DNA of 64,000 nucleotides from contig NZ_JAVALZ010000004.1 in assembly GCF_030730865.1 (NCBI RefSeq), forward strand, positions 1 to 64,000. Reading direction: 5' to 3'. Shown here piece by piece: positions 1 to 64,000 of this stretch; the first letter of the stretch is position 1; each line of letters begins with the position of its first letter. This stretch comes from Uliginosibacterium sp. 31-16 (GTDB lineage: Bacteria > Pseudomonadota > Gammaproteobacteria > Burkholderiales > Rhodocyclaceae). Under the pieces are notes generated by a model. The model was given only the letters and a program-made list of their open reading frames with translations, ran no database searches and was not told the DNA's origin. Both the position numbers and the translations under genes were made by a program.

Positions 1-1
1 C

Positions 2-77
2 TGGAGCGGGAAAAGAGTCTCGAACTCTCGACCTCAACCTTGGCAAGGTTGCGCTCTACCAACTGAGCTATTCCCGC
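2..77 (-). tRNA. tRNA-Gly (anticodon GCC)
   Basis: The minus strand folds into a standard cloverleaf: acceptor GCGGGAA pairing with TTCCCGC, D-arm AGCTCAGTTGGTAGAGC, anticodon loop with GCC, T-arm GGTTCGA-like AGTTCGAGACT, discriminator T and an encoded CCA at the 3' end. It is the last of three tRNAs transcribed in the same direction and is identical in sequence to the tRNA-Gly at 265-340. Either the two arose by duplication or they are kept alike by gene conversion. Confidence 0.97.
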
Positions 78-90
78 GTATTTCTTTTTC

Positions 91-164
91 TGGAGGCGCG
101 AGCCGGAGTCGAACCGACCTACACGGATTTGCAATCCGGTGCATAACCGCTTTGCTATCGCGCC
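91..164 (-). tRNA. tRNA-Cys (anticodon GCA)
   Basis: The minus strand gives a 74-nt cloverleaf with acceptor GGCGCGA/TCGCGCC, anticodon loop containing GCA flanked by the GGATT/AATCC stem, discriminator U (a cysteine identity element) and encoded CCA. It lies 13 nt upstream of one tRNA-Gly and about 100 nt downstream of the other, so all three are probably processed from one precursor. Confidence 0.97.
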
Positions 165-230
165 GTTATTCGACACAAATTCGGCTTGCGCCACCCCCGG
201 TCTTACCCGGAGTTTTTACTTCTAATTAAA

Positions 231-255
231 AGGGAAAGCCAGCTTCAGCTTTCCC
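231..255 (-). other. Hairpin between tRNA-Gly and tRNA-Cys
   Basis: On the minus strand GGGAAAGC (248-255) pairs with GCTTTCCC (232-239) around an 8-nt loop, followed by TTTTAATTAG. It resembles a weak intrinsic terminator or a processing stem inside the tRNA precursor. If it terminates, it would reduce expression of the two distal tRNAs; partial read-through is an inference. Confidence 0.4.
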
Positions 256-264
256 AGAAATTAC

Positions 265-340
265 TGGAGCGGGAAAAGAGTCTCGAACTCTCGACCTCAA
301 CCTTGGCAAGGTTGCGCTCTACCAACTGAGCTATTCCCGC
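265..340 (-). tRNA. tRNA-Gly (anticodon GCC), second copy
   Basis: This 76-nt cloverleaf is the promoter-proximal gene of the cluster and matches the tRNA-Gly at 2-77 base for base, including the encoded CCA and discriminator U. Its 5' end lies about 8 nt after the expected start of transcription from the promoter at 355-382. Confidence 0.97.
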
Positions 341-354
341 ATCACGAGCCGCGC

Positions 355-382
355 ATTTTAATGCTTTTCCGGAGTCTGTCAA
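355..382 (-). promoter_or_regulatory. Sigma-70 promoter of the tRNA-Gly/Cys/Gly cluster
   Basis: On the minus strand a perfect -35 TTGACA (377-382) is followed by a 16-nt spacer and TAAAAT (355-360), one base off the -10 consensus. It lies in the 52-nt gap between the pgsA stop codon and the first tRNA, so the tRNAs have a strong promoter of their own and need not depend on read-through from pgsA. Confidence 0.8.
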
Positions 383-392
383 GAATTTCTTG

Positions 393-959
393 CTACTTTT
401 CGTTCAGCACCGCCAGCGCCTTGCGCATGTAATACACCATCGACCACAGCGTCAGCACCGCAGCCACCCACATCAGCACCACTCCGATCTTGTGAATCGG
501 CAGCCCCAGCAGATCATCGCTGAACAGCAGCAAGGGGATCGCCGTCATCTGTGCAGTGGTCTTGAGCTTGCCGATGAACGACACGGCCACGCTGCGAGAC
601 TTGCCGAGCTGTGCCATCCACTCGCGCAAGGCAGAAATAGTCAGCTCGCGACCGATGATGATGAAGGCCAACAGCACGTTGCAGCGGTCCAGCCAGACCA
701 GCAGAACCAGTGCAGCACAAACCATCAGCTTGTCCGCCACCGGATCCAGGAATGCCCCGAATGCAGAAGTCACATTCATGCGTCGCGCCAGCCAGCCATC
801 GAACCAGTCAGTCACCGCCGCCACCACAAACAGCGCACAGGCCGTCACATTCTGGTGATGTGGCGACAGCACCTCGACAGGCAGGAAAAACACCGCCAGC
901 ACCAGCGGAATCATCACGATGCGTGCCCAAGTCAGGGCATTGGGAAGATTGAAATCCAT
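393..959 (-). CDS. pgsA: CDP-diacylglycerol--glycerol-3-phosphate 3-phosphatidyltransferase
   Basis: PgsA makes phosphatidylglycerophosphate from CDP-diacylglycerol and glycerol-3-phosphate at the inner membrane, the committed step to phosphatidylglycerol and cardiolipin. The 188-residue protein has the family length and opens with MDFNLPNALTWARI. The CDP-alcohol phosphotransferase signature (DG-x2-AR-x8-G-x3-D-x3-D) is visible as DWFDGWLARR followed by AFGAFLDPVADK at about residues 51-74. Several hydrophobic helices follow. The gene lies 17 nt after uvrC on the same strand, a common uvrC-pgsA arrangement in proteobacteria, and is followed by the tRNA cluster. Confidence 0.96.
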   Translation of the reverse strand: MDFNLPNALTWARIVMIPLVLAVFFLPVEVLSPHHQNVTACALFVVAAVTDWFDGWLARRMNVTSAFGAFLDPVADKLMVCAALVLLVWLDRCNVLLAFIIIGRELTISALREWMAQLGKSRSVAVSFIGKLKTTAQMTAIPLLLFSDDLLGLPIHKIGVVLMWVAAVLTLWSMVYYMRKALAVLNEK

Positions 960-976
960 TAGGGGTCCAGGTTCGC

Positions 977-2776
977 CTATCGCAAGGCGTTATAGATCTG
1001 CTCGGCCATTTTACGATTGATCCCATCGACGCGGCACAAATCTTCCACGGTCGCTTCGCGCACGCCTGCAAGTCCGCCAAACGCCTCAATCAGTTTCTTG
1101 CGCCGGGTCGGGCCGATGCCCGGAATATCTTCGAGCTTTGACGTCAGCCGCGTCTTGCTGCGCTTGGCGCGCATGCCGGTAATCGCAAAGCGGTGCGCCT
1201 CGTCGCGCACGGTCTGGATCAGATGCAGTGCCGGGTGCTCGCCGCCCAAGGCAAGACCGGGGCGGCCATCCGGCCAGATCAGTTGTTCGAGACCTGCCTT
1301 GCGCTCCTCGCCCTTGGCTACGCCCACCATGGCGATGCTTTGCAGGCCGAGTTCCGACAGCACTTCCCAGGCCACGCCGACCTGCCCCTTGCCCCCGTCA
1401 ATCAGGATCAGATCGGGGCGCACGCCCTCGCCTGCGGCGACCTTCTCATAACGCCGTGTCAGCGCCTGGCGCATCGCCGCATAGTCATCGCCACCGGTAA
1501 TGCCGCTAATGTTGAAGCGGCGATACTCGCTCTTCTTCATGCCTGCACCTTCCCACACCACGCAAGACGCCTGGGTGGCCTCACCCTGGGTGTGCGAGAT
1601 GTCGAAGCACTCGATGCGGTTCGGGCGCTCGGCCATTTCCAGCGCAGCTTGCAGCGCATCAAGCTGTGTCTCGGCACGACCGGTTTCGCGCAGGCGGGTT
1701 TCGATGGCCAGCTTCGCGTTGTTCTGCGCCATCTCGGCCCAGGCCTTCTCGGCCTGAAAGCGTGCCACAGCGACGATGGGAGGGCGTTCCAGAACGTCTT
1801 CGAGCACCGCACGCACCGCGTCGATATCCGCGCCCTCGATCACCAGCTTGGCAGGTGCCGGATGCAGGCGGTAATGCTGCTCGACATACGCCAGCAAGGC
1901 ATCCGCCACGGTGAGACCTTCACTCGCGCTGGGAAACTGGGCACGGTCGCCCAAGTGACGCCCGCCGCGTACCATCGCCAGATTCACGCAGACCTGCCCG
2001 CCCGCAGCCTCGGCAACAAGGATGTCCACATCCTCGTCCTTGCCGGAATCGACGAACTGCTTGTGCAGCACGGTCTGCAAGGCGCGGATCTGGTCACGGA
2101 ACACCGCTGCCTGCTCGAAGGCGAACGCATCCGACGCCGCCTGCATGCGCGCCGTCAAACTATCAATCACGTCAGAATGGCGGCCTTCCAAAAAGAGCGT
2201 GGCGAGCTTCACGTCACGCGCGTAACTCTCGGCATCGATCACATTCACGCAAGGCGCCGAGCAGCGCTTGATCTGATGCAACAGACAGGGCCGCGAGCGA
2301 TTACTGAAGACGCTGTTCTCGCAGGTTCGCAGCAGGAACAGGCGCTGCAGCAGCTGGATACTCTCGCGCGCCGCCCAGCTCGACGGGAAGGGCCCGAAGT
2401 AGCGCACGCCCTTTTCGAAAGCGCCCCGGTAGTAGGCCAGACGCGGCGAAGCGTCGCCGGTGATGGCGATATAGGGATAGCTCTTGTCGTCGCGAAACAG
2501 GATGTTGTAGCGCGGCTTGAGCGTCTTGATGAGGTTGTTTTCGAGGATCAGCGCCTCGGCCTCGGAGCGCACCGCCGTGGTATCCACACGCACGATCTGC
2601 GCCACCATCAGCGCGATGCGCGGGCTCGGATGATTCTTCTGGAAGTAATTCGAGACGCGACGCTTGAGGTTCTTGGCCTTGCCGACGTAGAGCACTTCTT
2701 CATCGACGCCGATCATGCGGTACACGCCGGGCGCTTCGGTCAGCGCACGCAGGAAGGGTTTGTGATCGAAACTCAC
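977..2776 (-). CDS. uvrC: Excinuclease ABC subunit C
   Basis: UvrC makes the two incisions flanking a DNA lesion after UvrAB has located it. The protein shows the N-terminal GIY-YIG nuclease (GVYRMIG to [19 protein letters not shown]), a UVR motif near residue 200, the RNase H-like second nuclease ([30 protein letters not shown]) and C-terminal helix-hairpin-helix repeats ([32 protein letters not shown]). I chose a GTG start at 2776 (599 aa), preceded by AGGGGG at 6-nt spacing and giving the usual MSFD-type N-terminus. An ATG at 2803 would add nine residues, but it lies inside the 40-bp-period repeat. Confidence 0.96.
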
Positions 2777-2788
2777 GCCAGCCCCCTG

Positions 2789-2901
2789 CCTGAAGAGCCG
2801 CATCCAGTCTCATTCTTCAGGAACATATCTCGCAGAGGCAATCTGCAGGCGGCTCTGCAGCACGCATGCCTGCAGATGTCCGTCAGAAGCGGCTTCCCAG
2901 A
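2789..2901. repeat. Three-unit 40-bp-period intergenic element, copy 1
   Basis: Three units end with TCTTCAG (2814), TCTGCAG (2854) and TTCCCAG (2894), exactly 40 bp apart. Unit 1 is an inverted repeat: CCTGAAGA (2789-2796), 17-nt core, TCTTCAGG (2814-2821). In unit 2 both arms carry a matching change (GCAGA with TCTGC), which keeps the pairing. Unit 3 keeps the core GTCCGTCAGAAGCGGC but not its arm pairing. The element lies 8 nt after the nagZ stop codon and covers the upstream candidate start of uvrC. Three further copies are at 24549, 35203 and 49186. Confidence 0.8.
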
Positions 2902-2909
2902 CACACGCA

Positions 2910-3941
2910 TCAGGCCAAGGCCTGCACCGAAGCCCAGGCATCCGTGAAGCGTTTGTCGATCGACAGCACTTCCATTGCCGGATACTGCACGGGCTGCAGC
3001 GCGGCGATGCGCGCAGCGGATTCGGCTCGCAAAGCGGGCTGCCAGCGCGTCAGCAGGTCTGCGGTGAAGTCGGGACGATTGCACACCAGCACCATGTCGC
3101 AGCCTGCGGCATAAGCGGCCTCGGCACGCCCGACGATATCGCCTGCGAGGGTGGCGCCTTCCATGGTCAGATCATCGCTGAACACCACACCATTGAAGCC
3201 GATGCGCCCCCGCAGTACATCCTGCAACCAGAAGGGCGAGAAGCCCGCCGGGTGCGGATCGATCTGTTCATACACCACATGCGCCGGCATCACACCAGAG
3301 AGCACCTGCTTCAGCTCTGCGCGATAAGGTGCGATGTCCTCCGCCCAGATTGCGTCAAAACTGCGCGTATCGACCGGCATCGCCACATGCGAATCCGCCT
3401 CGGCAAAGCCATGCCCGGGAAAATGCTTGCCGACACAGCCCATGCCGGCCTCGCGCAAGCCCATCGCCAGCGCATGCGCCAGCATGGCAGTGATCTGCGG
3501 GTCGCGGTGGAAGGCGCGATCACCTACCACGGCACTCTGACCGTAATCCAGATCGAGCACCGGCGTGAAGGAAAGATCAATGCCGTGCGCGAGCAATTCG
3601 GACGCCAGCACGTAGCCCACGTCCTGCGCCGAAAGCAAGGCCTCGCGCGGCGAACGGGCATACAGCTCGCCCAGCTTGCGCATTGCCGGCAGGCGCGTGA
3701 AGCCCTGGCGGAAGCGCTGCACGCGACCACCTTCGTGATCCACGGCGATGATCAGGGCCGGGCTGCGCAGAGCGTGAATCTCGGCGCACAAGGCAGCGAG
3801 CTGATCGGGGTTTTCGAAATTACGAGAAAACAGGATCACGCCACCCACCAGCGGATGGCACAACACTTCGCGCTCAGTGTCACTCAGCCTGAATCCGGCA
3901 ACATCGGCCATCACAGGGCCGTGGGGGAGCAAAAGACTCAT
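2910..3941 (-). CDS. nagZ: Beta-N-acetylhexosaminidase
   Basis: NagZ removes GlcNAc from 1,6-anhydro-muropeptides in the cytoplasm during cell-wall recycling. This 343-residue glycoside hydrolase family 3 protein has the expected IIAVDHEGGRVQRF segment near residue 64 and the KHFPGHG substrate-binding loop near residue 173, followed by DSHVAMP. The nucleophile region is visible as VVFSDDLTM. There is no signal peptide, as expected. Its start overlaps the acpS stop by 4 nt, so the two are translationally coupled in the pdxJ-acpS-nagZ order common in proteobacteria. Confidence 0.95.
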   Translation of the reverse strand: MSLLLPHGPVMADVAGFRLSDTEREVLCHPLVGGVILFSRNFENPDQLAALCAEIHALRSPALIIAVDHEGGRVQRFRQGFTRLPAMRKLGELYARSPREALLSAQDVGYVLASELLAHGIDLSFTPVLDLDYGQSAVVGDRAFHRDPQITAMLAHALAMGLREAGMGCVGKHFPGHGFAEADSHVAMPVDTRSFDAIWAEDIAPYRAELKQVLSGVMPAHVVYEQIDPHPAGFSPFWLQDVLRGRIGFNGVVFSDDLTMEGATLAGDIVGRAEAAYAAGCDMVLVCNRPDFTADLLTRWQPALRAESAARIAALQPVQYPAMEVLSIDKRFTDAWASVQALA

Positions 3942-4318
3942 GAGTGTTTTTCCAGAATCGCGAAGGCGATCACATGCTCGCGCTCGTCGCTGATCGACAG
4001 ATGCGCATTCAGGCCAAGACCCAGCAGATGATCGGCCAGCGCATCACTAAAAATGTACAGAGGTTTGCCAAGCGCGTCGTGGCTCACGCCGATGGCAGAC
4101 AAGGTCGCCGGTGGGCGCAAACCCGTGCCGAGCGCTTTGGCAAAAGCTTCCTTGGCAGCAAAACGCTTGGCGAGGAAACGCTCCGGTTCGCGCGTCTTCC
4201 TGTAAGCATCCAGCTCGTCCGGATGCAACAGGCGCTCGGCAAAACGCTCACCATGACGCGCCAGCGCCTCGCGCATGCGCGCGACCGTGACGATATCCGT
4301 GCCGATGCCGTAAATCAC
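3938..4318 (-). CDS. acpS: Holo-[acyl-carrier-protein] synthase
   Basis: AcpS transfers the 4'-phosphopantetheine of CoA onto the serine of ACP, here AcpP encoded at 18163-18402. The 126-residue length is normal. The magnesium-binding N-terminus is seen as IYGIGTDIVTVARM, and the second motif as RFAAKEAFAKALGTG with its conserved KEA. It overlaps nagZ by 4 nt and follows pdxJ by 9 nt, forming one transcription unit on the minus strand. Confidence 0.96.
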   Translation of the reverse strand: MIYGIGTDIVTVARMREALARHGERFAERLLHPDELDAYRKTREPERFLAKRFAAKEAFAKALGTGLRPPATLSAIGVSHDALGKPLYIFSDALADHLLGLGLNAHLSISDEREHVIAFAILEKHS

Positions 4319-4327
4319 GTAGCGAGC

Positions 4328-5089
4328 TCAGCGTGCCAAGCGCGTGGCGTCGGCTTCGCGCATCAGACGCTTCATCTCGGCCACGGCCTCGCGCAAACCG
4401 ACGAACACGGCACGACTGACAATGGCGTGACCAATGTGCAGCTCACGCACATCCGGCAGTGCGGCAACCGGTTGCACGTTGAAATAATTGAGCGCATGGC
4501 CTGCGTTGAAGCGCATGCCCAGATCAACGATGGCACGACCCGCTACGCGGATCTTGTTCAACTCCTCCAGCACCGCGGGGCTGCGTGCATCACGACCCTT
4601 GGTGTGAAAGGCTGCCGCATAAGGGCCAGTGTGGATTTCGCAGACCCGCGCACCGATACGTGCAGCCGCCTCGACCTGGGCCGGCTCCGGATCGATGAAT
4701 ACGCTGGTCATGATGCCGGCGTCAGCCAGGCGGGCAATCACGTCTTTCAGGCGCACCTCCTGCCCGACGATGTCGAGCCCGCCTTCAGTGGTGACTTCCT
4801 GTCGCCCCTCGGGCACCAGCATCGCCATCTCCGGCTTGATTTGGCAGGCGATACCGACCATCTCATCGGTGGCCGCCATTTCGAGATTGAGTTTGATGTG
4901 TGTGAGCTCGCGCAAGCGCCGTACATCGTGATCCTGAATGTGGCGACGGTCTTCGCGCAGATGCACGGTAATGCCGTCGGCCCCGCCCAGATGAGCTTCA
5001 ACCGCTGCCCATACCGGATCCGGCTCATAGGTTTTCCGCGCCTGGCGGAGGGTAGCAACGTGGTCGATATTTACGCCGAGTTCAATCAT
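4328..5089 (-). CDS. pdxJ: Pyridoxine 5'-phosphate synthase
   Basis: PdxJ condenses 1-deoxyxylulose-5-phosphate with 3-amino-2-oxopropyl phosphate to form pyridoxine 5'-phosphate, the last ring-forming step of DXP-dependent vitamin B6 synthesis. The 253-residue TIM-barrel protein begins with [15 protein letters not shown] and contains [15 protein letters not shown] and the HTGPYA and [14 protein letters not shown] phosphate-binding regions. It lies between recO and acpS on the minus strand. Confidence 0.97.
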
Positions 5090-5134
5090 TCTGGTTCCCT
5101 CAAAAACTTCGACTTCAAAGATCGAAGTATTTCC

Positions 5135-5857
5135 TTAGAGTTCCTGCAACTCCATGAGAATGCGGCGCGATTCAAGCGCCTGCCCGCCAAGATGGTACTG
5201 GATCAAACGCCGCATGAGACCCTTGGCGTGCGCTAAAGTCTCCTGCGCACTGAAGTCGCCCTCAGCCATCGCCAGCAGGGTACGGCCAGGAATCAAGGAT
5301 AGATCACTTGTCGCATCATCGGCCTCGACCGGCCCACGTTCGGTCAAGAAAATGTATTCGCCGTCAGCACTTACTGCCTCACCGGTCTCGACATCGCAAT
5401 CCAGCGTCGGCGCATAGCCAATTTCACGCAAGAGCACGAGCTCAAAACCGCGCAACAGGGGCTCGTAAGCCTGGCCTGCAGCAAGCCGGGCCAGCGTTTC
5501 GGCGTAGGCATCAAAAAGCAGTGGGTGTGCGTCCTCACGCGGCAGGAGACGCAGCAGGAGCTCATTGAGGTAGTAGCCACACAGCAGGCCAATGCCGCAA
5601 AGCAAGGCCTGCCCGCCCTGCCAGCTGGCGTGCGTCAGGGTCTTGATCTCGGCCTTGCCGGTCCAGGAAACATCCAGGGGCTGAAAAGCCATCAAGACGC
5701 CCCGCAGGGTTGAGCCTGTGCGCCGCGCGCCCTTCGCGGCCATGGGCACACGCCCATATTCGCGCGAAAAAATTTCGGCGATCAGGCTGGTTTCACGCCA
5801 CGGATAGCTGTGCAGCAAAAAACCGGTCTGATTGTCGATGCGCAGGCGCGTACTCAT
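5135..5857 (-). CDS. recO: DNA repair protein RecO
   Basis: RecO binds single-stranded DNA and, with RecR, loads RecA onto SSB-coated gaps. The 240-residue protein starts with an OB-fold (TGFLLHSYPWRETSLIAEIFSREYGRV, then MAAKGARR), followed by the helical C-terminal domain containing LLREIGYAPTLDCDVETGE. The zinc-finger cysteines of some RecO proteins are not present here. It stands 16 nt after era and shares its strand, matching the era-recO-pdxJ order of proteobacteria. Confidence 0.95.
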   Translation of the reverse strand: MSTRLRIDNQTGFLLHSYPWRETSLIAEIFSREYGRVPMAAKGARRTGSTLRGVLMAFQPLDVSWTGKAEIKTLTHASWQGGQALLCGIGLLCGYYLNELLLRLLPREDAHPLLFDAYAETLARLAAGQAYEPLLRGFELVLLREIGYAPTLDCDVETGEAVSADGEYIFLTERGPVEADDATSDLSLIPGRTLLAMAEGDFSAQETLAHAKGLMRRLIQYHLGGQALESRRILMELQEL

Positions 5858-5873
5858 GCTGCCAGACGCGCGA

Positions 5874-6764
5874 TCAGTCGTAACCGAGCGACTTCAATGC
5901 GCGCTCGTCATCGGCCCAGCCACTCTTAACCTTGACCCAGGTTTCGAGGTAAACCTTGCCGTCGAAGAGTTTTTCGAGCTCGACACGCGCTTCGGAAGAT
6001 ATGCGCTTGAGACTCTCACCGCCCTTGCCGATGACGATGCCCTTGTGGCTCGCCTTGTCGACAATGATCGCCGCGAAGATCCGGCGCAGATTGCCTTCGA
6101 CTTCGAATTTCTCGATCTCGACGGTCATTCCATACGGCAACTCCTCGCCGATCATGCGAAAGAGTTTCTCACGCAGAAACTCGGCGGCAAGGAAACGTTC
6201 GCTGCGATCAGTAATGTCATCCTCGCCGAACAGCGGCTCGCCTTCTGGCAGATATTTTCCAAGCGCCTTCAGCAACTGATCGACGTTATGGCCCTTCTCG
6301 GCGCTGACCGGCACGATCTCGGCAAACGGGAATTCCGCGGACATTTTCTCCATGAACGGGAGAAGTTTCGTCTTGTCCGCTTCCAGATCCACCTTGTTGA
6401 TGACCAGCACCACTTTGGCTTCGCGCGGCAGCAACTCAAGCACTTTTCGGTCGTCAGGTCCGAAACGACCTGGCTCGATCAGGAACATGACCACATCCAC
6501 CTCGGCCAGGACCTGATTGACCGTGCGGTTCATCGTCGAATTCAGGGCGTTGCGGTGATGCGTCTGAAAACCCGGTGTGTCAACGAAAATGAACTGCTGT
6601 CGGCCCTCGGTCAGCACGCCCGTGATACGGTGACGCGTGGTCTGCGCCTTGCGCGAGACGATGCTGACTTTCTGCCCCACCAGACGGTTCAGCAGCGTCG
6701 ACTTGCCAACATTGGGACGACCAACAATGGCCACCAGACCGGTGTAAAAAACTTCGTCGCTCAT
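5874..6764 (-). CDS. era: GTPase Era
   Basis: Era is an essential GTPase that binds the 3' end of 16S rRNA and helps mature the 30S subunit. The 296-residue protein has G1 GRPNVGKS, G2 around [10 protein letters not shown]3 DTPGF, G4 NKVD and G5 SAEKG, then a C-terminal KH domain with [14 protein letters not shown]. Its start overlaps the rnc stop by 4 nt. RNase III and Era both act in rRNA processing, so the coupling is functionally sensible. Confidence 0.97.
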
Positions 6765-7444
6765 GCTTGTTCCAGTTGGGTCAATGCGGCGGCGGCAGCC
6801 ACTTGCTCGGCAATGCGGCGACTGGCCCCCACCCCGGCAGTGCAGATATTCAAACGCTCAATCACGCAATGCACTTCAAATTCGCGGGCATGCGCTTCGC
6901 CGCGCTCCTCCGTCATCTCGTACTTCGGCAAAGGCAAACGGCGCGCCTGCAAGGCCTCCTGCAATGCCGTCTTGGGGTCCTTGAGTGAGCGGGCAGGATC
7001 AAGAGACATCAGCATTTCAGCGTACAAGCCATCAATCACACGCTTGACTGCCTCAAAACCGGCATCCAGATAAATTGCTCCAAACACGGCTTCCAGAGCG
7101 TCAGCGAGGATGGAAGGGCGACGATGACCGCCACTCTTCAACTCCCCCTCCCCCAGACTCAGGCAACTCCCCAGATCAAGGCGCTCGGCAATCATCTGCA
7201 AGGTATCCTGCCTTACCAGCTGCGCACGCAAACGCGACATCTCCCCTTCACGCAGTCCGTCAAAGCGCACATACAGCGCCAAGGCAACCACCATGTTGAG
7301 AATGCTGTCGCCCAGAAATTCCAGACGCTCGTTATGATCAGCAGAAAAACTGCGATGTGTCAGCGCCTGACGCAACAATACCGTACGCTGAAAGCGGTAG
7401 CTCAGTTGTCGTTCCAGCACTTCAAATTTCAATGCACTGCTCAA
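6761..7444 (-). CDS. rnc: Ribonuclease III
   Basis: RNase III cuts double-stranded RNA, including the rRNA precursor. The 227-residue protein carries the signature [15 protein letters not shown] near residue 38 with the acidic catalytic residues, a second acidic cluster at [14 protein letters not shown], and a C-terminal double-stranded RNA-binding domain ([20 protein letters not shown]). It is coupled to the upstream DUF4845 gene and the downstream era gene by 4-nt overlaps. Confidence 0.97.
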
Positions 7445-7791
7445 TTCGAGGAAACGTCAAAATCAAAATACAACCCGACATTCGCAAACAGGGGAACTTC
7501 CCGGCGGTAAGAAACCTGCAGGGTTACCTTGCCGTTATCCTTGTTGACCGAAACGGCCTGCGGATCTACCGATGTGATGTCATTCACATCCCGATGCTTG
7601 CTGAATGCGGTGCGAAACGTACTGGGCGGAGCGCCAGGATCTGTCGCAGCCACAACATTCTTGAAGCCTTTCTTGACCTCGAAGTACTCATTGAAAACCG
7701 GCACCAGCTTCAAACCCAGCACCAGCACTGACATCAACAGCGCCCCGACGATCAAGGTAGAAATCAGTGAAAACCCGTTCTGTCGCTTCAT
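7441..7791 (-). CDS. DUF4845 family membrane protein
   Basis: This 116-residue protein has a prepilin-like N-terminus (KRQNGFSLISTLIVGALLMSVLVLGLKLVP), one membrane segment and a short periplasmic domain. It resembles the DUF4845 family, regularly found between lepB and rnc in betaproteobacteria and pseudomonads, whose role is unknown. The G-F-S-L motif with no glutamate at +5 makes a true type IV prepilin unlikely. It lies 17 nt after lepB and overlaps rnc by 4 nt. Confidence 0.85.
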   Translation of the reverse strand: MKRQNGFSLISTLIVGALLMSVLVLGLKLVPVFNEYFEVKKGFKNVVAATDPGAPPSTFRTAFSKHRDVNDITSVDPQAVSVNKDNGKVTLQVSYRREVPLFANVGLYFDFDVSSN

Positions 7792-7808
7792 GTCACTTCT
7801 CCCTAATT

Positions 7809-8630
7809 TCAGTGAAAACTTCCAATCCTGCCGAAGCTGACGCCTGATGGCGGCAGAATCCGGTCAGCGTGGAACCAGACAAAGAAAGCCCGGCCGACAA
7901 TATTCTCATCTGGCACAAACCCCCATACACGCGAATCAGCACTCTGGTCGCGGTTGTCCCCCATCACAAAATAATGGCCTTCCGGCACTGTGCACGTCAC
8001 GCCGGAACCGGAATAACTGCAGTTGTCAGAATAAACATGTGGAACCACCATCTGCTCGGGCACAAAAGGCTGAGCATCACGATTATTCAGCATCATGTGC
8101 TTGCGCCCGCCGCCCAGATCTTCTTCCAGCTTCTGGAATACGTCAAAGGTCTGCGGAATGAGAAAGTCTCCATCCGGACGAACGGCCATGGCCTCACCGT
8201 TGATGGTCAAACGCTTGTTGGCATACTCCAGTTTGTCACCCGGCAATCCAATCACACGCTTGATGTAATCCTGTCGCGTATCGTGTGGATAGCGGAAGAC
8301 CATCACATCACCACGCTGCGGATTTCCAATTTCAACAACCTTTTTATTAAGCACCGGAAGCCGAATCCCGTAAGCATATTTATTCACGAGAATAAAGTCG
8401 CCGACATACAAGGTTGGATACATCGAACCGGAAGGAATGCGAAACGGCTCTATCCAGAATGAGCGCAGCATGAAGATCGGCAAGATAACCGGGAAAAAAC
8501 TTGCGCCATACTCAACCCACCATGGATCCGGCTCGCCCTTGGCACGCAGTTTTCGCGCCTTGAATACGTCGTAGAACCACAACACGCCCGAGATAACACT
8601 CAGGACAAACAGAATGAGAGCAAAATCCAC
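7809..8630 (-). CDS. lepB: Signal peptidase I
   Basis: LepB cleaves signal peptides from exported proteins at the outer face of the inner membrane. The 273-residue protein has two N-terminal membrane segments, the catalytic serine in RIPSGSMYPTL, the catalytic lysine region in RGDVMVFRYP to DYIKRVIGLPGD, and the late box GHYFVMGDNRDQSADSR. A Cys pair (NCSYSGSGVTC) sits in the periplasmic insert. It lies 25 nt after lepA, as in most proteobacteria. Confidence 0.97.
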   Translation of the reverse strand: MDFALILFVLSVISGVLWFYDVFKARKLRAKGEPDPWWVEYGASFFPVILPIFMLRSFWIEPFRIPSGSMYPTLYVGDFILVNKYAYGIRLPVLNKKVVEIGNPQRGDVMVFRYPHDTRQDYIKRVIGLPGDKLEYANKRLTINGEAMAVRPDGDFLIPQTFDVFQKLEEDLGGGRKHMMLNNRDAQPFVPEQMVVPHVYSDNCSYSGSGVTCTVPEGHYFVMGDNRDQSADSRVWGFVPDENIVGRAFFVWFHADRILPPSGVSFGRIGSFH

Positions 8631-8655
8631 GAATACCTCGAATCAAAAATTTCGG

Positions 8656-10452
8656 TTACTTGCCTTCGTCAGTACGCAATACGGCAAGGAAAGCTTCCTG
8701 CGGAATTTCAACATTGCCCACCATCTTCATGCGTTTTTTGCCTTCTTTCTGCTTTTCCAGCAGTTTTTTCTTGCGTGTTATGTCGCCACCATAACACTTG
8801 GCCAAGACGTTCTTGCGCAGTGCCTTGATGGTTTCACGGGCCAGAATATTGGAGCCAATCGCAGCCTGCACAGGCACATCAAACATCTGGCGTGGAATCA
8901 GCGCACGCAAACGGTTGGCCAGATCCCTGCCGCGATACTGAGCGTTTGCCCGGTGAACTATTACTGACAAGGCGTCGACTTTTTCGCTGGCGACCAACAC
9001 ATCAAGCTTCACGACATCAGCCGCCCGATACTCTTTGAAATCGTAATCCAGCGACGCATAACCGCGCGACACGGACTTCAACCGATCAAAGAAATCCATC
9101 ACAACTTCAGCCATGGGCATATCGTAAACCAGCTTCACCTGACGTCCGTGGTAGTGCATGTCTACCTGGTTACCACGTTTCTGGTTGCACAATGTAATAA
9201 CAGGCCCAAGGTAGTCTTGCGGGACAAAAATTGTCGCAGTAATGATGGGCTCACGGATCTCCTGCAACTTGTTCGACTCAGGCAGTTTTGCCGGATTTTC
9301 GATCTTCAACACGGCACCATCATTCATCAGGACTTCGTACACCACGGTCGGCGCCGTCGTAATAAGGTCCATGTCGAATTCGCGCTCCAGGCGCTCCTGC
9401 ACGATTTCCATGTGCAGCAAACCGAGAAATCCGCAACGAAACCCGAACCCAAGAGCTTGCGAGACCTCCGGTTCGTACTGAAGGGAAGCGTCGTTGAGTT
9501 TCAGCTTCTCCAGCGAGTCGCGCAACTGATCATATTCGCTGGATTCAACAGGATACAAACCAGCAAACACCTGTGGTTTTATTTCCTTGAATCCCTCCAG
9601 CGGAACGGCAGCGGACTTGCTTACCAAAGTAATCGTATCCCCCACCTTGGCAGAGGTCAGTTCTTTGATCCCGGCGATTACAAACCCTACCTCCCCCGCA
9701 CAAAGACTGTCGCGTGAAACCGACTTGGGACTGAATACGCCAACCTGTTCACATAGATGCTGCGCACCATTACTCATGAACAGAATCTTGTCCTTGGGTC
9801 GCAAGACACCATCCACGACCCGCACCAGCATGACCACTCCAACATAATTATCGAACCAGGAATCGATAATCAAAGCCTTCAAGGGGCCTTCCGGATTGCC
9901 GCGAGGAGCAGGAATGCGTGCAATGATGGTTTCGAGAATTTCTTCCACGCCCATGCCAGTCTTTGCTGAACAGGGAATCGCATCCGTAGCATCAATCCCG
10001 ATTACGTCCTCAATTTCCTGGCGTGCCGTATCAGGATCTGCCGAAGGTAGATCCATTTTGTTGAGAACCGGGACAACCTCCACGCCCAACTCAATCGCCG
10101 TATAACAGTTCGCAACGGTCTGAGCCTCCACCCCCTGAGAAGCATCAACAACCAGCAGGGCGCCTTCACACGCCGATAGCGAACGACTGACTTCGTATGA
10201 AAAGTCGACATGCCCCGGCGTGTCAATCAGGTTCAGGTTGTAAACCTGTCCATCGCGCGCTTTGTAGGATAGAGCGGCAGTCTGAGCCTTGATGGTAATG
10301 CCACGCTCTCGCTCCAGATCCATCGAATCAAGCACCTGCGCCTCCATCTCCCGATCGGAGAGACCGCCGCAGGTTTGAATGATGCGATCAGCAAGGGTGG
10401 ACTTGCCATGATCGATGTGGGCAATAATCGAGAAATTACGGATATGCTGCAT
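8656..10452 (-). CDS. lepA: Elongation factor 4 (LepA)
   Basis: LepA is a ribosome-associated translational GTPase. It shows [13 protein letters not shown] (G1), the RGITIKAQT switch, [12 protein letters not shown] (G3), [10 protein letters not shown] (G4) and a C-terminal domain ending in [15 protein letters not shown] set the start at the ATG giving [16 protein letters not shown], because LepA proteins start here and are about 598 residues. An upstream in-frame start would add 20 unrelated residues encoded in a hairpin region. It is followed by lepB. Confidence 0.97.
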
Positions 10453-10476
10453 GCGATGGCGTTCTTGGAACCAGGT

Positions 10477-10510
10477 AAAAAGCGCCAAGGGGCGCACGAC
10501 GCCCCTTGGC
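10477..10510 (-). terminator. Strong hairpin between mucD and lepA
   Basis: On the minus strand GCCAAGGGGCG (10500-10510) pairs perfectly with CGCCCCTTGGC (10484-10494) around a 5-nt loop and is followed by GCTTTTTACC. It looks like an intrinsic terminator for the rpoE-mucD unit. A perfect TATAAT lies upstream at 10532-10537, so the hairpin could instead sit in the lepA leader and attenuate it. It ends about 25 nt before the lepA start codon. Confidence 0.65.
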
Positions 10511-10548
10511 AAGTATATGAAAAATCGCGTGATTATAGCCGATGAAGG

Positions 10549-11952
10549 CTATTTCCCGGGGACTTTCATAGCCACAAAACTCTGCGCATCGCCGCGCCGC
10601 ACCAGCAGCGTTACTGCGGAGCCTCGAGGAAGATCATTCACCATCCGATTGAAGTGCGTCGCAGATCGAATATCACTGGGGGCGCCATGCAACACCAAGG
10701 CGACGACTACATCACCCTGTCGCAACTCAGCACGCCCCGCAGCACCCAGCACTTCACGAATGGCTACCCCTGAGGTTGTATGCCGCTCATCGCGCGAAAG
10801 GTCCTGCACAATCAATCCCAGTGCATTTGCTCCGCGCAACGAGGGTTCAGTCTGACGCACAGGGACCAAGGAAGACTCTTCAGCAAACTCGGCCACAGCA
10901 AGTTGCGCGGTCTGGAGTCTGGCGGCACGCCAGTACTGCACCACAGTTTGCATGCCGGGCCTGACTCCTCCAACGATCCGCGGCAAGTCGCTAGAGCTTT
11001 TTACTTCCTTGCCATCAAATCGAACAATGATATCGCCAGACTTTATGCCCGCAGCAGCAGCGGGGCCACCTGCATCAATCTGGCTAACCAGTGCGCCAAT
11101 CGGTTGAGCCAGCCCGAAACTATCAGCCATGTCTCGTGTGACTTCCTGCACCAGCACCCCGATCCGGCCGCGCCTCACTCGTCCGTTCTGACGCAACTGC
11201 GCTTGAACATCCATGGCAACATCAATCGGTATGGCAAACGACAGCCCCATAAATCCCCCGGTACGACTGTATATCTGGGAGTTAATGCCAATCACTTCAC
11301 CACTCAGATTGAACAGCGGACCGCCTGAATTTCCGGGATTGATAGCTACATCGGTCTGGATAAAAGGCACGAGGCTCTCATCCGGCAATGAGCGCCCTTT
11401 GGCACTTACTATTCCGGCCGTAACAGAGCTCTCGAATCCAAAAGGAGATCCGATGGCCAAGACCCAATCCCCAACTCGCAAACGGGCAGGATCACCAAGC
11501 CGAGCCTGCCTCAGATTGCGTGCATCTACCTTGAGCAAAGCAACGTCAGTACGCCGATCAGCCCCCACCAGACGCCCCGGATACTCCCTCCGATCATTGA
11601 AGCGCACCAGTATTTCACTGGCACCTTCAACTACATGGGCATTGGTAAGGATGTACCCCTCTACCCCGATCACAAAACCAGAGCCAGTTGCACGGTCATC
11701 CTCTTCTTCGTCCAGCATATCCGGAGGGGCGGGCAGCATACGCTGCAGCCAACCAGGAATGCCATCATCACGCTCAGAACGTAAAAATGGGGCTTTGGGT
11801 ACTTTCGTCTGGCGCGTGGCGCTGATATTGACCACTACAGGAGCCTGCTTCTCCACCAGCGCCGCAAACTCGGGCACTTCACGGGCCTGTGCTGTCGCGG
11901 CCGGCCCCCATGTGCAAAAGAGCAAGCAACATTTCCGCAACCAACACTTCAT
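10549..11952 (-). CDS. mucD: Periplasmic Do/MucD-type serine protease
   Basis: This 467-residue DegP/DegQ/MucD-family protease degrades or refolds misfolded periplasmic proteins. An N-terminal export signal (MKCWLRKCCLLFCTWGPAATAQA) precedes the trypsin-like domain with its catalytic triad in LTNAHVVEGA (His), TDVALLKV (Asp) and NPGNSGGPLFN (Ser). Two PDZ domains follow, starting near IGVLVQEVTRDMADSFGL and LGLIVQDLSRDERH. Its position at the end of the rpoE-rseA-rseB-rseC unit matches the algU-mucABCD arrangement. Its start overlaps the rseC stop by 4 nt. Confidence 0.94.
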   Translation of the reverse strand: MKCWLRKCCLLFCTWGPAATAQAREVPEFAALVEKQAPVVVNISATRQTKVPKAPFLRSERDDGIPGWLQRMLPAPPDMLDEEEDDRATGSGFVIGVEGYILTNAHVVEGASEILVRFNDRREYPGRLVGADRRTDVALLKVDARNLRQARLGDPARLRVGDWVLAIGSPFGFESSVTAGIVSAKGRSLPDESLVPFIQTDVAINPGNSGGPLFNLSGEVIGINSQIYSRTGGFMGLSFAIPIDVAMDVQAQLRQNGRVRRGRIGVLVQEVTRDMADSFGLAQPIGALVSQIDAGGPAAAAGIKSGDIIVRFDGKEVKSSSDLPRIVGGVRPGMQTVVQYWRAARLQTAQLAVAEFAEESSLVPVRQTEPSLRGANALGLIVQDLSRDERHTTSGVAIREVLGAAGRAELRQGDVVVALVLHGAPSDIRSATHFNRMVNDLPRGSAVTLLVRRGDAQSFVAMKVPGK

Positions 11953-12365
11953 TGTTCCAAAATGCCTGTAATGCGCGGCTGAGTCTGCTGCACAAAGCCT
12001 GCCTTGCGACTTCCGTAGACCAGCAACGATGCCAGCAAAAAACCCAGCCCTCCTCCTGTGACGGCAGCCACATCGCTCTCAAAAAAGAAGAACGAGCCTC
12101 CTGCTCCAACGAGAATAGCCAAGAGTGGAAGTCCATACACCAGAAAAGCAGCCTTAAGCGCTGCGCCATCAGGAACGGCCAGACAAACGCTTTGGCCTGG
12201 TCGGGCGCCAAAAGCGTTGTCTAACAAAAACTCCTGGCAGCCGGACGCTTCAATCCCGCCGCCACATCCGCCCGCCTCGTGACAGCGTCCACAGGAACCC
12301 GAACGCTGAACCTTGACGTATGCAAGCGCTCCTTCGACGCGTGTAACAATACCTTCTGCTTGCAC
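11949..12365 (-). CDS. rseC: RseC/MucC family sigma-E regulator, redox-type membrane protein
   Basis: The 138-residue protein has a soluble N-terminus with a cysteine cluster (SGSCGRCHEAGGCGGG) and two adjacent membrane helices (residues about 71-118). RseC/MucC proteins lie in the rpoE operon; some are linked to reduction of SoxR through the Rsx system. The cysteine-rich site is compatible with metal or FeS binding, which is inference. It lies between rseB and mucD. Confidence 0.9.
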   Translation of the reverse strand: MQAEGIVTRVEGALAYVKVQRSGSCGRCHEAGGCGGGIEASGCQEFLLDNAFGARPGQSVCLAVPDGAALKAAFLVYGLPLLAILVGAGGSFFFFESDVAAVTGGGLGFLLASLLVYGSRKAGFVQQTQPRITGILEQ

Positions 12366-12406
12366 AAAAACCTTCCTGACTAAAGCCTATAAGCACATGT
12401 CCAGCA

Positions 12407-13369
12407 CTACTTCGCCCTTCGCTCAACACCTTCGGCAATGCGTCGCAGAGCCCCCAGCGGCACCTCACCAAGCACCGTCACCAAACGATCCCCGACGAGC
12501 CTGCGGTAAACCCCGGTAGAGCCCGTACTCACCGGACCACTTTGAGTGGCCCCAGCCAAACTACCTGCTGCTGCCTCGATAAATACCGAAACATTTGCCA
12601 GCCCATCAGAAAAAACCGCATGGATCGTGCTTGCATCACCACGCCGAACAGAGCGCTTTACCCAGGAAACACCTCTGAAGCCCGGCGGTAATTTTCGAAA
12701 ACTCCATTCCAGATCTTCAGGTCGCAACTCCACCCCACGAGCATTGATTACTCGCCACTCCCCTGTTTTCAGTACACTCGGCTTAAGTTTTTCATGATCA
12801 ATATTGCCTCCGGGGAATACCTCGGAAAAAGCAAACTGCTCAAGCGTTCCGGCATGTTCATTCAGCATCGTGGCCTTCAGCAGGAGCCCCGAAGCCACAT
12901 CAATCCAAAGCTGGTGACCGTAGCGCATCTCATCCCGCGGCTCTAGCAGTATTTGCTGTGCGTCACGCCCAGCCACTCTTTCCTGCACACCAAGACGGAT
13001 GCTGTAAAACTCGGACAGCGTAGCGGGTTTCGTAATCAGCCGCCCTGGCTGCCGCCCCAAAACAGCTTTGTCGGTTACGACAATACGGTCTTGAGGCAAA
13101 AAACACTGCACGTCCTCATTGTGTCGTATCACTTCGCGCAGGGGACCATCCAGAGTCTCCAGCCTCTCATGCTCCCCCGACGCATCCACCAGATGAACTA
13201 TGCGGGAAGTTTCTATGCGCCCCTGACTTTGATAGACAAAAGTTCCCGAGTAATTCAGGGACCTAGACGCCTGATTCATGCGCAGCAACCAGGTATGCGC
13301 TTCGTCACCAAAAGCAGCCGGGGCCGCCAGAGCAAGGCCCACCAGCAGGATCATGCGCAAGTGTGTCAT
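12407..13369 (-). CDS. rseB: Sigma-E factor regulatory protein RseB/MucB
   Basis: RseB is a periplasmic protein that binds the anti-sigma factor RseA and shields it from proteolysis until lipid or LPS signals displace it. The 320-residue protein has a signal peptide (MTHLRMILLVGLALAAPAAFG), the large LolA-like domain (SRSLNYSGTFVYQSQGRIETSRIVHLVD) and a smaller C-terminal domain (PPGFRGVSWVKRSVRRGDAST). It overlaps rseA by 4 nt. Confidence 0.95.
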   Translation of the reverse strand: MTHLRMILLVGLALAAPAAFGDEAHTWLLRMNQASRSLNYSGTFVYQSQGRIETSRIVHLVDASGEHERLETLDGPLREVIRHNEDVQCFLPQDRIVVTDKAVLGRQPGRLITKPATLSEFYSIRLGVQERVAGRDAQQILLEPRDEMRYGHQLWIDVASGLLLKATMLNEHAGTLEQFAFSEVFPGGNIDHEKLKPSVLKTGEWRVINARGVELRPEDLEWSFRKLPPGFRGVSWVKRSVRRGDASTIHAVFSDGLANVSVFIEAAAGSLAGATQSGPVSTGSTGVYRRLVGDRLVTVLGEVPLGALRRIAEGVERRAK

Positions 13370-13905
13370 CGAGCCCCGCCCACCTGCTCGACATTCACCG
13401 TACGGATGTACTGCGCAACTCCGGCCATTGGCACTCCCACTGCCGACGCTTGGTGTGCCATCAGATAACTGCGGTCATCCGGCAGAATTTCAGCCGGTGA
13501 TACAGCAGCTGCCAGCGGCTGATCTTGAATACCGCGCTGTCGTGCAAGCCCCATTGCCTCGTCTTGGAAAGGAGGGGTCCAGAGCCCCAGCCCCATCCAT
13601 GCGGCGACCGCCATTCCTGCCACAGCTGCCGCCAAGGACATCCAGCGCCCTCTTTTTTGCTCAGCTTTGTGAACTATGGGTGCCAGCACAGTTGGCTCGG
13701 TCTCCAGTGCAGTCATTACCCGGTCACACAGATCATTGCCACGCGGAAAATCACCGCGCAGACAATCACCAACAAGCCAATACAATTTGCACGCCTCGCG
13801 TGAACCACCATGTCCCGCCAGATTTTTAACAATCTGTTCGGCCTCAGCAGCACTGGCCTCACCGTCCATCCACCCAGACAATTGTTCGTTCGTCATGATC
13901 ACCAC
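13366..13905 (-). CDS. rseA: Anti-sigma-E factor RseA/MucA
   Basis: RseA holds RpoE at the inner membrane. The 179-residue protein has a cytoplasmic anti-sigma domain (NEQLSGWMDGEASAAEAEQIVKN, with YWLVGDCLRGD), a single membrane helix near residues 92-112 (SLAAAVAGMAVAAWMGLGLW) and a periplasmic tail that RseB would bind. Its start overlaps the end of rpoE by 7 nt, which keeps sigma and anti-sigma synthesis linked. Confidence 0.95.
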   Translation of the reverse strand: MVIMTNEQLSGWMDGEASAAEAEQIVKNLAGHGGSREACKLYWLVGDCLRGDFPRGNDLCDRVMTALETEPTVLAPIVHKAEQKRGRWMSLAAAVAGMAVAAWMGLGLWTPPFQDEAMGLARQRGIQDQPLAAAVSPAEILPDDRSYLMAHQASAVGVPMAGVAQYIRTVNVEQVGGAR

Positions 13906-14498
13906 CTCTTGTCCGGCGCGACATCAAGCATCGGCCGCAAACGTTCCGCGATTGCCTCACGCGCCCTGAAAATACGCGACCGGACGGTTCCAATCGGGCA
14001 TCCCATAACCGAAGCAATCTCGTCGTAACTCAGTCCTTCAATTTCACGCAATACGATGGCTGTCCGTAACTCTTCCGGCAAAGCCTCCACCGCCTCATTT
14101 ACGGTGTTCCCGATCTGCCGGGTTTGCAACAAACGTTCAGGAGTGTCGTTATCACGTAGCAACTCACCCGACTCATACTGTTCGGCATCTTCAGCCTCGA
14201 CCTCTGTCGTCGTTGGGGCTCTCCGTCCTTGCGACACCAGATGGTTCTTTGCCGTATTAATCCCGATCCGGTACAACCATGTGTAAAAAGCACTGTCGCC
14301 GCGAAAAGACGGAAGGGCGCGATAGGCCTTGATAAAAGCTTCTTGTGCCACATCTTCCACCTCCGCAGGATCACGAATCATCCTTGATAGCAAACGGGAA
14401 AGCTTGCGCTGGTACTTGGCGACCAGCAAACCAAAGGCTTGCTTGTCGCCACGTTGCACACGCTCAACCAATTGTTGGTCAATCTCTCTGTCGCTCAT
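13899..14498 (-). CDS. rpoE: RNA polymerase sigma factor RpoE (AlgU)
   Basis: This ECF sigma factor directs the envelope-stress response. The 199-residue protein shows region 2 (DVAQEAFIKAYRALPSFRG, FYTWLYRIGINTAKNHL) and region 4 with its helix-turn-helix (LSYDEIASVMGCPIGTVRSRI). It heads the rseA-rseB-rseC-mucD unit. A promoter with sigma-E spacing and sequence lies 74 nt upstream, which implies autoregulation. nadB is transcribed away from it. Confidence 0.98.
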   Translation of the reverse strand: MSDREIDQQLVERVQRGDKQAFGLLVAKYQRKLSRLLSRMIRDPAEVEDVAQEAFIKAYRALPSFRGDSAFYTWLYRIGINTAKNHLVSQGRRAPTTTEVEAEDAEQYESGELLRDNDTPERLLQTRQIGNTVNEAVEALPEELRTAIVLREIEGLSYDEIASVMGCPIGTVRSRIFRAREAIAERLRPMLDVAPDKRW

Positions 14499-14571
14499 CG
14501 GCTATGGAAAACTGATTTGTCGGGGCCGGGGGAGACAAAGTATAGCCGAAGCCAATACGACCATTTGCCGA

Positions 14572-14599
14572 TCAGACCACCTTCTGCCGCACAAAGTTC
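14572..14599 (-). promoter_or_regulatory. Sigma-E-type promoter of the rpoE operon
   Basis: On the minus strand GAACTT (14594-14599) is followed after 17 nt by TCTGA (14572-14576), preceded by GG as in known sigma-E promoters such as E. coli rpoH P3. Transcription would start near 14565, leaving a leader of about 67 nt. The match supports positive autoregulation of rpoE. A TATACT closer to the gene could be part of a housekeeping promoter but has no good -35. Confidence 0.7.
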
Positions 14600-14747
14600 A
14601 TAGGCGGAACAACATTCAACTCCACCATTTAATTTCACTCGTATCACTCCACACAAACCGTTCTATCGACCAAAAGCTTGGCCCAAAGGCCAGCGAGGGC
14701 TAGGATTAACCCCCTAAGACAACATCTCTTGTGCAGGAGTCTCCCCT

Positions 14748-16361
14748 TTGAAGTGTTTCGACGTGCTGATCATCGGCAGCGGTCTGGCCGGCCAATCTCT
14801 GGCGCTACGCCTTGCTGATACGCATCAGGTAGCTATCGTGACCAAGCGCCATATTGAAGACGGTGCCAGCGCTTGGGCACAGGGAGGCATCGCAGCGGTT
14901 ATTGACCCTGCCGACTCAACTGCTTCCCATTACGAGGACACCCAGATCGCTGGAGCCCAACTATGCGACCCCAAGGCAACACATTTTGTGGTTGAGAATG
15001 GGGCCGCCGCAATCCAGTGGTTGCGCGAACAAGGCGTTCCGTTCACGCCAGATTCGGATACAGCCTGGGGAATGCATCTAACTCGTGAAGGTGGCCATAG
15101 TCATCGCCGCATCGTGCACGTTGCAGACGCAACCGGTGCCGCTGTACAGGAGACCCTGATCGACCGGGTCAAACGGCACCCGAACATCAGCATTCTTGAA
15201 AACCACGTAGCAATTGATCTGATCGTTGGCCACAAGCTCGGCAAACCAGAGTCGGGGTGCATGGGAGCTTATCTGCTGAACCTGGACAACGGCCACGTCG
15301 GCGCTTTCGCTGCAGGCCATACGGTACTTGCTACCGGCGGGGCAGGCAAAGTCTATCTCTACACAACCAATCCGGATACATCCACCGGAGATGGTATTGC
15401 AATGGCGTGGCGTGCGGGCTGCAGAGTCACGAATATGGAATTCATCCAGTTTCACCCCACGTGCCTGTATCACCCGCAAGCCAAGTCATTTTTGATATCG
15501 GAGGCGGTGCGGGGAGAAGGCGGCCTGCTACGGTTGCCTGACGGGACTCGCTTCATGCCCAAACACGACCCTCGAGCAGAACTCGCACCACGCGACGTGG
15601 TAGCGCGTGCCATCGATTTCGAGATGAAAAAGCGCGGGATCGACAGTGTATTTCTCGACATCTCACACAAGAGCCCGGAATTCCTGCATGCGCACTTCCC
15701 GACCATCACTGCTCGCTGCCTGGAATTAGGTATCGACATCACAAAACAATCAATCCCTGTGGTCCCCGCCGCTCACTACACCTGTGGCGGTGTACAGATT
15801 GACTTGCGCGCCAGAACTGATTTGCCTGGCCTGTACGCCATAGGAGAAACCGCCTGTTCGGGCCTGCACGGAGCAAACCGCCTGGCCAGCAACTCCCTGT
15901 TGGAGTGCGTTGTATTTGCCGAAGCCGCTGCGCAAGATATTCGTGCCAATCCGCGCCAACCAGCCACCAGCCTCCCCACCTGGGACGAAAGCCGCGTCGG
16001 CGATGCGGATGAAGAAGTAGTGATTTCCCATAACTGGGATGAGTTGCGTCGCTTCATGTGGGACTACGTCGGCATCGTGCGCACAAACAAACGGCTGGAA
16101 CGCGCCCAGCATCGCATTCGACTGCTCAATCGAGAAATTGACGAGTACTACAGCAATTTCCGGGTCAGCAATGATCTCATCGAGTTACGCAACTTGGTCA
16201 CTGCCGCAGACCTTATTGTGCGCAGTGCCATTCGACGCAAAGAAAGCCGAGGGCTGCATTTCTCGAAAGACTACCCGCAAACGTCTGCCCGGGCAGTGCC
16301 AACAGTATTAACAAACCCTCGCTGGCCCGCCACGCTGAAACGCTGGAATCATGCGACCTAG
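14748..16361 (+). CDS. nadB: L-aspartate oxidase
   Basis: NadB oxidises L-aspartate to iminoaspartate, the first step of NAD synthesis from aspartate. The 537-residue flavoprotein has the FAD dinucleotide fold at the N-terminus ([19 protein letters not shown]), [26 protein letters not shown] and the [20 protein letters not shown] / [20 protein letters not shown] region. The start is TTG, supported by AGGAG 8 nt upstream and by the family N-terminus. It is divergent from rpoE and convergent with the YgfX-like gene. Confidence 0.96.
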
Positions 16362-16404
16362 AGCCTGTCGCCATGCATTCAGTGAAATCCGTGGATAAGG
16401 GCCA

Positions 16405-16833
16405 CTACCCTTGGATAGCGCTCGCCCGATGCCAGCGCAAAAATCGCCTTAATGCTCGCCAGTCCTCAGAAGAAAACGCCTCGCGAGTCAACGCCACTCG
16501 GTCTTGACGGGGTGATTCCATGACCCGCCAATGCAGCACAATGAGCCACGCCAGATCAACGGATCCAGGCAATATTTCAACCTGAACCTCTGTTGCCGGC
16601 GTTAGCAGCCAGAGCTCTTGCGATGCAGTCAAACGCACGCTCAACTGACTGAAATACGCCTTTCGCCGCCATTGCCAGAAAATCGAGACGACAACACATG
16701 CCAGCACAAAAACCATTACCCAGCTTGGTGTCTTGCTAACGACTACACTACCGACCACTAATAAGTGTGCCGATATCGATGCAAGCATCAAAGCCTTGGA
16801 CTGACGCAGCTGAAATACAAAGGGCGCCGACAT
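16405..16833 (-). CDS. ygfX: YgfX-like membrane protein
   Basis: This 142-residue protein has two adjacent N-terminal membrane helices (residues about 15-50) and a soluble C-terminal part (ATEVQVEILPGSVDLAWLIVLHWR, then DWRALRRFLRWHRA). Size, topology and position next to nadB and rpoE resemble YgfX/CptA proteins, which in gammaproteobacteria pair with the SdhE/YgfY protein. No sdhE is adjacent here, so a toxin role should not be assumed. Its ATG lies in the loop of a hairpin that also follows nadB's neighbour fabF. Confidence 0.6.
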   Translation of the reverse strand: MSAPFVFQLRQSKALMLASISAHLLVVGSVVVSKTPSWVMVFVLACVVVSIFWQWRRKAYFSQLSVRLTASQELWLLTPATEVQVEILPGSVDLAWLIVLHWRVMESPRQDRVALTREAFSSEDWRALRRFLRWHRASAIQG

Positions 16834-16850
16834 TCTCGTCAGGCGCCCTT
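16820..16850 (-). terminator. Hairpin after fabF that encloses the YgfX start codon
   Basis: AAGGGCGCC (16820-16828) and GGCGCCCTT (16842-16850) form a perfect 9-bp stem with a 13-nt loop, followed on the minus strand by TTTGTATTTC. It lies 40 nt after the fabF stop and may end the fatty-acid operon transcript. The YgfX ATG (16831-16833) is in the loop, so read-through transcripts may also have restricted initiation. Confidence 0.5.
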
Positions 16851-16889
16851 ATGTTTCCGTGGTATCAACACGGCTAAGGCCGTTGAAAA

Positions 16890-18128
16890 TCAAATTTTCC
16901 GGAAAACCAGGGTGCTGTTCGTCCCACCAAAACCAAAGGAGTTCGAAACAGCTACATCAATTGACATCTGGCGCGCAACATTTGGCACGTAATCCAGATC
17001 ACAAGCAGGATCAGGATTGACCATATTGATGGTTGGCGGAGCAATCTGATCGCGAATTGCCAGCACTGAAAATACAGCTTCAATCCCGGCAGCAGCCCCC
17101 AGAAGATGTCCGGTCATCGATTTGGTGGAGCTCATCGCTACTTTGTTTACATGCGCGCCAAAACAACGCTTGGCAGCACAGGTTTCAGCAATATCGCCAA
17201 GTGGTGTCGAAGTGCCATGAGCATTTACATAGTTCACTTCGTCGGTCGAGATACGGCTGTTACGTAGCGCATTCGCCATACTGCGCGCAGCACCCTCTCC
17301 ACCTTCTGCAGGAGCAGTCACGTGGTAGGCATCAGAACTCATGCCGTAACCAGCAAGTTCGGCGTAAATCTTGGCACCACGAGCCTTCGCGTGCTCGTAC
17401 TCTTCAAGCACCAGAATGCCGGCACCTTCGCCCAGCACGAATCCATCACGTCCTGCATCCCACGGTCGGCTGGCTGCTTTTGGATCATCATTACGCGTAG
17501 ACAAGGCTTTGGCCGAGCAGAACCCGCCCATTCCCAACAACGAGACTGTTGATTCGGCACCGCCAGCAATCATGATGTCAGCATCGCCATACTCAATCAG
17601 ACGTTGCGCTTCACCGATCGAGTGATTACCCGTAGCACAGGCACTCACCGTAGCAAAATTCGGCCCCTGAAAACCGTAGTTGATCGACAGAACGCCAGAG
17701 ATCATGTTGATGATCGATCCGGGCACGAAAAAAGGAGATATCTTGCGCGCCCCGCCAGCAGCAATCGCATGCATGGTGTCTTCAATCAGCGGCAAACCGC
17801 CAATCCCGGAACCAATGCATACACCGATACGCTCGGCGTTAGCCGGCTTCTCGGTAATGCCTGCATCCTTGATGGCGTCGATGGCTGCAGCCAGACCGTA
17901 ATGAATGAAGGTATCGAAACGACGCGCCTCTTTCGGAGAAAGATACGCAGCCACATCGAACCCCTTCACCTCACCCGCAATCTGGGTCGGCAGGGTACTG
18001 GCATCAAACCGCGTAACGCGGTCGATGCCAGAGCGACCATTGACAATGTTGTCCCAAGCGGAGGCAACGGTATTACCGACCGGCGAAATGATGCCGAGCC
18101 CAGTCACGACTACTCTGCGACGCGTCAA
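16890..18128 (-). CDS. fabF: 3-oxoacyl-[ACP] synthase II
   Basis: FabF condenses malonyl-ACP with growing acyl-ACP, extending the chain by two carbons. The 412-residue thiolase-fold enzyme has the catalytic Cys in VSACATGNHSIGEAQ, the two His residues in NAHGTSTPLGD and SMTGHLLGAAAG, and a C-terminal FGFGGTNSTLVF. The start is TTG at 18128, preceded by AAGGAG at good spacing; the next residues (TRRRVVVTGLGIISPVG) match the family N-terminus. It is the last gene of the yceD-rpmF-plsX-fabHDG-acpP-fabF unit. Confidence 0.97.
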   Translation of the reverse strand: MTRRRVVVTGLGIISPVGNTVASAWDNIVNGRSGIDRVTRFDASTLPTQIAGEVKGFDVAAYLSPKEARRFDTFIHYGLAAAIDAIKDAGITEKPANAERIGVCIGSGIGGLPLIEDTMHAIAAGGARKISPFFVPGSIINMISGVLSINYGFQGPNFATVSACATGNHSIGEAQRLIEYGDADIMIAGGAESTVSLLGMGGFCSAKALSTRNDDPKAASRPWDAGRDGFVLGEGAGILVLEEYEHAKARGAKIYAELAGYGMSSDAYHVTAPAEGGEGAARSMANALRNSRISTDEVNYVNAHGTSTPLGDIAETCAAKRCFGAHVNKVAMSSTKSMTGHLLGAAAGIEAVFSVLAIRDQIAPPTINMVNPDPACDLDYVPNVARQMSIDVAVSNSFGFGGTNSTLVFRKI

Positions 18129-18162
18129 AGGTCACTCCTTGGTGCAAATGAACAAAAACAGA

Positions 18163-18402
18163 TCAAGCCTTCAGGTGGGCGCTGACATAGTCAATCGCCT
18201 GCTGAACGTTGGTGATCTTCTCGGCTTCTTCGTCAGGGATTTCGCATTCGAATTCTTCTTCCAGCGCCATCACCAGTTCGACAGTATCAAGAGAGTCAGC
18301 ACCCAGATCATCAACGAACGAGGAATCGTTCTTGATGTCGGCTTCGTTGGCGCCCAGTTGTTCAGCAACAATCTTGCGTACGCGCTGCTCGATGTTTTCC
18401 AT
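18163..18402 (-). CDS. acpP: Acyl carrier protein
   Basis: AcpP carries acyl intermediates on a phosphopantetheine arm. The 79-residue acidic protein has the modification site in [21 protein letters not shown] set the start at the ATG giving [17 protein letters not shown], which has GGAG 6 nt upstream. An upstream in-frame ATG would add 16 residues that are foreign to the family. Genes before and after are fabG and fabF. Confidence 0.98.
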
Positions 18403-18509
18403 GATTCGCTCCTTCTGTTCAATCGGTATAAAGTAAAAAAACTTGTCCATGTTAGCAGAAAAAAGCCATAACTTCAGCCATCTCCGCCGTTCGCCCTCGT
18501 ATGGCGAAC

Positions 18510-19256
18510 TTATGCCATATACATTCCGCCGTTGACGTGGATGGTTGCCCCCGTCACATAGCTCGCGGCCGGCGAAGCCAGGAAGCTCACTACAGCAGAA
18601 ATTTCTTCCGGTCGGCCAAGACGGCCTACCGCAATCTGCGACTGCAACATATCGCGCTGCGCATCGGGCAGTTCGCGCGTCATGTCGGTATCAATAAAGC
18701 CCGGTGCCACGCAGTTCACTGTGATGCCGCGGCTCCCCAGCTCACGCGCCAAGGCACGCGTCATGCCGCTTACGCCAGCTTTGGCTGCAGCATAGTTGGC
18801 CTGCCCGGCATTGCCGGAGCTCCCTACTACCGAAGTAATATTGATGATACGGCCGTGACGTGCCTTCATCATGCCACGCATGACCAACCGGGACATACGA
18901 AATACTGCCTTGAGGTTGGTATCCATCACGGCATCCCACTCCTCGTCTTTCATGCGCATAGCCAGGTTGTCGCGGGTAATTCCGGCGTTATTGACCAGAA
19001 CGGATACCACACCAAAATCCTTTTCGATCCGGACTATTGCAGCTTCGCTCGCAGCAGCGTCCGTCACATCCAGTGCCAGACCACAACCTTTGACTCCAGC
19101 CTCCTGCAGAGCAGAGCCAATTGCAGCAGCTCCATCAGCAGAGGTAGCCGTGCCAATGACTACAGCGCCCAGTCGGCCCAACTCCATTGCAATAGCACGC
19201 CCAATGCCACGGCTTGCGCCCGTAACCAGCGCGACCTGACCATCCAGTGTTTTCAC
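18510..19256 (-). CDS. fabG: 3-oxoacyl-[ACP] reductase
   Basis: FabG reduces 3-oxoacyl-ACP to 3-hydroxyacyl-ACP with NADPH. The short-chain dehydrogenase features are clear: [15 protein letters not shown] near the N-terminus, [14 protein letters not shown], the serine of [10 protein letters not shown] and the Y-x3-K motif in [15 protein letters not shown] chose a GTG start at 19256 (248 aa) because GAGGAG lies 9 nt upstream and the family starts close to this point. ATG at 19265 abuts that Shine-Dalgarno sequence; ATG at 19292 lies inside fabD. Confidence 0.95.
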
Positions 19257-19269
19257 CAAATCCATCTCC

Positions 19270-20217
19270 TCAAACCTGTCGGTATTGCGCAACGACGCGT
19301 TTCAGCGCCTCGGCATCAATTACAGCCTCGACAGCCAATTCAGCATTGATACGCTTGACCAGCCCTGCCAACACCTTGCCCGGCCCGAATTCCAGAACAC
19401 CAGCCAAACCTTGGGCGGTCATTGCTTCAACGGTTTCGATCCAGCGCACGGGGCTGTAGGCCTGACGCACCAGCGCATCACGAATAGCCACTGGATCACT
19501 TTCAATCTTCACATCCACATTGTTAAGTACCGGAATTCTGGGAGCAGAAAAACGGGTTGTCGCCAGTCGTTCTGCCAAGCGCTCAGCCGCCGGCTTCATC
19601 AAAACGCTATGAAAAGGAGCACTGACCGGCAAGGATACTGCGCGCTTGGCTCCGCGAGTCTTGCACGCTTCCATTGCACGCTCAACCGCAGCCGCGTGAC
19701 CTGCGATCACGATCTGGACCGGTGAGTTCAGGTTCGCAGCAGCTACCGATTGCCCCTGCGCCGCTTCGACGCAAGCCTCTTCCACCAATTCCGGAGATAA
19801 GTTCAGGATCGCTGCCATACCTCCTTCGCCGGCGGGAACGGCTTCCTGCATTGCTTCCGCGCGGAAACGCACAAGTTTCACAGCCTCCGCAAACTCCAGC
19901 ACGTCTGCGGCCACAAGTGCCGCATATTCCCCCAGGCTGTGCCCGGCTAGCAGTACAGGTCTGGCACCACCTTGCTCCAGCCAGGCGCGCCACGTTGCGA
20001 CACCAGCTGTCAGCATGACCGGCTGGGTGTTGATTGTCTGCGACAGCGCATCAACCGGCCCCTCTGCGGCCAGTTGCCACAAATCCTGCCCCAGCGCATC
20101 GGACGCCTCGGCAAAGGTATTCCGCACCACAGCCGAGTCCGCAAACGAGGACATCATGCCAACAGACTGGGAACCTTGTCCGGGGAAAACAACGGCAAAT
20201 TGACCAGCAGAACTCAT
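19270..20217 (-). CDS. fabD: Malonyl-CoA:ACP transacylase
   Basis: FabD loads malonyl groups onto ACP. The 315-residue protein has AVVFPGQGSQSVGM at the N-terminus, the catalytic serine in LLAGHSLGEYAALV, an arginine-containing VRFRAEAMQEAVP and the histidine in VSAPFHSVLMKPA. The ATG at 20217 has GGAG 7 nt upstream and is preferred over an upstream TTG. Its stop codon forms part of the fabG Shine-Dalgarno sequence. Confidence 0.96.
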   Translation of the reverse strand: MSSAGQFAVVFPGQGSQSVGMMSSFADSAVVRNTFAEASDALGQDLWQLAAEGPVDALSQTINTQPVMLTAGVATWRAWLEQGGARPVLLAGHSLGEYAALVAADVLEFAEAVKLVRFRAEAMQEAVPAGEGGMAAILNLSPELVEEACVEAAQGQSVAAANLNSPVQIVIAGHAAAVERAMEACKTRGAKRAVSLPVSAPFHSVLMKPAAERLAERLATTRFSAPRIPVLNNVDVKIESDPVAIRDALVRQAYSPVRWIETVEAMTAQGLAGVLEFGPGKVLAGLVKRINAELAVEAVIDAEALKRVVAQYRQV

Positions 20218-20239
20218 GAACAAACTCCGGGAGGATCAA

Positions 20240-21205
20240 TCAGTAACGCAGAAGGGCTGCGCCCCAGGTAAAACCACCGCCAACACCCTCAAGCAGCACG
20301 GTCTGACCAGCCTTGATACGGCCGTCGCGCACGGCTACATCCAGTGCCAGGGGCACCGACGCAGCTGAAGTATTGCCGTGCCGGTCCACCGTCACGATGA
20401 CCTGATCAGAGGGAACTCCAAGCTTTTTGGCAACCGCCTGCATGATGCGAATGTTCGCCTGGTGCGGAATCAGCCAGTCCAGCTGAGCCAAAGGCAAAGC
20501 CGCCTGCTCAAGCACCTCGTGAGCAACCTCACTCAACACACGAACTGCATATTTGAACACAGCCTGTCCATCCATCCGGATGAATGGACAGCCAAGCACC
20601 CCTCCGCTCGACAGTTTGGCACTGACAGAGAGAATTTCATTCTGCGTACCATCAGCATGCATGGCCGCCGCGAGGATACCCGGGGTTTCGTCGGCGACCA
20701 AAACCACAGCACCTGCGCCATCGCCAAACAGAACACAGGTCGTACGGTCAGACCAGTCAAGAATGCGGGACAGCGTCTCGGCCCCGATCACCAGTACGCG
20801 ACGATGGCTGCCAGAACGAATGAACTTGTCTGCAACGGTCAGCGCATACACGAATCCGCTACATACCGCCTGCAGGTCGAACGCTGCAGCGCCGGCAGGG
20901 ATACCCAGAGCGTTCTGCACCAGACAGGCCGTACTCGGAAACACCATGTCCGGCGTTGTGGTTGCCACAATCACCAGATCAATATCTGCAGCCTTGAGCC
21001 CTGCGGCATCGAGTGCACGACGTGCGGCTTCCGCCGCCATCTGACTTGTACTCGTACCATCAGACACCAGATGACGGCAGCGAATTCCGGTTCGCTCGGA
21101 CACCCACTCGTCTGAAGTATCAACACCTCGCGCAACAAGATCCTGATTGGAAACAGGCTCTCCCGGCACAAAGCTACCGGTTCCGGCAATGCGTGAGAAC
21201 ATCAT
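20240..21205 (-). CDS. fabH: 3-oxoacyl-[ACP] synthase III
   Basis: FabH starts fatty-acid synthesis by condensing an acyl-CoA primer with malonyl-ACP. The 321-residue enzyme has the catalytic Cys in [12 protein letters not shown], His in [11 protein letters not shown] and Asn in [14 protein letters not shown], plus the [17 protein letters not shown] segment of the family. It overlaps plsX by 4 nt (ATGA). Confidence 0.97.
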
Positions 21206-22242
21206 TCTGCGCCCCCTTCTCCAGCGGTTCCGGCATCGGAAACAAGCGATTGCATATGCAATCCGATTCGTTCAATCAGATTGTTCCGTGCCGCCTCGGC
21301 AGCCCGGCGCAATGCCCACACATAACCGAATTCATCCGCAGAGCCATGGCTCTTCACCACCACGCCACGCAACCCCAGCAAGGTAGCTCCGTTATATCGA
21401 CGGGGATCAAAGCGCCTCTTGAAACGGCGCAACACCGGCATGGCAATCACTGCAATCAATTTGGACAGCAGGCTGCGCTTGAACTCTTCCGTCAGAAAGG
21501 TTGTCACCATGTGAGCCAGGCCTTCTGCCGACTTGAGCGCCACATTCCCGACAAAACCATCGCACACGACCATATCGGTCGTGCCTTTGAAAATATCATT
21601 CCCTTCGACGTTGCCGTAGAAGTTCAGGTCAGACTGGCGCAACAGTTCCGCCGCACGCTTGACCACTTCATTTCCCTTGATGTCTTCTTCGCCAATATTC
21701 AACAAGCCAACCGTAGGCGAGTCGTTATGCTCGACCGACTCCAGCAGTGCTGAGCCCATGATGGCAAACTGCAGCAGATGCTCTGCCGTGCAATCCACGT
21801 TGGCACCCAGATCCAGCATGTAGGTCTGCCCCTTCATCGACGGGATGATGGTAGCAATGGCAGGACGATCAATTCCTGGCAGCGTCTTGAGCACGAAGCG
21901 CGAAATCGCCATCAATGCGCCAGTATTGCCAGCAGATACGGCAGCACAGGCCTCGCCACTCTTGACGAGGTCGATGGCCACGCGCATCGACGAATCTTTT
22001 TTGCCACGCATGGCAGAAGCAGGCGCCTCATCCATTCCGACCACTTCAGATGCGGTACGTACAATCAGGCGTTCGGCAAATTCGGCAGCCGCTTTGCGGA
22101 AAGTTTCATCGAAGATTTCCGGCAAGCCAACCAGAATGGCGCGAGCCTGCGCATCTTCACGCAAAAACTGGAATGCAGCAGGAATGGTCACGGAAGGACC
22201 ATGGTCGCCACCCATGCAATCAATCGCGAGTGTGATAGGCAT
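21202..22242 (-). CDS. plsX: Phosphate acyltransferase PlsX
   Basis: PlsX converts acyl-ACP to acyl-phosphate, the first step of PlsX/PlsY phospholipid synthesis, on the inner face of the membrane. The protein (346 residues from ATG 22242) has [52 protein letters not shown] and [16 protein letters not shown], all typical. An in-frame TTG two codons upstream is possible; no clear Shine-Dalgarno separates them. A 189-nt gap to rpmF shows no other gene. Confidence 0.95.
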
Positions 22243-22431
22243 CAGCAAGTTACAAAATCAGTAGGCGAGCAAAGACATCCGCAGCCCCGGGAAACGGGAT
22301 GCAGACAGATGCTTGGCTGCTGAAATACACCGCGACAGAACAGGCGGCGTCACGCGAGAAGCGCACAAAAGTGCTCAAGCTGGCGCAAGGCAGGAGAACC
22401 AACACTTGCGCCTGCTCACTCAAGGAGCGAA

Positions 22432-22611
22432 TTACTCGCCCTTGGCCTTGGTAACCTTCTTGCCACGGTAGTAGCCGGAAGGCGACACATGGTGGCGCAG
22501 ATGTGCTTCGCCGGTAGTCGGCTCGACGGCAAGCGCCGGGCCTGTCAGGAAATCATGTGAACGATGCATGCCGCGCTTGGAAGGCGACTTCTTGTTCTGT
22601 TGAACAGCCAT
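22432..22611 (-). CDS. rpmF: 50S ribosomal protein L32
   Basis: The reading frame encodes 59 residues: an N-terminus [20 protein letters not shown] and a basic tail with [14 protein letters not shown]. This is the L32 family pattern and length. Zinc-binding cysteines of some L32 proteins are absent, so this is the zinc-independent form. AAGGAG lies 8 nt upstream of the ATG. The yceD-rpmF-plsX order is widely conserved. Confidence 0.97.
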
Positions 22612-22654
22612 TTCTTACTCCTTAAAACTCACGTTTCAATCGTTTCGATTCACG

Positions 22655-23155
22655 TCAGCTCTTGGTCTTGAGACTCTTGAGCAACGCAAACGGCGAACGG
22701 TCGTCGCCATTTTCCTTTGCCGCCGGCACACTGCAATCACCATGCGTTGGCGCCAGCGGCAGGGCCAACAACAATTCTTCTTCTACAGCATCCAGAACGT
22801 CAAAGTCCCGGCCGGCCTCGACCGGATCGAAATCATCACTTTCCAGCCCCTCATCCGGCATGGACTCGCCCCGGGGGACCAGCAGCAAACGGGACTCAGC
22901 ATCCACCGCACACGACACTTCACCCAAGCATCGCTGACATTGCATGATCAACGCTGCCGAGGCAAACACCTCGATGAAAGACTTGTCATCCAACCGGAAC
23001 CCGGAGAGCTCGTAGCTAACAGATTGCTCACCCCCCGTATCCCGCAACGCGGCCGCCAGCCTTGGCAGGTCGCGCGCATCCAGCTCGCCGGAGAGCGTAT
23101 CACCACGCCGCGCGAACTCGAAAGGATCTGGAATGACTCGTGACTGGTGCGACAT
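22655..23155 (-). CDS. yceD: YceD/DUF177 family protein
   Basis: YceD (DUF177) proteins are encoded upstream of rpmF in most bacteria and are linked to 23S rRNA accumulation or ribosome assembly. This 166-residue, acidic protein carries the conserved C-x2-C pair (ALIMQCQRCLGEVSCAVD, near residue 74) and DDFDPVEAGRDFDVLDAVEEELLLALPLAP. The start codon is only about 10 nt after a predicted -10 box, so the transcript may be nearly leaderless. Confidence 0.92.
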   Translation of the reverse strand: MSHQSRVIPDPFEFARRGDTLSGELDARDLPRLAAALRDTGGEQSVSYELSGFRLDDKSFIEVFASAALIMQCQRCLGEVSCAVDAESRLLLVPRGESMPDEGLESDDFDPVEAGRDFDVLDAVEEELLLALPLAPTHGDCSVPAAKENGDDRSPFALLKSLKTKS

Positions 23156-23164
23156 GAACCGGCA

Positions 23165-23193
23165 ATGTTATTATTTTCGGCTCTCCCTGTCAA
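23165..23193 (-). promoter_or_regulatory. Sigma-70 promoter for the yceD-rpmF-plsX-fab operon
   Basis: On the minus strand TTGACA (23188-23193) is followed by a 17-nt spacer and TAACAT (23165-23170). Transcription would start near 23158, about 3 nt before the yceD ATG. The spacing is ideal, but the short leader is unusual; an alternative -10 (TAATAA) would need a 14-nt spacer. Confidence 0.55.
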
Positions 23194-23238
23194 AGACTAA
23201 TCCCTCACCATGCAGGGGTTGGACTGCCTTCCGCCCTC

Positions 23239-23823
23239 ATGCCCAGCCCCCGCCTCATTCTCGCCTCGACTTCGATCTACCGCAAACAGCTGCTGGACCG
23301 CTTCGGCCTGCCATTTGAAACAGCCCGACCCGAAGTCGACGAAACTCCACTTGCAGGCGAAACGCCCGTCAATACGGCAGAACGCCTGGCCGTAGCAAAA
23401 GCCAAGGCCGTTGCCGCCCAGTTCCCGGACGCACTGATCATCGGCTCTGACCAGGTTGCTCACCGCGGCGACGAGCGCTTTGACAAGCCCGGAACAGTTG
23501 AACGGGCAGTAGCCCAATTGCGCACAATGAGTGGCAACACCATCGTCTTTCACACGGCGGTCTGTCTTTACAACAGTCGTAACGGCCAAACCCGGCTGGA
23601 GGGGATCCCCACCGAAGCACGTTTTCGCGAGCTGACCGAGGCTGAAATCGTGCGCTATGTCGAGCGCGAGCGCCCGCTCGACTGCGCCGGCAGCGCCAAG
23701 TCCGAAGGACTCGGCATCAGTCTGCTCGACTACATGCGCGGCGACGACCCCACCGCCCTGATCGGCCTGCCGCTGATTGCCCTGGCCCGCATGCTGCGCG
23801 CCGAAGGGGTGATGGTTCCATGA
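23239..23823 (+). CDS. maf: Maf/YceF family nucleotide pyrophosphatase
   Basis: Maf proteins hydrolyse non-canonical or modified nucleoside triphosphates; the YceF branch prefers 7-methyl-GTP. The 194-residue protein has SPRLILASTSIYRKQLLDRF, the EVDETPLAGETP segment and the catalytic-region SDQVAHRGDERFDKPG, then CAGSAKSEGLGISL. The S-D-Q-V sequence and fab-operon neighbourhood fit YceF; substrate choice is inference. It is divergent from yceD and overlaps the downstream methyltransferase by 4 nt. Confidence 0.92.
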   Translation: MPSPRLILASTSIYRKQLLDRFGLPFETARPEVDETPLAGETPVNTAERLAVAKAKAVAAQFPDALIIGSDQVAHRGDERFDKPGTVERAVAQLRTMSGNTIVFHTAVCLYNSRNGQTRLEGIPTEARFRELTEAEIVRYVERERPLDCAGSAKSEGLGISLLDYMRGDDPTALIGLPLIALARMLRAEGVMVP

Positions 23824-24539
23824 GCACCACGCCCGGCCTTCTCCATCTGCTGCCCGTTGCGCTCGGGCCCTCTGAAACGGCGAACACCCACCCGCCGCAT
23901 GTGCTGACACAGTTCGATGCGCTCGATTATTTCATTGCCGAACGCGCCAAGACGGCACGCGCCGATCTCAAGCGCTTCGGCTACAGCCGCCCGATCCAGA
24001 GTGCCGAAATCCACGAATTGCCGGAGAAACCGGATTCCCGCAGTCTCGACGCCCTGCTCGCGCCAATTCTCGCCGGGCGCGATGGCGGACTGCTGTCCGA
24101 GGCGGGCTGTCCGGCCGTTGCCGACCCTGGCGCGCTGGTCGTACGGCGCGCGCACGAAAAAGGAATCCGTGTCGTTCCGCACGTTGGCCCCTCCTCGCTC
24201 CTGCTGGCCTTGATGGCGTCAGGCCTGAACGGCCAGAGTTTTGCATTCCACGGCTATCTGCCGCAGAAGCCGGATGAGCGCGCGCAAGCCATCAAGCAGC
24301 TCGAGCGCGAATCAGCCAAACTCGCGCGCACCCAGCTCTTCATCGAAACGCCTTACCGCAACACGGCGATGCTTGCCAGCCTGCTCGAAGCCTGCGCCCC
24401 GGGCACGCTGATCTGCGTGGCACGCAGCCTGAGCACCCCCACCGAACTGGTTGCAACGCGCAGCGTGGCGGCCTGGAAAAAAAGCGGGCTGCCCGATCTG
24501 GATCGGCAGCCCACGGTTTTCCTGCTGCTGGCAGCCTGA
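23820..24539 (+). CDS. SAM-dependent methyltransferase, tetrapyrrole-methylase fold (RsmI-like)
   Basis: The 239-residue protein has the RsmI/tetrapyrrole-methylase pattern: LLSEAGCPAVADPGALVVRRA near residue 92, VVPHVGPSSLLLALMASGLN, FAFHGYLPQKPDERAQAIK and FIETPYRN. RsmI methylates the 2'-OH of C1402 in 16S rRNA, but this protein lacks the usual N-terminal GTLYVVATPIGN start and belongs to a shorter related branch found beside maf in betaproteobacteria. Its substrate is not known to me. It overlaps maf and faces sppA. Confidence 0.85.
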   Translation: MSTTPGLLHLLPVALGPSETANTHPPHVLTQFDALDYFIAERAKTARADLKRFGYSRPIQSAEIHELPEKPDSRSLDALLAPILAGRDGGLLSEAGCPAVADPGALVVRRAHEKGIRVVPHVGPSSLLLALMASGLNGQSFAFHGYLPQKPDERAQAIKQLERESAKLARTQLFIETPYRNTAMLASLLEACAPGTLICVARSLSTPTELVATRSVAAWKKSGLPDLDRQPTVFLLLAA

Positions 24540-24548
24540 GAGAGACCT

Positions 24549-24661
24549 CCCGCAAAGCCGCTCCTGACAACGATCTTCAGGCACCCGTCCGGCAGAGCAG
24601 CCACCACAAAGCCTCGGCAGCACCCTGACCTGAAGAAGTCCGCCAGAAGCGGCTCTTCAGG
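24549..24661. repeat. Three-unit 40-bp-period intergenic element, copy 2
   Basis: Right arms TCTTCAG, TCGGCAG and TCTTCAG begin at 24574, 24614 and 24654, exactly 40 bp apart. Unit 3 is the best-formed: CCTGAAGA, a 17-nt core containing CCGC-CAGAA-GCGG, and TCTTCAGG, a nested double stem. Unit 1 has a core that resembles the reverse complement of the unit 3 core. The element fills the space between two convergent genes and ends 7 nt from the sppA stop codon. Confidence 0.85.
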
Positions 24662-24668
24662 CGGGACT

Positions 24669-25616
24669 TTATTTCACGCTAAAACGATCCAGCTCCTGCA
24701 GCACGCTGGCCGACACGCCCGCACCGAATCGCTTGGCCAGTCGCTCAGCCACATTTTCGCGCTTGGTGTAATCGCGCACCTCCTCAGCCTTGAGGACATC
24801 GCGCGCCACCGAATCGAGCGTACCGAGTTCATCAGCCAGCCCCAGCTCGATGCTTTTTGCGCCAGACCAGAACAGGCCGGAGAACATCTCCGGCGTTTCC
24901 TTCAAGCGCTTGCCGCGCCCTTGACGCACCACGTCAATGAACTGTTGATGAATCTCTGCGAGCATGCCCTTGGCAAATTCAACATGCTTCGGGTTCTGCG
25001 GCGAAAAGGGGTCCAGAAAAGCCTTGTTCTCGCCCGCCGTGATGCTGCGGCGCTCGACCCCCAGCTTTTCCATCGTGCCGGTAAAGCCAAAACCATCCAT
25101 GCGCACGCCAATCGAGCCGACGATGCTGGCCTTGTCGACATAGATCTTGTCGGCCGCCGCCGCCACGTAATAGCCGCCGGAGGCACACACATCCTCGACC
25201 ACAGCGTAAACAGGCTTGTCCGGGTACTTGGCGCGCAAGCGACGGATCTCGTCATAGATCATGCCCGCCTGCACCGGGCTGCCGCCCGGGCTGTTGATAC
25301 GCAGGACCACGCCTTTGGCGCTCTTGGCTTCAAAAGCGGCCTGCAGCGCTTCAATCGTTTCCTCTGCCTTCACCTCGCTGCTCGCCCCGATGACGCCCTC
25401 CAGCTGCACCAGCGCCGTATGCTGACCGCCACCGTCAATGTGGGTGCTCTCGCTGCCTCCACGCGCAAGCAGGAAGATCAGCACCCCAAAATACACAAAG
25501 CCCAAAGCGCGGAAAAAGATGCTCCAGCGCCGCTTGCGCCGCGCCTCCTTGAGGCTTTCAAATGCCAGTTGCTCGATGACCTTGCGTTCCCAGCCTGCTT
25601 CATTGGTTTCGTTCAT
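24669..25616 (-). CDS. sppA: Signal peptide peptidase SppA-type S49 protease
   Basis: SppA-type proteases degrade cleaved signal peptides in the membrane. The 315-residue short form has one membrane helix (residues about 31-52, IFFRALGFVYFGVLIFLLA), then the S49 domain: VVLRINSPGGSPVQAG, the catalytic serine in EDVCASGGYYVAAAADK, and IVGSIGVRMDGFGF. It is followed by the repeat element at 24549-24661 and overlaps the Rieske-type gene start by 4 nt. Confidence 0.93.
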   Translation of the reverse strand: MNETNEAGWERKVIEQLAFESLKEARRKRRWSIFFRALGFVYFGVLIFLLARGGSESTHIDGGGQHTALVQLEGVIGASSEVKAEETIEALQAAFEAKSAKGVVLRINSPGGSPVQAGMIYDEIRRLRAKYPDKPVYAVVEDVCASGGYYVAAAADKIYVDKASIVGSIGVRMDGFGFTGTMEKLGVERRSITAGENKAFLDPFSPQNPKHVEFAKGMLAEIHQQFIDVVRQGRGKRLKETPEMFSGLFWSGAKSIELGLADELGTLDSVARDVLKAEEVRDYTKRENVAERLAKRFGAGVSASVLQELDRFSVK

Positions 25617-25954
25617 GCTTCTGCCTCAAGATAGATATTGCCATTACGCTCACTGACCATCAGACGCCGCAAAGCCTGGCCCACGCAAGGCCCGCCAACG
25701 CAGCGGCCCGAATCAGGTTCATACAGGGCGCCATGTGCCGCACACATGACATACTCGCCATCAACATCCAGAAACTTGCCTGGATTCCAGTCCAGTTCGA
25801 TCGCCACATGCGCGCACTGGTTCAGGTAAGCGTACACGCCGCCATGCCAGCGCAAGACAAACGCAGCCTGCGCACCGCCCGCAGTATCCACCTGGAAGCG
25901 CAGACCGTCGCCGCCATCCAGCAGATCGGTTGCAGCACAGATCAGCCGTGACAC
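25613..25954 (-). CDS. Rieske [2Fe-2S] protein
   Basis: This 113-residue cytoplasmic protein carries the Rieske cluster ligands C-x-H (NQCAHVAIELDW) and C-x2-H (VMCAAHGALYEPDSGRCVGG). A small stand-alone Rieske protein of this type between a Gph-like phosphatase and sppA is common in betaproteobacteria; a defined redox partner is not known to me. It overlaps the upstream phosphatase by 13 nt and sppA by 4 nt. Confidence 0.92.
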   Translation of the reverse strand: MSRLICAATDLLDGGDGLRFQVDTAGGAQAAFVLRWHGGVYAYLNQCAHVAIELDWNPGKFLDVDGEYVMCAAHGALYEPDSGRCVGGPCVGQALRRLMVSERNGNIYLEAEA

Positions 25955-26601
25955 GCCAGCCAGTCCCGCAATGCACGCATCGAATCCAGCAAGGCCAGCG
26001 GCTGCTCGGCAGCCAGGCCTTCGACCGGGTGCGCACCATAGGTCATCGCCAAAGCCGCCGCACCGGCATTCTTCGCCATCAGCAGATCGTGCGTCGTATC
26101 GCCGATCATCAGCGTGCGCTCGGGCGCGACGAACAGCTCATCCATCAATTCCAGCAACATGCCCGGATGCGGCTTCGAAAAACTCTCATCGGCGCAGCGC
26201 GACGCATGAAACAGCGGCTCCAGCCCGCTCTGTGCCAAGACGCGATTCAGGCCGCGTCGCGCCTTGCCGGTGGCGATCGCCAGCTGATAGCCCTGCTCCC
26301 GCAGGCTTTCCAGCAATTCGCGGGCACCGTCGAACAGCACCGTTTCGTGATCACGCGCCAGATAGTGGTGGCGATAGCGTTCGGCCAGTTGCTGGCAACC
26401 GGCCTCGTCCAGATCAGGCGCAACCTCCTGCACCGCGCCAAGCAGACTCAGGCCGATCACGTGCGCCGCCCGCTCACGCGGCGGAATCGCCACGCCAATG
26501 TCAGCGCAGGCAGCCTGGATCGATTCGACGATCAAGGCCGTGGAGTCCATCAGGGTGCCATCCCAGTCAAACACGATCAGGTCAAAATTCCGCTCGCTCA
26601 T
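25942..26601 (-). CDS. HAD-family phosphatase (Gph-like)
   Basis: The 219-residue protein is a haloacid-dehalogenase-type phosphatase: nucleophile motif VFDWDGTLMDS at the start, IATGKARRGLNRVL (motif II/III region) and MIGDTTHDLLMAKNAGA (motif IV with the acidic pair). Phosphoglycolate phosphatase is the closest common annotation, but substrates vary. I placed the start at ATG 26601, one nt from the rluC stop; an upstream ATG adds ten residues inside rluC. Confidence 0.88.
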   Translation of the reverse strand: MSERNFDLIVFDWDGTLMDSTALIVESIQAACADIGVAIPPRERAAHVIGLSLLGAVQEVAPDLDEAGCQQLAERYRHHYLARDHETVLFDGARELLESLREQGYQLAIATGKARRGLNRVLAQSGLEPLFHASRCADESFSKPHPGMLLELMDELFVAPERTLMIGDTTHDLLMAKNAGAAALAMTYGAHPVEGLAAEQPLALLDSMRALRDWLACHG

Positions 26602-26602
26602 C

Positions 26603-27589
26603 TCAGCCAAAATCCCTCTTCTGGTTTGCATCCACGCTCTTTACAAAACCCGCCAGTTCGTCCGGCAAGTCAGCCCGCAGCTCCAGCATCTCGCCCGTCA
26701 GCGGATGCTGCAGACGCAACAAGGCCGCGTGCAGGAACATGCGCGACAGACCTTCACGCGCCAGCGTCTTGTTCAACGCAAAGTCGCCATACTTGTCATC
26801 GCCCAGCAAAGGAAAACCCTGGGACTGCATGTGCACGCGAATTTGGTGGGTGCGCCCGGTCTTGAGCTCCACCTCGACCAGACTGTAGCGCTCCCAGCGC
26901 TGCACCAGACGCACCACGCTGTGCGAAGCCTTGCCATCCTCGCGCACCATCACGCGACGCTCGCCATCGGCCGTCAGGTATTTATACAGAGGCGCCTTGA
27001 TGTGCTGCAACGGATTCATCCAGCGCCCGGCCGCCATGGCCAGATAGCGCTTCTCCATACGCCCTTCACGCATCGCATCCTGCACCATATTGAGCGCAGC
27101 CCGCTTCTTGCCGATGATCAGCAAGCCGGAGGTTTCACGGTCAAGACGATGCGCCAGCTCGAGGAACTTCGCCTCGGGGCGCTGGCGCCGCAACAGTTCG
27201 ATCACACCGAAACTCACCCCGCTGCCGCCATGCACCGCCAGCCCGGCAGGCTTGTCGATGACCAGCAAGGCTTCATCCTCGAAGACGATCCGGAAGGGAT
27301 GGCGCTGTGCGGCGCCCATTTCCGGCGCCGCTGGCCTATCAGCTACCCGAATGGGCGGAATCCGCACTTCATCCCCGGCCTGCAGGCGGTAGGTCTGACT
27401 GATCCGGCCCGCATTGACCCGCACCTCACCACTGCGCAAGATCCGGTAGATATGGCTCTTGGGCACGCCCTTGCACTCGCGCAGAAGGAAATTGTCAATG
27501 CGCTGACCGGCATCCTCCTCACCAATCAGGACACGGCGCACGGCAACTGCAGCGCGCAAGGGAGATTCCGGGGTTTTGCCTAAAGTCAT
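26603..27589 (-). CDS. rluC: 23S rRNA pseudouridine synthase RluC
   Basis: RluC makes pseudouridines 955, 2504 and 2580 in 23S rRNA (E. coli numbering). The protein (328 residues from ATG 27589; 338 from GTG 27619) has an S4 RNA-binding domain (QRIDNFLLRECKGVPKSHIYRILRSG) and the catalytic Asp in LAHRLDRETSGLLIIGK, then ELKTGRTHQIRVH. It is divergent from rne, the same arrangement as E. coli rluC-rne. Confidence 0.93.
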   Translation of the reverse strand: MTLGKTPESPLRAAVAVRRVLIGEEDAGQRIDNFLLRECKGVPKSHIYRILRSGEVRVNAGRISQTYRLQAGDEVRIPPIRVADRPAAPEMGAAQRHPFRIVFEDEALLVIDKPAGLAVHGGSGVSFGVIELLRRQRPEAKFLELAHRLDRETSGLLIIGKKRAALNMVQDAMREGRMEKRYLAMAAGRWMNPLQHIKAPLYKYLTADGERRVMVREDGKASHSVVRLVQRWERYSLVEVELKTGRTHQIRVHMQSQGFPLLGDDKYGDFALNKTLAREGLSRMFLHAALLRLQHPLTGEMLELRADLPDELAGFVKSVDANQKRDFG

Positions 27590-27619
27590 GGGTTTCAAAT
27601 ATACTGCGCTGGTTTTCAC

Positions 27620-28082
27620 GGGTTTTGCCCCGTGGGTCGTCCGTGTTGCACGGCCTGCCCGTCCTGTCTGTATCGCCCCTCCGGCATGTTTGAAGCGCCC
27701 AGGCTCCTAGCCTCGCACGCTCCAGCCGGCAGCGGTTGGCGCCGTAGAGTTATCCGGCGCGCAGGTCACAGACTCGGAACGGCTGGCCGGCCACCCGCCC
27801 ATCTGCGCGACAAGCGCCGCGAAAACAATGATCGGCCGGATAAAGCGGCCGATGGTATCCCAAACCACTTGATTGATCGACCCATTTTGCGCGCGAACGC
27901 GAACCAGACTGGAACACTTTGAGCTCCGCTCAGGCGGCTCAGGGTGTCGTAAGGCAAACCCGATTCACTCCTTGCTTCGAACACATGAGAAATTTGTTCA
28001 CTACAAGTTGAGTCATACCTTTCCTCTCAAGGGAAAGACAGTGGTTTGCCCTGCCCGCTTTAGCGCGCGGGAGAAGAACTAA
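27620..28082 (+). promoter_or_regulatory. Long intergenic region holding the rne leader
   Basis: No gene is visible in these 463 nt between rluC and rne. Three hairpins can be read on the plus strand: ATCGGCCG/CGGCCGAT at 27831-27853, CTTTCC/GGAAAG near 28020-28037, and CCCGC/GCGGG just before the start codon. RNase E regulates its own mRNA through a structured leader in E. coli, so this region is a candidate for the same control; the link is inference. Confidence 0.5.
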
Positions 28083-30809
28083 ATGAAGCGAATGCTTTTC
28101 AATGCAACGCAGGCCGAGGAACTCCGCGTTGCGATTGTTGATGGTCAGAAACTGATCGACCTCGACATCGAATCGGCCGCCAAGGAACAGCGCAAGAGCA
28201 ACATCTACAAAGGTGTGATCACGCGCATCGAGCCCAGCCTCGAGGCCGCTTTCGTCGATTATGGCGAAGAGCGTCACGGCTTCCTGCCGTTCAAGGAAGT
28301 CTCCCGCTCGTATTTCCGCGAAGGCGCCGACAACCGCGCCTCCATCAAGGAAGCCTTGCGCGAAGGCCAGGAAATCATCGTCCAGGTCGAGAAGGAAGAG
28401 CGTGGCAACAAGGGCGCAGCCCTGACCACCTTCGTTTCACTCGCCGGCCGTTACCTCGTCCTGATGCCGAACAATCCGCGCGGCGGCGGCGTTTCGCGCC
28501 GTGTCGAAGGCGATGATCGTGCCGAATTGCGCGAGATCATGGATGCCTTGGAAGTCCCTGGTGGCATGAGTCTGATTGCCCGCACCGCCGCCATCGGCCG
28601 CACGGCCGAAGAGCTGCAGTGGGACCTGAACTACCTGATGCAACTGTGGGGAGCCATTGATGGGGCTGCCAAGGCACAGAACGGCGCTTTCCTGATCTAT
28701 CAGGAAGGCAGCCTGGTGATCCGCGCAGTGCGTGATTACTTCCACGCAGACATCGGCGAAATCCTCATCGACACCGACGAAATCTACGAGCAGGCCCGCG
28801 CCTTCATGGGCACGGTGATGCCGGCCAATGTAAACCGGGTCAAGCGCTATCACGATGACGTGCCGCTGTTCTCGCGCTTCCAGATCGAACATCAGATCGA
28901 GTCGGCCTATGGCCGTCAGGTGAACCTGCCTTCCGGCGGCGCCGTGGTGATCGACCACACCGAAGCACTGGTCGCAGTCGACGTGAACTCGGGCCGTGCG
29001 ACCCGTGGTTCGGATATCGAAGACACCGCTCTGCGCACCAACCTCGAAGCGGCGGATGAAGTTGCCCGCCAGTTGCGCTTGCGCGACTTGGGCGGCCTGA
29101 TCGTGATCGACTTCATTGACATGGAAAACCCGCGCAACCAGCGTGAGGTCGAAAACCGCCTGCGTGACGCCCTGCGCTACGACCGCGCCCGCGTCCAGAC
29201 GGGCAAGATCAGCCGTTTTGGTCTGCTGGAACTGTCGCGTCAGCGCCTGCGCCCGGCACTGGCCGAAACCAGCTACATCACCTGTCCGCGCTGTACCGGG
29301 ACGGGCCACATCCGCTCCACCGAATCGGCGGCACTGCACATCCTGCGCATCCTCGAAGAAGAGGCCATGAAGGAAAACACCGGCGCCCTGCACACTCAGG
29401 TTCCGGTTGATGTTGCCACCTTCCTGCTCAACGAAAAGCGTGATGACATTGCCAAGATCGAGCTGCGTCACAAGGTCAATCTGCTGATCATCCCGAATCG
29501 CCACCTGGAAACTCCGGCGCACGAAATCGTACGTCTGCGCCACGACCAGCTGAATCTGGAAGACAGCAATGTCCCCAGCTACCGCATGGCAGCAGCCCCC
29601 GCAGAGGCCACTTACACCCCCCCTTCCGCCCAGACCGAAGGCAAGGCCCGCCAGGAAGCCGCCATCAAAGGCGTCACCCCGGAACAGCCTGCGCCGATGG
29701 TTGAACCCCGTGCAGCACGCCCGGCCAAGAATACCGGCGCCGCCGAACCCAGGAAGGGGCTGTTCAGCCGCCTTCTGGATTGGCTCAGCGGTGATGCCGC
29801 GACTCCGGAAGCTCCGGTTCCAGCTGCCGCCAAACCCCGCAACGGCGAGCGTCGTGATGGTCGCCGTCGCGACGAGCAGCGTGGTGAGCGCAAGGGTGGC
29901 CGCAACGCCGAGCAAGGCCAGGCAGGACGCAAGGAAGGCAACAAGCCTCGCGAAGAGCAGGCGACGGGTGAAGCCCGCGCCCGCAATGAGCGTGGCGGCA
30001 ATCGTGGCGAGCGCAATCGTCCGGAACGCGGCGAGAAGCAGGAGCGTAACGAAGCACGTGCCGAGACAAATACCTCCGCAACACCTGCCAAACCACAACG
30101 CGAGCGCGGAGAGCGCAATCAGGAACGACGCGAACGCCAGCCGCAACGCGAAGCCGCGGTAAAAGCCGAGATACAGGAGCAGGTGGTAGCCGCCATTGCT
30201 GTAGAAGAGCCGACTGTTACAAGTAGTGAGGCCGTTGCATCCGAAGCACGTAACGGAGAAGGACGCGAAGGGCGTAACCGACGCAACCGTCGCGGCCGCG
30301 GCCGTGGCGAACGCCGTAACGATGCCGATGCCGTCAACAGCGCGGAAGGCGTTGAAACTGCGGCGCCGGAAGCGACCGAAACCGACGCAGCACCACAGGC
30401 CTCACTGGCGCTGAACGAACCCGTGCTCGCCGCCCCTGTGGCTACCGTAGCAGCGGTCGCCGAGACCATGCCAACAGCCGCCGAAGAAACACCCTCCGTG
30501 GAGACCTCCGCTGCGCCTTATTCTCCAGCCGTGGTGGCTGAAGAAGCCCAGCCTGCGCCGGTCGCCATCCCCCCTGCCCCGATACCCGCGCCAGTAGAGG
30601 CTATCGCGCCCAAGGCGCCACAGATTGATCTGAAGGCGCTCCTGGCTGCAGAAGAGGCTGCTCTGCAGATGGTGGAAACCGTTGCCGGAACCAGCCCGAT
30701 CGCGGCTCCGGCAGAAGAGGCTCCGGTCGTTCGCGCACCGCGCCGCCGCAAAGAGCGCCCGGCGCAAACCGAAGAGCCTCTGCAACAGGTGGAAACTCGA
30801 AACGAGTAA
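28083..30809 (+). CDS. rne: Ribonuclease E
   Basis: RNase E is the main endonuclease of mRNA turnover and rRNA/tRNA processing. The 908-residue protein has an S1 domain ([20 protein letters not shown] near residue 38), the catalytic DNase I-like region with [11 protein letters not shown] and [12 protein letters not shown], and the zinc-link CPRCTGTGH near residue 403. From about residue 500 the chain is low-complexity: an Arg/Glu/Gly-rich RNA-binding stretch, then an Ala/Pro/Glu-rich tail ending in [12 protein letters not shown]. The length and tail fit a degradosome scaffold; partner sites cannot be assigned here. Confidence 0.97.
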
Positions 30810-30830
30810 GCTCGAGCTGCATCGGAATAC

Positions 30831-30861
30831 AAGCCGTCGTCCGCAAGGATGGCGGCTTTTT
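30831..30861 (+). terminator. Intrinsic terminator of rne
   Basis: AAGCCGTC and GGCGGCTT form a stem (one G-U pair) around a purine-rich loop, followed by five T residues. It begins 22 nt after the rne stop codon. Confidence 0.8.
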
Positions 30862-30881
30862 CATGTGCGGAAAGCAGACGC

Positions 30882-30907
30882 AAAAAAGGCAGGGTCTCCC
30901 CTGCCTT
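30882..30907 (-). terminator. Intrinsic terminator of the cold-shock gene
   Basis: On the minus strand AAGGCAGGG pairs with CCCTGCCTT around a four-base loop and is followed by a run of T. It lies 23 nt after the cold-shock gene stop codon, back to back with the rne terminator. Confidence 0.85.
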
Positions 30908-30929
30908 CGCACATGCTCAGCCATCAAGG

Positions 30930-31133
30930 TTACAGCGGCTTGATCGCTCCAGCCTGCTGACCTTTGGGGCCTTGTTTGATTTCAAACTCGACGCGCTGAC
31001 CTTCCTTGAGCGACTTGAAACCCGAGCCGGAGATTTCCGAGAAATGGGCAAACAGGTCTTCGCCGCCCTGATCCGGGGTGATGAAGCCAAAGCCCTTGGC
31101 GTCGTTGAACCACTTCACAATTCCAGTAGCCAT
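30930..31133 (-). CDS. cspA: Cold-shock protein (CspA family)
   Basis: The 67-residue protein is a single cold-shock domain with both RNA-binding motifs, KGFGFI and DLFAHF, starting [14 protein letters not shown]. It binds single-stranded RNA or DNA and acts as an RNA chaperone. AAGGA precedes the ATG. The 152-nt gap upstream shows no gene and may hold a structured leader; whether expression is cold-induced cannot be told from sequence. Confidence 0.96.
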
Positions 31134-31285
31134 ACAGCATTCCTTGCAAACAGATAAACAGGGCGCAGCGTTCCGGGTGAAACCTGCAATGTCGGCACAT
31201 GAGCCTCAAGAAGCTCGCGGCTGCCCCGCAAGGTACGCGACAAACTCCACGGCGGCAAGAAAACCCTTACAGCCAATCGGGCATG

Positions 31286-31744
31286 TCAACGCATTTTGAG
31301 AAGGACCTGAATGACTGCCTCACACTGATCCAGTACCTCTTCAAAACCTGCTGGACCGCCATAGTACGGGTCGGCCACATCCATCCCGGCATGGGCTGGG
31401 GAGTGGTTCAGGAAGAGATCAAGCTTGTGTTGGAAACCACTGGGGCATTGCCGTTGCAGATATGCGAGATGCCCTTTATCCATCGCCAGGATCAGATCGA
31501 AATACTCAAAATCACGAGTCTGAACCGGGCGTGCCCGCAATCGCGACAGGTCATAACCACGCTTGATAGCCGCACTTTGGGCGCGCACATCCGGGGCTTC
31601 TCCGGTGTGGTACGAATGGGTCCCTGCCGAATCAAATTCAAACAGATGTGCAAGCCCCTGCTGTGTCGCAAGATGACGAGCGACACCGTCTGCCGTCGGG
31701 GAGCGACAGATGTTGCCTGTGCACACAAACAGGATTTTTTTCAT
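31286..31744 (-). CDS. Low-molecular-weight protein-tyrosine phosphatase
   Basis: The 152-residue protein begins with the P-loop signature LFVCTGNICRSPTADGV (C-x5-R-S) and has the general-acid aspartate region in VADPYYGGPAGFEEVLDQCE. This is the standard LMW-PTP layout. No tyrosine kinase or capsule gene is adjacent, so its substrate is not apparent. It lies 14 nt after uvrB on the same strand. Confidence 0.94.
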   Translation of the reverse strand: MKKILFVCTGNICRSPTADGVARHLATQQGLAHLFEFDSAGTHSYHTGEAPDVRAQSAAIKRGYDLSRLRARPVQTRDFEYFDLILAMDKGHLAYLQRQCPSGFQHKLDLFLNHSPAHAGMDVADPYYGGPAGFEEVLDQCEAVIQVLLKMR

Positions 31745-31758
31745 CGCCTGATCAACGT

Positions 31759-33813
31759 TCAGTGGTGGTCCGCGCCAAAAACCCGCTGCCGCAGTCTGAA
31801 CAGCTCATCACGCGCCGCCGCGGCCTTTTCAAAATCAAGATTGCGGGCATGCTCCTGCATCTCTTTCTCGAGCTGCTTGATGGCGCGTGCCAGGCCTTTC
31901 TCGTCCATCACCGCATAATCCGCCTGGGGCTCGGCAGCAGCACGGCCAGTACGCGGATTGGCCTCACTATCCTGATAAACCCCGTCGATAATGTCCTTGA
32001 TCCGCTTGTTGACCGATTTCGGCACGATACCGTTGGCTTCGTTGAAAGCGATCTGCTTGTTGCGACGCCGCTCCGTTTCTCCTATCGCGGCGCGCATCGA
32101 ATCCGTCATCCGATCGGCATACAGGATGGCGGTGCCGTGCAGGTGACGCGCCGCCCGCCCGATGGTCTGGATCAACGACCGCACCGAACGCAGAAAGCCT
32201 TCCTTGTCTGCGTCCAGAATCGCAACCAGAGAGACCTCGGGGATATCCAGGCCTTCACGCAACAGGTTGATGCCGATCAGCACATCAAACTCACCCAGAC
32301 GCAGGTCGCGAATGATTTCGACACGCTCCACCGTATCAATATCGCTATGCAGATAGCGTACGCGAATGCCGTTTTCAGCCAGATAATCGGTCAGGTCTTC
32401 GGCCATGCGCTTGGTCAGCACAGTCACCAGCACCCGTTCCCCAACAACCACGCGCTTGCGGATTTCCGTCAGCAAATCATCCACCTGCGTCACTGCAGGG
32501 CGCACCTCGATTACGGGGTCAACCAGCCCGGTCGGGCGCACGACCTGCTCCACGACCTGCCCTTGGTGCTGCTCTTCGTAAGCAGCCGGCGTCGCAGAAA
32601 CAAATACGGTCTGCGGCATCAGGCGCTCAAACTCATCAAACTTCAGCGGACGATTATCTGCCGCCGAAGGCAGGCGGAATCCGTACTCAACAAGATTGAG
32701 CTTGCGAGCCTGATCGCCCTTGAACATGCCCCCCACCTGCGGGATGGCTACGTGAGATTCGTCGACAAAGAACAACCCATCCGGCGGCAGGTAATCGATC
32801 AGGGTCGGTGGCGGATCCCCCGGCATGCGACCGGACATATGCCGTGAGTAGTTTTCAATGCCTTTGCAAAAACCCAGTTCCGAAAGCATTTCCAGATCGA
32901 AGCGGGTGCGCTGCTCAATCCGCTGCGCCTCGACCAGTTTGCCGCCTCGCTGATAGAACTCGATGCGCTCGCGCAGCTCTTCCTTGATCTTCTCGATGGC
33001 TTCGACCACCGTCGCACGCGGAGTCACATAATGACTGGACGGAAACACGGTGAAACGCCCGAGCTTCTGCTTCATGTGCCCCGTCAGCGAATCAAACAGG
33101 GTCAGATGTTCGATTTCATCGTCAAAAAGCTCGATGCGCAAAGCCAGCTCGGCACTTTCAGCCGGAAACACATCGATCACATCACCCCGCACACGAAAAC
33201 ACCCGCGCTGAAAATCCACATCATTGCGGTCGTACTGCATGGCGACCAAGCGCTGCAGCACATCACGCTGAGGCATTTTTTCGCCTTCGCGCAGATGCAG
33301 GATCATGCTGTGGTAATCCACCGGATCGCCGATCCCGTAGATGCACGACACGGTTGCCACGATCACCACATCACGCCGTTCCAGCAGGCTCTTGGTGGCC
33401 GACAGGCGCATCTGCTCGATGTGTTCATTGATCGACGAATCCTTTTCGATGAACAGATCACGCGAGGGCACGTATGCCTCGGGTTGGTAGTAGTCGTAAT
33501 AGGAAACAAAATACTCGACCGCATTCTCGGGAAAGAACTCACGGAATTCGGCATACAGCTGCGCTGCCAGGGTCTTGTTCGGCGCCAGCACCAGAGCCGG
33601 CCGGCCGCAGCGGGCGATCACGTTAGCCATGGTGTAGGTCTTGCCCGAGCCGGTCACGCCGAGCAAGGTCTGGAACATCAGACCATCCTGGATACCTTCA
33701 GTCAGCAGTTCAATCGCTGCAGGCTGATCCCCCGCAGGAGGAAAAGGCTGATGCAAGCGAAAGGGGCTGCCCGGAAAGGACACAATCGTGGGGGAGGCTG
33801 GGGTGTCGGCCAT
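31759..33813 (-). CDS. uvrB: Excinuclease ABC subunit B
   Basis: UvrB is the damage-verifying helicase-like subunit of nucleotide excision repair. It shows [15 protein letters not shown] (Walker A), the beta-hairpin region with [22 protein letters not shown] (motif II), QTIGRAARH (motif VI) and a C-terminal UVR domain ([20 protein letters not shown]). I set the start at ATG 33813 (684 aa), where family members begin; the frame is open upstream for 95 more codons that overlap the divergent aminotransferase gene. Confidence 0.97.
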
Positions 33814-33937
33814 GATAAAATATTGTTTTTCAAGGACTGCGTCGTCAACTTTTGAAGACGACCGATCGTTGATTATTGCGGATTTCCTGTCTCGAAGCGA
33901 CCTGATTTCGAGGCCTTTCACTGAAACTGGAGCACTC

Positions 33938-35143
33938 ATGAGTTCGTCGATTTTTGCCGCCGTCGAAATGGCCCCGCGTGACCCGATTCTGGGTTTGAAC
34001 GAAGCATTCAATGCCGATACCCGCAGCACCAAGGTGAATCTCGGCGTAGGCGTGTACTTCACTGACGAAGGCAAGATCCCGCTGCTTGGAGCAGTCAAGG
34101 CCGCTGAAAAGGCCCGTCTGGAAGCTGCACCCGCGCGGGGCTACCAGCCCATCGAAGGCCTGGCCGCCTACAACACAGCCGTTGCCGCCCTGCTGTTTGG
34201 CAAGGAGTCGCCGCTGGTCACCGAAGGCAAGACCATCACGGTCGAAGCGCTGGGCGGCACTGGCGCGCTCAAGGTCGGCGCAGACTACCTCAAGCGCCTG
34301 CTGCCGCAGGCCAAGGTGTATATCTCGGACCCGAGCTGGGAAAATCACCGCGCCCTGTTCGAATCAGCCGGCTTCACGGTTGAAAACTACCCCTACTACG
34401 ATGCAGCCACACGTGGCGTGAACTTCGCCGGGATGAAGGCCTGCCTGTCCAGCCTGCCCGCTGGCTCGATCATCATCCTGCACGCCTGCTGTCACAACCC
34501 GACGGGCGCCGACATGACGGACGCTCAATGGGCAGAAGTCGTCAATGCATGCCGGGATCGCGGTCTGATCCCCTTCCTGGACATGGCCTATCAAGGCTTT
34601 GCTGACGGCATCGACGCTGACGCTGTCGCCGTGCGCGCTTTCGCCGCTTCCGGCCTGCAATTCTTCATCTCCAGCTCCTTCTCGAAGTCCTTCTCGCTCT
34701 ACGGCGAACGCGTCGGTGCACTGACCGTCGTTTGTGCCAGCAAGGAAGAAACCGGCCGCGTGATGTCACAAGTCAAACGCGTCGTACGCACCAACTACTC
34801 CAACCCGCCGACCCATGGCGGCGCGATCGTGGCGGCAGTACTGGCCTCACCCGAACTGCGTCAGCAATGGGAGGACGAATTGGCCGGCATGCGCGTGCGC
34901 ATCCGTGCCATGCGCACCAGTCTTGTTGAAAAGCTCGCTGCACGTGGCGTAGCGCAAGATTTCGGTTTCGTGACCAAACAGCGCGGGATGTTCAGCTACA
35001 CCGGTCTCACGGCAGAACAGGTTGAGCGCCTGAAGAACGAATTCGGCATCTACGCAGTGTCAACGGGCCGTATCTGCCTGGCCGCGCTGAACACCAAAAA
35101 CATCGACTATGTTGCCGATGCCATTGCCGCCGTGCTGAAGTAA
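33938..35143 (+). CDS. tyrB: Aromatic-amino-acid/aspartate aminotransferase
   Basis: This 401-residue class I PLP aminotransferase transfers amino groups between aspartate or aromatic amino acids and 2-oxoglutarate. The PLP lysine lies in [32 protein letters not shown] and the C-terminal [17 protein letters not shown] are also typical. Start ATG 33938 has GGAG at 6-nt spacing and gives the usual N-terminus ([20 protein letters not shown]). The uvrB-tyrB divergent pair is common in betaproteobacteria. AspC versus TyrB specificity cannot be settled by eye. Confidence 0.92.
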
Positions 35144-35160
35144 GCCTGCTTCGCGCAACA

Positions 35161-35192
35161 AAAAGCCCGGTCAATGCTGACCGGGCTTTTTT
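35161..35192 (+). terminator. Intrinsic terminator after the aminotransferase gene
   Basis: AAAAGCCCGGTCA and TGACCGGGCTTTT form a 13-bp perfect stem with a four-base loop and a T-run on either strand, so it can work in both directions. It starts 18 nt after the stop codon. Confidence 0.92.
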
Positions 35193-35202
35193 ACGGCCCA
35201 TG

Positions 35203-35315
35203 CCCGAAGAGCAGCGTGGGGCGGACATCTTCGGCAGATCGCCCTGAGGACAAAGACGGGAAGTACATCTAAAGAGCACGACCCCGAAGAACGAGGCGGG
35301 AAGCGGCTCTTCAGC
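35203..35315. repeat. Three-unit 40-bp-period intergenic element, copy 3
   Basis: Right arms TCTTCGG, TCTAAAG and TCTTCAG begin at 35228, 35268 and 35308, again 40 bp apart. Unit 1 pairs CCGAAGA with TCTTCGG across 17 nt, and unit 3 pairs CGAAGA with TCTTC(A)G across 17 nt. In unit 1 both arms carry the compensating C-G pair. The element lies between a bidirectional terminator and the stop codon of the thioredoxin-like gene, which it abuts. Confidence 0.82.
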
Positions 35316-35696
35316 CTACCCGGGCAGCCGTGAGCGGATATCCGCCACCCCTTGCCAGGCGCGTCGTTCGGCATTGCCAGCCACGTACGCCGCCGACTCC
35401 GCCTCGCTCTGCAGCAAATAGGTGGCGATCAGGCGCTCCAGCAGATGATGCTGCGGCAGCATCGGGCCACAGAACAAGACCTGAGAACCACGCTGAATCA
35501 CGACTGTCGGGAAATTCTCAACGTCCAGATCATCCACAACCTCGGACTGATCTTCCACGTCAACCCAGACAAAACCTACATCCGGAAAGCGTGCCTGCAA
35601 GGCATCAAACCCTGCGCGATATTCACGACAGGTGCCACACCAGGCAGCACAGAGGCAGGAGACCAGAAATTCAGCCTCGCGAGCAAGAAACGACAC
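35316..35696 (-). CDS. Thioredoxin-like protein
   Basis: The 126-residue protein has a thioredoxin active site C-x2-W-C-x2-C (CAAWCGTCREY near residue 16) with WCGTC instead of WCGPC, and the cis-Pro loop in VENFPTVVI. No signal peptide is seen, so it is probably cytoplasmic. The start is GTG, with AAGGG 7 nt upstream. A C-terminal extension (about residues 100-126) is not part of the thioredoxin fold. It follows the AsmA-like gene on the same strand by 60 nt. Confidence 0.85.
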   Translation of the reverse strand: MSFLAREAEFLVSCLCAAWCGTCREYRAGFDALQARFPDVGFVWVDVEDQSEVVDDLDVENFPTVVIQRGSQVLFCGPMLPQHHLLERLIATYLLQSEAESAAYVAGNAERRAWQGVADIRSRLPG

Positions 35697-35756
35697 GACA
35701 AAACCCTTCAGGACGATCCGGGCAGAGCCCGGATCAGGCCTGCTTCAGACACGATA

Positions 35757-36941
35757 CTACCGTGTGCTCATGGTCGGCGCATCGACCTTGCCCGACAACT
35801 CGAAACTGCGCGACACGTTCTCACCGCCCGGCAAGGTCAGCGACCCATGCACCACGCCCTTCAATCTGCCATCCTGCTGCACAGAAAAAGAACTTGAACC
35901 ACGCAGAGCCCCCGAGGTAAGCCCCTGGAAGTCGGCCTGCGCCGGCTCTCCGGTACGCCCTCCGAACTTGCCACTCAAGCTGTCAAACCTGATCAGCCCC
36001 CCGCCAACCACACCAGAACCGCTGCGACGCATCCCTTCGAGCAGACCGAAGCGATCAAGTGAGCCATTCTTGATGGTATAGGTGCCATTGACCGCAACAG
36101 AAGAGGCCAGTCCCTCAAAGCTGTCGGCCGACGCATCCAGTTTGAAAGACCCGCTCAAAAGACCATCCACGGTACTGCGCGGATAGAGTCTATTGATGAC
36201 ATCCCGCGCGCGCAGGCTTTCCATCTTAATCTCACCTTCGAGCAGAAGCTTGCCTGCAGACACCATATGCAGCATGCCACTAACCGAACCGCCATCACCA
36301 TTCGCTCCGATCTTGTCGATCAGCAGGTTGTCATCTGTAATCTCGCCCTGGGCAACGACACTATCAAAACTGAATCCGGGCAGCACGGGCCACTTCAAAG
36401 CACCTGACTGAACCAGCACTGCCAGCTTGCCACCCTCGCGCGGAGAAAGCTCCAGATTGATCCCGCCCTCATACTTGATCTTGATGATGCTGAGCGCCCC
36501 ATCGGGGGCAAAACGCATTTCCCCCCCCGGCAGAAGCAAAGGACTCGTCCCGAACAGCAGTTTGAGACTGGTAAATTCCAGTCTCGTCACCTTGCGCGTA
36601 GACGGGCCATCAACCAGGCCCAGTCGGGCCAGCGAACTGGGGCGTGCAACAACCTCACCGGCCTCCACCCGAACACGTGACATACGGAATTTGGTGATCC
36701 AGTCGGCCCAGTCAGGAGTAACCCAAGCCCGTTCCACCTCAATCGGTGTTGCAGTCTGAACCTTGAGCTTGCTCAGCTCAACAGCCACCCCGCCCTTGAT
36801 TGCATACTCTTGGCTGGCAAATTCAACAGGAAGACCCAGCCAGGTTTCTTTCTTTTCTACGGCGCCATGTGCGACTACCGGCAAAAATGCCAGCACACAC
36901 AAGACCGGGGCAACACACAAAGACTGCAGGGTACGTGGCAT
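35757..36941 (-). CDS. AsmA-like periplasmic or envelope protein
   Basis: The 394-residue protein begins with a signal peptide (MPRTLQSLCVAPVLCVLAFLPVVAHG). The rest is rich in beta-strands with repeating 'GSFKLDASADSFEGLASSV'-type segments, as in the AsmA C-terminal region (LLSGSFKLDA, IKNGSLDRFGLLEG, GGGLIRFDSLSGKFG). AsmA-like proteins act in the envelope, some as lipid-transfer bridges. The start at 36941 has CGGAG 9 nt upstream; an earlier ATG lies before that signal. Function is inference from fold-like features only. Confidence 0.65.
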   Translation of the reverse strand: MPRTLQSLCVAPVLCVLAFLPVVAHGAVEKKETWLGLPVEFASQEYAIKGGVAVELSKLKVQTATPIEVERAWVTPDWADWITKFRMSRVRVEAGEVVARPSSLARLGLVDGPSTRKVTRLEFTSLKLLFGTSPLLLPGGEMRFAPDGALSIIKIKYEGGINLELSPREGGKLAVLVQSGALKWPVLPGFSFDSVVAQGEITDDNLLIDKIGANGDGGSVSGMLHMVSAGKLLLEGEIKMESLRARDVINRLYPRSTVDGLLSGSFKLDASADSFEGLASSVAVNGTYTIKNGSLDRFGLLEGMRRSGSGVVGGGLIRFDSLSGKFGGRTGEPAQADFQGLTSGALRGSSSFSVQQDGRLKGVVHGSLTLPGGENVSRSFELSGKVDAPTMSTR

Positions 36942-37030
36942 CACGAGTATCTCCGGAAACATTTATTACCGATGCGCAGCAAGCTGATCAGGCCACTTCA
37001 TCGAAAGACAGCAAAATTAACTCAAAAATC

Positions 37031-37059
37031 TTGACACAATCAACAGCCATATCTATTAT
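37031..37059 (+). promoter_or_regulatory. Sigma-70 promoter of tRNA-Asn
   Basis: TTGACA (37031-37036), 17-nt spacer, TATTAT (37054-37059), one base from consensus. The tRNA begins 14 nt after the -10 box. This is a strong match. Confidence 0.85.
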
Positions 37060-37072
37060 TCGGCCTCTCGAT

Positions 37073-37148
37073 TCCCCGATAGCTCAGTTGGTAGAGCGCC
37101 GGACTGTTAATCCGTAGGTCCCTGGTTCGAGCCCAGGTCGGGGAGCCA
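37073..37148 (+). tRNA. tRNA-Asn (anticodon GTT), island attachment gene
   Basis: A complete 76-nt cloverleaf with acceptor TCCCCGA/TCGGGGA, anticodon GTT, discriminator G and encoded CCA. Its 3' half is duplicated 6.3 kb downstream at 43387, which shows that an element integrated here. The gene itself stays intact because the element restores its 3' end. Confidence 0.98.
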
Positions 37149-37151
37149 AAT
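37104..37151. repeat. Left attachment repeat (within tRNA-Asn)
   Basis: This 48-bp segment runs from the anticodon loop of tRNA-Asn through its CCA end to three flanking bases and is identical to 43387-43434. The bases just outside differ (A against G to the left, T against C to the right), which fixes the repeat ends. Confidence 0.95.
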
Positions 37152-37156
37152 TTAGG

Positions 37157-37185
37157 AAGGGTCTAGCCGCAAGGCTAGGCCCTTT
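37157..37185 (+). terminator. Element-borne hairpin terminator for tRNA-Asn
   Basis: AAGGGTCTAGCC (37157-37168), GCAA tetraloop, GGCTAGGCCCTT (37173-37184), with one G-T mismatch pair, followed by TTCAGC. It starts 9 nt after the tRNA and lies inside the mobile element. The original tRNA terminator is now at 43437. The integrase stop codon falls in this hairpin. Confidence 0.75.
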
Positions 37186-38239
37186 CAGCTTTCTGCCGTG
37201 ACAAAAACGTGACGAGTTCGACCACGTTTTCATCTTCCCGCCTTCGCTCAATCCTTGCTGCAGCACTCTTCAGGTTCTCCGTAGCAAACTTGGCGTAGCG
37301 GTCGACCATGGTACGGGATTTCCACCCCCCCAAGTCCTTCAACTCGTCGCAGCTAGTGCCCGCCTGTCGGTGCCACGAAGCCCAAGTGTGCCTAAGGTCA
37401 TGAAAACGGAAGTCTTCAATCCCGGCTTTCTTGAGAGCACCTAGCCAAGCGGTGTTCGTTACCTGAAACACAATCGGCTTGCCCCGGTAAGTAAAGCAGT
37501 ACCGGTCATGCTTGCCGACCTGTTCCTTGAGTACCTCAACAGCGTCTGTATTCAGCGGCACGCCTCGCGGCGTTCCATTCTTGGTATGGTCAAGCCAAGC
37601 GGTTTTGCGCTGCAAATCCACCCGCTCCCACTCCAAGTCGGTAATCTCTCGCGCCCGACAACCTGTCGCCAAGGCAAAGCGCACCAACGCCGCCAGATGA
37701 TCCGGACAGGCCTTAACCAGCCTGTCAGCCTCCGTTTGCGTCAGCCACCTGTCCCGTTCGACTTCTCCGGGCAATAAGCGAATCTTCGGGATGCTGTCGA
37801 TCCACTGCCATTCATCCCGCGCCATCCGCAGCAAGCTGCGAATCAACGACAGGTAGCGATTGACTGTCGCAGGTTTGTTGCCGCGTTTCATCTGCCGCTG
37901 CACGACCTGCCACACCACATCCCCGTTGATCTGGTTCAGTGTGAGGTCGCCCAGCAAGTAGTCCAGTTCGCGGCAAATCCGCTGCACATCCTTGAAACTG
38001 CGAAGACTCGCCTTGATCGAGAGATACCGCACCACTGCTTCTTGCCATGTACGCGGGGGTTTGATTCCGAAATGCTCGGCCTTGTATGCGTCCAGCGTAA
38101 GCTTGGCTAACAAGGCTTCTGCTTCTTCTCGGCTTTCAGTCCCAGCGCTCTGGCGTATGCGCTTTCCATTTGGAAGCGTGGCATTGATCCACCAGAACCG
38201 GGAATCCGGTCGCCGGTAGATACCGGTTTCACGGGCCAT
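37175..38239 (-). CDS. int: Tyrosine-type site-specific integrase
   Basis: The 354-residue protein has an N-terminal arm-binding part ([29 protein letters not shown]), a SAM-like core-binding domain and the catalytic domain with arginine in [15 protein letters not shown]-x2-R-H in [12 protein letters not shown], and the tyrosine nucleophile in [18 protein letters not shown] 38239 has AAAGGAG 8 nt upstream. It ends 24 nt from the attachment repeat, as expected for an enzyme that recombines tRNA-Asn with the element. Confidence 0.95.
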
Positions 38240-38481
38240 ATCGATAACTCCTTTCCGGCCCGCCCTCTAGCCTTATAGTCGTCAAGCCATGCGTCAAGGT
38301 CAAGCTTGTCGAACACGCAGCGACGACCCAAGCGCAACGCAGGGATGCCCAACTCCATGAGCAAGGTGACGCCGATCCCCAGATATTCGGCGGCTTGCTC
38401 CCTTGTCAGGCATCGCACAGCAGGCAGGGGCAGGCCTTGTTCTGGCTCACCAGCCGCCACGGCTCTGCTTCCGGTACTCAC
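38107..38481 (-). CDS. Helix-turn-helix protein, excisionase/AlpA-like
   Basis: The core [19 protein letters not shown] and [20 protein letters not shown] (residues about 22-66) is the MerR-like winged HTH common in excisionases and AlpA regulators. The likely start is GTG 38481, with GGAGG about 8 nt upstream, giving 124 residues. It begins 35 nt inside rep and its C-terminal tail overlaps the integrase start by 133 nt in another frame. A role in excision direction or int control is inference. Confidence 0.75.
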
Positions 38482-39802
38482 GCTCAAAGGCCTCCGCCTC
38501 CCGCTCGGCAAGTTCTTCCTCCGATACTGGCGCAGGATTGAAGAGCGTATTGAACTTGCGCCCCTTGAACCTGACTTTCTCTTCCACCAATTGTTCGAAG
38601 GGGATGCCCTCAAACTCGGCCCGCTGCTGATAGTGGTCCTCGACAATCTCACGCAGCAGCGACCAGCCCCGCCAGAAATCGAACTCACCTTCACGCGCCA
38701 TGAAGCTTGTCAGGGCGCTGAACGCAAAACGACAAAGCGTTGCATCCTGCGGCGCCCGATTCGGGGAAAAACGTTTGCTCAGAGGCCCGCCATCCGTCTC
38801 CCAATCAATCGACGCGAGAGCGATCCACAAGGGATGAATCGGCCAGCGTGAGCGGGTTTGATCGTCTGGATTAGGCATCGTCAGCTTGAGCCATTCGGTT
38901 GTGGCGTAACTCCACAGCCCGTTCAGGTGCCTCAGCATGCCTGAAAGTTCAGACAGCCCCTTCTGGGTCAGCACCTCACGCCTGAACTGAAACTCAAGCC
39001 GCCAAACCCGCTCCCCGGCCTTCCATCCTCGTTCTGTCCAGAGCGGCTGAAGGTAGTACTTCTTGCTCTTCTCCAACTCCAGCGTCTTGTCGTAAAGACG
39101 GCAGGACAGCACCCCGCCCTGCCCGATGGACCACCCCGAAAACTCGTTATCAATGGCGTAGGCATTCACCGATGAAGCGCGCGTCAGCCACGCCGCACGC
39201 GTCCAGCTCTCCATCGATATGTCGCAGACGAAATCAAGGTACAGATCGATCCGGCTAACCTTTGCAGGATCAACGTTCGTCCCGACCTGACATAGCAACC
39301 AGAGCAGATCGTCTTCTATGTCGCACGGGCGCTTGCTGGACAGGTAAGCAGACGAGACTTTCACATAGGCCATCGGCAAGCGCTTGTTGCGTCGCGAAAG
39401 CTGTATCCGGAAGGCGTTGTCGTCCAGAACATAGGGAAACAAGCCCGATCCCTTGTCCTTTACCTCAAACAGATGGTCTTCCAGAGCGAATTGCGCGCAC
39501 GCCTGCTCAGGCTCTTCCGAGGACTGAGCAGCCTGCTTCAGCTTCTGAAGTTCTTTTTCAACATCTGCGTTGAGTTCGCCATCAAAGGAGAGATAAAGAC
39601 TATCTACCCCCCAGCGAAGAGGCTTAAAAACCATCCCACTGCAGGAATTGGATGCTGTGTTACTAGGAGACGCATCCACGGCTTGCTCTGTCGGGGACGG
39701 GGCGCCCGCTGCGCAGGCGCTCCCGCACCCGGCAGGCTGCGCCGTTTGGGCAACGCGGGTAACTGGCTTGCCCGACTCCGGGCTTGACTTGCTCTTACTC
39801 AT
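38447..39802 (-). CDS. Replication initiation factor (Rep_trans family)
   Basis: The 451-residue protein has the Rep_trans pattern: LRWGVDSLYLSFDGE near residue 65, VSRIDLYLDFV, and LSCRLYDKTLELEKSKKYYL with a tyrosine in the usual position. Such proteins start rolling-circle replication in plasmids, filamentous phages and some integrative elements by nicking a double-strand origin. The start ATG 39802 has AAAGGA 8 nt upstream. The first 50 residues are Ser/Ala/Gly-rich and look disordered. Confidence 0.82.
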   Translation of the reverse strand: MSKSKSSPESGKPVTRVAQTAQPAGCGSACAAGAPSPTEQAVDASPSNTASNSCSGMVFKPLRWGVDSLYLSFDGELNADVEKELQKLKQAAQSSEEPEQACAQFALEDHLFEVKDKGSGLFPYVLDDNAFRIQLSRRNKRLPMAYVKVSSAYLSSKRPCDIEDDLLWLLCQVGTNVDPAKVSRIDLYLDFVCDISMESWTRAAWLTRASSVNAYAIDNEFSGWSIGQGGVLSCRLYDKTLELEKSKKYYLQPLWTERGWKAGERVWRLEFQFRREVLTQKGLSELSGMLRHLNGLWSYATTEWLKLTMPNPDDQTRSRWPIHPLWIALASIDWETDGGPLSKRFSPNRAPQDATLCRFAFSALTSFMAREGEFDFWRGWSLLREIVEDHYQQRAEFEGIPFEQLVEEKVRFKGRKFNTLFNPAPVSEEELAEREAEAFEREYRKQSRGGW

Positions 39803-39855
39803 ATCCGTTCCTTTGGAACTGCCGGACATGCCGATTTGGCTTTCCGGAACGGATA
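39802..39855. repeat. 10-bp inverted repeat over the rep start
   Basis: TATCCGTTCC (39802-39811) and GGAACGGATA (39846-39855) are perfect inverted repeats 34 nt apart. One arm contains the rep Shine-Dalgarno sequence and touches its start codon. It could be an operator, a translation-blocking hairpin or part of the Rep nicking origin; sequence alone does not decide. Confidence 0.6.
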
Positions 39856-39879
39856 CGAAAGCTATGCGCCTAGACAGGC

Positions 39880-39914
39880 AAAAACGACCACCTCAAATTG
39901 CAATTTCAGGTGGT
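39880..39914 (-). terminator. Inverted-repeat terminator containing a stop codon
   Basis: ACCACCT (39887-39893) and AGGTGGT (39908-39914) enclose an almost perfectly palindromic 14-nt middle (AAATT/AATTT). On the minus strand it is followed by CGTTTTT. The stop codon of the 254-residue gene (39906-39908) lies within the hairpin. Confidence 0.7.
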
Positions 39915-40670
39915 TGAAAAACCCTTGCCTTCTCTGAACTGCTTGAACAGATTTTTACCGGCACCAGGATGTGCCTCGTACAACTTCAACTCATTCACAA
40001 ACAAATTTTCAAGCTGAGCTTCAGACATCCTGTCAAAACCACATTCACGCAACATATACATGGCGTAATGAAGATTTTGGTATGACTTCCAGTGCTTCTT
40101 AGACGGCCCTTTCAACGCATGTCCAAGGCGAAGAAAGAAGTCTTTGTCGTCAGCAAGCTCCGCCCGCGCAATACAGGCTGCTACCGTCGGACAAGCCACT
40201 ATTGATCGATCTACACGAACAGCTTTGAAGAGTGAATCAAAATTCCCCGCGCGAGCTTCTTCAAGAAGCGCACTCAAGGAACGTTGATACAGCATTATCG
40301 AGAGAATGTTTCGCTGCAACATCAACGTCAGCCCAACAACATCTTGCAACTTAAATGGCTCGACTGGCCCCTGCCACTCTTCATCCTGATCAATGAAATC
40401 TATGCAAGCCTGTTGGGGATCAGGCTGTTGAGCCGCCTCGACCGGTAAATGTGCTTTACCAAGAACGTAAAGCAACAGCGCTATTTGCTCAACAAACGGC
40501 AACTCATAGCAATCAGCCCAGAAAAAATCCTTCTCAAACAACTGATTCAATTTCTCCTGAGAGCACCCCCTAACCAATCTAGGAATATCTGCCATCTGCT
40601 GCTGCAGTTCAGGAAGCACGGCCACAAGGCGTTTAAACTGATCGAGAGAGAGTTTTCCGTATTCTTTCAT
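39906..40670 (-). CDS. Hypothetical protein of the island, 254 residues
   Basis: I do not recognise a domain. The protein is soluble and mostly alpha-helical in appearance, with Leu/Ala/Gln-rich stretches (LVAVLPELQQQMADIPRLVR, LMLQRNILSIMLYQRSLSALLEEA) and a lysine/tryptophan segment (KGPSKKHWKSYQNLHYAMYM). No signal peptide or membrane helix is seen. It lies upstream of rep on the same strand but has its own terminator between them. It may be a helper of the element or cargo. Confidence 0.75.
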   Translation of the reverse strand: MKEYGKLSLDQFKRLVAVLPELQQQMADIPRLVRGCSQEKLNQLFEKDFFWADCYELPFVEQIALLLYVLGKAHLPVEAAQQPDPQQACIDFIDQDEEWQGPVEPFKLQDVVGLTLMLQRNILSIMLYQRSLSALLEEARAGNFDSLFKAVRVDRSIVACPTVAACIARAELADDKDFFLRLGHALKGPSKKHWKSYQNLHYAMYMLRECGFDRMSEAQLENLFVNELKLYEAHPGAGKNLFKQFREGKGFSTT

Positions 40671-40697
40671 TTTCGAATATGACTGAAATCGACCCGG

Positions 40698-40736
40698 AGC
40701 GGACGGTCAGACTATTTGAAAGCGGACGTTTGAACG
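40698..40736 (+). repeat. Island spacer repeat, inverted copy
   Basis: AGCGGACGGTCAG (40698-40710), then AAAGCGGACGTTTGAACG. It matches the spacer repeats at 41865, 42495 and 43143 but lies in the opposite orientation, just upstream of the 254-residue gene. Confidence 0.55.
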
Positions 40737-40815
40737 TAGAGGTAGGGGGCGAAGACTGCGCAGCAGGCGGAGTCCAGCGGAACGAAGTGGAGCGCCCTTG
40801 ACCGCCGGGTTAGAC
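40729..40815 (-). other. attC-like site after the lipoprotein-like gene
   Basis: In gene direction the segment begins with GTCTAAC (40809-40815), fitting the integron core RYYYAAC, followed by CCGGCGGTCAAGG and an internally self-complementary stretch. The expected distal core GTTRRRY is only approximate (GTTCAAAC, one extra base). It lies 23 nt after the stop codon at 40839. No integron integrase is in the window. Confidence 0.4.
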
Positions 40816-40838
40816 CAGCGACGGTAGTCGTATGGCAT

Positions 40839-41657
40839 TTATCTACCGACCGGAATTAGTACTTGATCAACGAATTTCCGGGTATAGCCATCAGATGTAC
40901 CACCGAAACCCGGGCAAATCGGACCTCGAAGCCAAGGGCTTATGCCACCCCAGCTATGTTTGTATTGAATCATTTCCCCAAGGACTTCGTTCTTCGCAAG
41001 GTCAATAACTGAAACCTTTCCTCCGGCAACCCAAAGGGCTCGCTCCTCAGGAACAACATATTCTTCGTATGTCACTGCATAGCGTGGAGCAGGTTCCGGA
41101 GCCACTGCTTTGTCGAGGAAGAATTTGATATACCCTTTGAGATAGGATTTGTCGTATTGCCATGGTTCTTCCCATCGACCTTTGTATCTATATCGCGTGC
41201 CGTCTCTTTCGTCGATGACATCAACGAACAGATAGCCCGGGCGTCCAGTAGGACGACGGGCTGTATTGAGATAGCCTCGGTATTGTGGGGTTATTGCTCC
41301 TGGTGTTCCATCGGCGTTTCCCGGAGCGTGTTCCTGGCTTAGAAATGATTTGATGTATGTCTCACCGCCGTATTCATTTTCGAATGCGGCGCTCGGCCAC
41401 ATCGGGTCTCTCCATTCGCGCTCTCCGGGGGTGCCCCTTACCTTAAGTAGTAAAAGACCGTCGACGTTCTCAACGGTTCTGTATATCTTCATTCCCGCCA
41501 CTGAGCTGCACTTCTCCTTGAAGAGTGCCTCCCCTTTTGCAAATTGATCCTTCCATTTTTGAGCCGCAACACTTTGCGGTGAGGTGCAGCCCGGCGCCAA
41601 GGTACAAATCAGTAATGGAAGGTAACGAACTATTGAAAAATGGACTCGAGGCATCAT
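40839..41657 (-). CDS. Hypothetical probable lipoprotein, 272 residues
   Basis: The N-terminus MMPRVHFSIVRYLPLLICTLAPGCTSPQ looks like a lipoprotein signal with a lipobox-like LAPGC at residues about 20-24. The mature part has no family I recognise; it contains several aromatic/charged segments (RYRYKGRWEEPWQYDKSYLK) and RGPICPGFGG near the end. The ATG lies 3 nt after a GTTAGGC core site and no clear Shine-Dalgarno sequence is visible. This tight spacing is typical of integron cassettes. Confidence 0.75.
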   Translation of the reverse strand: MMPRVHFSIVRYLPLLICTLAPGCTSPQSVAAQKWKDQFAKGEALFKEKCSSVAGMKIYRTVENVDGLLLLKVRGTPGEREWRDPMWPSAAFENEYGGETYIKSFLSQEHAPGNADGTPGAITPQYRGYLNTARRPTGRPGYLFVDVIDERDGTRYRYKGRWEEPWQYDKSYLKGYIKFFLDKAVAPEPAPRYAVTYEEYVVPEERALWVAGGKVSVIDLAKNEVLGEMIQYKHSWGGISPWLRGPICPGFGGTSDGYTRKFVDQVLIPVGR

Positions 41658-41908
41658 TGGCCTAACGTGTTATAGGGATCAGTTTTGCCGCCCAACATCG
41701 GCGCGTGCTCCCCAACATGGCACGACCGACCAGCGAAGATTGGCTTCCAGAGCGGCTCTCCATGATTCCGCTGTAAAAATGAGCCGCATTAACAGAATCG
41801 ACAAAAACCTCACTCTACAGATTTCAGTTCCGGTGCGTCGAACGGCTGCTTTGAAGCCGCAAGCCTGATCGTCCGCTAGTGGCCGGCTCCCGCCTGATTG
41901 CACGCGTA
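41658..41908. other. Cassette-like spacer with GTTAGGC core
   Basis: No gene is visible in these 251 nt. In minus-strand direction the segment begins after the stop codon at 41909, contains the island spacer repeat at 41865-41886, and ends with TATAACACGTTAGGC. GTTAGGC (41660-41666) fits the integron core GTTRRRY exactly and is directly followed by the start codon of the next gene. A matching RYYYAAC core is not seen. Confidence 0.45.
41865..41886 (-). repeat. Island spacer repeat, copy 1
   Basis: In gene direction the motif CCGGCCA-nn-AGC-n-GAC-nn-TC starts here, 22 nt after the stop codon of the 172-residue gene, and is followed about 20 nt later by AAGCAGCCGTTCGA. The same pair of motifs appears after the 181-residue gene. 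Confidence 0.6.
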
Positions 41909-42427
41909 TTAGAGCGCATTGTGGTCGCCAAGCAATTTAATGGAGGCAATTACAGCACGAATGGTTGAACCAATTTCCTCAGGACTAGCGGCAACAGAGT
42001 GCAACTTGCCGACAAAAATCCCCGACATAGGCGTTCGCGGACAAGCTTCGACGCGCAAAGCAGTATTAACTGTTTCGACAGAAATGTAGATTGAAGAACT
42101 CTCAAAGGCACGGCCAGTTTTCGCGCCAGACAAAGCAAACGCACGCCAATCTGAGAGTTTATGTTCCCGATACGACGGAGCTGGAGCGCGATAGCAATCA
42201 ACGAGTTTGTTGAGAACAACTGTCCCGAGCTCTTCGTCGTCGACGTCGAACGAAAGAACCATAGGTTCTCCTGACTCAGCTATTCCTGTTGTGGAGGAGA
42301 CGATGAGGTATTTTTCAGCATAGGCATAGAGCGCGACTTTTAACTCAAGTTGAAGTTTTGAATTTCGCTCTTGATTGATTTGATCTCGCCGGTCGATGAG
42401 GTCACGAGGTGTTGGGAAGTCAGCCAT
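41909..42427 (-). CDS. Hypothetical protein of the island, 172 residues
   Basis: No family recognised. The protein is soluble with a charged helical N-terminus (PRDLIDRRDQINQERNSKLQLELKVAL), a central beta-rich part (EPMVLSFDVDDEELGTVVLNKL) and a hydrophobic C-terminus (GSTIRAVIASIKLLG). No signal peptide or membrane helix is evident. It lies between two cassette-like spacers and is 89 nt after the 181-residue gene. Confidence 0.72.
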   Translation of the reverse strand: MADFPTPRDLIDRRDQINQERNSKLQLELKVALYAYAEKYLIVSSTTGIAESGEPMVLSFDVDDEELGTVVLNKLVDCYRAPAPSYREHKLSDWRAFALSGAKTGRAFESSSIYISVETVNTALRVEACPRTPMSGIFVGKLHSVAASPEEIGSTIRAVIASIKLLGDHNAL

Positions 42428-42494
42428 GGATCACCCAGTAGGTAAATATTTTCATGCCCGAAACGGCTTTGAACGACTGCTTCGTGGGCGGATA

Positions 42495-42516
42495 ACGAAG
42501 GTCAGCTTGTGGCCGG
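42495..42516 (-). repeat. Island spacer repeat, copy 2
   Basis: In gene direction CCGGCCACAAGCTGACCTTC starts immediately after the stop codon of the 181-residue gene and is followed by GAAGCAGTCGTTCAA. It matches copies at 41865 and 43143. Confidence 0.6.
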
Positions 42517-43062
42517 CTATGCCCACTGAACGTTGGATTGCCACGGAAAACCGCGGAGGCCGTAACGCCGAACCTCAGAGTCGTTCAGGTTGGCCTGGGA
42601 GCATAGACTTTCCCATTCATGTCCCGATAGGTTGTTTACGCCAGACAACCACTCACGAAGGTCCAGTTCGAGGTCTGTTTGGTTTTCATACATCATCCAC
42701 AACTCAGCAAGGTCTATTTGTAGCATTGATGCGGGAAGGTCCGATGAAAGAAATGCCTCCCATTCTGAAATGTGACAGGCGTTCTCCGTACCCAATGCCC
42801 TTGCCAATGAAACGCTTCGCGCTGCGTAGGTGTTCTTTGCCTTGGCTGTTGGGGCAAAGAGAGTTGGAATTTTCTCGATGACCTCATCACCGTTGTCATT
42901 TGTGCATGGGACGGAAACGAAAGTAAGGTCATTGGGCTCGAAAAGAGCAACCCAGAGTATTGGGGCCTGATAGTTGGCGCCAAGGAGACAACTCTCTTCA
43001 GAAGCTGCGGCAATTATTGCGGCTTCCTGTGAGTGGTTCATTAAATACGCGCGATTGGCCAC
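42517..43062 (-). CDS. Hypothetical protein of the island, 181 residues
   Basis: The GTG start at 43062 has AAGGAG 5 nt upstream, a strong signal, and gives an N-terminus MANRAYLMNHSQEA. That opening resembles 'MANRxYL' proteins often found in gene cassettes, a family without known function. The rest is acidic and soluble (IDLAELWMMYENQTDLELDL). The frame is open for 26 more codons upstream, but those overlap spacer sequence. Confidence 0.72.
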   Translation of the reverse strand: MANRAYLMNHSQEAAIIAAASEESCLLGANYQAPILWVALFEPNDLTFVSVPCTNDNGDEVIEKIPTLFAPTAKAKNTYAARSVSLARALGTENACHISEWEAFLSSDLPASMLQIDLAELWMMYENQTDLELDLREWLSGVNNLSGHEWESLCSQANLNDSEVRRYGLRGFPWQSNVQWA

Positions 43063-43386
43063 GTGTTCTCCTTGGGCGGCTAACGAATGATGAAAGTTAT
43101 CATTTAAGAACGTTATCGAATGACCGCATACGGCGCTCATCTGCGAACGTCGCCTTCTGGCCGGATACAGCCCTATGCCGATAGATTACACCCGAAATTG
43201 CCGGGTTACCCACCGGGCCGCTCTCCTCTGGCTTGTATGAGGCAGCCGTCGGCGGCCCCGTGGATAACCCTTGGGGTTTGAGCGTTGATTCAGGGACAAA
43301 GGGAACGTGACAGAAACGGCGAGCGCCAGCGTGTTTTGGCGTGTGAGGGCGGGCACAAAACACTTTAAAATCAATGACCTAGTCGG
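43063..43386. other. Right end of the island, non-coding
   Basis: These 324 nt hold no convincing gene. They contain the third forward copy of the island spacer repeat (43143-43164) and a short hairpin with arms CGCCA/TGGCG near 43330. The last gene of the array seems to have lost an upstream neighbour, because the spacer repeat normally follows a stop codon. Confidence 0.55.
43143..43164 (-). repeat. Island spacer repeat, copy 3
   Basis: In gene direction CCGGCCAGAAGGCGACGTTC matches the copies at 41865 and 42495, and is followed about 25 nt later by GCGGTCATTCGA. No coding region precedes it. Confidence 0.6.
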
Positions 43387-43434
43387 CTGTTAATCCGTAG
43401 GTCCCTGGTTCGAGCCCAGGTCGGGGAGCCAAAT
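43387..43434. repeat. Right attachment repeat
   Basis: Identical to 37104-37151 over 48 bp. It is only the 3' half of tRNA-Asn and lacks the D-arm and 5' acceptor strand, so it is not a tRNA gene. Confidence 0.95.
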
Positions 43435-43436
43435 CT

Positions 43437-43466
43437 GAAAGCCAGCACTTCGGTGCTGGCTTTCTT
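43437..43466 (+). terminator. Former terminator of tRNA-Asn
   Basis: AAAGCCAGCAC (43438-43448), TTCG tetraloop, GTGCTGGCTTT (43453-43463), then CTTCGTTTC. It lies 3 nt after the right attachment repeat, the position a tRNA-Asn terminator would have had before the island inserted. Confidence 0.75.
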
Positions 43467-44329
43467 CGTTTCAGCGCCTGAGAACGTGATTATCCCCTAG
43501 ATCACATCACTCCTCACCCCGCCTGACGCACCCTGTTCCACGCCCGTCGTTCTACAGCCTAGCACAGGCCCGAAACCACTCTCAGGCCCCGCGCGACCAT
43601 CTCTGGCAGGCTTGGCGGGCCTGCGCACGCACAATCCATCCGAGGGTCAAATCAGTCTATTCCAGCAGCATCCGGGATGGTCGAAACGTAAGCAGGACCG
43701 GACCATACCTGCCTACTGACACAAAAATCCGGCTGAAGGGTCATTAAAGGGCTCCGCACGATTGCGGGCTGGGATACTGGGAAGCAAAGTGCGCGCACAT
43801 CGCTGTCCACCGAAGAACAACCAAGGGCCACGCGAAGAATCACCACCCCGGCCAGGCCCCTCGGAGAAGAAAAACCCAGCTCGCCCCATCAACGACGGCC
43901 TACCCGTCAGAGGGGATGAGCAATCTCAACAGGCAGAACTTCAATCTGCTACCGGCCCAAGGAACTGACCGCAAAAGTCAGGTAGTCAGTCCCTTACTGA
44001 CCAAGCGATCAACGGCCTGCTATCGCAGTGAAGCTTTGCACCAGACGACGCTTTTCATCCGGACGGAGATGAATACAAGTAACGACATGGCCCGGCAAGC
44101 CATGGAGCCCATGAACATCCAGATATACACGCCGCCCGGCGAACTGCGTCCCTGCCCACTCGATCTCACGCCGGTTTTCCAATACGGACGGCCATGGTCC
44201 GCACTGACTCACCAGACCGTTCTGGATGAGCAATGCTCAATCCTGGAATATGCACAGGCGCGGCTGTCAGCATCGTCCCCAAGATCGGCCAGAAGATGCA
44301 GGACGCGGCTGCGCAGCGCCCGGAAGGCC
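43467..44329. other. Long region without recognisable genes
   Basis: About 860 nt between the island and the transporter operon. I see only short open frames without Shine-Dalgarno signals or family features on either strand. It may be a decayed gene or the 3' untranslated part of the transporter operon. Confidence 0.5.
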
Positions 44330-45250
44330 TTAGCCTCCCGAAATATAGGGCTTGCCGAGCGATGCAGGCAGGTTCAGCAACAGGACCTTGCGATCTCGCG
44401 AGATCAGCACCAAGACGAGAATGGTCGCCACATAGGGCACCGCCGCCAGCAGCTGGGACGGCAAGTCCACGCCGAATCCTTGCGCATGCAATTGCAAAAT
44501 CGTCATGCCACCAAAAAGGTAGGCGCCGAGCATCAGCCGCGCGGGTTTCCAGGTGGCAAAAACCACCAGCGCCACAGCAATCCAGCCCCGCCCTGCAGTC
44601 ATGTTCTGCACCCACAGCGGCGTATATACGGTCGACAGATAAGCCCCCGCGATCCCCGCCATCGCGCCACCAAAACAGGTGGCCGCATACCGGATGCCAA
44701 TCACGTGATAGCCAATCGCATGTGCGGCTTCAGGGCTCTCGCCTACCGCTCGCAGAATCAGTCCCCAGCGTGTCCGAGCCAGCATCCAGGCAACCAGACC
44801 GAAAGCCAGGTAGGACAGATAGACCACCGCGCTCTGCTCAAAAAACACGGGGCCAAGCAGCGGGATCGAGGACAGCAGGGGAATGGCATAAGGCTGCAGC
44901 CCCGGCAGACTCTGGCTGACGTAGAACTGCCCGATGAAGGCGGACAGCCCGATCCCGAAAATCGTCAATGCCAGCCCGGTAGCAGGCTGATTCGTGCCCA
45001 ATGAAAGCGTCAGAAAGCAGAACGGCAGTGCCGCCAACGCGCCGGCCACAGCGCCCGCCACAATTCCTCCGGCGACGCCCCAGTGCAGGGCCGCCGCAAA
45101 CCCGGCGATCGCGCCGACCAGCATCATGCCCTCTACCCCGAGATTGATCACACCACTTTTCTCGGTCACCAGCTCGCCCAGCCCGGCAAACACCAGCGGC
45201 GTCGCAGCCGCCAGGGTTGTGGCAAGTATCGGAATCAACTGCTCGATCAT
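44330..45250 (-). CDS. ABC transporter permease, BMP/nucleoside type (second permease)
   Basis: The 306-residue protein has about eight to ten membrane segments and the family signature LGELVTEKSGVINLGVEGMML at residues about 26-46, shared with ribose/guanosine-type permeases. The start ATG 45250 has AGGAGCAGGA upstream and overlaps the preceding permease stop by 4 nt. With the other permease, the double ATPase and the BMP-type binding protein at 48051 it forms a complete importer for nucleosides or related compounds. The substrate is inference. Confidence 0.9.
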   Translation of the reverse strand: MIEQLIPILATTLAAATPLVFAGLGELVTEKSGVINLGVEGMMLVGAIAGFAAALHWGVAGGIVAGAVAGALAALPFCFLTLSLGTNQPATGLALTIFGIGLSAFIGQFYVSQSLPGLQPYAIPLLSSIPLLGPVFFEQSAVVYLSYLAFGLVAWMLARTRWGLILRAVGESPEAAHAIGYHVIGIRYAATCFGGAMAGIAGAYLSTVYTPLWVQNMTAGRGWIAVALVVFATWKPARLMLGAYLFGGMTILQLHAQGFGVDLPSQLLAAVPYVATILVLVLISRDRKVLLLNLPASLGKPYISGG

Positions 45251-46347
45251 GCTTCCTGCTCCTTCGCCCGGTCTTTCAGCCACAACTTGAGGGGGCGCCG
45301 TTTGAGACGAAAATCAACAAATGCATCGGCCCCCAGCAGGAAAAACAGCAGCATGCCCTGAAACAGCCAGGAAATGGCCGAGGGCAGCTGCATGGAAACC
45401 TGCGCGGCCTCGCCACCGATATAGATCAATGCCAGCAGCAGACCTGACAGGACAATCCCGACCGGATGCAGACGTCCGACCCACGCCACGATGATTGCCG
45501 CAAAACCATACCCCGGAGAAAGCGACAAGGTCAGTTGTCCAACCGGCCCGGCGGCCTCGGCAGCCCCTGCGATTCCCGCCGTGACGCCTGAGACGATCAG
45601 ACTGACCCATACCGTACGCCTTGCCGAGAAACCCGCGTAACGTGCCGCAGCAGGCGCCTCTCCCCCTACCGCGAGCTGGTAGGCCATGAAACTCTTGGAC
45701 ACGAAAAGCCAGAACAGGGGAACAGCCAGTGCAGTGATGAATACCGAGCTGTTCAGACGCAAGCCTTCGAAAACCGGGGCAAACATCGCGGGCTCGGAAA
45801 ACAGGATGGACTGCGGGAAATTGGTTCCTGCCGGATCTCTCCAGGGACCGCCAACGAGCCAGGACAAGAGATAGCTCGCCACATACCCAAGCATCAGCGT
45901 GGTCAGGGTTTCCTCGGCGTTGTAATGGGTTTTCAGCCAGGCCGGCAGCGCTCCCCACAACCCGCCACCGATAGCGCCAGCCAAAACCATGGCCGGCAGT
46001 ATCCACCAGCCGGTCATCCCGTCGGTATAAATCGCGACCCCGCTGGCACAGATGGCGCCCAGCAGGAATTGCCCTTCGGCTCCGATGTTGTACACCCGTG
46101 CGCGAAACCCGAGCGCCAGCCCCTGCGCGATCAGGATCAGCGGAGAAGCCTTGAGCAGCAACTCGCTCCAGCCATTGGCGTATTCCAGCGGCTCAATGAA
46201 GAAAACGTAGAAAGCCTGCAGCGGTGATTTGCCAAGCAACGCGAAAATGGCCGCAGCCGCCAGCAGGGTCAGCATGATCGCCAGCGGCGGAGCAAGCCAG
46301 CGCATCAGCTGTGAAGGATTGCCACGAGGTTCAAGGATCTGCATCAC
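45247..46347 (-). CDS. ABC transporter permease, BMP/nucleoside type (first permease)
   Basis: The 366-residue protein is a polytopic permease with an N-terminal membrane helix (LAPPLAIMLTLLAAAAIFALL) and the conserved cytoplasmic segment FRARVYNIGAEGQFLLGAI near residue 80, then LPAWLKTHYNAEETLTTLML. This pattern is typical of the larger permease of the BMP-type transporters (YufP-like). It lies 1 nt after the ATPase gene. Confidence 0.9.
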   Translation of the reverse strand: MMQILEPRGNPSQLMRWLAPPLAIMLTLLAAAAIFALLGKSPLQAFYVFFIEPLEYANGWSELLLKASPLILIAQGLALGFRARVYNIGAEGQFLLGAICASGVAIYTDGMTGWWILPAMVLAGAIGGGLWGALPAWLKTHYNAEETLTTLMLGYVASYLLSWLVGGPWRDPAGTNFPQSILFSEPAMFAPVFEGLRLNSSVFITALAVPLFWLFVSKSFMAYQLAVGGEAPAAARYAGFSARRTVWVSLIVSGVTAGIAGAAEAAGPVGQLTLSLSPGYGFAAIIVAWVGRLHPVGIVLSGLLLALIYIGGEAAQVSMQLPSAISWLFQGMLLFFLLGADAFVDFRLKRRPLKLWLKDRAKEQEA

Positions 46348-46348
46348 G

Positions 46349-47884
46349 TCACGCCGCCTGTTGTTGAGTGCCCGCCATCAGCAGGCCGATCTGTTCGGCA
46401 TCCGTCTCTTCGCGCGGCACAGGCTCGGAAAGACGTCCCCCTGCAAGCACACCGATGCGGTCACAGATTTCAAAAAGTTCTTCCAGCTCTTCGGATATCA
46501 CCAGCACGGCGACACCGCTACGCGCTATATCCAGCAAGGTCTGCCGCAGGAATGCCGAAGCGCCGACATCCACGCCCCAGGTCGGCTGCGCCACGATCAT
46601 CACCTTGGGCTCCTGCATCACTTCGCGGCCAACGATGAATTTCTGCAGATTGCCCCCCGAGAGACTGCGTGCAGCGGCCAGAACACCGTTGCAGCGCACG
46701 TCGAAACGCTCGATGCAGCGGGCCGCAAACTCTCGTGCCCGCGTCCGGCTGATCAACCCGTGGCGGCGCAGGGAGGGCTGGCGATGCGCCGTCAGCAGGT
46801 AATTCTGGGCCAGTGTCATCGCGGGCACCGCGCCGCGCCCGAGGCGCTCCTCAGGCACAAAAGCCAGCCCGCGGTTGCGCCGCTGACCGGCATGCAGATG
46901 TCCGACCGGAGCTCCTTCTATCAAAACGGCGTCCGGACGCGAAACCTGCTCCCCCGAGAGGGCTGCCAGCAGCTCGGCCTGGCCATTCCCGGAGATCCCG
47001 GCAATACCGACCACCTCCCCGGCATTGACGCTCAGATTCACATCGAACAGGGAAGCACAAAAGGGGTCCTCATTGCGAAAGTTGAGGCCCTGTACCTGCA
47101 ATACCGGCCGACGTTCACCGTGATACGGCGGCGCCGAACACACCGGTAACTCGCGTCCGATCATCATGCGCGCCAGACTGGCAGCACTTTCCTGACGCGG
47201 ATCGGTCTCTCCGGTCACCTTGCCACCCCGCATCACCGTCGCCCGGTCGCACAACTCGCGGATCTCGTCGAGTTTGTGGCTGATATACAGAATGCTCACC
47301 CCTTCACTGGCAAGCTGACGCAGTGTGTCAAATAACTTGCGCACCGCCTGTGGCGTAAGCACCGAGGTCGGTTCATCCAGAATCAGCAGCTGGGGGTTCT
47401 GCAACAGGCAGCGGACGATCTCGACACGCTGGCGTTCGCCCACCGAGAGGCTGTGCACCAGACGCTGCGGATCAAGCGGCAAACCATACTTCTCCGACAC
47501 GGCGCGCACCTGCAGCGCCAGCGTCTTCAGATCGAACCGGCCTTCCAGCGCCAGCGCGATGTTCTCGACCACCGTCAACGTATCAAACAGCTGGAAATGC
47601 TGGAACACCATGCCGATGCCGAGATGACGGGCTGCGGCCGGATTGGCAATGCGCACTTCCTGCCCGTTCCAGACCAGGTGGCCTTCATCAGCCTGCACGG
47701 CACCGTAGATGATCTTCATCAAGGTACTCTTGCCGGCTCCATTTTCGCCAAGCACGGCGTGAATCTCGCCAGGCATGACGGCAAGACTCACATCATCATT
47801 GGCGACAACGCCCGGATAACGCTTGGTGACATGCCACAGCGCCAGGCGGGGCGGGATCTCGGGCGGGGAAAGCGGCACACTCAT
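46349..47884 (-). CDS. ABC transporter ATPase, two-domain (nucleoside/sugar type)
   Basis: The 511-residue protein has two ABC domains. The first is complete: GENGAGKSTLMKIIYG (Walker A), LSVGERQRVEIVRCL (signature) and LLILDEPTSVLTP (Walker B). The second has a degenerate P-loop (GISGNGQAELLAALSG) but a signature LSGGNLQKFIVGREV, as usual in the RbsA/YufO class. I set the start at ATG 47884 (MSVPLSPPEIPPRL); the upstream extension lies in the promoter region shared with the binding-protein gene. Confidence 0.92.
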   Translation of the reverse strand: MSVPLSPPEIPPRLALWHVTKRYPGVVANDDVSLAVMPGEIHAVLGENGAGKSTLMKIIYGAVQADEGHLVWNGQEVRIANPAAARHLGIGMVFQHFQLFDTLTVVENIALALEGRFDLKTLALQVRAVSEKYGLPLDPQRLVHSLSVGERQRVEIVRCLLQNPQLLILDEPTSVLTPQAVRKLFDTLRQLASEGVSILYISHKLDEIRELCDRATVMRGGKVTGETDPRQESAASLARMMIGRELPVCSAPPYHGERRPVLQVQGLNFRNEDPFCASLFDVNLSVNAGEVVGIAGISGNGQAELLAALSGEQVSRPDAVLIEGAPVGHLHAGQRRNRGLAFVPEERLGRGAVPAMTLAQNYLLTAHRQPSLRRHGLISRTRAREFAARCIERFDVRCNGVLAAARSLSGGNLQKFIVGREVMQEPKVMIVAQPTWGVDVGASAFLRQTLLDIARSGVAVLVISEELEELFEICDRIGVLAGGRLSEPVPREETDAEQIGLLMAGTQQQAA

Positions 47885-47961
47885 GCAGCAGGTTCTCGGA
47901 CACGAACAGATTGAAGCGCGCAGTCTATCAGCCTGGCCTGGTCTGTACGCCACCGAACGCT

Positions 47962-47977
47962 GATTAGAGTCATAATC
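47962..47977. promoter_or_regulatory. Candidate operator between the divergent transporter genes
   Basis: GATTA-GAGTCA-TAATC is a perfect 5-bp inverted repeat lying between the ATPase gene (minus) and the binding-protein gene (plus). Its position suits a regulator acting on both. The regulator is not visible in the window. Confidence 0.35.
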
Positions 47978-48050
47978 TCGCCAGTTTTACTGCCCTGTTT
48001 CCGTACCGTTCCCAGCTTCCTCTTTCAGGACCTGATCAGGAGATTTTTCG

Positions 48051-49133
48051 ATGCGTTTGTTCCAGACCCTCGGCCGCCTGGCCGCCCTTACCCTGACTGC
48101 CGCCGCCCTGTGCAGCGGAGCCCAGGCCGCTGAACCGCTCAAAGCCGGTTTCCTCTATATCGGGCCGACTGGGGATCATGGCTGGACCTACGCCCACGAT
48201 GTGGGCCGCAAGGCCACCGAGGCCAAATTCGCCGGCCAGGTCAAAACCACTTTCGTCGAAAACGTGCCGGAGACCGCCGACGCCGAGCGCGTCATCCGCG
48301 ACCTCGCCACCAAAGGCCACAAGGTCATCTTCGCCACCTCCTTCGGCTACATGAACGCGATGGACAAGGTTTCGCGCCAGTTCCCCAAGACCATCTTCAT
48401 GCACGCCACCGGTTACAAGACCGGCAAGAATCTGGGCATCTACGATGTGCGCACCTATGAAGGTGCCTACATGCTCGGCGTCGTGGCCGGCAAGATGAGC
48501 AAGAACGGCAAGCTCGGCGTCGTCGGCTCGATCCCGATCCCCGAAGTGATCCGCAACATCAATGCCTTCACCATCGGCGCGCGCAGCGTGAACCCGAAGG
48601 CCAGCACCCGCGTGATCTGGGTGAACGGCTGGTTCGATCCGGGCAAGGAGCGTGAAGCCGCGCTGACCCTGATTTCGCAAGGCGCCGACGTGCTGATGCA
48701 GAACACCGACTCGCCCGCGGTTGTCCAGACGGCTCAGGAAAAAGGGGTTTACGCCTTTGGCTGGGATTCGGACATGAGCAAGTTCGGTGGCAAGGCCCAA
48801 CTGGCCGCTTCGATCCTCAACTGGGATGTGATCTACAGCGAACAGATCGAGAAGATCCAGAAGGGTGAATGGAAAACCACCGACATCTGGTACGGCGTGA
48901 AGGAAGGCGCGGTCAACATCGACAACTTCGGCCCATCCACACCGGCGGATGCGAAGAAACTGGCCGAAGAGCGTCGCGATGCGCTCAAGTCCGGCAAGCT
49001 GCACCCCTTCAGCGGCCCGCTCAAGGACAACACCGGCAAGGAACTGGTCGCCGCCGGCAAGACTCTGGCCGACCCGGAACTGCGCAAGATGAGCGTCTTC
49101 GTCGAAGGCGTCGAAGGCAGCGTGCCGAAGTAA
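48051..49133 (+). CDS. BMP-family ABC transporter substrate-binding protein
   Basis: The 360-residue protein has a clear signal peptide (MRLFQTLGRLAALTLTAAALCSGAQA) and then the BMP/Med-type fold: KAGFLYIGPTGDHGWTYAHD, KVIFATSFGYMNAMDKVS, VVAGKMSKNGKLGVVGSIPI and FAWDSDMS-like FGWDSDMSKF. BMP proteins bind purine nucleosides or related ligands. No lipobox is seen, so it is a soluble periplasmic protein. It is divergent from the permease/ATPase unit. Confidence 0.93.
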   Translation: MRLFQTLGRLAALTLTAAALCSGAQAAEPLKAGFLYIGPTGDHGWTYAHDVGRKATEAKFAGQVKTTFVENVPETADAERVIRDLATKGHKVIFATSFGYMNAMDKVSRQFPKTIFMHATGYKTGKNLGIYDVRTYEGAYMLGVVAGKMSKNGKLGVVGSIPIPEVIRNINAFTIGARSVNPKASTRVIWVNGWFDPGKEREAALTLISQGADVLMQNTDSPAVVQTAQEKGVYAFGWDSDMSKFGGKAQLAASILNWDVIYSEQIEKIQKGEWKTTDIWYGVKEGAVNIDNFGPSTPADAKKLAEERRDALKSGKLHPFSGPLKDNTGKELVAAGKTLADPELRKMSVFVEGVEGSVPK

Positions 49134-49150
49134 GTTGCTCCGGCCAGCAC

Positions 49151-49176
49151 AAGCCCGGCTCTGGCCGGGCTTTTTT
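49151..49176 (+). terminator. Intrinsic terminator after the binding-protein gene
   Basis: AAGCCCGGC and GCCGGGCTT form a 9-bp stem with a TCTG loop followed by six T residues. It starts 17 nt after the stop codon. Confidence 0.93.
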
Positions 49177-49185
49177 GTTGACCCG

Positions 49186-49298
49186 CCCGGAAAGTCGCTT
49201 CTGGCGGAGCTCTTCAGCCACCCATGTCGGACATGCCCACCAGACGTGGCTCTTCAGTACGCCATCCCGAAAAAGCCCGCCAGAAGCGGATCTTCAGG
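49186..49298. repeat. Three-unit 40-bp-period intergenic element, copy 4
   Basis: TCTTCAG recurs at 49211, 49251 and 49291, a perfect 40-bp period. Unit 3 has the core CCGCCAGAAGCGG, and unit 1 has nearly its reverse complement (CGCTTCTGGCGG), so the whole element has overall dyad symmetry. The TCA in the last arm (49294-49296) is the hycI stop codon in complement. It lies between two convergent genes, right after a terminator. Confidence 0.87.
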
Positions 49299-49761
49299 CA
49301 GGTATCTGCAGCCAGGGATACGTAGCCGGATCCTCGCCGGCACACAAGCCCGTATGCAGGGCCTCGACTGCCGAGCGCACGGCGCTGCCCATCGGAAAGC
49401 CAAAGGCCACCAGATCCGGCTGGATGCCAAGGAACAGCACCTCCGGAATGGTTTCTCGCAAGCGTTCGATCAGGAAGCTCAGCGGCAGGTTGTGAGTGGT
49501 CATGATGAACATGTCGGCAATCGCCGCATCGTCAATCAGGCGCACAGTGCCAGGCGCCTCGGCGAAGTCCGCCGCATCCACCACCAGCACGCGCTGAGGC
49601 TTGAGAGCCTGCACTTCATGGGCGACGTTCTCGGGTGCGGAGCCACCATCGATAACGCTCCAGCCCGACGCAGGCGTCTTCGTCAGCAGATCCGCCAGCA
49701 GCGGGCCAGCGCCATCATCCCCCATCATGCTGTTGCCAACGGTCAGAATGACGCCGCTCAT
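49294..49761 (-). CDS. hycI: Hydrogenase maturation protease HycI
   Basis: HycI trims the C-terminal extension of the group 4 hydrogenase large subunit after nickel insertion. The 155-residue protein has GNSMMGDDGAGPLLADLL (nickel-sensing Asp), VVDAADFAEAPG (second Asp) and MTTHNLPLSFLIERL (His), which matches HycI more than HybD or HyaD. It is the last gene of the hyf operon, overlaps hycH by 4 nt and ends inside repeat element copy 4. Confidence 0.93.
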   Translation of the reverse strand: MSGVILTVGNSMMGDDGAGPLLADLLTKTPASGWSVIDGGSAPENVAHEVQALKPQRVLVVDAADFAEAPGTVRLIDDAAIADMFIMTTHNLPLSFLIERLRETIPEVLFLGIQPDLVAFGFPMGSAVRSAVEALHTGLCAGEDPATYPWLQIPA

Positions 49762-50174
49762 GTGCGCCCGCCTATCCGTCTCTTGGCGATCAGGTAGATC
49801 GCCGGTTCGGCCTCGATGGACTGCAGCGATTGCATCAGCGCAGCGGTCCAGTCTGCTTCAAGCGCATCGAAGCCGGCACGCGTCGCGTCCAGCATGCCCG
49901 CCAGCAAGCCCGTATGCGAGCGGTCAATGGTGATCTCGCCCCATTTGAGCAGGCCCACCAGCTTGCTGCGGGCATCCCCCTCGGGCATCTTGTCCAGCCA
50001 AGCAGCATAAGCCTCGCTCGGGCATTCCAGGATGGGCTTGAGGCAGTCGATCACACCAATGTGGTGACCGATGGCCAGCGAGTAATACACCACCTGCTTG
50101 GCTTCCGCCGGCATGTCTTCCTGCCGGTCGAGAAACTTCTGCCCAAGCTGATAGAAGATGACCTTGTCTGTCAT
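49758..50174 (-). CDS. hycH: Formate-hydrogenlyase maturation protein HycH/HyfJ
   Basis: HycH is needed for maturation of hydrogenase 3 in E. coli; HyfJ is its hydrogenase-4 counterpart. The 138-residue protein has the family pattern [33 protein letters not shown] and [20 protein letters not shown]. Its molecular role is not known. It overlaps hyfI and hycI by 4 nt each. Confidence 0.9.
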
Positions 50175-50965
50175 GCAGGTTTCACGGCGCTGCGGATAAT
50201 GCCCTGCAGATTGCCATAAATCTCGGCCAGACGCGGATCATCGCGCTCCGTCAGCAAGCGGCTGACCTGTGCCTCGAAATCCTGCGGCGTGCCGGCTGCT
50301 TCGATCAGGCCCATGAACTCATCAACAATCAAGCCACCATGGCGGTAGCCCGCCATGCGCCGAGCCTCGCGTTCGAGCAGCACGCGCAAGTCCAGCGGCA
50401 CGCCAGGATGAGCCAGCGCAGCCTGTTCGCCAGCCGCTTCCTCGTGATGCGTGCCTTTCAGCTTCTGGCCCAGCAGGCCCAGCGCCACGGCAAAACCGTA
50501 GAGGGTCGCGGCCGGTGTCGGCGGGCAGCCGGGGATATACACATCCACCGGCACGATCTGGTCGGTACCGCCCCACACGCAATAGCAATCGTGGAAGATC
50601 CCCCCCGAGCAGCCACAGGCTCCGTAAGACACGACGATTTTCGGGTCCGGTGCGGCATGGTAGGCGCGCAGCGCAGGCATGCGCATCGAGCGCGTGACCG
50701 CACCGGTAAACAGCAGAATATCCGCGTGCCGCGGCGAGGCCACGACCTTGATGCCGAAGCGCTCGGCATCAAAGACCGGCGTGATCGCCGAGAAGATCTC
50801 GATCTCGCAGCCGTTGCAGCCGCCGCAGTCCACGCGATAGACGTAGGCGGAACGCTGGATGTCCTTCAGCAAGGTCCCCTTGAGCCTGGCGACCTCTTCA
50901 TCCAGAGTCAGCGGCACGGGCATGCCATTGGCGTTGCGCGGAGCAAATTCGATGGGCTTGTTCAT
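50171..50965 (-). CDS. hyfI: Hydrogenase-4 small subunit HyfI (NuoB-like)
   Basis: This subunit carries the [4Fe-4S] cluster next to the NiFe site. The 264-residue protein has the ligand pattern of NuoB/Hyc[14 protein letters not shown] near residue 47, [15 protein letters not shown] near residue 112 and [15 protein letters not shown]. It lies 1 nt after hyfH. A C-terminal extension of about 80 residues beyond the NuoB core is typical of HycG/HyfI. Confidence 0.95.
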
Positions 50966-50966
50966 G

Positions 50967-51503
50967 TCAGCCTCGCATCAGGGCTTGGGCGGGTTCGATG
51001 CTGGCAAGCGCCTGCTTGCGCTTGCACTCCGGGCAGGTCTCGAGATGAGGCCGCATGGCTTCGGCCTGCTCGGCCGAAAGCGCACCTTGCGCCAGCAAGG
51101 CAAGGGCATAGTCGACTTCCTTGGCGGGTGCGAAGGCGCTGCCGCAGCAATAGCAGGAGGTCAGCGTGAAATCCGCCCGCTGGAGCAGGTCGGCCTTGCT
51201 GCCGACGGCCAGCTCGAACTCCTGCGAGAGCTTGATCGCCCGGGTCGGGCAGACCTCTTCGCAACGCCCGCAGAAAATGCAGCGACCGATATTGAGTTGC
51301 CAGGTGCGCTTGCCCTCTGCCGTATTGGTCTGCATGGTCAGCGCATTCGGCGGACAGGCCGTCACGCAGGCGGCGCAGGCAATGCACTGCGCTGGCGAGT
51401 GCTCCGGCTTGCCGCGGAAATTCGGACTGACCGGGAAAGGCGCGAACGGATACTTTTCGGTCGCCTCCCCTGCCCCGCGGATGATCTTGAGCAGTTTGAA
51501 CAT
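50967..51503 (-). CDS. hyfH: Hydrogenase-4 ferredoxin subunit HyfH (HycF-like)
   Basis: The 178-residue protein has two C-x2-C-x2-C-x3-C cluster motifs ([12 protein letters not shown] and [12 protein letters not shown], residues about 40-85), as in HycF and NuoI. The C-terminal half has extra pairs ([20 protein letters not shown]) that might bind zinc or iron. It links the small subunit to the other electron carriers. It is between hyfG and hyfI. Confidence 0.94.
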
Positions 51504-51514
51504 TCATCGGCTCC

Positions 51515-53227
51515 TTACTTCAGCGGCGAGTCTTTGCGCTCGCGACCATAGCGTTCGATTTCCTGATACGGCACCGTGGTGGCCTTCTGCTTCTTCACAT
51601 CGATCAGGGTCACCCGGTCGGTACACGAATAGCAGGGGTCGATGGAGGCCACGATGAGCGGCGCATCCGACACTGTATTGCCACGCAGCATGTAGCGCAG
51701 GGGCGGCCAGTTGGCATAGGTCGGCGCACGACAACGCCAGCGGAACAGCTTCTGGTTGTCACCCAGCATGCTCCAGTGGATGTCCTCGCCGCGCGGCGCT
51801 TCGGCATAGCCCAGTGCGAACTTGTGCGGCGTATAGGCAAAGCCTTCGATCAGCAACGGGCCTTCCGGCATGTTGTGAAGCGCATGTTCGATGATCGCCA
51901 GCGAGTCGTAGAACTCCTTCACGCGCACCAGCACGCGGGAGAGCACATCGCAGCCGTCCAGCACATGCAGGCCGAAAGGCATGTCGGCGTAAGCCGCGTA
52001 CGGGTGATCAACGCGAATGTCGCGGGCAAAGCCACTGCCACGGATTGCCGGCCCGACCGGGCTGAAATCGCGTGCCACCTTCGGATCAAGGCGCCCGACG
52101 CCTTGCGTGCGCTGCTTGAGATTGGGCGTTTCCATCAGCATCTCGACCAGCGGCGTCACTTCGGCACGCAACTCGGCGCACAGCTTGAGGGTCTTGGCGC
52201 GTTCGTCCTTGAGGATGTCGCGGCGCACCCCGCCGATCACGTTCATCCCATAAGTCTTGCGCGCGCCGGTGAGCAGCTCGGCCATGGTCATGGCCTTCTC
52301 GCGCACGCGGAAGAACTGCATGAAACCGGTGTCGAAACCTACGAAGTGACTGGCCAGACCGATATTCAGCAGGTGACTGTGCAGGCGCTCGACTTCGAGG
52401 AAGATGCTGCGGATGGCCTGCGCACGCGGCGGCACAACGATACCCAGTGCATTCTCGACCGAGCTGGCGTAGGCCACGCTGTGGGTAAAGCCGCAGATAC
52501 CGCAGACGCGGTCGGCAAGGAAAGTGACCTCGTCGTAGCCCATGCGCGTTTCGGCAAGCTTTTCCATGCCGCGATGCACGTAGAACATGCGGTAATCAGC
52601 ATCGACGATGTCTTCTCCATCCACGAAGAGACGGAAGTGCCCGGGTTCGTCGGAAGTGATGTGCAGCGGCCCCAGCGGCACCACGCGGCTCTCGCCCCCG
52701 TCGTTGACGAACTGATAGGTCTCCGTGTCGGTGGTCGGCGCCGGTCGCTGGTTGTAACCCATCGTATCCTTGCGCAGCGGATACAGATCCTCGGGCCAGT
52801 CGTCCGGCAACACCAGACGGCGTTCGTCCGGCAGCCCCACCGGGCGCAGGCCATACATGTCACGCACTTCGCGCTCGCCCCACACGGCGGCAGGGACCTT
52901 TGGCGTGACCGAGGGGTATTCCTGGGTGACCGGATCAACCAGCGTCCTCACCGTCACCCAGCACTTCACGTCCTTTTCCATCGAGAGCACGTAGTACACA
53001 GCAAAGCTGCCGTTCAGGGTGCGCTCATCGTTGCCGAAAAGCACCGACAGCCAGCCGCCCTGATCGTAGTACAACCAGGACACCACCTCGGGCAAGGCAT
53101 CCGGCTTGACCGTCACGGTGATCTGGTCGGCCGTCTGCCATTCCACTTCCAGCATCGCGGCCGGGAATTTCTCGCTCAGCCCGGCGATATAGTTACGCCC
53201 GATCCGGGATTGTTCAGCTACGGACAT
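51515..53227 (-). CDS. hyfG: Hydrogenase-4 large subunit HyfG (HycE-like)
   Basis: The 570-residue protein joins an N-terminal NuoC-like domain (residues 1-about 170) to the NiFe large subunit. The four nickel ligands are present: RVCGICGFTHS and DPCYSCTDR. After DPCYSCTDR a 32-residue extension remains for cleavage by HycI. The N-terminal domain contains DMYGLRPVGLPDERRLVLPD, a complex-I-like link segment. The catalytic residues are intact, so an active hydrogenase is expected. Confidence 0.96.
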   Translation of the reverse strand: MSVAEQSRIGRNYIAGLSEKFPAAMLEVEWQTADQITVTVKPDALPEVVSWLYYDQGGWLSVLFGNDERTLNGSFAVYYVLSMEKDVKCWVTVRTLVDPVTQEYPSVTPKVPAAVWGEREVRDMYGLRPVGLPDERRLVLPDDWPEDLYPLRKDTMGYNQRPAPTTDTETYQFVNDGGESRVVPLGPLHITSDEPGHFRLFVDGEDIVDADYRMFYVHRGMEKLAETRMGYDEVTFLADRVCGICGFTHSVAYASSVENALGIVVPPRAQAIRSIFLEVERLHSHLLNIGLASHFVGFDTGFMQFFRVREKAMTMAELLTGARKTYGMNVIGGVRRDILKDERAKTLKLCAELRAEVTPLVEMLMETPNLKQRTQGVGRLDPKVARDFSPVGPAIRGSGFARDIRVDHPYAAYADMPFGLHVLDGCDVLSRVLVRVKEFYDSLAIIEHALHNMPEGPLLIEGFAYTPHKFALGYAEAPRGEDIHWSMLGDNQKLFRWRCRAPTYANWPPLRYMLRGNTVSDAPLIVASIDPCYSCTDRVTLIDVKKQKATTVPYQEIERYGRERKDSPLK

Positions 53228-53257
53228 GTTTCGTCGTCTCCTTGCCTGCTCGGGGGA

Positions 53258-54823
53258 TCAATGGGTCGCTGCGGGCACTGCGGGTGCAGGCAGCAGAATC
53301 GGCGCCGGCACATCCGGTTTCACTTCGTCACTGCCCGCCAGCACTACACGAGCCGCACTGTCGAGCAAATGCACCACCGGCTCCGGTGCGCGGATCCCCA
53401 TCACCAGCATCAATGCCAGCAGGATCACCATCGGCGCCAGAGTCAGCACACCCGTCTCGCCCTTCTTCAGGCCTTCCGGTGCCGGGCCGAACACCGTGCC
53501 AGCCACCATGCGCACCAGCCCTGCCAGCACGATGGTCAGAAGCAGCAGCAGAATGATCATCAGCCCTATGTGGCCGCTCTTGATGCCGGCCGTGACCACC
53601 ATGAATTCGCTGACAAAAACGTTGAACGGCGGCACGCCACCGAGCGCCAGAGCTCCGGCCGTGAGCATCACGCCGGTCAGCGGGGCAAGCTTCAGCAGAC
53701 CTTTCACCTTGTCCATGTCCGGCGTGCCGTATTTGAGCAGCACATTGCCCGAGCCGCAGAACAGCAGCGCCTTGGCCAGGCTGTGATTGACCGTATGAAA
53801 CAGTGCCGCCAGCACACCGAGCGGGCCACCGATACCGAAGGACAGTGCGATCAGCCCCATGTTTTCGACGCTGGAATAGGCCAGCAGGCGTTTGATGTCG
53901 CGCTGCACGATGATGAAGAAGGCCGCCACGGCCACCGACATCAGACCGAACACGATCAGCAGTGTCTGCGGGAAAGCCGGGCCGATGGTTTTCGATACGA
54001 TCATGTAGAAACGCACCACGATCAGCATCGCACAATTGAGCAGCACAGCAGAAAGCAGCGCGCTGACCGGACTGGGTGCCTCGGAGTGGGCATCCGGCAG
54101 CCAGGCGTGCATCGGAAACAACCCCGCCTTGGTGCCGAAGCCGATCAGCACAAACACGAAAGCCAGCTTCATGAGGGTCGGATCAAGCGCCTTGGCCTGC
54201 GTCAGCAGCACCGTCCAGAACGCCGCATCACCACTGTGCGGCAGCACCCCGACCGCATTGGAATACACCAGCACCACACCGTACAGGCCGAACGCCACCC
54301 CCACGGTACAGATGATCACGTACTTCCAGGCGGCCTCCAGCGACGAACGCTTGCCGTAGAACCCCACCAGAAACACCGAGCCCAGTGTCGTCGCCTCGAT
54401 TGCTACCCACATCATGATGATGTTGTTGGCCGTCGCGGCGAGCAGCATGGTGAACACGAACAGATTGAAGATGCCGTAATAGCTGCACAGCTTCTTCGCG
54501 TCCAGATGGCCATGGTCGAACTCGTGGTTCATGTAGCCGATCGAATACAAACCGGTCAGGAAGCCAACGACACCGATCAACATCAGGAAGACCGCGCCCA
54601 GCGCGTCCACATACATCCAGTCGTGCAGCGCAGACAGCGGGCCGGACACCAGCACCTGCCCAACTACGAACAGGGAAAACACCAGCAGCAGGGCAATCCC
54701 GGCGCTCTGGATCACGGTCACGAGCATGTGGGTCGCCGCCCCGGCCCAGCGGGCCGCAAACGCCAGCAGCGCCGTCAGCAGTGGAATCAGCAGAAGCGTG
54801 GAAAGAAGTTCCATGGAAATCAT
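53258..54823 (-). CDS. hyfF: Hydrogenase-4 membrane subunit HyfF (antiporter-like)
   Basis: The 521-residue protein has about 13-15 membrane helices and is related to NuoN/NuoM/NuoL and Mrp antiporter subunits. Typical segments are [22 protein letters not shown] with a conserved Lys/Asp region, and [18 protein letters not shown]. It is the third antiporter-like subunit of this operon after HyfB and HyfD. It lies 4 nt after hyfE. Confidence 0.95.
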
Positions 54824-54827
54824 GTTG

Positions 54828-55478
54828 TCAGCCCTTCAAGGCCGTGAGTTGCCTCACGTCAAGCGTGTGCAGCGTGTGGTGGATTTTCCTGACCAGCACA
54901 ACCATGATGAGTACCGCAAAAACGGCATCCGTCGCGATGCCGATTTCGACCAGCTCCGGCGCTTTGTAGGCCAGCAGGGCCAGCGTCAGGTGCGCGCCGT
55001 TTTCCATCAGGCAGTACCCGAAGACCTGCTTGAGAATGTTGCGCTGACTCACGATACAGACCAGTCCGAGCAGGAAGTGCCCCAGTGACACACCCAATGC
55101 CGGCTTGAGCTGCGCAACCACCGCAAGCTGTACCGACGATACGGCGTAACAGGACAGGCCGACGATCACGGCAGCCACCAGAACCAGCCAGGCCGGTCCG
55201 AGCACCCCGGGAAGCTCCTCCGTCTGAGGCAGCGGCCCCAATGCCCTCAGCATGATCACGGGCACCAGCACCACCTTGGTGATGAAGGCAGAAACGCCCC
55301 ACCAGTACAGCTCATGTGCGTCATGCGACACCGCCAGCGCGAGAAAGATCAGCACCAGCACGAATGACTGCAGGGCATACAGCCTGGCGGCCTGAGCCGT
55401 GTTGCGAGCACCTGTCACCAGCAGCGAGGTGACAATCAGCAGCCCGGCCAGGCCATTTACCATCAATGTTCCGTTCAT
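54828..55478 (-). CDS. hyfE: Hydrogenase-4 membrane subunit HyfE
   Basis: The 216-residue protein has several membrane segments and resembles HyfE/NuoK-like subunits ([18 protein letters not shown], then [20 protein letters not shown] and [19 protein letters not shown] with the conserved glutamate). I set the start at ATG 55478, which has AAGGGAG upstream. It follows hyfD by 10 nt. Confidence 0.93.
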
Positions 55479-55488
55479 GACGACTCCC

Positions 55489-56928
55489 TTATCCAAGCCA
55501 GGCTGCAGCGATGAAGCTTGAGCCGACGCACATGACCAGCAGCAAATTCAGCACGAACTGGATTGCCAGCGGAACAGGAGCCGCACTGGCTACAGCCTCA
55601 GACGTCGCTCCCGGACTTGTCGCGCCAAACCAGCGCAGGAACCACGCAAAGCTGGCAACCGACTCCAGCAGGGCCAGCACCACCAGCGGCAGAAGCAGCA
55701 GGTGCTCACCGGACAACTGGAACCCCGCAGTGAAGATCGGGAACTTGCTGAAGAAACCGTTGAAAGGCGGCACCCCGGTAATCGACAGGGCGGCCACACA
55801 GAAACACACCCCCAGCAGCGGCGTGCCCCTCAGCAAGCCCCGCAGCGAAGGCAGCATGCGGGTACCGCAGGAGTAGCTGAGTGCACCGGCTACGAGAAAG
55901 AACAGGCTCTTGGCAAAGGCGTGGTTGAAAATATGCGCGATGCCCCCGTTGAATGCCAGCTGGGAGCCAAAAATCGACAGGGACAGTGCCAGGAAAATCA
56001 GCGACAGCTGCGTCATGGTCGAATAGGCCAGCAGGCGCTTCATATCCTTCTGCGGCAGATACATCAGGAAACCGTAGATCATCGTGACCACGGCCATGAT
56101 TGCACCGATCCAGCCAATCACTTCAGGCACGGAGCCTGCCGAATAGATGGCGCGAGCAAAGATGTAAACACCGACCTTAACCATCGAAGCCGCATGCAGA
56201 TAGGCACTGATCGGCGTCGGTGCCTCCATCGCGTCCGGCAGCCAGGCATGCAGCGGCAATTGCGCGGACTTGCCCCACGCCGCCACCAGAATCCCCAGGA
56301 ACACGGCAATCTTGGCAGCATCCCCCAGCGTCGCCAGCGAAGTCAGCGCGAACGTCCCGGTTTCCATGAACAACCAGGCCGCCGCGAAGTACAGCCCGAT
56401 CGATGCCACGTGGGTAATCAGCAAGGCCTTGAGTGCCGACTTCAGGGCTTTGGGCTTTTCGTAATAGCCGATCAGCCCCCAGGAACACGCACCGGTGATT
56501 TCAAAGAACACCAGCTGCCCGACCAGTGTCGAGGACAGGACCAGTCCGGCCATGGCACCAATGAACAGCAACAGGAATGCGTAATAGCGTGGCCGACCTT
56601 CATGCGGATGCTCCCGGTTCCCTGCACTCAGATAAGCCGTTGAGTACATGAGCACCAGAAACCCCAGCACCACCACCGCCACCGCCACCAGCACACTGAT
56701 GCGATCGACGGTCAGCCCCATCAGCAGGGTATTGCCGACTGACAGCAAATCGAACGAAGCCGCCAGCTTGCCGACATGATTGAAATCCACCGCCAGCTTG
56801 ATGACACAGCCGGAAGCAAGGGCACCAAACAGCAAAGCGACCCACTTGGCCACCCGCTGCGGACACAGTGCCGTCACGGCAGCTCCGGCAAAGGGCAACA
56901 GAATGATCGCGAGCGCAATGTTCTCCAT
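55489..56928 (-). CDS. hyfD: Hydrogenase-4 membrane subunit HyfD (antiporter-like)
   Basis: This 479-residue polytopic protein matches the length of E. coli HyfD. It has the NuoL/M-like motif LPLHAWLPDAMEAPTPISAYLHAA and KDMKRLLAYSTMTQLSLIF. The start at ATG 56928 (MENIALAIILLPF) avoids a 16-residue upstream extension inside hyfC. It is one of three antiporter-like subunits, which sets this complex apart from hydrogenase 3. Confidence 0.94.
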   Translation of the reverse strand: MENIALAIILLPFAGAAVTALCPQRVAKWVALLFGALASGCVIKLAVDFNHVGKLAASFDLLSVGNTLLMGLTVDRISVLVAVAVVVLGFLVLMYSTAYLSAGNREHPHEGRPRYYAFLLLFIGAMAGLVLSSTLVGQLVFFEITGACSWGLIGYYEKPKALKSALKALLITHVASIGLYFAAAWLFMETGTFALTSLATLGDAAKIAVFLGILVAAWGKSAQLPLHAWLPDAMEAPTPISAYLHAASMVKVGVYIFARAIYSAGSVPEVIGWIGAIMAVVTMIYGFLMYLPQKDMKRLLAYSTMTQLSLIFLALSLSIFGSQLAFNGGIAHIFNHAFAKSLFFLVAGALSYSCGTRMLPSLRGLLRGTPLLGVCFCVAALSITGVPPFNGFFSKFPIFTAGFQLSGEHLLLLPLVVLALLESVASFAWFLRWFGATSPGATSEAVASAAPVPLAIQFVLNLLLVMCVGSSFIAAAWLG

Positions 56929-56935
56929 GATCTTG

Positions 56936-57874
56936 TCAGAGCCCCGTGAGATAGAAAACGAACGCCAGCACGGCAAAGCCGAAGCCGATCCAGGTGACGT
57001 GCGAAGTCAGCATGAAACGCCCGCGTGCCATGCTGTTCTCGATGATGCCCGCCATCACAAAAATTGCCAGCAGCTTCAGTGGCAACACCACTGCGGCGAC
57101 GAGAGCGGTCATACCGGTCAGCACTTCGATGTTGCCGAAAGGCAGGAATACGCCAATCAGGAACTGCGCCAGCACAACTTTCTTGAGGCCCAGACCCAGT
57201 TTCAGTACGGCCAGCGAAGAGCCGGAGTATTCGGTCAGAGGCCCCTCCTGCAGCTCCTGCTCGGCCTCGGCCATATCGAAAGGCAGCTTGCCCATCTCGA
57301 TGAAAACAGTGAATGCAAACGCGGCCATGGCCAGCAGAATCGCCATCGGCGCCTGAAGATAGCCGCCGGTAATCGAGGCGCTGATGCTGCCAAGATTGGT
57401 GCTCCCCTCAACCAGAGCCACCACCACCAGAGAAAGAATCATGGTGGGTTCAACCAGCACCCCCAGGGTCAGTTCGCGACTCGCGCCGATGCCGGCAAAC
57501 GAACTGCCGGAGTCGATACCGGAAAGTGCAAAGAAGAAACGCGCCAGCGCAAAGACATACGCGAAGGTAATCAGATCGGCCACCGCGCCCACGGGAGACT
57601 GTCGCGTAAACACCGGCAAGGCCATCGCCAGCATCAGCATCGCGCTGAGAATCACATAGGGCGCAAGCTGGAAAACCACTCCGGCTGACCCAGGCGCCAC
57701 ATCCTGACGCTTCAGCAGCTTGATGACATCCCGATAATCCTGCAGCACGCCAGGGCCACGACGGGAATGCATGCGGGCACGAATCATCCGTGAAACACCC
57801 GTCATCAGCGGCGCGACGGCAAGCAGCACCAGGGCTTGCAGAATGGCCAGGAACAACATATCTAAACTTGGCAT
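56936..57874 (-). CDS. hyfC: Hydrogenase-4 membrane subunit HyfC (NuoH-like)
   Basis: The 312-residue protein has about eight membrane helices and the NuoH/HycD pattern GVSRMIRARMHSRRGPGVLQDYRDVIKLLKR at residues about 26-56, and IEMGKLPFDMAEAEQEL with the acidic pair thought to face the quinone/ferredoxin-side interface. It anchors the soluble hydrogenase arm. Spacing to hyfB and hyfD is under 10 nt. Confidence 0.95.
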   Translation of the reverse strand: MPSLDMLFLAILQALVLLAVAPLMTGVSRMIRARMHSRRGPGVLQDYRDVIKLLKRQDVAPGSAGVVFQLAPYVILSAMLMLAMALPVFTRQSPVGAVADLITFAYVFALARFFFALSGIDSGSSFAGIGASRELTLGVLVEPTMILSLVVVALVEGSTNLGSISASITGGYLQAPMAILLAMAAFAFTVFIEMGKLPFDMAEAEQELQEGPLTEYSGSSLAVLKLGLGLKKVVLAQFLIGVFLPFGNIEVLTGMTALVAAVVLPLKLLAIFVMAGIIENSMARGRFMLTSHVTWIGFGFAVLAFVFYLTGL

Positions 57875-57883
57875 GGCAGGCTC

Positions 57884-59905
57884 CTAGACCACGACCAGAA
57901 GAAGGACGACCAGCGTGAAAACCACGTAGAGGCAATAAATGCGGAAATCGCCGCTCTGCAGCCACTGCACCTTGCCTCCCAGCCACTGGACCAGATCAAC
58001 CACACGGCTGACGACTTTCGCATCCCACACCGGCTCAAGACGCGCCGTCGCATCGATCGACCATTGCAGTCCCCGCTTCGACGGCCCCACCAGATCAAGC
58101 AACTCGCGCAAGCGATACAGCGGAGCAAACATGGCCTCCAGCGGCTGAGCCACGAAACCGCGCGAAGACGCTGTCATCGCCTGTTCCTGCGCATAGCCGC
58201 AAGCCCAAGCATCACCCGCATGACGCCGCGCCAGACGCACCCCTTTCAGCCCGGCCACCAGCAGCAAGGGCACGACAGGCACAGCCAGCAACAACAGCGC
58301 CAGCAAGGGTGTCGACAGGACCGCCTGCACGGCACTGCCGGGGAACACCGAGCCCCCCTGAGCTACCGCAGGCACCGCCCCCTGCACCAGCGAAGCTGCA
58401 ACCCCGGCCATGACAGGGGTCACCAACGGAGCCCCAACCCCAAAAGCAACAATTGCCAGCGCCAGCAGCAGCATGGCAAGCACCATGGGCAGCGGAGCTT
58501 CCTGTGCATGATCAGCATGAGCACTGCGCGGCAGGCCGGAGAAACTCAGCCCATAGGCTTTGACGAAACAGGCGGCGGCCAGCGCCCCCGTGATCGCCAG
58601 CATTACCATGCCGACCGGCCCTGCCAGGCGCACAGCCAGATCGCTTGCGGAACCCATCGAGAACAAGGCCTGATAGGTAAACCACTCACTGACAAACCCG
58701 TTCAGCGGCGGCAGCGCACAGATTGCCATCGCTCCGACAAGGAACGCGCCGGCCGTCCAGGGCATCCGCGTTGCCAGGCCACCCAGCAGATCCATGTCCT
58801 TGGTATGCGTGCGATACAGGATCGAGCCGGCACCAAGAAAGAGCAAACCCTTGAAAACTGCATGATTGAGCAGATGGTAAAAGCCGGCCAGCAAGCCCAC
58901 CGCAGCCAGCAGCGGGGTGTGACTGGCGATGCCGATCATGCCCGCGCCCACCCCCATCAGGATGATGCCCACGTTCTCGACGGTCGAATACGCCAGCAAG
59001 CGCTTGAGATCTTTTTCCGCCAGCGCGTAAAGCACGCCCAGCACAGCCGATACAGCGCCAATCGCCAGGACCAGCATGCCCCACCAGCTTGATGTAGCGC
59101 CGAGAAGATCGATGCCAACCTTGATGATTCCGAACACGCCAATCTTCACCATCACGCCGGACATCAGCGCCGAAGCATGTGAAGGCGCTGCCGGGTGTGC
59201 GCGTGGCAACCAGCTATGCAGCGGCACCATGCCGGCCTTGGCGCCGAAACCGAAGAAGGCCAGCAGGAACACGGCAGAAGCCCATGGCCCTGTCAGATGC
59301 AGCGCGCGGAAGCTTTCAAAATCCAGACTGCCGCTGCGGGCGTAGAGAATGAAGAATGCCGCCATGATCAGCACCGAACCGGCATGTGCGATCAGGAAGT
59401 ACAGGAAGCCTGCGCTCACCGCCTCTTCATCCTGATCGAAGATCACCAGGAAATACGAGGCCAGCGACATCATCTCGAAGAAGATCAGGAAATAGAACGC
59501 ATTGTCGATCACCACCAGTGCCACCATGGAGGCGACGAAGATATTCGTGAAAATCCCCATCGCCCAGGCGCCACGGCCGGCGTATTCACGCACATAGGCC
59601 AGCGAGTAGAGCGAGCAGACCAGCACCAGCAGCGAGATCACGAACACCATCAGGGCGGCCAGAGGATCGAGCCGCACGACAAAATGCGCAAAAGGGAAAG
59701 GTCCGTCAGCAGAGAAAAGCTGCGTTGCGCCACCCAGCAAGGTTGGCCACGCAGCCAGGAGCCCGGCTGCGCCGCCCAGCACCCCGGCCACGCCGGAAGC
59801 CTGAATGGCCAGTTGCTCGCGTCTGGGCAGCAGCAGAGAGGCCATCGCCCCGGCCAGATAGAGCGTCAGTGATATCAGCAGGAACCCAAGTGGTGTGATA
59901 TTCAT
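57884..59905 (-). CDS. hyfB: Hydrogenase-4 membrane subunit HyfB (antiporter-like)
   Basis: The 673-residue protein has about 16 membrane helices and is almost the same length as E. coli HyfB (672). NuoL/M-like signatures are GMVPLHSWLPRAHPAAPSHA, KDLKRLLAYSTVENVGII and GFYHLLNHAVFKGLLFLGAG. Its start overlaps the hyfA stop by 4 nt. Confidence 0.95.
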   Translation of the reverse strand: MNITPLGFLLISLTLYLAGAMASLLLPRREQLAIQASGVAGVLGGAAGLLAAWPTLLGGATQLFSADGPFPFAHFVVRLDPLAALMVFVISLLVLVCSLYSLAYVREYAGRGAWAMGIFTNIFVASMVALVVIDNAFYFLIFFEMMSLASYFLVIFDQDEEAVSAGFLYFLIAHAGSVLIMAAFFILYARSGSLDFESFRALHLTGPWASAVFLLAFFGFGAKAGMVPLHSWLPRAHPAAPSHASALMSGVMVKIGVFGIIKVGIDLLGATSSWWGMLVLAIGAVSAVLGVLYALAEKDLKRLLAYSTVENVGIILMGVGAGMIGIASHTPLLAAVGLLAGFYHLLNHAVFKGLLFLGAGSILYRTHTKDMDLLGGLATRMPWTAGAFLVGAMAICALPPLNGFVSEWFTYQALFSMGSASDLAVRLAGPVGMVMLAITGALAAACFVKAYGLSFSGLPRSAHADHAQEAPLPMVLAMLLLALAIVAFGVGAPLVTPVMAGVAASLVQGAVPAVAQGGSVFPGSAVQAVLSTPLLALLLLAVPVVPLLLVAGLKGVRLARRHAGDAWACGYAQEQAMTASSRGFVAQPLEAMFAPLYRLRELLDLVGPSKRGLQWSIDATARLEPVWDAKVVSRVVDLVQWLGGKVQWLQSGDFRIYCLYVVFTLVVLLLVVV

Positions 59906-60534
59906 TTCTGCTCCTGCGTGACAATGAACGTCCGGGGAGACTCCAGCGCTGCCGCAGCCTGCTGGCGCTTGACGTCGCCACTCTGACCAAGCGCTGGATC
60001 ATTTACGGAGAACAGCGCGCGGGTCGGACAGACACGCACACACTCCGGACCTTCGGCGCGGAAACCACAGAGATCACACTTGACCGCCACGCTGCGCACC
60101 CCCGTGGTCGAAACCAGAATCGGATGAAGCGTCGCCGCACTGTCCGTATCCGCAGCCCCCGGCTCCGTCACGGTGAGCATGCTCGGTGACACATAGTCAT
60201 GCCCCACCGACACCACCCCGGTCACCGGAGTGCCGGCCGGCGTGATCGCTCCAAACGGACAGGCAATCGCACACAGCTTGCAGCCGATGCACAGGGTCTC
60301 ATTCAGCACGATCGCGTCATCAGCATGCGTGATGGCATTGACAGGACAGACCCGCGCGCACGGCGCATCCTCACACTGGCGGCACAGCACGGGCGCCGTC
60401 CGGTCGCCATGGCGCACCACGGTCAGACGGGACTGCCCTTGCAAGCCCGCTGCCTTGTGCACCACGGAACAGGCGGCCATGCACGTGTTGCAGCCGATGC
60501 AACGTGCAGGTTCCGCGATCACGAAGCGGTTCAT
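59902..60534 (-). CDS. hyfA: Hydrogenase-4 electron-transfer subunit HyfA (HycB-like)
   Basis: The 210-residue protein has four [4Fe-4S] motifs: CIGCNTCMAACS, CRQCEDAPCARVCPVNA, CIGCKLCAIACPFGA and CDLCGFRAEGPECVRVCP. In E. coli HyfA/HycB links formate dehydrogenase H to the hydrogenase. It is the first gene of the eleven-gene unit. No formate dehydrogenase gene is nearby. Confidence 0.95.
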   Translation of the reverse strand: MNRFVIAEPARCIGCNTCMAACSVVHKAAGLQGQSRLTVVRHGDRTAPVLCRQCEDAPCARVCPVNAITHADDAIVLNETLCIGCKLCAIACPFGAITPAGTPVTGVVSVGHDYVSPSMLTVTEPGAADTDSAATLHPILVSTTGVRSVAVKCDLCGFRAEGPECVRVCPTRALFSVNDPALGQSGDVKRQQAAAALESPRTFIVTQEQK

Positions 60535-60904
60535 AACCAGCCATCCTCCTTGTGTGATGGATCCGAGCCGGCGGAAATTCCGCAGGAGGCAGATCGGGCA
60601 CCCTGAAGCCGGTTTCCCTCTGTCTCGCCACAGGCCATTCCGTGGCCCTTGCTACCTGAAGCATTGGTCGCCGATGCACGCCTCGCGCAACACCGTCGTT
60701 TTGTTTTGTTCTGCTACCACGCCTGCACAAATTGCCGTGCATTACAACGTGTCACGCAAGGCAAACATTTGGCAGCCGTCAACTCTTTCCCATTAATTAA
60801 AAAAATTCGCGGATAAGTAATGTTTCTCGCAACAAGTACTAAACCGTCTCTCGCAACGCCTTGCTTTGATCTCGACAAGTGAGTAAACACAGCTCGCGCC
60901 CAAA
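60535..60904 (-). promoter_or_regulatory. Upstream region of the hyf operon
   Basis: No gene is visible here. An AT-rich stretch (60791-60806) lies about 260 nt before hyfA. TCTCGCAAC occurs twice, at 60825-60833 and 60849-60857, 24 bp apart (nearly two helical turns), which suggests a regulator site. I found no convincing sigma-54 -24/-12 element on the minus strand and only a poor FNR-like half site (60866). Confidence 0.4.
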
Positions 60905-60933
60905 CAAAAAAGGAAGCCCATGGCTTCCTCTTT
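60905..60933 (-). terminator. Intrinsic terminator of the hyp operon
   Basis: On the minus strand AGGAAGCC pairs with GGCTTCCT around a tight loop and is followed by TTTTT. It begins 21 nt after the hypE stop codon and separates hypFCDE from the hyf operon downstream. Confidence 0.88.
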
Positions 60934-60953
60934 TGTGTCCTTGCTTGATCCGT

Positions 60954-61994
60954 TCAGCAGATTCTGGGCAACTGCTCACCACTCAACCAATCCACCATGC
61001 GTCGCCCGCCGAACACCGTCTCCATCTGCACGAAGCCGTTGGTATCCACAATCGCCTCGCCGATGATCGCCGCATCGCGCCCCTGAGGATGTGCGCACAT
61101 CACCGCCAGTAAGCGCTCAGCATCCTCCGGCGGACACACCGCCACCAGCTTGCCTTCATTGGCCACATAGAGCGGGTCCAGCCCGAGCAGCTCGCAGGCG
61201 GCCGCCACCGCGCCGCGCACCGGGATCGCCTTCTCGTGAATCAGCATGCCGCAGCCCGCAGCCTCGGCGAATTCATTGAGCACCGCCGCCAGGCCGCCAC
61301 GCGTGGGGTCACGCAGGGTGCGGATGCCCGGCACCGCCGCCAGCATCGCCGCCGCCAGACCATGCAGCGCAGCTGTGTCGGATTCAATCGCCGTTTCGAA
61401 ACTCAGGTTCTCGCGCAGCGACATGATCGCCACGCCGTGGTCGCCCAGATAGCCCGACACCAGCAGCTTGTCGCCGGGGCGGATGCGTTGCGGCGCAAGC
61501 TCGATGCCCGGCGGCACGATGCCGACGCCGGTCGTGGTGATGAACACCCCGTCGCCCTTGCCCTGCTCCACCACCTTGGTGTCGCCGGTCACGATGGGCA
61601 CGCCCGCGCCCCGAGCCGCCGCCGCCATCGAGATCACGATGCGCTGCAAGTCGGCGAGCGCAAAGCCCTCCTCAAGAACGAAGCCCGCCGACAGATACAA
61701 AGGCTGGCCGCCCGCCATCGCCACGTCATTCACCGTACCATGCACCGACAGGCAGCCTATGTCGCCGCCCGGAAAGAACAGCGGCGAAACCACGTGGCTG
61801 TCCGTCGCCATCACCATGCGCCCGGCATTGGCGGGCAGAGGGAAGCAGGCGCCATCGTTCTGCGCACGCAGATAGTCGTTATCAAAGTGTTTGACGAAGA
61901 GCTCGCGGATCAACTGAGCCATGGCGCGGCCACCGCTGCCGTGGCTCAGGTCGACGCGACCGTTCTTGAAATCGAGGGGTCTTGAATAGCTCAT
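60954..61994 (-). CDS. hypE: Hydrogenase maturation protein HypE
   Basis: HypE dehydrates a thiocarboxamide on its C-terminal cysteine to thiocyanate, the source of the cyanide ligands of the NiFe site. The 346-residue protein ends with the required PRIC cysteine. Other segments are VDLSHGSGGRAMAQLI, GTVNDVAMAGGQPLYLSAGF, TGDTKVVEQGKGDGVFI and RDPTRGGLAAVLNE. The start is ATG 61994, overlapping the hypD stop by 4 nt with GAGG 8 nt upstream. Confidence 0.96.
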   Translation of the reverse strand: MSYSRPLDFKNGRVDLSHGSGGRAMAQLIRELFVKHFDNDYLRAQNDGACFPLPANAGRMVMATDSHVVSPLFFPGGDIGCLSVHGTVNDVAMAGGQPLYLSAGFVLEEGFALADLQRIVISMAAAARGAGVPIVTGDTKVVEQGKGDGVFITTTGVGIVPPGIELAPQRIRPGDKLLVSGYLGDHGVAIMSLRENLSFETAIESDTAALHGLAAAMLAAVPGIRTLRDPTRGGLAAVLNEFAEAAGCGMLIHEKAIPVRGAVAAACELLGLDPLYVANEGKLVAVCPPEDAERLLAVMCAHPQGRDAAIIGEAIVDTNGFVQMETVFGGRRMVDWLSGEQLPRIC

Positions 61995-63133
61995 GCCTTC
62001 ACCTCGTTGACGACCGACACTGCTTTGAAGCGCCCATACGTGTAATGCGCCGCACACGCGCCTTCCGAGGACACCATGCAAGCGCCAATCGGATGATCCG
62101 GCGTGCAGGCGGTGCCGAAAACCTTGCAGTCGCGCGGGTGCTTGTGGCCGCGCAGGATGGCCGCGCACTCGCAGGCCTTGGGGTCCGGCACCTGGCGGTA
62201 GGCGATGGCGTAGCGCTGCTCGGCGTCGAACCTGGCGAAGGCAGGTTTGATCTGCAGGGCGCTGGCCGGCACTTCGCCGAGCCCGCGCCAGTCGAACATC
62301 TCGCGCAGCTCGAAGACCTCGGCCACCAGCGCCTGCGCCTTGCGGTTGCCCTCGCGCGTCACGGCGCGAGTGAACTGGTTCTCGACCACTGCGCGGCCTG
62401 CGTTGATCTGGCGCACCAGCATCAGGATCGACTGCATCACGTCCAGCGGCTCGAAGCCGGAGATGACCACTGGTTTCTGGTAACGCGCAGCGAAACCCTC
62501 GTAGGGAGCCGAGCCGATCACCGTGCTGACATGTGCCGGGCCGACGAAGCCATCCAGCGCCACGTGCGCCGGGTCGCCCTCGGACTCCATGATGTGCACC
62601 ATCGCCGCCGGGGTCAGCACGTGATTACAGAACACGGAAAAATTCTTCAGCTCAAGCGCGGCGGCCTGCTTGAGGATCGCGGCCGTCATCGGCGTGGTGG
62701 TCTCGAAACCGATGGCGAAGAACACCACCTCGCGCGCCGGATTTTCGCCGGCGATGCGCAGCGCGTCGTCGCAGGAATACACCATGCGCACATCTGCCCC
62801 GGCCGCCTTGGCACGCAGCAGCGACACACCGCCAGAGGCCGGCACGCGCAGCGTATCGGCGTAGGTGCACAGGATCACGCCGCGCTCGCGGGCCAAGTCG
62901 ATGGCGCTGTCGATGCGCCCGATCGGCAGCACGCACACCGGGCAGCCGGGGCCATGGATCATCTGCACGGCAGGCGGCAAGAGATCGAGCAGGCCGTAAC
63001 GCGAGATCGCATGGGTATGCCCGCCGCAGAACTCCATCAGGCGGTAACTGCGCCCCGGTTGGACTTCGGCAGCGATCTGGACAGCCAAGCTGCGGGCGAC
63101 TTCGCCGTCGCGGAATTCGTCGATGTATTTCAT
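61991..63133 (-). CDS. hypD: Hydrogenase maturation protein HypD
   Basis: HypD is a [4Fe-4S] protein that, with HypC, assembles the Fe(CN)2CO unit. The 380-residue protein has MEFCGGHTHAISRYG, IHGPGCPVCVLP, FFAIGFETTTPMTAA and a cysteine-rich C-terminal segment (CECAAILRGHKHPRDC, then TACTPDHPIGACMVSSEGAC). The ATG at 63133 is preferred over an upstream TTG. Confidence 0.96.
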   Translation of the reverse strand: MKYIDEFRDGEVARSLAVQIAAEVQPGRSYRLMEFCGGHTHAISRYGLLDLLPPAVQMIHGPGCPVCVLPIGRIDSAIDLARERGVILCTYADTLRVPASGGVSLLRAKAAGADVRMVYSCDDALRIAGENPAREVVFFAIGFETTTPMTAAILKQAAALELKNFSVFCNHVLTPAAMVHIMESEGDPAHVALDGFVGPAHVSTVIGSAPYEGFAARYQKPVVISGFEPLDVMQSILMLVRQINAGRAVVENQFTRAVTREGNRKAQALVAEVFELREMFDWRGLGEVPASALQIKPAFARFDAEQRYAIAYRQVPDPKACECAAILRGHKHPRDCKVFGTACTPDHPIGACMVSSEGACAAHYTYGRFKAVSVVNEVKA

Positions 63134-63135
63134 GT

Positions 63136-63390
63136 TCAAGCCAGCGGCGGGGTGAGTGGCAACTCATCGCCATGCGTGGCCTTCATCGCCGCGAAGGTCA
63201 CCAGCGTCTGCGCGGCCTCCTCGGGGTCGAGCTTGCCAATGGCAAAGCCGACGTGAACGATCACGTAATCGCCGACCTGCACGCCTTCAACCAGCGACAG
63301 GGAAATTTCTTTCTGCACGCCCGAGAGTTCGATGCGCGCGCGCTCGTCACCGAAGATCTCGATGACCCGCGCCGGAATCGCCAGACACAT
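63136..63390 (-). CDS. hypC: Hydrogenase assembly chaperone HypC
   Basis: HypC binds HypD and the hydrogenase large subunit and carries the iron unit through its N-terminal Cys. The 84-residue protein starts MCLAIPARVIEIF; the cysteine directly after Met is the essential residue, which fixes the ATG at 63390. It continues with GDYVIVHVGFAIGKLD, typical of the family. It ends 2 nt before hypD. Confidence 0.95.
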   Translation of the reverse strand: MCLAIPARVIEIFGDERARIELSGVQKEISLSLVEGVQVGDYVIVHVGFAIGKLDPEEAAQTLVTFAAMKATHGDELPLTPPLA

Positions 63391-63748
63391 CATCCACCTC
63401 ACTCGAAATCGTTTTCCCCGTCGGCGCCGGCGTATCTGCAGCCTTGCCACCCAAGCTCTCAACCGTTCGCCAGAGGCCCATCACCAGGCTCCAGACCCCA
63501 CCACCAAGCATGAATATCAGCGCTCCGGCGGAGTCAATATGATCCTGTACCGTACACCGCTGGCGCCAGCCATGCCAGCAATTCAGCGACGCGGTCCAGC
63601 CATCTTCGTCGATATCGCCCAGCCACAGCACCAGCAAGGCCAGAAACAGCAATCCCCCGACAAGATACGGAAGCGCATCCCGGACAAAAGTCATCGGGCG
63701 ACGTACGCGTCTCGTAGTGCCGGATCGAAATTTTTTCTTCTTCGCCAT
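63347..63748 (-). CDS. Hypothetical membrane protein between hypF and hypC
   Basis: The 133-residue frame starts with a basic segment (MAKKKKFRSGTTRRVRRP), followed by two predicted membrane helices (LPYLVGGLLFLALLVLWL and AGALIFMLGGGVWSLVMGLW) joined by a Trp/Cys-containing loop (NCWHGWRQRC), and an acidic tail. No family is recognised. It overlaps the hypC start by 44 nt in another frame. GGAA 5 nt before the ATG is a weak signal; the gene may be real but is not certain. Confidence 0.5.
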   Translation of the reverse strand: MAKKKKFRSGTTRRVRRPMTFVRDALPYLVGGLLFLALLVLWLGDIDEDGWTASLNCWHGWRQRCTVQDHIDSAGALIFMLGGGVWSLVMGLWRTVESLGGKAADTPAPTGKTISSEVDDVSGDSGAGHRDLR

Positions 63749-63812
63749 CGAATTCCATTTTCGTGAACACTGCCTGGAGAGCCGCGCCCAGCCTTGCTCT
63801 ACAGCCATCCAT

Positions 63813-64000
63813 CTACGCAGGCACCAGCAAGCGCCGCTGAGCCACCCACGCCTGCCCCAGCGCCAGCCCACCGTCGCCGGGTGGCGCGGCATGCGCCTCC
63901 AGCATGCGCAAACCCCGCTGCGTGAACTCGCGCCGCAGGCCTTGCGCCAGTATCGCATTCAGGAAGCAGCCGCCCGCACAAGCCACCACCCGGATTCCGC
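63813..64000 (-). CDS. hypF: Carbamoyltransferase HypF, C-terminal fragment cut by the window
   Basis: HypF forms the carbamoyl group passed to HypE. Only the last 62 codons are in the window: IRVVACAGGCFLNAILAQGL and HAAPPGDGGLALGQAWVA, which match the C-terminal Kae1-like domain of HypF (ligand Asp/Gly motif PPGDGG). The stop is TAG at 63813-63815. The gene runs off the right end, so no start is visible. Confidence 0.9.
   Translation of the reverse strand, partial: GIRVVACAGGCFLNAILAQGLRREFTQRGLRMLEAHAAPPGDGGLALGQAWVAQRRLLVPA

Follow-up and report, generated by a model that had tools for sequence, protein, structure and literature searches.

Right behind genes of Uliginosibacterium sp. 31-16 we found an array of two or three palindromic sites held in a fixed geometry. 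From its sequence and placement we tentatively read this array as double-stranded DNA, at which a protein may dock and mark the end of transcription. Four copies lie in the window, the whole stretch of DNA that was analysed (64,000 nucleotides). The original prediction of four copies with a 40-bp step was borne out at every position, each copy being 111 bp long instead of the proposed 113 bp, one base less at each end. All four were matched by our search model R1. The copies and the features beside them are as follows.

2790..2900, no strand: element copy 1, 111 bp, units 2790-2820, 2830-2860 and 2870-2900
24550..24660, no strand: element copy 2, 111 bp, units 24550-24580, 24590-24620 and 24630-24660
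35204..35314, no strand: element copy 3, 111 bp, units 35204-35234, 35244-35274 and 35284-35314
49187..49297, no strand: element copy 4, 111 bp, units 49187-49217, 49227-49257 and 49267-49297
63774..63860, no strand: possible degenerate further copy, a weak R1 match (E = 0.0013)
977..2776, minus strand: uvrC (TIGR00194), flanking copy 1
2910..3914, minus strand: beta-N-acetylhexosaminidase gene nagZ (NF003740), flanking copy 1
24669..25616, minus strand: SppA-like signal peptide peptidase gene, flanking copy 2 (145.6 bits, slightly below the curated cut-off of 155.45)
33938..35143, plus strand: aromatic amino acid transaminase gene (NF006719), flanking copy 3
35160..35192, no strand: two-way intrinsic terminator (A-run, G+C hairpin, T-run), recognised by eye, between the aminotransferase gene and copy 3
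49152..49176, plus strand: intrinsic terminator of an ABC-transporter substrate-binding gene, recognised by eye, preceding copy 4
49294..49761, minus strand: hydrogenase maturation peptidase gene hycI, flanking copy 4, its stop inside the element

Copy 1 sits between nagZ (stop 9 bp off) and uvrC (called start 13 bp off), and the other three copies lie in convergent gaps. Copy 2 fills its gap, with 10 and 8 bp to the two stop codons, the minus-strand neighbour of copy 3 has its stop 1 bp away, and the end of copy 4 (CTGA on the minus strand) contains the TGA stop of the hycI-like gene. The degenerate match has one good unit (63774-63804), with 8 bp between its end and the stop of the following minus-strand gene; the remainder of the match overlaps that gene. 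No match was found to copy 2 in the plasmid collection or to copy 4 in the phage collection.

Architecture and copy number

The full element consists of three 31-bp palindromic units and two 9-bp linkers, giving the 40-bp period. Each unit is a dyad of the half-site CYGnAGA, and the linkers have low information content. The element alignment holds 78 bits in total, with the motif columns kept and the least constrained columns near background composition. The whole element is also palindromic, its left and right ends being inverted copies in the consensus, so that terminal inverted repeats of the kind expected of a MITE or insertion element are present there. Since R1 matches both strands at many shared sites, including all four window copies, the shared orientation that had been claimed for them is uninformative.

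A 1.26-Mb sample of the 3.90-Mb genome contained 117 three-unit and 46 two-unit (71-bp) elements, and block-shuffled sequence contained none. Further copies were found and the period held beyond the four sites, and three units proved to be the commonest form of the element but not the only one. We estimate about 500 elements genome-wide by extrapolation from the 163 in this sample; the model search scored only 150 candidates and counted strands apart. Allowing at most one mismatch, the pattern GAAGCGGNTCTTCAG matched the genome 148 times and its reversed control only twice. Across 800 kb not included in the 460 kb used to train the final unit profile, 114 unit pairs stood at 40 bp, 76 at 80 bp and at most 2 at any other distance; this hold-out contains 5 of the 17 seed elements (L019, L020, L036, L037 and L038), which were used only as first seeds.

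Spacing was kept while sequence varied, as the original prediction had it. Mean pairwise identity among the 117 elements was 0.52, exceeding 0.70 in 3 of 6786 pairs and never 0.84, and low identity with kept spacing indicates that the copies are not recent duplications. Identity was spread slightly more widely than after column shuffling (sd 0.052 vs 0.043; maximum 0.84 vs 0.68).

Placement at gene ends

Placement was analysed for 146 elements, the 17 of 163 inside called genes being excluded, with genes called by a home-made hexamer method. A facing stop codon lay within 20 bp of 92 of the 146, whereas random placement gave 15.5 on average and never more than 29 over 2000 draws. Random positions were restricted to gaps of at least 111 bp and could not overlap genes, while 32 of the observed element-to-stop distances were negative (overlaps). 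Convergent gaps held 71 elements against 19 at random and divergent gaps held 9 against 38. Half of the convergent gaps were occupied (71/142), and in 27 of the 71 cases less than 40 bp of other DNA was left in the gap.

Pairing between the arms

Many extragenic palindromic copies behind genes are also a mark of REP/BIME repeats. We considered an RNA element of that type, in which two or three hairpins in the 3' untranslated RNA would protect the message or aid Rho-dependent termination. The available text of PMC3733652 places REPs at gene ends, in convergent and co-directional gaps, and the roles reported in that of PMC2817692 include helping Rho-dependent termination. From these two partial sources the RAYT-associated REP/BIME repeats resemble our element in being high-copy, palindromic, extragenic and composite, and in lying behind genes in the same kinds of gap. 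The elements also gain about 10 kcal/mol in predicted folding energy over their shuffled versions. This stability was, however, matched by block-recombined elements (-46.98 to -48.18 kcal/mol, against a mean of -47.55 kcal/mol for the real ones).

Covariation was likewise absent at the registers tested. In the 117 elements neither the unit arms nor the linker palindromes nor the whole-element pairs showed any, and none was seen in 351 pooled unit arms, although the same test gave a signal in controls: tRNA acceptor pairs scored 0.85-0.95 vs 0.30-0.51 expected (20 tRNAs) and a variable E. coli REP stem pair 0.58 vs 0.33 (86 loose matches, chance matches included). Compensating changes that keep stem complementarity were thus not found in the elements, whereas the palindromes of Stenotrophomonas REPs are reportedly preserved by complementary mutations (PMC2817692, in part). 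Dependencies were local, the 25 strongest column pairs all being 1-3 bp apart, with a mean excess information of 0.108 bits at distance 1 and at most 0.010 at distances 5-11 (longer distances were outside the averaging). Four of the top 60 column pairs fell on palindrome diagonals; two of these (25-87 and 12-100) are nearly invariant and two (28-44 and 21-51) had z = 2.4 among 5778 pairs. The search of the window for Rfam families at the gathering threshold returned four tRNA matches and nothing else, and the one at copy 2 returned nothing at gathering score.

The element further differs from REP/BIME in its exact, nearly indel-free 40-bp pitch and in its rare tags. Outward GTAG stood at 4 left and 8 right edges of the 163 elements and outward CGTC at 4 and 2; the inward counts were 2 and 0 for GTAG and 4 and 2 for CGTC. 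Overall, an RNA element of this type appears unlikely, and the selected structure that had been proposed is not supported in the form of base-paired arms, as paired positions vary independently. The missing covariation and the fixed spacing together point to palindromes that would be double-stranded sites for dimeric proteins. An exact pitch with low-information linkers also speaks for phased protein-DNA contacts, which would not tolerate length change, over RNA, in which linkers and loops would be expected to tolerate length change.

Intrinsic terminators beside the elements

A simple rule was used to call intrinsic terminators; among 526 intragenic 200-bp controls it gave 17 positives. Of the 133 gene ends that had an element no more than 30 bp away, 13 carried a terminator, compared with 125 of 397 ends without an element. 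With room controlled, the deficit was modest, at 10/39 vs 46/102 for convergent ends (p = 0.037) and 3/37 vs 83/355 for co-directional ends (p = 0.036). The elements themselves lack the hairpin-plus-T-run layout: of the 163, only 3 have a T-run just beyond the right end and only 1 has an A-run beyond the left.

In G002, a relative with few elements or none, terminators were called at 25 of 96 convergent ends and so are no more frequent than in the studied genome (80 of 236). The proposal that relatives carry intrinsic terminators where the studied genome has elements was unsupported: among the only 21 reciprocal orthologs with G002 in the sample, two had element-adjacent ends, and a terminator was present at neither. 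Gene ends of G002 bear REP-like words. Two orthologous sites in genus g66, read by eye, have a terminator, which overlaps the element at the first and comes after it at the second, indicating that the element is not always a substitute for a terminator.

Alternatively, DNA gyrase or a nucleoid protein could dock at the array and relieve or confine the positive supercoils that accumulate between convergent genes, with no part in termination. This alternative shares the logic of double-stranded sites with the reading we favour and suits the occupancy of convergent gaps; it gives no reason, however, for fewer intrinsic terminators at element-adjacent gene ends and sits poorly with patchy presence within one genus. 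We consider it improbable.

Relatives, mobility and described families

A second genus has the same architecture with a different consensus. The array is present at some orthologous sites of two species, and at one such site the species differ, the array having three units in the first and two in the second. Distribution among relatives was patchy, a picture to which some searches contributed undercounts through strict filters. Five of seven same-genus relatives had no match to a second model, R2, at E <= 0.001, so that the function would be dispensable or otherwise met there; R2 was built with 5 sequences from genome G072 and 1 from G127, which favours R2 counts in those two. One relative lacks the element between nagZ and uvrC, whose stop and start are 5 bp apart there. 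Behind orthologs of the copy-4 transporter gene, a three-unit chain with units scoring >12 was absent from all ten relative loci, though some of these loci may miss the gene end.

G072 and G127 were compared in stretches chosen for R1 matches in the former and R2 matches in the latter, only sites A and F being reached via a gene. Core positions were only slightly better kept (57 of 67) than the remainder (205 of 258) at three sites, a count that excludes site B (inside an open frame) and site F (a lost unit). At site A the element was kept at 92 of 111 positions, which does not exceed the level at four-fold sites (0.88) in another, hemL-like gene. These comparisons give only a weak sign of selection at orthologous sites. 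At site D (match L240) the element matches in blastn (E <= 1e-15) and the intergenic DNA on either side does not; L241 had no blastn match among the G072 stretches compared.

Of the mobile origin that had been suggested, patchy presence and the element-free uvrC site speak in favour, but direct repeats flanking the ends, sought at lengths of 2-9 bp, did not clearly exceed the null (k = 4: 1 vs 0.97), giving no sign of target-site duplication. Y1_Tnp was the only transposase family sought, and two genes were found. The first is accompanied by several copies of a GTAG-type repeat of its own, and one element lies about 225 bp past its stop. In the 1.5 kb examined on each side of the second, an element was present only at its 3' end. 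Neither gene is flanked on both sides by the element in these stretches, in apparent contrast to REP/BIME, and RAYT mobilisation found no support. A decaying MITE-like small mobile family, purged by selection elsewhere and without present function, would account for the patchiness, the estimated copy number, the slight residual relatedness and the weak core conservation between orthologs, but is very unlikely given the lack of end repeats clearly above the null, the low identity between copies, the motif columns and pitch kept amid near-background columns, and the element-only match at site D.

No described family of this layout was recognised in the literature searched, in agreement with the original prediction, and the four papers matched by two exact consensus 12-mers were unrelated by title. 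The BRE of Bordetella are alike in occurring in Betaproteobacteria (including one Azoarcus copy), in being mostly intergenic and in a strain-variable repeat number; full-length BRE in Bordetella are 75-91 bp, with at most 29 per genome and >70% identity (PMC3110155, in part). A 40-bp architecture does not appear in section 14 of that paper, which describes them. PU-BIME and other stem-loop families are likewise repeated and mostly intergenic; the survey PMC2267715, whose accessible text shows no such layout, credits 57 of its 92 families with a common predicted fold.

A possible protein-bound gene end

In the docking reading that we favour, a single host DNA-binding protein would occupy each 31-bp palindrome as a dimer, and the two or three dimers, set at a constant helical offset, would assemble into one complex. 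This complex would mark the transcription end for both convergent genes, as the site reads alike from both sides, and would often act where no intrinsic terminator is found. Most likely it would stop or release RNA polymerase, as a roadblock-type terminator or gene-end insulator. Motif dialects differ between species, as would be expected if protein and sites co-evolve. Arrays of sites are known for Reb1 and TTF-I. In roadblock termination, described in the available text of PMC10310618 for LacI in E. coli and cited there mainly through references for Reb1 in yeast and TTF-I at rDNA, a DNA-bound protein stops the polymerase, much as the proposed complex would. A genome-wide bacterial set of dedicated roadblock-type gene-end sites was not found in the literature searched.

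More broadly, and as a rather doubtful extension, a dedicated two-way terminator bound by protein could close many genes of this lineage. It would consist of two or three dimer sites at a 40-bp pitch and halt polymerases coming from both directions, and its genus dialects would follow the evolution of the binding protein. Gene-end repeats have so far largely been read as RNA hairpins. A family with REP-like placement, strict spacing and no sign of selection on pairing makes the choice between RNA and DNA directly testable. If the protein were found, it would represent a further, protein-based way of ending bacterial genes and would offer a compact two-way terminator part for engineering.

Architecture, Copy Number and Spacing

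All four element sites in the window stand exactly where the original prediction had put them. Each unit is 31 bp long and follows the formula CYGnAGA - 17 bp - TCTnCRG, and 9-bp linkers join three units into a 111-bp element with 40 bp between unit starts. When lengths from 109 to 117 bp were scanned in the first 38 loci, 111 bp was the sole length at which both ends matched (18/18 matches, two elements counted twice). In the consensus, one end unit is the inverted repeat of the other, and either strand therefore gives the same reading; a weak consensus G-C-A-G extends about four bases beyond its ends. The information content is 78 bits in total, with 0.2–0.4 bits per column in the linkers.

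The source genome has 8 contigs totalling 3.90 Mb. When one mismatch was allowed, a 15-base pattern gave 148 matches in it, against 2 for the reversed control, and R1, a covariance model built from 17 copies, matched 150/150 scored candidates (strands counted apart). Using a unit profile with 40-bp chaining, we identified 163 elements in 1.26 Mb (the window plus further stretches of the genome), 117 with three units and 46 with two, and none after block shuffling; scaled up from this sample, the genome would hold about 500. In two stretches outside the final training set of the profile (C1 and C2, 800 kb), 394 units were found versus 22 in shuffled sequence, and distances between units fell at 40 bp (114 pairs) and 80 bp (76), no other spacing up to 300 bp occurring more than twice. 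Independently of the motif, spacings between directly repeated 5-mers within convergent gaps also peaked at 40 (189) and 80 (145; median 22). The pitch allows almost no change, despite the low information in the linkers.

Placement at Gene Ends

Of the elements, 17/163 lay inside called genes. The remaining 146 were used for gap counts and comprised 71 in convergent, 66 in co-directional and 9 in divergent gaps, where random placement would give 19 convergent and 38 divergent. Counted by gap, 71/142 convergent, 65/652 co-directional and 9/139 divergent gaps were occupied. A facing stop codon was overlapped or at most 20 bp away for 92 elements, compared with a mean of 15.5 and a maximum of 29 in 2000 random draws, in which placement could not overlap genes. 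The stop codon occupied element positions 2–4 (the TGA of consensus CTGA) in 18/137 convergent or co-directional cases, as it does for hycI in the window, and in 27/71 convergent cases the element left less than 40 bp of other gap DNA. The hycI region itself (window 49294-50174) encodes a HycI-type hydrogenase maturation peptidase followed by further minus-strand open frames, and is possibly part of a hydrogenase cluster.

Where an element lay at most 30 bp away, 13/133 gene ends had a detected intrinsic terminator, versus 125/397 gene ends lacking an element (p = 2e-7). Part of this deficit arises because the element fills the gap and reduces the room; where at least 40 bp of room was left, terminators stood at 10/39 convergent element ends versus 46/102 (p ~0.04) and at 3/37 co-directional ones versus 83/355 (p ~0.04). 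With the element more than 30 bp off, 32/75 gene ends had a terminator, which lay between stop and element in 30/32, as it does for two window copies (35204-35314 and 49187-49297). In g66, another genus, a terminator overlaps one element and another lies just beyond a second. Because of these distant elements and g66 terminators, the element is not a plain substitute for terminators, yet many element-side gene ends have no detected intrinsic terminator.

Pairing, Covariation and Folding

Covariation was assessed in the 117 three-unit elements, oriented by nearest gene, by comparing Watson-Crick pairing with the independent-column expectation. Pairs in the unit arms, in the linker palindromes and across the whole element were at or near that expectation (columns 2-30, 0.56 vs 0.57; 4-28, 0.39 vs 0.40; 6-26, 0.58 vs 0.62), with an excess of at most 0.09 (28-44) and a deficit of at most 0.12 (52-60). 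Among all 5778 column pairs, palindrome diagonals were absent from the 15 best diagonals, and the top 60 pairs included four single pairs lying on them. The 351 pooled units showed the same lack of covariation. Both positive controls gave a signal: 20 tRNAs paired at 0.85–0.95 versus 0.30–0.51 expected, and the variable pair of E. coli REP (repetitive extragenic palindrome) stems at 0.58 versus 0.33 (86 loose matches). Column dependence within the elements was local only; columns 20-21 usually read GG, AA or CT, and mirror columns 91-92 and middle-unit columns 51-52 and 60-61 show the same kind of mutual dependence. The unit cores (columns 19-23 and mirrors) reuse a few five-base words, CGGAC, CGGGC, CAAGC, CAAGG and CCTTG, with one reverse-complementary pair among them.

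Predicted RNA folds of the elements averaged -47.55 kcal/mol versus -37.30 for shuffled copies, but recombining the elements between copies gave folds just as stable (-46.98 to -48.18 kcal/mol). With no pairing signal, folds at the ordinary recombined level and a pitch that is rigid despite low-information linkers, the results together fit phased sites on double-stranded DNA.

Distribution and Comparison With Known Repeats

A strict family search with R1 was positive in 10/297 genomes and 7/68 genera, source genome included. R2, a sequence-only model from three genera whose sources include the g66 genomes G072 and G127, gave 143 and 137 matches in these two, respectively, among 150 scored candidates. 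Elsewhere it matched 43 times in G034, 22 in G026, 17 in G005, 9 in G019, 4 in G143, 3 in G002 and once in G249. The remaining 11 of the 20 genomes gave no match, including the same-genus G001, G003, G004, G006 and G007. R1 at E <= 0.05 gave one to four weak matches in G002, G004, G006 and G007. A wider genome draw was positive in 8/41, with 15 in G031.

Genome G034 has its own form of 109–110 bp with a different consensus, at 16 places in 400 kb; of 15 examined, one was inside a gene and 0/14 of the rest in a divergent gap. Its convergent gaps show a direct-repeat peak at 40 and a higher one at 117. G072 had 8 arrays in 80 kb chosen around matches versus none in five shuffles, 3/8 being inside called genes. 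In the same-genus G002, gene ends in convergent gaps (loci L184-L223) are enriched in the words TGCGGCT, TTCAGCC and GTAGGGC, which suggests another REP-like family, without a 40-bp peak.

As far as the parts of the sources covered go, REPs resemble the element in copy number and placement, but the element has neither the REP tag nor REP-type covariation and REPs lack its pitch (PMC3733652, PMC2817692). The Bordetella repeat BRE, compared by its description in the part covered, is a tandem repeat and less frequent (PMC3110155), and a survey of stem-loop families holds none with this layout in the part covered (PMC2267715). Our literature search, which covered few subscription journals, recognised no publication describing the element. 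A Y1-transposase (RAYT-like) gene at L085 (near 470857-471216 of stretch C2) adjoins several copies of a different repeat, GTAGGGTGCGCATTGCGCACC, apparently a classical REP system of the GTAG type that the source genome carries as well.

Age, Orthologous Sites and Function

Elements differ from one another at a mean of 48% of positions, and 3/6786 pairs exceed 70% identity. UvrC of the source genome shares 96% identity with its counterpart in the metagenome bin CTSoil_126 and 95% with the protein of Uliginosibacterium aquaticum (genus in Rhodocyclales). At four-fold sites, uvrC is 58% identical to the CTSoil_126 gene, with 37% expected at random; the sister species are therefore far apart, and an old insertion of the elements is possible. 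CTSoil_126 has no element between nagZ and uvrC, which lie 5 bp apart. Four intergenic orthologous sites carry arrays in both G072 and G127.

Orthologous sites with arrays common to G072 and G127
Site A: 92/111 identical, gapless
Site D: blastn 79% over 117 bp; flanking intergenic DNA without match on both sides
Site E: gapless alignment over 104 bases
Site F: L230:9875-9985 vs L233; one whole 40-bp unit gained or lost (G072 has three units, G127 has two)

Sites A and F were found via a flanking gene; D and E were found through array matches and so are uninformative on how often arrays are shared. Across A, D and E, core positions were slightly more often identical (57/67) than others (205/258), which may be a sign of selection but is not decisive. 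At L232:4614-4724 and L238:114-224, the array's first unit forms part of an intrinsic-terminator hairpin in both species.

Two other explanations of the element's function are live rivals: that it is a docking site for gyrase or a nucleoid protein, and that it acts as RNA. Judged from sequence, the element would most likely serve as a two-way stop, bound on DNA by a putative protein.
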